20,239 bases of DNA from a virus: positions 1 through 20,239 of IMG/VR virus record IMGVR_UViG_3300036766_002100; one strand, written 5' to 3'. The notes below the pieces were generated by a model. The model ran no database searches. It was not told the DNA's origin and was given only the letters and a program-made list of their open reading frames with translations. A program made the translations under genes and the position numbers. The number at the start of each line of letters is the position of its first letter. The stretch's first letter is position 1. Of this stretch, positions 1 through 20,239 are shown one piece after another.

Positions 1-638
1 ATCTTTGCCGCGATGTCAGTCGTCTGCGTGCCTTCGACTTTCTCCTTGTCCTCCGCGTCTTTGTCCACGGTGTCCTCCTTGGCCTTTGCGGCCACGCGAG
101 CGCTGGTTTCGCCATCCGCGCCCAAGTCCACAAAACTGATCTCGCCGAGAGTTGCCTTGCGCACAACGTTCAGCGGTCCCGACCATTCGCGGCCGTTCAC
201 GACCGCCTTCTGGCCCTCACGAATGAACTCCGCTTCCTCGACGCCCGCGCCGATGGATGCTTGCCACGGAAAACCGTTCCGCGAGGATGCAACGACTTCC
301 TTGGCCGCGTTGGTGTCGCGTGAAACGATGCCGCCTGCTATGAGCCGCCCGCCCTGCACAAGCAGGGAGTCTGTGTGCCCGACGCCCTGTGCCGCATCAT
401 GGCCCAGACGAATGGGGCGGTTCTGCGACGGTATGTTGAGGCCCGACAACTCAACGATGACGGGATACCGCCAGCCGGTGAGTTTCATTGGGCCGCCCGT
501 ATATGCCGTCATTGAAAAGCGAGGGAGTCCTGCAGGCTTCCCGTCAGCCCCGGCGTTGGCTTCGACCCACTCGGGCGCGCACGCAAAAACCACAGTGTTA
601 CTAAGCGACTGATCGCTTCCTTCAATTTTGTCTTTCAT
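1..638 (-). CDS. Phage prohead (capsid maturation) protease, partial; possibly fused to major capsid
   Basis: This gene runs off the left edge. About 212 codons are open from an ATG at 638-636, preceded by GAGGAG five bases upstream, and it starts two bases after the portal stop. The protein has the layout of an HK97-type (S78-like) prohead protease. A histidine sits in RLGHD (about residue 80), a serine in QASIG (about 128), and an acidic residue in EISFVDLGAD (about 171-175), in the order expected for the catalytic triad. Such enzymes cleave scaffold and capsid precursors inside the procapsid. From about residue 180 the sequence becomes charged and rich in Lys, Glu and Asp, which could be a linker to a capsid domain outside the window, since protease-capsid fusions are known. 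The position directly after the portal supports the call. What follows on the left cannot be seen. Confidence 0.85.
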   Translation of the reverse strand, partial: MKDKIEGSDQSLSNTVVFACAPEWVEANAGADGKPAGLPRFSMTAYTGGPMKLTGWRYPVIVELSGLNIPSQNRPIRLGHDAAQGVGHTDSLLVQGGRLIAGGIVSRDTNAAKEVVASSRNGFPWQASIGAGVEEAEFIREGQKAVVNGREWSGPLNVVRKATLGEISFVDLGADGETSARVAAKAKEDTVDKDAEDKEKVEGTQTTDIAAK

Positions 639-640
639 GG

Positions 641-2101
641 TTACTCCTCTGGAGTTTGTCCGTCTTCGGTATTTTGATTATCCGCAACCGGCACGGGTGC
701 CGGAGTTACTTGTGCTATACTCAGTCCCAGTTGGTTCATGAGTGCCACTTCCTTCGCGCGCTGTCTCAGTTCCGATTCCCAGTCGAGTCCCTGCTTCGCG
801 TACTCATGCGCGAGAGTGGTTGTGTTGTTCTTGAGCCGCGTGTCCTGTGCGTTTGCCTCCTTGGCCGGATCAACGTGCTCGTGCCCGTCCCAAAACCACT
901 GGTGCGCGAACCGTGCGCCCTTGATTCTTGCCGCTTGCGGCAGAAGGCCCTCAATCAGAACTGCCTCGGACAGCCAGGCATTGAGAATCCGGTCGAGAAC
1001 CACTGTCTCGATGTGCGACTGTTCAACGCGAATCGCCTTGTAGTAAGTCTGGTGGTCGAGCCGACCCGACGAGTAGTTGTAGCCGCTCGAATTTCCAGCC
1101 GCGATGTTGAACGGCATGTTCAGGCACCGCGCGATTTCGTTCAGGACTTCCTTTTTGAATTCCGCGTAGGTCGTCGTCGGCTGCTCTGCCTGCGTCTGCG
1201 CCAACTTCCAACCGCCCGGCATGACCGTCGCCATGCGCTTTTCCAACTCGACCGTGTCCATCGCTTCGAGAGAGTCGGCCTCGCCGTTCGCGGGCGCGTC
1301 CGTGTAAATCACGAGCGCATGGTCCGCAGCAGTTTCCGCCGCAGCAATTACCGCGAGGGTATAGCGGCGCAGTTGCGCGAAGAGCGGCAACGCGGACATG
1401 ATCTCCGGTATTCCGCGTGCCTGTCCGGGACGGTCCGCGCGGAAGTAGTGAATCACTGCCTCCGCCTTGACCGTGTCATATTCAAGCGTCTGCACTCTGA
1501 CCGCGTCGCCGGGATGGTTCCTTAGCACGTGGTACTCAACCGGGTTCCACGACGTGTCGAATACGATTCCGTCAACGGCATAACTCGCCATCGGCGTGAA
1601 GAACGGCGTGGCGACCTGGTCGGCCTCCACAAGCCTCAAATCCAGTTGCACCGGCATTGAGAGAGCAGGATTGTTGACAATGATTCCGAAACCTTCGCCG
1701 TCTTCCGCCTTTCCCATGCGCATCGTGCGAAGTTTTTCGGCCAGCCGGACAGAACGCGCCCATTCCGCAAACGCCATTTCAATGACTCGATTGACTTCCG
1801 GGTTGTCCGTCAACATCTGAAGGCGCGGTCCAGTGCCGATGCAGTCGTTCGCCAGTGTTAGTACAATGCCCTTGGCATACGAGTTGTTCGCCACCTCGTA
1901 ACGCGCGTTGTTTCTGAGTCGCCGCCGCACCTCCGGGGAGTTTGCCGCATTTGCCGACAGGCCATCCGCGTTCGCCCAGTGACGACGATTGTCGTCGTTG
2001 ATGGTCGCGGCGTCATATCGGCCGCGAACCACCTGCACACGCCTCGGCAGGCTCACGGTCTCAGTCTTTCTGTGTCCAAAGATTCTGTTCAGCAATCCCA
2101 T
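641..2101 (-). CDS. Phage portal protein, lambda family
   Basis: The 486-aa product matches the lambda-type portal family (PF05136-like). Support includes RYEVANNSYAKGIVLTLAND near residues 68-87, CIGTGPRLQ directly after it, the middle motif DLRLVEADQVATP, IHYFRADRPGQARGIPE, and LNEIARCLNMPFNIAAGNSS followed by YNYSSGRLDHQTYYKAI. Portals form the dodecameric ring at one capsid vertex through which DNA is packaged and to which the tail attaches. Length is close to the family norm of about 500 aa. The ATG shares one base with the stop codon of the upstream small gene (TGATG), so translation is probably coupled. The protease gene follows two bases after the portal stop. I see no frameshift or truncation. 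Confidence 0.94.
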   Translation of the reverse strand: MGLLNRIFGHRKTETVSLPRRVQVVRGRYDAATINDDNRRHWANADGLSANAANSPEVRRRLRNNARYEVANNSYAKGIVLTLANDCIGTGPRLQMLTDNPEVNRVIEMAFAEWARSVRLAEKLRTMRMGKAEDGEGFGIIVNNPALSMPVQLDLRLVEADQVATPFFTPMASYAVDGIVFDTSWNPVEYHVLRNHPGDAVRVQTLEYDTVKAEAVIHYFRADRPGQARGIPEIMSALPLFAQLRRYTLAVIAAAETAADHALVIYTDAPANGEADSLEAMDTVELEKRMATVMPGGWKLAQTQAEQPTTTYAEFKKEVLNEIARCLNMPFNIAAGNSSGYNYSSGRLDHQTYYKAIRVEQSHIETVVLDRILNAWLSEAVLIEGLLPQAARIKGARFAHQWFWDGHEHVDPAKEANAQDTRLKNNTTTLAHEYAKQGLDWESELRQRAKEVALMNQLGLSIAQVTPAPVPVADNQNTEDGQTPEE

Positions 2102-2298
2102 CAGTCCGCCCCCGGCGGAATCAGTTTCGCGCGTCGCAAACCGAATGGCTTTTTCTTTACGGCCGCTGTCGAGGCAACGAACTTGGCAACTTCAATCTGG
2201 TCAGTCAGACTGTGCTGCTCGATTTCACCTGAGTCGCCCTTGACACGCTTTGGCTGGCTTACACTCTCCTCGACGGCCTTCTCGACATCATTCGCCAT
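2101..2298 (-). CDS. Small head-operon protein in the gpW position
   Basis: This encodes 65 aa. I chose the ATG at 2298 because it follows a strong Shine-Dalgarno (GGAGG, five bases before ATG). An in-frame TTG at 2352, with GAGGA upstream, would add 18 residues and is the alternative. The protein is charged, with a central segment HSLTDQIEVAKFVASTAAV and a basic C-terminus ending KKPFGLRRAKLIPPGAD. A short gene between terminase and portal is typical of lambda-like phages, where the head-tail joining protein gpW sits, but I cannot show homology to gpW. The stop overlaps the portal ATG by one base. It is the first gene of the head operon, downstream of the terminator at 2451-2476 and the conserved element at 2368-2407. 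Confidence 0.72.
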   Translation of the reverse strand: MANDVEKAVEESVSQPKRVKGDSGEIEQHSLTDQIEVAKFVASTAAVKKKPFGLRRAKLIPPGAD

Positions 2299-2367
2299 CA
2301 CTCCCTCCGTGGATAAAAAGGCCATCCAGACCTTATGTGCGGAACAAAACAATTAATGTCCTCACTG

Positions 2368-2407
2368 ATCTACATACCCGGAAAAAATGTGAAGTGGCGG
2401 ATAATTC
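2368..2407 (-). promoter_or_regulatory. Conserved 40-nt element, copy A (candidate promoter of the head operon)
   Basis: This block matches copy B at 18745-18784 at 32 of 40 positions, same strand. On the minus strand the shared core reads CCGCCA, pyrimidine, TTC, a variable base, CA, then TTTTTCCGGGTA and TAGAT. It ends 69 nt before the ATG of the 65-aa gene and lies just downstream of an intrinsic terminator, where a new promoter is needed. TAGATC (2370-2365) could act as a -10 hexamer. Conservation covers the spacer as well, which suggests a protein-recognised element or an alternative-sigma promoter rather than an ordinary sigma-70 site. Confidence 0.55.
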
Positions 2408-2426
2408 GCGTAGAGAAGCAAGATGT

Positions 2427-2442
2427 GTTCTACCGGTAGAAC
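2427..2442. promoter_or_regulatory. Perfect 16-bp palindrome, possible operator
   Basis: GTTCTACCGGTAGAAC is identical to its reverse complement. It lies between the terminator and element A, upstream of the putative head-operon promoter. This is a natural place for an activator or repressor dimer. No second copy was noticed in the window. Confidence 0.4.
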
Positions 2443-2450
2443 TTGGCATG

Positions 2451-2476
2451 AAAAAAGACCGCATTTACATGCGGTC
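2451..2476 (-). terminator. Intrinsic terminator after the packaging operon
   Basis: On the minus strand a perfect 8-bp stem (GACCGCAT pairing with ATGCGGTC, 4-nt loop) is followed immediately by six T residues. It lies 20 bases after the zinc-ribbon stop codon. It should end packaging-operon transcripts, so the head genes need their own promoter or antitermination. Confidence 0.87.
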
Positions 2477-2496
2477 AAGGAAGTGGACTGGCTAAT

Positions 2497-2700
2497 CTAT
2501 GATGTCTTATATGCCTTTTCATAGGTTGTCACCCTACGGCCACAATTGCGGCATTCTCTACGGCGCAGAATGCGTCCACCTGATGCTGCGCGAGTATAGA
2601 GGACATGGAAATGCTTGCAGCCACAATTACGGCATTCCAGACCGCGCGGGCCGATGTTCTGAAGGTCCGAGAGTCGTATTCGTTTGTCTGAGTCAGTCAT
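2497..2700 (-). CDS. Stand-alone NrdR-like zinc-ribbon protein
   Basis: The 67-aa protein carries CRNC at residues 23-26 and CRNC at 50-53, with TRAASGGRILRRREC between them and RRVTTYEK after. This closely resembles the N-terminal zinc ribbon of NrdR, the repressor of ribonucleotide reductase genes. The ATP-cone that makes up the rest of NrdR is absent, so nucleotide sensing is not expected. The ATG overlaps the terminase stop by four bases (ATGA), implying translational coupling, and a terminator follows. Its position between terminase and head operons suggests a small DNA-binding regulator, for example of late genes as phage Ogr/Delta-type zinc proteins are, or an accessory packaging factor. 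The fold is well supported but the function is inferred. Confidence 0.85.
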   Translation of the reverse strand: MTDSDKRIRLSDLQNIGPRGLECRNCGCKHFHVLYTRAASGGRILRRRECRNCGRRVTTYEKAYKTS

Positions 2701-4970
2701 CGACTTCTCCCACCCTGTAAGTCAGAGAGCCGCATTTTTGTCTTCGTCGTAGCAGCCTTTTCGCCGGTTCCTGGCAGCAACGCGCCCTGAATGGAAGCGG
2801 CGACAGCGCAACCGACGAGGCAGTCGAGCCAATGGTTATCCAAAGCCTCAGGGCGTGATTTCCATTCGTCGACGACGCGGCCGCGTCCTTCTGTTTTCAC
2901 GCGGTATTCGGCGGTGAGATGCTCGGCGATGAGCCGGTGCGTCTGCGGGTCGCGGCCGAAGAGTGATAAGCAACCCCGGTCGCCCATTGGCACTGACAGC
3001 CGAGCATGGATGAAACTCTTCCAGTAGTTCGAGTCAAAGATCGCATGGCGAATGGCACGCTTGCCCTGCACGTTCGGTATGCGCCAGTTGTGGCCGACAC
3101 GGTCACCGCGCTTGCGCTTATACTCTTGGAACGGAACGCTTGCCGCGCCGACAAAGCGCCCGTGGCTGGGAAGCAGGGTTGCCGCGAACTCGCTTTGCCT
3201 GCAGAATTGATACACTATGTCGGTTGACGTTCCCCAGTTTGCATCGATAAGGCAACGCTCGATGCGCATCAACGCGCCGTCGTCTCGCCGCCATTCACGT
3301 CGGAGGCATTCTTTGGTAAGCGACTCCAACCCTGCATAAATGGAGCCTTCCAGACCTGTGCCTGTGGCTACTGTCTGCAGAGTCTTCTGAGCATCTCGCA
3401 GCGTGAAGTACGCGCGCCGCTGATCAGGATAAGCGCCGTAGTCGATGACGTACCCGGTGAAGTCGTCCTCGAACGCGGCAACAAGCCAGTAGAGTAATTT
3501 GCCCTGCACGTCGATAAACATCGCCAGATGGTTTGCTCCGACAGGAACTTCGCCGCGTTTCATGCCGTTCAACTTTGTGGCTATCTCGTCCGCAGAAAGC
3601 AGTCCCTCGTCTTCCACGCCTTTCTCTGGAAGCGGCTCATTCTGGTATTCGGCAAAGAACGCGGCCTCGTCCTGCAACTTAAGATTCATGGCGTGCTGGA
3701 CAGCGGACGCCTCGTCGTGATTGAATCGTTCCGGCCAGGCAATAACTGCGCCTTCATCGAGTGCCTCGCGGTTTGCTTCGTAGAACGCGGTCGCGTCACG
3801 CATATCGCCGTGCATGCGCAGAGACTCCGCGCGGATTTCGGTATACTTCGACCAGAGTTTCTCGTTGGTGGGGAACTCGTAGATCATCCGCGTGCGCTCG
3901 CCGTTCCATTCCGGGTGCTTGTCGCGGTCGAGAATCACGTCGGCCATATCGCCGGGGCGGATGACGGTGCAGGGCATTATCCCACTTATCTTCTTGCCAG
4001 GGCCAGCCAAGCCCAACACTGCGCCAGCGAGAATACGTTCACGCGTTGCACACTGCGAAAGCGACCGCGCGGATTCATCTGTCTGCGGGTCGTCCAAGAC
4101 CACGAGCGACGGGCGCACAGTCTGACCGTCCGCGCGCTTGTACTTCATGCCGCGAATACGGCCAGTGATACCAGTTACTTTGATGATCGCGCCGGACGCC
4201 TTGCTCTCAGGAATCGTCGGCAGGATGACCTCGTTCGCCGTCCAGCCGATGTGCGTCCGCTCGTTCTTGTAGATTTGCCCTGAGCACCGGTTGGCGATGC
4301 CGTCGATGCGATGAATCGGGAAGACGACCTCTGGGAAGTCGGCTTCCAGAGAATCATTTGCCTCCAGTTCCATCTTGATGCTGTCCAGCATCTCGACCGC
4401 GTGGACTTCCGACGCGCCGATGAGGCAGACGAATTCACTGTGGCCATACAGCACCGCCCATAGGCATGCGCACTCCGCAATACTTGTTTTTCCACTTCCG
4501 CGCGGCATTGCCAGTGAGAACAATCCGCCATGCAGAACCGCCTGCTCAACCTTGTGGATGATTTTCAGATGGTCCGGCGACCACGAGAGATGGAACGTCA
4601 GCGGGAAGTACGCCTCGCAAAAGTACTGGAAGTTGTTCTCAGCCCGTGCCTTTCGCTCTGAGTCAAGAACCGCGGGCAGTTCTCCGATGTCGCGTCCGGC
4701 CTCTGACTTCGCGCGATTGCGAGCCGCCTGACGCGCCTTCAATTTCTCGTAATCAACAGCTGGGTCAACGACCTTCTTGGGCGCGTTGCGCTGCTCGATG
4801 AGCCACGCGACATAGCGCAACAGATCCACGTGCTTGCCGTCGCCGATGCGAAAGCCAGCGTGCATGCGATGACGGTATAGTTGCCGTTCGTCGATGACCG
4901 TGCCGAGCGGCGTTGAGTTGAGAAGCCGCGCGAGGTCCGACGGTTTAAGATTTCTTGGGTCAATCGCCAT
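2697..4970 (-). CDS. Phage terminase large subunit
   Basis: At 757 aa this is a large terminase motor. The ATPase domain has Walker A MPRGSGKT (residues 155-162) and Walker B LVVLDDPQ (289-296). The C-terminal nuclease domain shows acidic residues in MFIDVQG (D487), LIDANWG (D576) and a late DNHWLDCLVG segment (about 718-727), consistent with an RNase H-like metal site. It cuts concatemeric DNA and pumps it through the portal. The first 70 residues or so precede the motor and resemble the adjacent 69-aa protein, so they may be a fused DNA-recognition domain. A GpA-like relationship is plausible given the lambda-type portal. The start is supported by GAGGGA shortly before the ATG. It overlaps the upstream gene by 11 bases and the zinc-ribbon gene by four. 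Confidence 0.95.
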   Translation of the reverse strand: MAIDPRNLKPSDLARLLNSTPLGTVIDERQLYRHRMHAGFRIGDGKHVDLLRYVAWLIEQRNAPKKVVDPAVDYEKLKARQAARNRAKSEAGRDIGELPAVLDSERKARAENNFQYFCEAYFPLTFHLSWSPDHLKIIHKVEQAVLHGGLFSLAMPRGSGKTSIAECACLWAVLYGHSEFVCLIGASEVHAVEMLDSIKMELEANDSLEADFPEVVFPIHRIDGIANRCSGQIYKNERTHIGWTANEVILPTIPESKASGAIIKVTGITGRIRGMKYKRADGQTVRPSLVVLDDPQTDESARSLSQCATRERILAGAVLGLAGPGKKISGIMPCTVIRPGDMADVILDRDKHPEWNGERTRMIYEFPTNEKLWSKYTEIRAESLRMHGDMRDATAFYEANREALDEGAVIAWPERFNHDEASAVQHAMNLKLQDEAAFFAEYQNEPLPEKGVEDEGLLSADEIATKLNGMKRGEVPVGANHLAMFIDVQGKLLYWLVAAFEDDFTGYVIDYGAYPDQRRAYFTLRDAQKTLQTVATGTGLEGSIYAGLESLTKECLRREWRRDDGALMRIERCLIDANWGTSTDIVYQFCRQSEFAATLLPSHGRFVGAASVPFQEYKRKRGDRVGHNWRIPNVQGKRAIRHAIFDSNYWKSFIHARLSVPMGDRGCLSLFGRDPQTHRLIAEHLTAEYRVKTEGRGRVVDEWKSRPEALDNHWLDCLVGCAVAASIQGALLPGTGEKAATTKTKMRLSDLQGGRSR

Positions 4971-5169
4971 TGAGTTCCCTCACGAGCCACGCCGCGTAAT
5001 GAACAAGATTGATACTGCCATCATGGTTCACCGGCGCGCCCGCGTCGATGTCCTTCTGCAACATTTCCACGGTAACGAGTCTGCCGCCTATCTTTGAAAG
5101 CAACTTTGCCGCGTCCGAAAGCGACAATGCATTTGGTCGCGCGCTCGTGCTAGGCGTGTGTTCGGACAT
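4960..5169 (-). CDS. Small packaging-operon protein, candidate terminase small subunit
   Basis: The product is 69 aa. The ATG at 5169 was chosen because AGGGAG precedes it by six bases; the in-frame upstream extension lacks such a site and reads like untranslated sequence. The protein contains LSLSDAAKLLSKIGGRLVT, then VEMLQKDIDAGAPVNHDG and NLVHYAAWLVREL. The same pattern (SD..A/RLL, central L, AG, DG, Y.AWL) recurs in the first 60 residues of the large terminase next door. The look is of a small helical DNA-binding domain, as in terminase small subunits or excisionase-like proteins. It is first in the packaging operon and overlaps terminase by 11 bases. Assignment as small terminase rests on position and this resemblance, not on a recognised family. 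Confidence 0.75.
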   Translation of the reverse strand: MSEHTPSTSARPNALSLSDAAKLLSKIGGRLVTVEMLQKDIDAGAPVNHDGSINLVHYAAWLVRELNGD

Positions 5170-5304
5170 TTGTTTCTCCCTGAATGTTGGGCCTTTCAGA
5201 AATCTTCCGTGCCTCCGCGAACATCTCGCAAGGTGCGCCACATGTCCGCATGTTTACGCTAGTTACGACCATGCTAAATCTCGCGGAATTCTCGCACGCA
5301 TGCC

Positions 5305-5332
5305 TTCCCTTTGCGCCAAAGCATCGTATGAT
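5305..5332 (+). promoter_or_regulatory. Promoter of the first rightward gene block
   Basis: A -10 TATGAT (5327-5332) lies 16 bases after TTCCCT (5305-5310). The surrounding sequence matches the region before the gene at 7146, including an exact 14-base GCATCGTATGATCC (5321-5334). A small palindrome, CTTTGCGCCAAAG (5309 or 5310 to about 5321), fills the spacer and could be an operator. The ATG is 50 bases downstream. The -35 is weak. Confidence 0.55.
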
Positions 5333-5381
5333 CCGATCAACGTAAACGATTTACAGGCAACCACATACGACGGAGGCAAAG

Positions 5382-5618
5382 ATGAAGAAAACGACGAAAA
5401 TCGAAACGGTAGAAACCTACGAGTGGCTGATGATGCCCGTGCGTCGCAAATGCGCAGGGATGGTATTGAAGCCAAGAATCCAGACCCTGAGTTGGGAGCA
5501 CCTCGGCAGGATTTACCGGCGCGGCGGACAGGACGCCACGAAAATCCGCGAGGCGATCAGAGCGGAGGCACACAGGTGCGGATACAAACCCGAAACCATT
5601 CTCACGCTGAATAGATAA
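5382..5618 (+). CDS. Hypothetical protein, 78 aa
   Basis: I do not recognise the family. The ATG follows GGAGG by five bases. The protein is basic, with a start MKKTTKIETVETYEWLMMPV and a helical C-terminal part containing RRGGQDATKIREAIRAEAHR, which could be a small DNA- or RNA-binding fold. It heads a run of five rightward small genes with spacings of about 10-20 bases, transcribed from the promoter at 5305-5332. Small early phage proteins acting on the host often look like this, but nothing in the sequence indicates a target. Confidence 0.75.
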   Translation: MKKTTKIETVETYEWLMMPVRRKCAGMVLKPRIQTLSWEHLGRIYRRGGQDATKIREAIRAEAHRCGYKPETILTLNR

Positions 5619-5628
5619 GGAGCGAGCG

Positions 5629-6006
5629 ATGACGACCAAACGAATCGACTGCAACAGATGTGAGCATACGCGCGAATGCCCGATCCCGCGCCATGTCAGA
5701 AAGGACGGCGTCGATACCTGCGACCTATATGAAGAACGTAATGAGCAGTCGCAGGAGATGAAAAAGCACACGCATACGATGGACAGGGGCACATACGAGT
5801 TGAACGTCGTATTCGAGGCCGCGGAATTTTCGGACATCAAAGAGGCAATCGCGCACGCCGAAGCATGCGCCCTCGAAGCAATACACCTCGACGGAAAATA
5901 CTTCGTGGTCGACCCGCTCGAGGCGGACCGCCTCGACGAAGCGGGAGCGACCTTCGCATTTGTGTATGACCTCGACGGCAAAATCGTAACGATACCAGTC
6001 AACTGA
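5629..6006 (+). CDS. Hypothetical protein with N-terminal cysteine cluster, 125 aa
   Basis: The ATG is preceded by AAGGAG at six bases and lies 10 bases after the previous stop. The first 31 residues hold four cysteines (8, 11, 17, 31) in a C-x2-C-x5-C-x13-C arrangement that could bind zinc or an iron-sulfur cluster. The remainder (from about residue 46) is acidic, alternating strand- and helix-like segments ending FAFVYDLDGKIVTIPVN. I cannot name a family. It is the second gene in the rightward block, probably co-transcribed with its neighbours. Confidence 0.8.
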   Translation: MTTKRIDCNRCEHTRECPIPRHVRKDGVDTCDLYEERNEQSQEMKKHTHTMDRGTYELNVVFEAAEFSDIKEAIAHAEACALEAIHLDGKYFVVDPLEADRLDEAGATFAFVYDLDGKIVTIPVN

Positions 6007-6020
6007 ACAGGAGGACAATG

Positions 6021-6413
6021 ATGACGACGTACAACGCAAAAGAACTCAACGCCTTGCAGGAAAACGAAGTCGATTTTCGCCACGCCATGTACAGCCTCAT
6101 CGAGGCCATGAACAACCTCGCCGTGAAATGCTGGATGCCGGACGGCACGCGCAACCTTTTGCGGAACATCGCCGCACACGCGAAAGCGCAAAGAACCGAC
6201 GCGGACATTTGGATTGGATTCCGCGACGACATCAAGCGCCGCAAAGAGGGTAAGGCGAAGAGCGCGGAACTGGACTTCCTTACCGCATTCGGATGGGCGG
6301 TCGAGGGGATGACTTATTCCTACGCCATGCTGGCCATGCCGACGAACGGACTCCCATACCTGTGCCTGCGCCGAGCAGCGTCCGCGCTCGCGACACTGAC
6401 CGCAAACTACTGA
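6021..6413 (+). CDS. Hypothetical protein, 130 aa
   Basis: Two adjacent ATG codons occur at 6018 and 6021. GGAGG at 6010-6014 is six bases from the second, so that start is preferred. The protein is mostly helical by eye: an N-terminal segment AKELNALQENEVDFRHAMYS, then NNLAVKCWMPDGTRNLLRNI, and a fairly hydrophobic C-terminal part (FGWAVEGMTYSYAMLAMPTN) that is too polar to be a clear membrane span. No catalytic motif is evident and I do not recognise the family. It is the third gene of the rightward block. Confidence 0.76.
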   Translation: MTTYNAKELNALQENEVDFRHAMYSLIEAMNNLAVKCWMPDGTRNLLRNIAAHAKAQRTDADIWIGFRDDIKRRKEGKAKSAELDFLTAFGWAVEGMTYSYAMLAMPTNGLPYLCLRRAASALATLTANY

Positions 6414-6431
6414 GACTAGGAAGGAACAACC

Positions 6432-6671
6432 ATGAAAGAGTTCACATTTGAATACGAGTTTTACACGGGACGCGTCTGGCGCAACGGTGGCCACTATACA
6501 GACATCGCTTGCGAGAAGCGGACCATCAAGGCCGCGAACTTTCAGGCCGCGCAGGCAATCGCGCATGTTTATGCCAAGCATTTGCTGACGCGATGGAACT
6601 GCGATGAAGTCAAGTATCAAGAACTGACGCTGGACGCCACGCACGTCTGCGTCGCGACAAAGAACCAATAA
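6432..6671 (+). CDS. Hypothetical protein, 79 aa
   Basis: The ATG follows GGAAGGA by six bases. The N-terminus MKEFTFEYEFYTGRVW and the C-terminus QELTLDATHVCVATK look like strands flanking a helix (NFQAAQAIAHVYAKHLLTRW), a small alpha-beta domain. No family is recognised. It lies 18 bases after the preceding stop and 18 before the next start, within the rightward block. Confidence 0.78.
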   Translation: MKEFTFEYEFYTGRVWRNGGHYTDIACEKRTIKAANFQAAQAIAHVYAKHLLTRWNCDEVKYQELTLDATHVCVATKNQ

Positions 6672-6689
6672 CACGAAAGGACGGCAACC

Positions 6690-6998
6690 ATGCAGATGAG
6701 ACCATTTATCGAACCCGATTGGCACGCGTTTGCCGGAGCAGACGGATGGGGTGAAGACGAATCTATTGCGCCGCTTATCGCGGAAGGCACGTTCAAGAAC
6801 GGCGTCGACTATACGCTGATCCTGGCGCACAACGGCGGGACGCTCCTCGCGGACGACGAGACAGCCGCATACGGCGGATACGTTCTGCCGCGATATTTCG
6901 ACACGGTTGAAGATGCACGTGCGTTTGCGGAACGCCTTGGCGAACCGGAAACCATCGACGCGTTTCTGGCGGCTGGATTCCAAAGCCAAGCATTTTGA
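6690..6998 (+). CDS. Hypothetical acidic protein, 102 aa
   Basis: The ATG follows AAAGGA at a spacing of eight bases. The protein is acidic, rich in Asp, Glu, Gly and Ala, with DGWGEDESIAPLIAEGTF, a central DYTLILAHNGGTLLADDE and a C-terminal helix VEDARAFAERLGEPETIDAF. Small acidic early proteins are common among phage inhibitors of host DNA-binding enzymes, including DNA mimics. That is only a suggestion here. It is the last gene of the first rightward unit. A 147-base gap with a direct repeat and a second promoter follows. Confidence 0.76.
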   Translation: MQMRPFIEPDWHAFAGADGWGEDESIAPLIAEGTFKNGVDYTLILAHNGGTLLADDETAAYGGYVLPRYFDTVEDARAFAERLGEPETIDAFLAAGFQSQAF

Positions 6999-7010
6999 AC
7001 GGCGAGGGGA

Positions 7011-7034
7011 GCCTAACACAAGGCCTAACACACT
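7011..7034. repeat. Tandem 12-bp direct repeat
   Basis: GCCTAACACAAG (7011-7022) is followed directly by GCCTAACACACT (7023-7034), identical over the first 10 bases. It lies in the gap between the two rightward units, upstream of the promoter at 7071-7098. Confidence 0.6.
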
Positions 7035-7070
7035 ATTGGAAAATAAGTTACATAATTTCAGGAATGTGCC

Positions 7071-7098
7071 TTGGCTTTCACACCCCGCATCGTATGAT
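7071..7098 (+). promoter_or_regulatory. Promoter of the second rightward gene block
   Basis: TTGGCT (7071-7076) and TATGAT (7093-7098) are separated by 16 bases. The region shares 24 of 33 bases with that at 5302-5334, including an exact GCATCGTATGATCC (7087-7100). The distance from -10 to start codon is also the same (48 versus 50 bases). The pair therefore look like paralogous promoters under common control. Confidence 0.6.
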
Positions 7099-7145
7099 CC
7101 ATGCGACGTTTGAAACATACAACGATTACGAAACGGAGGACAACG

Positions 7146-7526
7146 ATGACCGAGAAGAAAAAGACGTACAAGACGCTCCTGAACGCGCGATTCCCGAGCG
7201 CGGACGCTGAGAAAGAAGAGCAGAAGCAAATCGAACGCAGGAGGATCAAACGCCAACTCAACCAGACCGCCATCGAGCGGTACACGGATGTAAAGAACGA
7301 CATTGCCTCGCTCCTCGACCTGATTGGCGAAGAGATGCGGGTGCACGCGCAAGGCGCGGAAGCGCATCCCAAAAATTGGGGCAACACCGGGGACGCCACA
7401 AACATTCGGACGAGCCTCAAGAACGTCCTCGAATTCCTGCTCATCGGCAGATACAGCTGGACAGAAACTGAAGCGTCGCGATTCATCGAGGACCACCTTG
7501 AGTCGCTGCGCGAAGACAAGAGATAA
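7146..7526 (+). CDS. Hypothetical charged helical protein, 126 aa
   Basis: The ATG at 7146 is preceded by CGGAGG. An earlier in-frame ATG at 7101 lies essentially at the predicted transcription start and is unlikely. The N-terminal half is highly charged (KEEQKQIERRRIKRQ around residues 24-38) and may form a coiled coil. The C-terminal half includes SLKNVLEFLLIGRYSWTETE. I do not recognise the family. It is the first gene of the second rightward unit, ahead of the HARE-HTH gene. Confidence 0.76.
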   Translation: MTEKKKTYKTLLNARFPSADAEKEEQKQIERRRIKRQLNQTAIERYTDVKNDIASLLDLIGEEMRVHAQGAEAHPKNWGNTGDATNIRTSLKNVLEFLLIGRYSWTETEASRFIEDHLESLREDKR

Positions 7527-7565
7527 CGAACCGTTTTCCCTTTTTCCAAAACACAGGAGGATGTC

Positions 7566-8024
7566 ATGAAGAAGATCACGAAAACTGCGAAGAAAGAAAC
7601 CAAGAAGTCCGCGAAGACCAACGAGACGCTGGAGAAGAACTACATGTCCACGGTCAAGCGCGTTGCCCTTGACGAGAAAGCCCCGTCCAAGAAGGCCATG
7701 CGCCTGCCGCGCACGAAGACCCCGAAGACGACGGACGATGGCGTGGCGCGGACCGCCGAAGACCTTGTCATCATAGACAAGGACGAGAAGAAGGACGGCA
7801 AGATGAGCGGTTTGGACGCCGCCGCCAAGGTTCTCACGGAGGCTGGCGAACCGCTCAACACCAAGACGATGGTGGAACGCGCCATCGAGAGGGGGTACTG
7901 GACGACGAACGGCAAGACGCCTGCCGCGACGATCTACGCTGCAATCATCCGCGAGATAGCGGTGAAAGGCGACGCGTCGAGATTCGCCAAAGCCGACCGC
8001 GGTATGTTCAAGATCAAGCAGTAA
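7566..8024 (+). CDS. HARE-HTH (HB1/ASXL-type winged-helix) domain protein
   Basis: This encodes 152 aa, with the ATG five bases after GGAGG. Residues 1-58 are very rich in lysine (KKITKTAKKETKKSAKT and similar) and resemble a histone-like tail. Residues 80-152 match the HARE-HTH domain: SGLDAAAKVLTEAGEPLNT, then MVERAIERGYW, ATIYAAIIREI and a C-terminal DRGMFKIKQ. HARE-HTH domains are thought to bind DNA, sometimes modified DNA, and occur in bacterial restriction and phage contexts as well as in eukaryotic chromatin proteins. Here it could be a chromosome-coating or regulatory protein. The last 11 bases overlap the convergent DUF1937 gene. Confidence 0.88.
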   Translation: MKKITKTAKKETKKSAKTNETLEKNYMSTVKRVALDEKAPSKKAMRLPRTKTPKTTDDGVARTAEDLVIIDKDEKKDGKMSGLDAAAKVLTEAGEPLNTKTMVERAIERGYWTTNGKTPAATIYAAIIREIAVKGDASRFAKADRGMFKIKQ

Positions 8025-8424
8025 CATCGCAAGCGTCCCCCGAGTTGACCACCCCGGCACCCGCTGGGGTTTGGTCGTTGATCGCGCCCCGAATTGCGCC
8101 CTCTGGTTCCACGAACACCACCCGCTTTCCAAGTGCCATCGCCATTGCAGTCTCCGCCTGCACGCCCGTTGACGTTCTCCACCCGTCCAACATGAGCACC
8201 CATACCTCATCGCACATCGCCAAGAACTTCAGGTCGTAATCACGCCAGAACGCCCAGTCGCCCGGCACGCCGTGTTCGACGAGAGGATGCGAGTGGCAGA
8301 CCGGCGAGAATGCCTGAATGCCGCATCGCAGCATCTCTGCCACTTGTTTGCACACAGCACGATACCGCGCGTCGCGTATATTGGGATCCTGGTCTGTGTA
8401 TGGACTCGCAACGTAAATTAGCAT
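8014..8424 (-). CDS. DUF1937 family protein (nucleoside deoxyribosyltransferase-like fold)
   Basis: The 136-aa product starts MLIYVASPYTDQDPNIRDAR and contains AFSPVCHSHPLVEHG, DWAFWRDYDLKFLAMC, DEVWVLMLDGWRTSTGV and AETAMAMALGKRVVFV. These are the marks of DUF1937 and related Rossmann-like proteins in the nucleoside 2-deoxyribosyltransferase superfamily. Such proteins may hydrolyse or transfer nucleosides or nucleotides, and phages carry them often. The enzyme activity of this family is not settled. The start is supported by GAGGGG upstream. The gene is transcribed leftward, convergent with and overlapping the HARE-HTH gene, and its 5' end is back to back with the Fic gene. The region at 8425-8524 therefore serves as a divergent control region. 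Confidence 0.85.
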   Translation of the reverse strand: MLIYVASPYTDQDPNIRDARYRAVCKQVAEMLRCGIQAFSPVCHSHPLVEHGVPGDWAFWRDYDLKFLAMCDEVWVLMLDGWRTSTGVQAETAMAMALGKRVVFVEPEGAIRGAINDQTPAGAGVVNSGDACDVTA

Positions 8425-8439
8425 TTGTCCCCTCGTTTC

Positions 8440-8510
8440 TTAGTAAAGAGTTCTTGACTATCCCGAATCGCTAGTTAAGATATCTTTACTAGCGAAAACC
8501 ACTAGTAAAG
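8440..8510. promoter_or_regulatory. Operator array before the Fic gene
   Basis: Four copies of a 9-bp half-site, consensus CTAGTAAAG, lie within 71 bases: TTAGTAAAG (8440-8448), CTAGTTAAG (8471-8479), inverted CTTTACTAG (8484-8492) and CTAGTAAAG (8502-8510). The second and third form a 22-bp near-perfect palindrome (8471-8492, one mismatched pair). The third and fourth form a perfect inverted repeat with a 9-base spacer. The sites cover the -10 box and touch the Shine-Dalgarno sequence of the Fic gene, which points to repression by a dimeric regulator. Confidence 0.7.
8454..8481 (+). promoter_or_regulatory. Sigma-70-like promoter of the Fic gene
   Basis: TTGACT (8454-8459) and TAAGAT (8476-8481) are separated by 16 bases. 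The -10 box lies inside the 22-bp palindrome 8471-8492, so a bound repressor would block polymerase. The transcript leader would be about 37 bases. Confidence 0.62.
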
Positions 8511-8524
8511 GAGGATTTACCAGC

Positions 8525-9691
8525 ATGAAACGCATTACCGGAATTTACCGAATCGCCATCGCGGGAGGAGAGAAGGTCAAGGCCTTCATTCCTCATCCGC
8601 TTCCCCCCGCGAATCCGCCGCTCGTCCTTGACGCCAAACTGAGCGCGCTCCACGGAAAAGCGCTCGCGGCAATCGACAACCTTGCCGTTGCCGGAGACAT
8701 GGTTCCCAGCGCGGACTGGTTTCTCTACGGCTTTGTGCGCAAGGAGGCGTTGATTTCCTCTCAGATTGAAGGCACACAGGCCACGCTCTTGGACGTGCTG
8801 ACATACGAAGCCACGAGTCAAGCAGAGCGTCCCGCTGACGCCGAAGAGGTCTGCAACTACATTGAGGCCCTCGCGTATGCGCGCGCCGAGATCGCCAAGC
8901 CTAAGGGTCTGCCCCTGTGCACACGCTTGCTTTGTGAGGCTCACAAGCGGCTGTTGCACGGCGCGCGAGGCTCTGAAAAGCAGCCAGGCGTTATCCGCAC
9001 AACGCAGAACTGGATAGGGGGCGCACGCCCCGGCAACGCCCGCTTCGTACCGCCGCCACCTGATGCTGTACCGGAAGCGCTCTCTGCTCTGGAACGCTGG
9101 ATTCATGCGAAGGAGCCGCTTCCGCCGCTTATTCGCGCCGGGCTTGCGCACGTCCAGTTCGAGACAATACACCCGTTCCTCGATGGGAATGGTCGCATTG
9201 GGCGACTTCTCGTCGCGCTCCTTATAGAGGACTGGGGACTTCTTAAAACGCCGCTCTTGTACCTGAGTCTCGCATTCAAGCGGCACCGTGATGAGTATTA
9301 CCGCAGACTGCTTGACGTGCGCAACAAAGGCGACTGGGAGGGCTGGATGGCCTTCTATCTCCGGTGCGTCAGTGAGTCTGCCAATGACGGCGTCAGCGCA
9401 GCGAAGCGTATTTTCAGCCTCATCGAGAAGGACCGGCGCATTGTCACTGGCCACAAAGCGACGACGATTCCGGCGGTCAGACTGTTCGACCTTTTGCCGG
9501 AGCATCCCACAGTCACGGTGGCCAGCGCGATGAAATTGACCAAGACCAGCAAACCTACTTCGATGAAGGCCATCGACGCGCTTCAAAAGATCGGTGTTCT
9601 CAAAGAAACCACTGGAAAGCGGCGCGACCGCATGTACGCTTACGCGGCTTACCTGAAAGTTCTGTCGGAGGACACCGGCGCAATCAAGTAG
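8525..9691 (+). CDS. Fic family protein (putative AMPylase) with N-terminal inhibitory helix and C-terminal wHTH
   Basis: The 388-aa protein has the full Fic signature HPFLDGNGRIGR (residues 216-227), whose histidine and metal-binding acidic residue transfer AMP or another nucleotide to protein side chains. Upstream, SSQIEG (78-83) fits the [S/T]xxxE[G/N] inhibitory motif in which Glu blocks ATP gamma-phosphate binding. This is therefore a self-inhibited class II-type Fic protein with its antitoxin helix in cis. Residues from about 313 to 375 (IPAVRLFDLLPEHP to GKRRDRMYAY) look like a winged helix-turn-helix, suggesting DNA binding and autoregulation through the adjacent operator array. GGAGG lies 10 bases before the ATG, slightly long. 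No separate antitoxin gene is adjacent. It is probably an accessory gene acting on the host or on competing phages. Confidence 0.95.
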   Translation: MKRITGIYRIAIAGGEKVKAFIPHPLPPANPPLVLDAKLSALHGKALAAIDNLAVAGDMVPSADWFLYGFVRKEALISSQIEGTQATLLDVLTYEATSQAERPADAEEVCNYIEALAYARAEIAKPKGLPLCTRLLCEAHKRLLHGARGSEKQPGVIRTTQNWIGGARPGNARFVPPPPDAVPEALSALERWIHAKEPLPPLIRAGLAHVQFETIHPFLDGNGRIGRLLVALLIEDWGLLKTPLLYLSLAFKRHRDEYYRRLLDVRNKGDWEGWMAFYLRCVSESANDGVSAAKRIFSLIEKDRRIVTGHKATTIPAVRLFDLLPEHPTVTVASAMKLTKTSKPTSMKAIDALQKIGVLKETTGKRRDRMYAYAAYLKVLSEDTGAIK

Positions 9692-9702
9692 GTCATGAAG
9701 TA

Positions 9703-11019
9703 TCATGCCGTCACCTCTGAAGCGACGCGCTCGGCCTTCTTGCCCGTGAACTCCTCCCAGCGGCGAACGATAACGTCACAGTAGAGTTCGTCGAGTTCCA
9801 TGAGAAATGCCTTGCGCCCGGTTTTCTCGGCGGCGATGAGTGTGGACCCGCTGCCGCCAAACAGGTCCAGGACGTTCTCGCCCGGGTGCGACGAATAGAT
9901 CATGGCACGTTCCGCGAGTTCGACGGGCTTTTCGGTGAGGTGAATCATGCTCTGCGGATTGACCTTCTTCACGCTCCAGACGTCCGTGGCGTTCTTGATT
10001 TCAGGATTGAAGTAGTGCGCCGCGCCTTCACGCCAACCGTAAAAAGACCACTCGTGGTTCCCCATGAAATCTTTCCGCGTAAGGACCGGATGTTCCTTCA
10101 CCCAGATAATCATCTGTGAGAAGTAGAGTTCGCAGTCCTTGAGCGCGTTGGGGTAGTTCCAGATATTGCTGTACCCGCCCCAGATATAGTACGCGCGCCC
10201 GGGTTCCAGAACGCGCTGGATGTTGCCAAACCACGCACGCAATAGCCGCGCGAATTCTTCGTCGGAAACAAAGTCGTTTGCGAGAGCGCGGTCCCTCGGA
10301 CGCAGTTTCACTTGTGTTGTTTCGCTGGCCTTTTCCAATCCTTCCACACCGACATCGAGCCCCTGATTCCCTATGAATTTGCCGGTTGCGCGGGCTGCGG
10401 CCACGGCTGCATTACTCCTCGGTGCCACGCTGACATTATATGGCGGATCACAGTTGACAAGTTGAATCCGTGCGCCGTCGAGCAGGCGGTCCACATCCTC
10501 CGACTTGCTGGAGTCACCACAGAGAAGACGGTGATTGCCGAGAATCCACAGGTCGCCCGGGCGCGTGGTTGCCTCGTCGGGCGGCGCGGGCACAGCGTCA
10601 GGGTCTGTGAGTCCTTCCGTGCCCGTTGCGCCAAGTATCTTCTCCAGTTCTTCGCTGGAAAAGCCCAGCAACGCCAGGTCAACATCCATGCCACGCAGTT
10701 CGGACAGTTCGATGGGCAGGAGTTCCATGTCCCACGTGGCGAGTTCCGCGACCTTGTTGTCAGCGATGCGATACGCTTTGATCTGCTCAGGCGTCATGTC
10801 GGTGGCCACGTGGACGGGCACTTCCGATAGGCCTAGTTTCAACGCGGCCTTTAAGCGCGTGTGTCCAACGATGATGACGCCGTCCGCGTCCACAACGATT
10901 GGTTGCCGGAACCCGTACTCGCGTATCGAGTGGGCCACGGCATCGACCGCCGCGTCGTTGTCGCGCGGGTTCTTGTCATACGGTTTGATGTCTGTGGTCT
11001 TGCGCATTTCAATTTGCAT
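9703..11019 (-). CDS. DNA methyltransferase with N-terminal ParB-like domain
   Basis: The 438-aa protein begins with a ParB/sulfiredoxin-like domain (about residues 6-115; KPYDKNPRDN and GHTRLKAALKLG). A DNA methylase follows, with catalytic DPPY (191-194), HLTEKPVEL (360-368) and the AdoMet-binding DLFGGSGST (385-393). The order DPPY before FGGSG, with a target region between, is that of beta-class N6-adenine or N4-cytosine methylases. ParB-methylase fusions are common orphan methyltransferases of phages, protecting phage DNA or affecting packaging and regulation. No restriction endonuclease is encoded nearby. AAGGAG lies upstream of the ATG. It is downstream of the Mom-like gene on the same strand with a hairpin-bearing 93-base gap, and is convergent with the Fic gene, 11 bases apart. 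Confidence 0.95.
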   Translation of the reverse strand: MQIEMRKTTDIKPYDKNPRDNDAAVDAVAHSIREYGFRQPIVVDADGVIIVGHTRLKAALKLGLSEVPVHVATDMTPEQIKAYRIADNKVAELATWDMELLPIELSELRGMDVDLALLGFSSEELEKILGATGTEGLTDPDAVPAPPDEATTRPGDLWILGNHRLLCGDSSKSEDVDRLLDGARIQLVNCDPPYNVSVAPRSNAAVAAARATGKFIGNQGLDVGVEGLEKASETTQVKLRPRDRALANDFVSDEEFARLLRAWFGNIQRVLEPGRAYYIWGGYSNIWNYPNALKDCELYFSQMIIWVKEHPVLTRKDFMGNHEWSFYGWREGAAHYFNPEIKNATDVWSVKKVNPQSMIHLTEKPVELAERAMIYSSHPGENVLDLFGGSGSTLIAAEKTGRKAFLMELDELYCDVIVRRWEEFTGKKAERVASEVTA

Positions 11020-11062
11020 GATTCATGCTCCTTATAAGTGTGAAAATATCCTCGATTCCAGG

Positions 11063-11099
11063 TCTGACCAACGTAACGTCTGACGTTAAATTGGTCAGA
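11063..11099. promoter_or_regulatory. Two-stage hairpin between the Mom-like and methylase genes
   Basis: Outer arms TCTGACCAA (11063-11071) and TTGGTCAGA (11091-11099) pair perfectly. Inner arms TAACGT (11074-11079) and ACGTTA (11083-11088) also pair, around a CTG loop and separated from the outer stem by 2-nt internal bulges. No T-run follows on either strand, so it is not an obvious terminator. It could be a dyad operator, an RNA-binding-protein site or a processing site ahead of the methylase. Confidence 0.6.
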
Positions 11100-11112
11100 A
11101 TCGCTGTTGCGG

Positions 11113-11910
11113 TTAATTCCTAAAAGGAAGCCGCGTCTGTCCGGCTTCGCTTGATTTCAATGGAGCGGGGTGACGGAACCGCCCCGTCCCCTCCAGCCGG
11201 GGTGGCTGGCAGCTCTCTCTTGAGCCTTCCCCCGCATCAACCCACCAGCGGCAGTCCGCTGTCTTGGGATATACTTGCGCCCAGCGAACGGACGACTCGC
11301 GCAGGAGTCGTTTGCGTTCAGCATGGCCGCAAAGGAATTTTACATACCGAAACTGGTAGCCTTTCCACTTCGAGAAACCTTGCCGCATCCATTCGGCGCG
11401 ACTGCGCGTGCCGAGGCGCGTAATCATCAGGCGCGGATGTACCGGCCCGCCGTGTTCGTCAACATAGAGGTCCGTCTTGATGAACCCACCATAAAGCCAC
11501 GACGACGCCTGGTAGACGTAACCGGGCTTGCCGCGAAGACCATCCGCCCATGTGAATAGCAGTTTGACGTTTGGGCAGTTGGTGCGTATCCACTCGACGC
11601 AGAGCGATATGAAGTACGACTCCGAGTTGCGCGGTTCGTCGTCGCGCAGGCATAATCGGTTCAATTCCAAATAGTCGTTTACGCCGAGGCTTGGAAAGAG
11701 CCGCTGAATCGTGTGGCGCGGTCTGACACCCCAACCCCACATGCCGACGGCAATCAAATCCCCTGCGGCGTTTCGCAAGCCAAGGTTCACGAGACAATGC
11801 GGCGGGAAGATTTTCGAATAGTGCCAGCGCAGGCAAAACTGCTTCGCCTCGTGAAGCGCTATGCGCTCCACATTGCCGATGCTGGAACCCTTGCGAAACT
11901 CCGCGTTCAT
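11113..11910 (-). CDS. Mom-like DNA (adenine) modification protein, GNAT-type
   Basis: The 265-aa product resembles the phage Mu Mom family, which converts adenine in DNA to N6-methylcarbamoyladenine and so resists restriction. Supporting segments are FCLRWHYSK (25-33), LIAVGMWGWGVRPRHT (52-67), LELNRLCLRDDEPRNSES (81-98) and LLFTWADGLRGKPGYVYQAS (117-136), followed by SWLYGGFIKTDLYVD. Family members share a GNAT-like acyltransferase fold. Assignment is by motif pattern only, and the exact substrate is unknown. The gene sits immediately before the ParB-methylase and after a highly structured leader. In Mu, mom is controlled at both transcription and translation, so control may also be elaborate here. 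The Pro/Arg-rich C-terminus (about 225-265) looks disordered. GAGGGG lies five bases before the ATG. Confidence 0.82.
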   Translation of the reverse strand: MNAEFRKGSSIGNVERIALHEAKQFCLRWHYSKIFPPHCLVNLGLRNAAGDLIAVGMWGWGVRPRHTIQRLFPSLGVNDYLELNRLCLRDDEPRNSESYFISLCVEWIRTNCPNVKLLFTWADGLRGKPGYVYQASSWLYGGFIKTDLYVDEHGGPVHPRLMITRLGTRSRAEWMRQGFSKWKGYQFRYVKFLCGHAERKRLLRESSVRWAQVYPKTADCRWWVDAGEGSRESCQPPRLEGTGRFRHPAPLKSSEAGQTRLPFRN

Positions 11911-11942
11911 GCCAACCCCTCTCTCAAAACTCGCCTAATTAC

Positions 11943-12007
11943 CGCGAACCCTTCGCGCCACGTTGCGATAAGGCGCGTCCTGTGCGCCAAGCCGTAGAAC
12001 TACGCGG
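11943..12007. other. Cluster of three hairpins in the leader of the Mom-like gene
   Basis: Three hairpins lie in 65 bases just upstream of the Mom-like start codon at 11910: CGCGAA-ccc-TTCGCG (11943-11957), GGCGC with GCGCC (11972-11988), and CGTAG-aa-CTACG (11993-12004) extended by GCC/GGC. None is followed by T residues on the minus strand. They may form a structured 5' leader controlling translation. The rest of the gap to 12119 shows nothing I recognise. Confidence 0.45.
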
Positions 12008-12119
12008 CCTTGCGGAAAAACCGGCAAAAAACAACAAACTGTGTCATGTAGCGTGGCTGTTCCCGCGCACGTAACCTTTCGATTCTGCTACCGGGGAACC
12101 ATTGAACCGGCCCGGCGCT

Positions 12120-12364
12120 GGTGAAAGAAACGAAACGGGTGAAAGAATAAAATGTCGCAACCAGCATCACAACGGGCACTTAAGTCATTCGATACATATT
12201 TCATTTCTTTCACCACCCCCTCACGCGCACACACAGACAAGAAAAGAAAGAAGAAAAATGAGAGGGGGGTAGGGGTGAAAGAGAGAAAGAAATATATAAG
12301 AATATATAGAATATATATTTATATATATTAATACTTTCACTTTTCTTTCTCTTTCTTTCACCCC
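12120..12364. other. Origin-like region: iterons plus AT-rich unwinding element
   Basis: A 10-bp repeat GGTGAAAGAA occurs at 12120-12129 and 12138-12147, and inverted (TTCTTTCACC) at 12205-12214 and 12353-12362. A one-mismatch copy lies at 12274-12283 and a partial CTTTCAC at 12334-12340. The copies at 12272-12281 and 12355-12364 extend to a perfect 10-nt inverted repeat (GGGGTGAAAG/CTTTCACCCC) bracketing a stretch in which 41 of 43 bases are A or T (12291-12333). Purine- and pyrimidine-rich tracts flank it. Iterons beside an AT-rich element, next to the primase-helicase gene, are the classic layout of a replication origin. The primase stop codon (TGA) lies inside the last iteron. Confidence 0.65.
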
Positions 12365-14529
12365 TTAGCCTCCAACTGATACAGCAGGGACGGATGCCCT
12401 TGTGCTGATTGCGGAACCTTGGCAACCTTGATGTCGCCCTGTTGACAAAGCGTGTCGACGATCTTCTGGAACGTCTGCGCATCGAGTTTCATACGCTTAA
12501 GCAGAACGCTGTGCGGTAGCGTTCTGTCCGGCGCGTTTCGAAGCTTCTCCACAAACTTCAGACAGTCCGCGTGGAACGGGTTGTCCGCGACATGGCTCTG
12601 CGCCATGAAGAGCATTCGGCGCGTCTGGTGCATTACAAACTTCGTGGCCCACTCCATCGCCGCCAGACTAATGCGCGGCGACTCGTGGTTCTCGCTTACG
12701 GCATAGATAAGAGCGAGTTTGCGTGTTTGCTCACTGACACGGCCCCAGACAGTTGTGCCAACTGGGTCGCCAGCGGCTTCAGCACTTGCATACTCGGCCT
12801 CGGCTTGCTCACGCGTCTCGATGAGAACACGCTTTGCATCCTCGGTATGCTCAACGATGCGCGGCTCAGGATGCCATTTCTCAAGATTGCCCGTTCCTGG
12901 CTGAAAGTCTGCCCACCATTTTGCGGCGGCAAGAATGCGCAGCGGCAGTTCGAGTATTTTCGGCTCTTGCCCCTTGGGGCGCGGCCCGCTTTCAAGGATA
13001 AGCATGCGAGCGAAAAAGCCGTTCGTGAGCATGCGTTCCGAAAGCGCCTCATAGTAGTGATTCGGAATCGCCGTGCCGAAGATAACGAGACACGGCTGAT
13101 CAATTGCCCCTGGCGGTTCCTTACTGGCCTTGCGACGCATTGGGAACACGCTGTTCGAGGCTGAATAGAGCGTGAGCAGGGTGCTCATTACGTTCTCATG
13201 CCGTGCGTCCTTCGCTTTGTTGATGGTCTGAAGCATCCCATCGATTTCGTCGGTCTGGAAAAGCATCGACGGCTTGATGAACAGCGCGTCCTGGATGCCT
13301 TCGCCGCTCGCGAACCGCTCGCCAAGGCAGTCGCTCATGCCCACTTGATGGAGAATGCGCGTGTTGACCTTTCGCGGCCAGTCTTTGCCTGCGGCCGAGT
13401 GCGCAAGACCCAGGAGATAAATGTTGGTGCGGTTATCGCCTGGATCACGCACTTTGCGACCGGCGAGAAATGCCTGTAAGGCCAGCGCACCGGCAAATGC
13501 CATGACAATGTTCGGATAGGGCGCTGTCTCCAACGAGTAGTCCATTACTTCTGAGACGAAGCCAGGAATGCGTAGCAGTTCCTCTGGCAACGGTCCGGGG
13601 TCGGGCAGCGATGATGTCAGTTCTTGCTCGCACGGAGCGACGTTGGCCACAATACCGGAGATGTCGACGTCTGATTGTGTTGTGGTATCCTGGTCTCTGA
13701 GCCAGCCAAAAGGCTTATCGTGCGGCTTTGCGGCCGCATCTTCGACCTTGTGACGCAGTTCTTTCTCGCTCCAAGGTGGCTGACAGCGCGGGTTGTAATG
13801 AGCGAAAAGCATTTCCAGAGCGCGGTCCTTAGGGATTCCGAATCCGTGAACGAGCACCACGGCCGCTGAATAGGTTGAATTGTGTCCGCTTTGTCCGCTG
13901 ATGGCCTCTGGCATTGCATTGAGATACGCGAGCGCACGCTTTTCAAGATCGTCGGTAGTCTGAAAAACTCGCGTCTCAAGATTCAGTGTTTGCAGGTTGC
14001 CTTTGAGATTGTCGAGAATCTCCGCGAGCCATGCTGGCGGCTCTGGTAATTTATCTGGCGAAACGTTCAATTCCATGCCCGGTGCCCAGCGATACACGCC
14101 ATCGTGGCGCACAGAAGGCGGCGCAATGACATAGCCGCCGAAACCGCGCGTGTCGATTTTGGGTGCGATCCTGCTTTGCGTGTTTCCCCAGGCGCGTCCA
14201 GCGGGTTGCCGGAAGATGTGATGCCGCCCGCCTCGTGGTGTGAGCGATACAAACGTCGCAAGCTCCGATTGCTTATCGGGATCGTCGGCAAGCCAGGAAT
14301 TATCCGCACCGTCGATGTCGATGACGATAAGCCCCGCTGTAGCGATCCCGATATTTGCGTTGGGCGTTTGTTGCCACCACGCTTCAATCTGCGCCACATC
14401 TGTCGTTGCATCCTTGAAACCGTGCTCCGTAATGGGACTTGAGCCGCCCGGCTTGCAAGGAAAGACAGGGTAGCCCAGTTCCGCATACGCGAGTGCTGCA
14501 TCCCGGAGCGCTGTATTCGGGCCGTTCAT
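12358..14529 (-). CDS. Bifunctional primase-polymerase / DUF3987 helicase-like protein
   Basis: About 723 aa. The N-terminal prim-pol domain (about 10-170) shows GYPVFPCKPGGSSPI, the metal-binding VIDIDG (69-74), TPRGGRHHIF (97-106) and DTRGFGGYVIAPPS (126-139), as in archaeo-eukaryotic-type primases. A linker (about 215-275) resembles a primase C-terminal domain. A DUF3987/SF3-like ATPase domain follows, with a Walker A-like GLAHSAAGKD (374-383) and Walker B-like LFQTDEIDG (about 424-431). The last 60 residues look like a winged helix. It would prime and unwind phage DNA. I chose the ATG at 14529, five bases after the previous stop; a TTG at 14547 adds six residues and cannot be excluded. 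It is the last gene of the replication operon, ending at the origin-like region. Confidence 0.93.
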   Translation of the reverse strand: MNGPNTALRDAALAYAELGYPVFPCKPGGSSPITEHGFKDATTDVAQIEAWWQQTPNANIGIATAGLIVIDIDGADNSWLADDPDKQSELATFVSLTPRGGRHHIFRQPAGRAWGNTQSRIAPKIDTRGFGGYVIAPPSVRHDGVYRWAPGMELNVSPDKLPEPPAWLAEILDNLKGNLQTLNLETRVFQTTDDLEKRALAYLNAMPEAISGQSGHNSTYSAAVVLVHGFGIPKDRALEMLFAHYNPRCQPPWSEKELRHKVEDAAAKPHDKPFGWLRDQDTTTQSDVDISGIVANVAPCEQELTSSLPDPGPLPEELLRIPGFVSEVMDYSLETAPYPNIVMAFAGALALQAFLAGRKVRDPGDNRTNIYLLGLAHSAAGKDWPRKVNTRILHQVGMSDCLGERFASGEGIQDALFIKPSMLFQTDEIDGMLQTINKAKDARHENVMSTLLTLYSASNSVFPMRRKASKEPPGAIDQPCLVIFGTAIPNHYYEALSERMLTNGFFARMLILESGPRPKGQEPKILELPLRILAAAKWWADFQPGTGNLEKWHPEPRIVEHTEDAKRVLIETREQAEAEYASAEAAGDPVGTTVWGRVSEQTRKLALIYAVSENHESPRISLAAMEWATKFVMHQTRRMLFMAQSHVADNPFHADCLKFVEKLRNAPDRTLPHSVLLKRMKLDAQTFQKIVDTLCQQGDIKVAKVPQSAQGHPSLLYQLEAKG

Positions 14530-14534
14530 GTCAT

Positions 14535-14894
14535 TTAATCTCGCCAAATTATCTGCTTTCCGAACACGCCGCTGATTTTGTCTCCCCCTTCATCGTACAG
14601 AAACAGCTGTGATAGCGTGGTGCGACCTTTGTGAAAGTGAAATTTTGCGGCGAAGACGTGCCCGCTTTCGCACGCGAGATCAATTTCAATGGCAACACCG
14701 CGACCCTCTGGCGCAACGAGATGATCATGCTGGATGCCCTGATCGGTTATTGTCACTTCGCCGCCCTGTTGGCCTGCGGGATTGCATCGCAATGCCCAAG
14801 GGTAGGTTCTATCGCTGCCGCACACCGGGCAAAGGATTTTCCTCTCTGAATACATTTGCCCTGTAGCACATGGATGAGGGGATTTGTTGTTCAC
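14535..14894 (-). CDS. Hypothetical zinc-binding protein, 119 aa
   Basis: The start is a GTG at 14894 with AAGGAG seven bases upstream, just after the stop of the 44-aa gene. A CPVCGS knuckle (residues 22-27) and later cysteines in LRC and LACESGH suggest a zinc site. The rest is strand-rich, with ending DKISGVFGKQIIWRD. I recognise no specific function; similar small knuckle proteins are common in phage replication clusters. The stop precedes the primase ATG by five bases, so the two are likely co-translated. Confidence 0.8.
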   Translation of the reverse strand: MNNKSPHPCATGQMYSERKILCPVCGSDRTYPWALRCNPAGQQGGEVTITDQGIQHDHLVAPEGRGVAIEIDLACESGHVFAAKFHFHKGRTTLSQLFLYDEGGDKISGVFGKQIIWRD

Positions 14895-14905
14895 GTTCTT
14901 GCTCC

Positions 14906-15040
14906 TTATCTTTCAGGACTGAATTTGCGATACTTGTCAAGGCAGACGATCTCTTTCTCCTTGCATTCGGCGATGCAGTTGCGCCAGTCTCGCCACCATG
15001 CCGCAAGCCGAGTGGAATGGATTCTAACGAGATTCCTCAT
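14906..15040 (-). CDS. Small hypothetical protein, 44 aa
   Basis: The ATG at 15040 overlaps the stop codon of the upstream 101-aa gene (ATGA), and the TAA at 14906 overlaps the Shine-Dalgarno of the next gene, so it fits exactly in the operon. The peptide starts MRNLVRIHSTRLAAWWRDW and has a cysteine pair (C-x3-C) and a basic, aromatic, amphipathic helix-like middle. No family is recognised. Tight packing is the main evidence that it is real. Confidence 0.65.
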   Translation of the reverse strand: MRNLVRIHSTRLAAWWRDWRNCIAECKEKEIVCLDKYRKFSPER

Positions 15041-15342
15041 GCTATTGCCTCGTCGACTGCTGGTTCAGCGCATTGACTTTGCTGTTTTCTGCGCATGAAG
15101 ACTCCGTCTGGCAAAGCACGAACGCCTGCGGTGCAGAATGCGCATTTGATTCGCTGAGCGCTCCTGGCTGAGATCAACTTGTCGCCATGCTGCAACCGCG
15201 CGAGCCGCTTCTGCATGCGGATATACAGGTCGAGTTCGCCCAACCTTTCCGCATCTTCGCAGGCATATATCTGGCCGCGGATTTCCAGCCACGGTTCAGT
15301 GTGATACTGGCTTTGTGTTTCTTTTCTGATTCTCTTTTTCAT
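15037..15342 (-). CDS. Hypothetical protein, 101 aa
   Basis: The ATG follows GAGGAG by five bases, and that site overlaps the helicase stop. The N-terminal half is charged and helical (EDAERLGELDLYIRMQKRLA). The second half contains KCAFC and a later cysteine (QSQC), which may bind metal. No family is recognised. It lies between the helicase and the 44-aa gene in the replication operon. Confidence 0.8.
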   Translation of the reverse strand: MKKRIRKETQSQYHTEPWLEIRGQIYACEDAERLGELDLYIRMQKRLARLQHGDKLISARSAQRIKCAFCTAGVRALPDGVFMRRKQQSQCAEPAVDEAIA

Positions 15343-15351
15343 GTACGCTCC

Positions 15352-17061
15352 TCAAAATGGCACGTCTTCGGCAATTGCTTCAGTTATGTTGGACGGTTCC
15401 ACTTCATCCCAACCCGGCTCGCGATAATCCGGCTTCTCGCCAAGTTCGCAATTGATGATGCGGTCGTACTTCTCGCCCGTCACATGGCGCACGGTAATTT
15501 TTGTGGTTTCGCAGAGCGCGCCGGCGTTAGCGAGGTCAACCGCTTCTTCGACAGTCGATGGAACAGACACGCTCGACCGTTGTCGCCACCATACCTCAGC
15601 CTTGGCCCTTGCGTACCCCGTGTGCTCGAAGCAGACCCATTCCGATTGCCAGCGGCGGAAACCGATGCGATAATCGACGCGCATGGTGGGTCGCGCTGTG
15701 AACGCTGCTTCGATATTGTCCACCTTGGGTGAACCGTTACGCTTGTGGTGAATCGAGTAGGTCGCTTCCTGCACTTCATAGTCCGTCACTGTGACCTGCC
15801 CGCTGAGTATCCCAGCCTCGCTGGCCTTCGCTTCATGCTTGTTGCGTTCTGGTGGTGGGAACTCATAGCCACAGTCGGGACACTTCGTATATGCGGCGTG
15901 AATGACCGCGTTGCACTCCGGGCATTCTTTAGCAGGCGCATCGCCAGAACCATTCTCTTGAGGCTTGATGCGCAACGCGTCTACGGGCCCATGCCGCATG
16001 ATGTTGCCGCCAAAATCGAGGACTAAGCAATCCGTCTTGCTTTCGCACAACCGGAAACCTCGCCCGACCATTTGGTAATAGAGTCCTGGGGACATAGTAG
16101 GTCTAAGTAGAGCGACGCAGTCGATGTTCGGTGCGTCAAAACCCGTAGTGAGAACATTGACGTTGACCAAATGCTTCAGACATCCGCTGCGGAACTTGTT
16201 CAGTGTCTCGGCGCGCTCCAGTGACAACGTGTCACCGGTCACCAAGCCACACTCATGGCCAAGGCCCGTCAGCGTTTGCTGCACGTGCATAGCATGGTTC
16301 ACTCCGCTGGCGAAAATGAGAACCGCGCGTCGGTCTTGTGTGTGCTCGATGATCTCGTTGCACGCCGAACGTACCAGCGCAGCATCGTCCATGAGGTTCT
16401 CGACCTCTAGCGGGATGAACTCGCCGCCACGTATGTGCAGACCGGAAGTGTCGACCTTGCTTTTGCCGGATTTCGACTTCAGTGGGCAGAGGTAGCATTG
16501 CGCAATCAGTTCACGCACTCCGATCTCATAGCAAATCTCGTTGAGGATGTTGTCTGGTTCGCATATTGTGCCAGTGGCCATGCGGAATGGCGTCGCTGTC
16601 AGACCAATAACGCGAAGTCGCGGATTCACCGTCTTCATATCCGCAAGAAGTGTCCGGTACATTCCATCGCCATCCGCCGGAATCATATGCGCTTCATCAA
16701 TGATGACGAGATCGAAGCGGCCAAGGTCCAGAGCGCGCTTGTAGATTGACTGCACTCCCGCAACAATAATGGGGTGGTCGGTGTCGCGGCTTTTGAGACC
16801 AGCAGAGTAGACGCCGACCTGCAGGAGTAACTCAGGGGCAACCTGGCGAATCTTGTCGACAGCCTGTTCGAGCAACTCCTTCACGTGCGCAACGATAAGG
16901 ACGCGGCCTTGCCACAGTCCAACCGCGTCCTTGCAGATGCTTGCCATAACCGGCGTCTTGCCACCCGCTGTCGGAATTACGACGCACGGATTGACATCGT
17001 GTTCGCGCAAGTAACGATAGACTGCCTCAACGGCCTCTTGCTGGTATGGTCTCAGTTGCAT
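15352..17061 (-). CDS. SF2 DEAD/DEAH-box helicase with C-terminal zinc ribbon
   Basis: The 569-aa protein carries the superfamily 2 motifs in order: RPYQQEAV (4-11), Walker A PTAGGKT (30-36), DEAH (122-125), TATP (155-158), LTTGFDAP (304-311) and QMVGRGFR (330-337). A zinc ribbon (CPEC at 380-383 and CPDC at 394-397) and a C-terminal extension of about 170 residues follow; these may help bind branched or forked DNA. The closest familiar group is the RadD/UvsW-like phage and host helicases acting in recombination and replication restart. The neighbouring RusA resolvase, ssDNA-binding protein and Sak4-like ATPase fit this role. The ATG is one base beyond the RusA stop. Confidence 0.94.
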   Translation of the reverse strand: MQLRPYQQEAVEAVYRYLREHDVNPCVVIPTAGGKTPVMASICKDAVGLWQGRVLIVAHVKELLEQAVDKIRQVAPELLLQVGVYSAGLKSRDTDHPIIVAGVQSIYKRALDLGRFDLVIIDEAHMIPADGDGMYRTLLADMKTVNPRLRVIGLTATPFRMATGTICEPDNILNEICYEIGVRELIAQCYLCPLKSKSGKSKVDTSGLHIRGGEFIPLEVENLMDDAALVRSACNEIIEHTQDRRAVLIFASGVNHAMHVQQTLTGLGHECGLVTGDTLSLERAETLNKFRSGCLKHLVNVNVLTTGFDAPNIDCVALLRPTMSPGLYYQMVGRGFRLCESKTDCLVLDFGGNIMRHGPVDALRIKPQENGSGDAPAKECPECNAVIHAAYTKCPDCGYEFPPPERNKHEAKASEAGILSGQVTVTDYEVQEATYSIHHKRNGSPKVDNIEAAFTARPTMRVDYRIGFRRWQSEWVCFEHTGYARAKAEVWWRQRSSVSVPSTVEEAVDLANAGALCETTKITVRHVTGEKYDRIINCELGEKPDYREPGWDEVEPSNITEAIAEDVPF

Positions 17062-17062
17062 T

Positions 17063-17416
17063 TCAGTGGTTTGCGATAGTGTTTATGCGGACGATTACCT
17101 TGCCGCCAGGAAACGTTGTGCGGCGGCGGATGTGAATATCATCAATCTGGCTGTCATCGCGGTACACGCCGCCGTGCTGAATCGCATCGAATAGACTTTT
17201 TTGAACGTTGTCAATATCGCGTCTGCGGTGGTCCGGCGGGTAAACATCGACTTCCACCATAAGAGGTCCGTCCAGTCGACGCATCCCCCGCGCCGCGAGG
17301 ATCGAAACGACGCGTGCGCGAAATTTCCGACCCTCGCGGCTGATTAGTGTCCTGCCGCGCCATCGGCGGTAATAGTGATTCACCGATGGTGGAAACGGCA
17401 GTTCGAGCAGAATCAT
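17063..17416 (-). CDS. rusA: RusA-family Holliday junction resolvase
   Basis: At 117 aa it matches RusA in length and motifs: a start LELPFPPSVNHYYRR, the acidic cluster RRRDIDNVQKSLFDAI (D67, D69) and VYRDDSQIDDI (D87, D88), corresponding to the catalytic aspartates of RusA. As a dimer it cuts four-way DNA junctions formed during phage recombination and concatemer resolution. The ATG overlaps the DUF669 stop by four bases, and the helicase follows one base after the stop. Confidence 0.94.
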   Translation of the reverse strand: MILLELPFPPSVNHYYRRWRGRTLISREGRKFRARVVSILAARGMRRLDGPLMVEVDVYPPDHRRRDIDNVQKSLFDAIQHGGVYRDDSQIDDIHIRRRTTFPGGKVIVRINTIANH

Positions 17417-17877
17417 TTACGCGCCCATGGGGCTGTGGTCTGCTGTGTGGGTGGCTGGGCTGGTTTCGCAGCGTTTGCGGTTTCACGCTTTGCGTAGCCA
17501 GTTACCTCGTTGACAACGTCGCCGGTGTCCTCGCGCTTCTTGCACTTCACGCTGATGACAAGCGGGATGTTGTGCAACTCCGCGCTGTCGCCGGGCGTCA
17601 TTACATTGACGGCGTGGCAAATGGCCGAGAGTTGCGCTCGGGAAATCTTGACCGTCTGCGGATTGGGATGGTCTAGGCAGAGGCGCGCCCAGACCATGCG
17701 GTCCTTGTACTCGCCTTCGAGAATGGCGAAGGTCAGTTGCAGATAATTGCCCGCGCCGTTCTTGGTGGGCTTCGTCTCCGAGTCAGTTATCGCGGCAACG
17801 TACTTGCCCGCGGGAATCGGGTCGAATGCCACGGTCGGTTGCACTTGGTTCGCGTTGAATCCGTTGAGTTGCGCCAT
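17413..17877 (-). CDS. DUF669 family (ssDNA-binding-like) protein
   Basis: The 154-aa sequence is typical of DUF669: FDPIPAGKYVAAITDSE, KPTKNGAGNYLQLTFAILEG, then EYKDRMVWARLCLDHPN and KISRAQLSAICHAV. These proteins are found beside Sak/Sak4, RusA and helicase genes in phages and are thought to act like single-strand binding proteins. The C-terminus (about 130-154) is Pro/Gln/Thr-rich and ends PWARK, a flexible tail but not the acidic one typical of SSB. It starts three bases after the stop of the Sak4-like gene. Confidence 0.9.
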   Translation of the reverse strand: MAQLNGFNANQVQPTVAFDPIPAGKYVAAITDSETKPTKNGAGNYLQLTFAILEGEYKDRMVWARLCLDHPNPQTVKISRAQLSAICHAVNVMTPGDSAELHNIPLVISVKCKKREDTGDVVNEVTGYAKRETANAAKPAQPPTQQTTAPWARK

Positions 17878-17880
17878 GGG

Positions 17881-18672
17881 TCAGTTCTCCTGTGGATTGG
17901 TGTTAATGGGATTGATGGGATTCACGATTGCATCCATGATGGCCTGCCACGAGAGAGGCAGTTCAGCAGGCATTGAGTAACGGTTCTTCGCCACACAGGC
18001 CGGAGAGCCGACGCAGCGCAGAATGCGTTCACCTCCGTCCTTTCCAAGACCGGCCGCGATTGTGCGGTCGCGCCCGAAACCCGTCTCTTCCGTCTTCGTG
18101 ATGATTTTGCGCGTGGCGAAGAGCACTGCGTCGGCCCATTCCGTTACGACTCCTGTCGCGTGACGATTCAGGCGCGGGGAATAGCGGTCGTAAGCCATCG
18201 CCTCCGGGTCTTCGTATCGCTCGACCCTCGCGTGCGCCAAAAGAATGACGCACATCCCGCGCGCGAAACGCAGTTCATTCAGGTCGGTCAGCATGTTGCG
18301 CCAGTGGTTGAGCGCGTGCGTGTAGCCTTTGGCGTAGCCGCCGTCCACCTTCTCGATGCACGATACGCCGTACTGCTCGCAAAGAGCGTCCCAGATGAGC
18401 CGCTCCAGCCAATCGAGAGAATCGATTATCACCGTTTCGTAGTCGTGCTTCTGGTGAATCAGTTCCTGAATCGCCGCCTGGACATCGTCAAAACGCTTGG
18501 CCAGCGGGAAACTGTTGCATGCGATCTGGTCGAGACCATCTTCAGTCGCGATGAAAATCGGCTTGGGGGACTGCGCGGCAAGAGTGCTCTTGCCGATGCC
18601 TTCCGTGCCATAAATCAAGATTCTTGGCGGTGTCTGACGGCGTCCACTGTGCACTTGTTCAAGCATTGACAT
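17881..18672 (-). CDS. Sak4-like RecA-fold ATPase (AAA_24)
   Basis: The 263-aa product has Walker A GTEGIGKST (22-30), Walker B VIIDS (81-85) and the AAA_24/Sak4 layout (PKPIFIATEDGLDQI; CVILLAHARVERYEDP). Such phage ATPases assist single-strand annealing and recombination together with an SSB-like partner, here DUF669. I chose ATG 18672 because GGAGG precedes it by six bases; an ATG at 18690 lacks one. The C-terminus has a short tandem NPINPINTNPQ encoded by a 9-bp repeat. It heads the replication/recombination operon, about 70 bases after conserved element B. Confidence 0.9.
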   Translation of the reverse strand: MSMLEQVHSGRRQTPPRILIYGTEGIGKSTLAAQSPKPIFIATEDGLDQIACNSFPLAKRFDDVQAAIQELIHQKHDYETVIIDSLDWLERLIWDALCEQYGVSCIEKVDGGYAKGYTHALNHWRNMLTDLNELRFARGMCVILLAHARVERYEDPEAMAYDRYSPRLNRHATGVVTEWADAVLFATRKIITKTEETGFGRDRTIAAGLGKDGGERILRCVGSPACVAKNRYSMPAELPLSWQAIMDAIVNPINPINTNPQEN

Positions 18673-18744
18673 TGAGTTCCTCCGATTCATGGGGAAATGT
18701 GGATTTCATTTCGAGAATGTTTTTGATCATGTGGTCACCTATTT

Positions 18745-18784
18745 ATCTAACTACCCGGAAAAAGTGCGAAATGGCGGTGAGTTC
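18745..18784 (-). promoter_or_regulatory. Conserved 40-nt element, copy B (candidate promoter of the replication operon)
   Basis: Same strand as copy A (2368-2407) and identical to it at 32 of 40 positions. The core, pyrimidine tract and CCGGGTA are the most conserved. It ends 72 nt before the Sak4-like ATG, against 69 nt for copy A and its gene. It overlaps the last bases of the sigma-factor gene. TAGATA at about 18749-18744 is a possible -10. Confidence 0.55.
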
Positions 18785-19376
18785 ATAAATATTTTTGTAG
18801 ACCGGCAGCCTCAAATACCGTGCGAATCTTGGCTATATTGTCACGGAGAGTCCTTCTGGGGATGTCAATTAGTTTCATTGCGTCGCCCGCGGCTCCAGTC
18901 ATCACAATCTCGCATATACTGCGCAGGCGTGCAGGAAGGGCGGCTACAACCGTCTCAACATCGTGAGCAAGGTCGACTTCTTCCTCTGGACTTCTGCTTT
19001 GCAGTCCGAGTCGATGGTTGCGCTTCTCATAGGGAAGGGTCTCCCATAGCGCGATAGAGTCAGTGCCGTCGTTTTCGCCTGGGATGCGGCCGTCAAGTGA
19101 AGATATCTTGAGACGATAATCGCGCTTAAAGCATTTGCGGTCCCGAATAAACCTGCTGATTCTTCTTGCAACGACAGTCTTGGCGAATGCATTCAGCGTG
19201 GCCTTGCTTGCGTCGAATTTGGGCAGACGGCTTATCAGATCGAGCATCAACTCACCTTCTATGTCAGCACGGTCTGATTTTGTGAATCCCACTTTGCCGA
19301 TTAGTTGCTTTGCTTTGTGCCTGATGTGTTTTGTGATGTACAGATTGATTTCATGCTGCTTTTGATTGGCTTGCAT
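18783..19376 (-). CDS. Phage-encoded sigma-70-like RNA polymerase sigma factor
   Basis: The start is ATG 19376, with AAGGAGG five bases upstream; a longer in-frame start at 19487 would span the structured leader. The 197-aa protein fits a minimal two-domain sigma factor. A region-2-like part (about 37-82) reads DIEGELMLDLISRLPKFDAS and AFAKTVVARRISRFIRDRK. A region-4-like part (about 138-192) reads ETVVAALPARLRSICEIVM, then IDIPRRTLRDNIAKIR as the helix-turn-helix. ECF-type and phage sigma factors redirect host polymerase to specific promoters. The two copies of the 40-nt element are candidate targets. Homology is moderate, so a DNA-binding regulator with sigma-like domains is the alternative. 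Confidence 0.82.
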   Translation of the reverse strand: MQANQKQHEINLYITKHIRHKAKQLIGKVGFTKSDRADIEGELMLDLISRLPKFDASKATLNAFAKTVVARRISRFIRDRKCFKRDYRLKISSLDGRIPGENDGTDSIALWETLPYEKRNHRLGLQSRSPEEEVDLAHDVETVVAALPARLRSICEIVMTGAAGDAMKLIDIPRRTLRDNIAKIRTVFEAAGLQKYL

Positions 19377-19426
19377 AACTGCCTCCTTGGCCGAAGAGGC
19401 GTGCGTGAGTACCAACCATAGCAGCG

Positions 19427-19478
19427 ACCCGGACGGGTGAAGGCGTCGTGAGTTCGCCGTTTTGGCGGCACCCACGAC
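19427..19478. other. Structured leader of the sigma-factor gene
   Basis: GTCGTG (19445-19450) pairs with CACGAC (19473-19478), enclosing CGCC/GGCG (19455-19458 with 19464-19467). A smaller ACCC/GGGT hairpin lies at 19427-19438. No T-run follows. They occupy the 188-base gap between the 107-aa gene and the sigma factor, in which I see no other gene. Confidence 0.4.
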
Positions 19479-19564
19479 TGCCTCCACCTTGTGGCCGGTT
19501 AGTCGTCTGGTTTTCGAATAAAAGGATTACGTGTAAAAGATCATGCGGGGGCCGAACCCACTAG

Positions 19565-19888
19565 TTAGGCGATCACCTCCTCGATGGTCATCCGGAAAGG
19601 AAGACCACGTTGAATGTCGATGGATAGGATAACGCCGTCGTCCATAGCCTCCATTTGGGCGAATAAATCACGCACTTGCACCTTGATGGCGAAGTCGGGC
19701 TTCGTGATTTCGGGACGTGGGCCGTTCTCGCCACCGAACTTGACCTCGCGGATCACGCGAGGCGGCGGGGTGAAAACTGGTTGACCTTTGTGCACTGCCA
19801 GATTCTCAATGCGGCCATAATTGATCCGCTGCATTTCTGTAATCAGCAGTTGCCGGGCGGGTGTAAGAGATGCCTTCGAATCAGCCAT
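19565..19888 (-). CDS. Hypothetical protein, 107 aa
   Basis: The ATG at 19888 follows GGAAAGGA by about seven bases. The centre has a strongly patterned motif: QRINYGRIENLAVHKGQPVF, PPPRVIREVKFGGENGPRP and a C-terminal RGLPFRMTIEEVIA. It has the look of a conserved small protein family, possibly nucleic-acid-associated, but I cannot name it. It is upstream of the sigma-factor gene on the same strand, separated by the structured leader. Confidence 0.8.
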   Translation of the reverse strand: MADSKASLTPARQLLITEMQRINYGRIENLAVHKGQPVFTPPPRVIREVKFGGENGPRPEITKPDFAIKVQVRDLFAQMEAMDDGVILSIDIQRGLPFRMTIEEVIA

Positions 19889-19950
19889 AACGCGTTCCTT
19901 TCCAGTGGGTAACGGTTAATGGCGCGCGGCGTGTCTCTCCTCGAGACCAT

Positions 19951-19998
19951 AAAAAACGCCGGATGCGCCTTCATGGCTGAAGGGACGGCATCCGGCGT
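19951..19998 (-). terminator. Intrinsic terminator at the end of an operon to the right
   Basis: On the minus strand ACGCCGGATGC (19998-19988) pairs perfectly with GCATCCGGCGT (19966-19956) and is followed directly by T residues (19956-19951). The loop contains a second hairpin, CTTCA/TGAAG. It lies after the 41-aa ORF and before the 107-aa gene. Confidence 0.85.
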
Positions 19999-20002
19999 AG
20001 CA

Positions 20003-20025
20003 GAGGCTACATTTGACGTAGCCTC
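20003..20025. other. Second hairpin upstream of the terminator
   Basis: GAGGCTAC (20003-20010) pairs perfectly with GTAGCCTC (20018-20025), with a 7-base loop. With the terminator hairpin next to it, this makes a tandem structure at the 3' end of a leftward transcript. Confidence 0.6.
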
Positions 20026-20048
20026 CAAATTATTTCAGTTTTTCGTGT

Positions 20049-20174
20049 TCAGTCGTTCTTTACCGGTCGTATCTCCCACCCAAGTCCGTCTTCGGGTACG
20101 TATCGCGGCGTGTTCCCGAACATGATAGCGCGCTCTAGGTAACGCCAACTAAGAATATTGCAGTTCTTTGACAT
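20049..20174 (-). CDS. Possible small protein, 41 aa
   Basis: An ATG at 20174 opens 41 codons ending TGA at 20049. The peptide starts MSKNCNILSWRYLERAIMFG and ends EIRPVKND, a protein-like composition with two Trp residues. No clear Shine-Dalgarno is present and an in-frame stop lies four codons upstream. The tandem hairpins just downstream are consistent with it being the last gene of a leftward operon. The remaining bases to the right edge (20175-20239) show no gene on this strand. Confidence 0.4.
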   Translation of the reverse strand: MSKNCNILSWRYLERAIMFGNTPRYVPEDGLGWEIRPVKND

Positions 20175-20239
20175 CTTTTGCCGATTTTACCTATGCAAGG
20201 GTTTCGAAGTCGTTAATCCTTTTTCGGAGGTAAGATCAT

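Follow-up and report, generated by a model that had tools for sequence, protein, structure and literature searches.

Predicted promoters matched to a phage-encoded ECF-type sigma factor in phages of Planctomycetota

The window, meaning the whole stretch of DNA analysed here, is a linear virus-genome fragment of 20,239 bases (record IMGVR_UViG_3300036766_002100). Its minus strand carries, in this order, genes for a sigma factor, Sak4, SSB, RusA, helicase, primase, a Mom-family protein, a ParB-methylase, terminase, an NrdR-like zinc ribbon, a connector and portal. The sigma factor gene (18783..19376, minus strand) encodes an ECF-type protein of 197 aa. It is followed by the replication operon, whose first gene encodes a Sak4-like recombinase (17881..18672, minus strand; AAA_24, from domain and profile matches) and which continues with SSB, RusA, helicase and primase. 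The head operon begins with a small connector-like gene of 65 aa (2101..2298, minus strand), an ORF with a ribosome-binding site. The connector-like protein has no Pfam match of its own, and its gene is kept in relatives between terminase and portal. Beyond it lies the gene for a lambda-family portal protein (641..2101, minus strand; Phage_portal_2, E=2e-55). A preliminary description of this DNA had named head and replication operons downstream of two repeated elements, and these genes bear it out.

Two further regions of the window are worth recording. One lies between the primase and Mom genes (12119-12363), where an AT-rich core is surrounded by four boxes resembling GGGTGAAAGA, which face both ways; similar boxes are present in the closest relative (G001) and the region is a candidate replication origin. 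In the other (9703-11910), the Mom-family gene adjoins the gene for the ParB-domain DNA methylase, a pair which suggests that the phage DNA is modified.

The repeated elements are two 40-nt blocks on the minus strand, identical at 32 of 40 positions and ending 69 nt before the connector-like gene and 72 nt before Sak4, all of which reproduces the preliminary description. A 26-nt core (CCGCCAnTTCnCAnTTTTTCCGGGTA, with three mismatches or fewer) has two matches in the window, and 100 dinucleotide-preserving shuffles contained none. TTTTTCCGGGTA is found at both element sites and nowhere else in the record, and the pair is the longest direct repeat among those listed for the window. Each element consists of CCGCCA, 13 nt and CCGGGTA, which is the two-box promoter type. 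In the predicted replication-operon promoter (18745..18784), directly 3' of the sigma stop codon, the -35 box CCGCCA is at 18772..18777 and the -10 box CCGGGTA at 18752..18758. In the predicted head-operon promoter (2368..2407), the same boxes are at 2395..2400 and 2375..2381. The first of these promoters had been said to overlap the end of the sigma gene. It does so by 2 nt of the stop codon, and since the first box begins 5 nt past the stop, 'abuts' is the better word; gene and promoter, supposed to be physically fused, are merely adjacent. No Rfam family was found in the window.

An intrinsic terminator (2457..2476, minus strand; 8-bp stem followed by TTTTTT) lies upstream of the head promoter. 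In the window, this strong terminator stands between the head promoter and the operon upstream of it, an arrangement which is not general, as a terminator was found at this place in six of 28 phages (1.6 expected). A perfect 16-bp palindrome, GTTCTACCGGTAGAAC (2427-2442), lies between terminator and head promoter and is present at the same place in G001, despite the different promoter there. It is a possible operator.

From profile matches and a structure model, the 197-aa protein is a two-domain ECF (group IV) sigma factor, composed of sigma2 (residues ~10-86), a linker and sigma4 (~130-195), with no sigma3. The window protein matches PHROG 1740 (sigma factor, E=1.5e-8), and its match to Pfam Sigma70_r2 (E=6e-5) is just below the curated cut-off (23.2 vs 24 bits). 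As a single-protein query it gave no relatives in the scan. Among 16 members of the family, Sigma70_r2 was found in 15 (best 7e-10) and Sigma70_r4_2 in six. The alignment of all 16 was too diverse to be used as a search query, and two narrower alignments succeeded. When the family profile was compared with PDB structures, it matched the ECF factors SigE and RpoE. An AlphaFold model built from 48 family members has confident helical domains at ~10-86 and ~130-195, joined by a low-confidence linker (pTM 0.41, confident within domains only). The PDB matches listed for this model are sigma factors, and its sigma4 matches region 4 of E. coli SigmaE in complex with -35 DNA (67 residues, rmsd 3.3). 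Canonical ECF promoters have a -35 box GGAAC and a -10 box CGTC. The elements here do not match these boxes, which weakens only the assignment to the typical ECF form because box sequence differs between ECF groups.

The window terminase has 537 relatives in IMG/VR. In sequenced genomes, almost all relatives carry the label Planctomycetota. Isolate chromosomes contain prophages with the identical order of sigma, Sak4, terminase and connector genes. A search of relatives for the element had been suggested as a check. The window's own sequence was absent from them, as they have their own version, and the relatives' own elements were found at equivalent places. Absence of the window's sequence was therefore dropped as a refutation. 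Most relatives have a pair of their own, with one copy directly 3' of the sigma stop and the other before the connector. In a first screen for self-repeats, 31 of 119 sigma loci were above control, a low yield because many loci stop short of the head operon and some matches are hairpins. The region after the sigma stop was then matched with the pre-connector region of the same phage in 45 non-redundant phages and prophages, with pairs of phages having < 30% sigma identity as the null. The median score was 19.0 within phages and 8.0 in null pairs; 35 of the 45 exceeded the null at the 95% level and 28 at the 99% level. Scores between elements of different phages increased with sigma identity. 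In about ten of the 45, this score gave no clear shared element; their boxes may be weak, their sigma ends misassigned or their wiring different.

In G008 and G021, the head operon is inverted, and so is the element. Four phages (G001, G025, G038 and G046) have a third copy before the DUF2924-serine recombinase operon, so the sigma factor probably controls excision or integration as well. The sigma-stop element of L214, L217, L220 and L222 lies inside an inverted repeat of 67-77 bp, unlike that of most other phages. In G003, G008 and G021, a near-perfect hairpin of 32-36 bp is located ~50-90 nt past the sigma stop, just downstream of the promoter, in what is presumably the leader of the replication transcript.

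The boxes were defined by aligning 28 phages, anchored on the -10 core. The -10 anchor is 23-40 nt past the sigma stop, mostly 28-31 (G113a, with a misassigned stop, was left out), and 41-98 nt upstream of the connector. Both boxes are conserved between the two copies in a phage, and the spacer differs even there. The preliminary description had included the spacer in the conserved part; the conserved CCGGGTA is in fact the -10 box, and the spacer is variable in general. There are several lineage-specific box types, among them CGTCA with CGGGTA, and GGACA or GCGCAG with CGGCATA.

Similarity between head elements followed that between sigma proteins (rho 0.53; partial Mantel p=0.0005, among phages pre-selected for having a match). 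A smaller effect persisted without selection by match (partial r about 0.31, p=0.001). For terminase, portal, connector and Sak4, the corresponding rho values were 0.04-0.08. In most of these genomes, 10-20 kb separate the head element from the sigma gene, so the correlation with the sigma protein is not explained by linkage. The two boxes behaved differently: with the other region controlled for, the -10 box tracked sigma region 2 (r=0.51) and the -35 box region 4 (r=0.47); the spacer tracked neither appreciably. This double dissociation was reached in none of 2000 permutations (permuting distances reduces phylogenetic dependence and does not fully remove it), and the partial correlations between box and region persisted among pairs with < 40% sigma identity.

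An operator for a phage repressor or activator, with the sigma gene adjacent by chance, might also be repeated in this way, given that short repeats before operons are typical of phage operators too and that the palindrome GTTCTACCGGTAGAAC is beside the head copy. However, the elements are non-palindromic, their two boxes stand a fixed distance apart and covary with separate sigma domains, and the elements as a whole track the sigma protein rather than the neighbouring genes. It is thus very improbable that they are operators, and the reading as promoters of the phage sigma factor is preferred.

Covariation may extend to single residues. Among 24 phages, R71 pairs with G at -10 position -1 and S with C. 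T175 is found together with CGTCA, and R175 mostly with C at the corresponding base; the window sigma factor has R175 and the window -35 box is CCGCCA. Drawn from 24 phages, these residue-base pairs are leads and not proof, and they agree with the domain assignment.

Natural swaps between phages are revealed by comparison of the window with its closest relative, G001. Terminase and Sak4 are 93% and 96% identical, respectively, and the sigma factor only 25%. The element of G001 is its own (42 of 48 positions identical between its two copies) and is found at the same two places as that of the window. The two genomes align at 77-87% through most of their length. This alignment begins 12 nt before Sak4, downstream of the sigma gene and of the promoter next to it, and breaks off on each flank of the head promoter. 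In G002, which has a portal 98% identical, this block around the head promoter has likewise been replaced. The sigma end of the window is related instead to that of G003 (81% DNA identity over the preceding gene and the first part of the sigma gene), and the G003 element is of the window's type. As read from these alignments, the sigma gene and its matched promoters are exchanged between phages as cassettes. G002 (L134) and G007 (L139), both close to the window by terminase, have other sigma-like genes and other shared pre-connector elements.

Since sigma gene and element do travel together between phages, the repeats could be sites for recombination or packaging that were multiplied by copying, their likeness to the sigma phylogeny reflecting co-transfer. 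Co-transfer alone predicts neither the pairing of -10 with region 2 and -35 with region 4 nor conserved boxes with a variable spacer in between. Furthermore, the sigma-stop and head copies face the operon that follows, on either strand. Co-transfer of such sites is an extremely improbable origin for the elements, which are better explained as promoters matched to the sigma factor.

The distribution of elements within hosts bears on their specificity. Three host genomes, 6.6-10.8 Mb in size, each contained exactly two copies of the element of their prophage, both inside that prophage, and co-resident prophages of one host had different elements. Many ECF sigma factors are found in Planctomycetota and phage early genes need host polymerase, so ordinary host promoters, or host alternative-sigma sites copied by phages, must be considered. 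Both the confinement of the copies to the prophage and the different elements in prophages of one host argue against them, and no sigma-70-type promoter match was found at the elements. The chance that the elements belong to the host in this way is almost negligible. Phage-specific promoters, read by the phage's own sigma factor, fit this distribution.

Rhodopirellula rubra has four prophages (L397, L399, L405 and L407) with four sigma types which are no more than 38% identical to each other; other hosts have the same types, at 89-97% identity. By a rough count, chance could produce this pattern, and the draft genome G100 has two identical sigma genes; avoidance of the same sigma type among the prophages of one host is suggestive only. 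It is possible, if rather doubtful, that sigma type approximates a prophage compatibility group, so that co-resident sets would be mutually unreadable and a phage would change group by swapping its sigma gene, together with every unlinked promoter, as matched cassettes. If so, inducing one prophage would leave co-resident ones off.

Taken together, the elements are, with a probability of roughly 0.92, promoters of the phage-encoded ECF-type sigma factor, with a lineage-specific sigma factor and promoters to match. The phage-specific promoter class first suggested for this DNA, read by the encoded sigma factor, is strongly supported by comparison, through equivalent elements in relatives, unlinked covariation and boxes resolved by domain. 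It is on covariation that the status of these sites as phage-specific promoters before phage operons rests.

Given the presence, position, orientation, matching and domain-resolved covariation of the elements, core binding, transcription starts, timing and early expression of the sigma gene may be proposed as follows. The sigma gene would be expressed first, presumably via host holoenzyme, and its product would bind host core RNA polymerase. Region 4 would read the -35 box (CCGCCA in the window) and region 2 the -10 box (CCGGGTA in the window). Transcription of the replication operon would begin just beyond the stop codon of the sigma gene itself, and a second start ~16 kb downstream would drive the head operon. 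A third copy, present in some relatives, may drive the DUF2924-serine recombinase operon. Each phage lineage would have its own sigma specificity, with promoters matched to that sigma factor.

Such a system would supply, within a single phage group, dozens of matched pairs of sigma factor and promoter as a natural library, whose covariation is sufficiently fine to hint at residue-base contacts (R71 with a -10 base and R175 with a -35 base). Co-evolution of sigma factor and promoter, and the joint change of a regulator and its unlinked sites, become directly testable. It would also constitute a transcription programme for phages of Planctomycetota, of which no earlier description was found, and a source of candidate orthogonal promoters for the phylum. 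In the open-access literature, no description was found of this phage group or sigma family. On homology to the sigma factors gp47 of phage 7-11 and gp36 of phiEco32, a tblastn search of phages matched only sigma genes of Wolbachia phage WO (19-24% identity), and a GAP52 sigma factor appeared weakly in a fold search.

As in cellular ECF (group IV) systems, a sigma2-sigma4 protein of ~200 aa is associated with two-box promoters of ECF-like spacing. Unlike them, the window has no copy of the promoter upstream of the sigma gene itself and no recognised anti-sigma gene next to it, and its boxes are unlike GGAAC/CGTC. Phage sigma factors that redirect host polymerase to middle or late genes are known from T4 (gp55) and SPO1 (gp28, gp33 and gp34), both lytic phages, and late transcription in T4 uses the sliding clamp gp45. 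Redirection of host polymerase by a phage sigma factor is likewise proposed here; no relationship to the T4 or SPO1 factors was seen in the searches made. In Staphylococcus aureus, host sigmaH is reported to modulate prophage integration and excision via a conserved 40-bp untranslated region (PMC2869324). Both cases combine an alternative sigma factor with a 40-bp region in prophages; sigmaH is host-encoded, whereas the prophage here supplies its own sigma factor.

The best parallel is provided by Salmonella phage 7-11 (SaPh711_gp47) and coliphage phiEco32 (gp36), whose sigma factors direct host core polymerase to middle and late promoters (PMC8948821). Promoters of 7-11 are bipartite, GTAAtg-(16)-aCTA; the two phages are homologous, yet their sigma factors share ~15% identity and recognize different promoters at similar genome positions (PMC8948821). 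Here too, phage sigma factors and promoters have diverged and their positions have stayed similar. Both 7-11 and phiEco32 are lytic phages of enterobacterial hosts, with six to eight promoters each and two specificities that were tested biochemically (PMC8948821). In contrast, those described here are temperate phages of Planctomycetota and have two or three promoters each, predicted by comparison, with many matched specificities and one promoter abutting the sigma stop codon. Phage sigma factors with their own promoters were already known from phiEco32 and 7-11; what is new is a sigma family in phages of Planctomycetota with many matched specificities, and their apparent exchange as cassettes.
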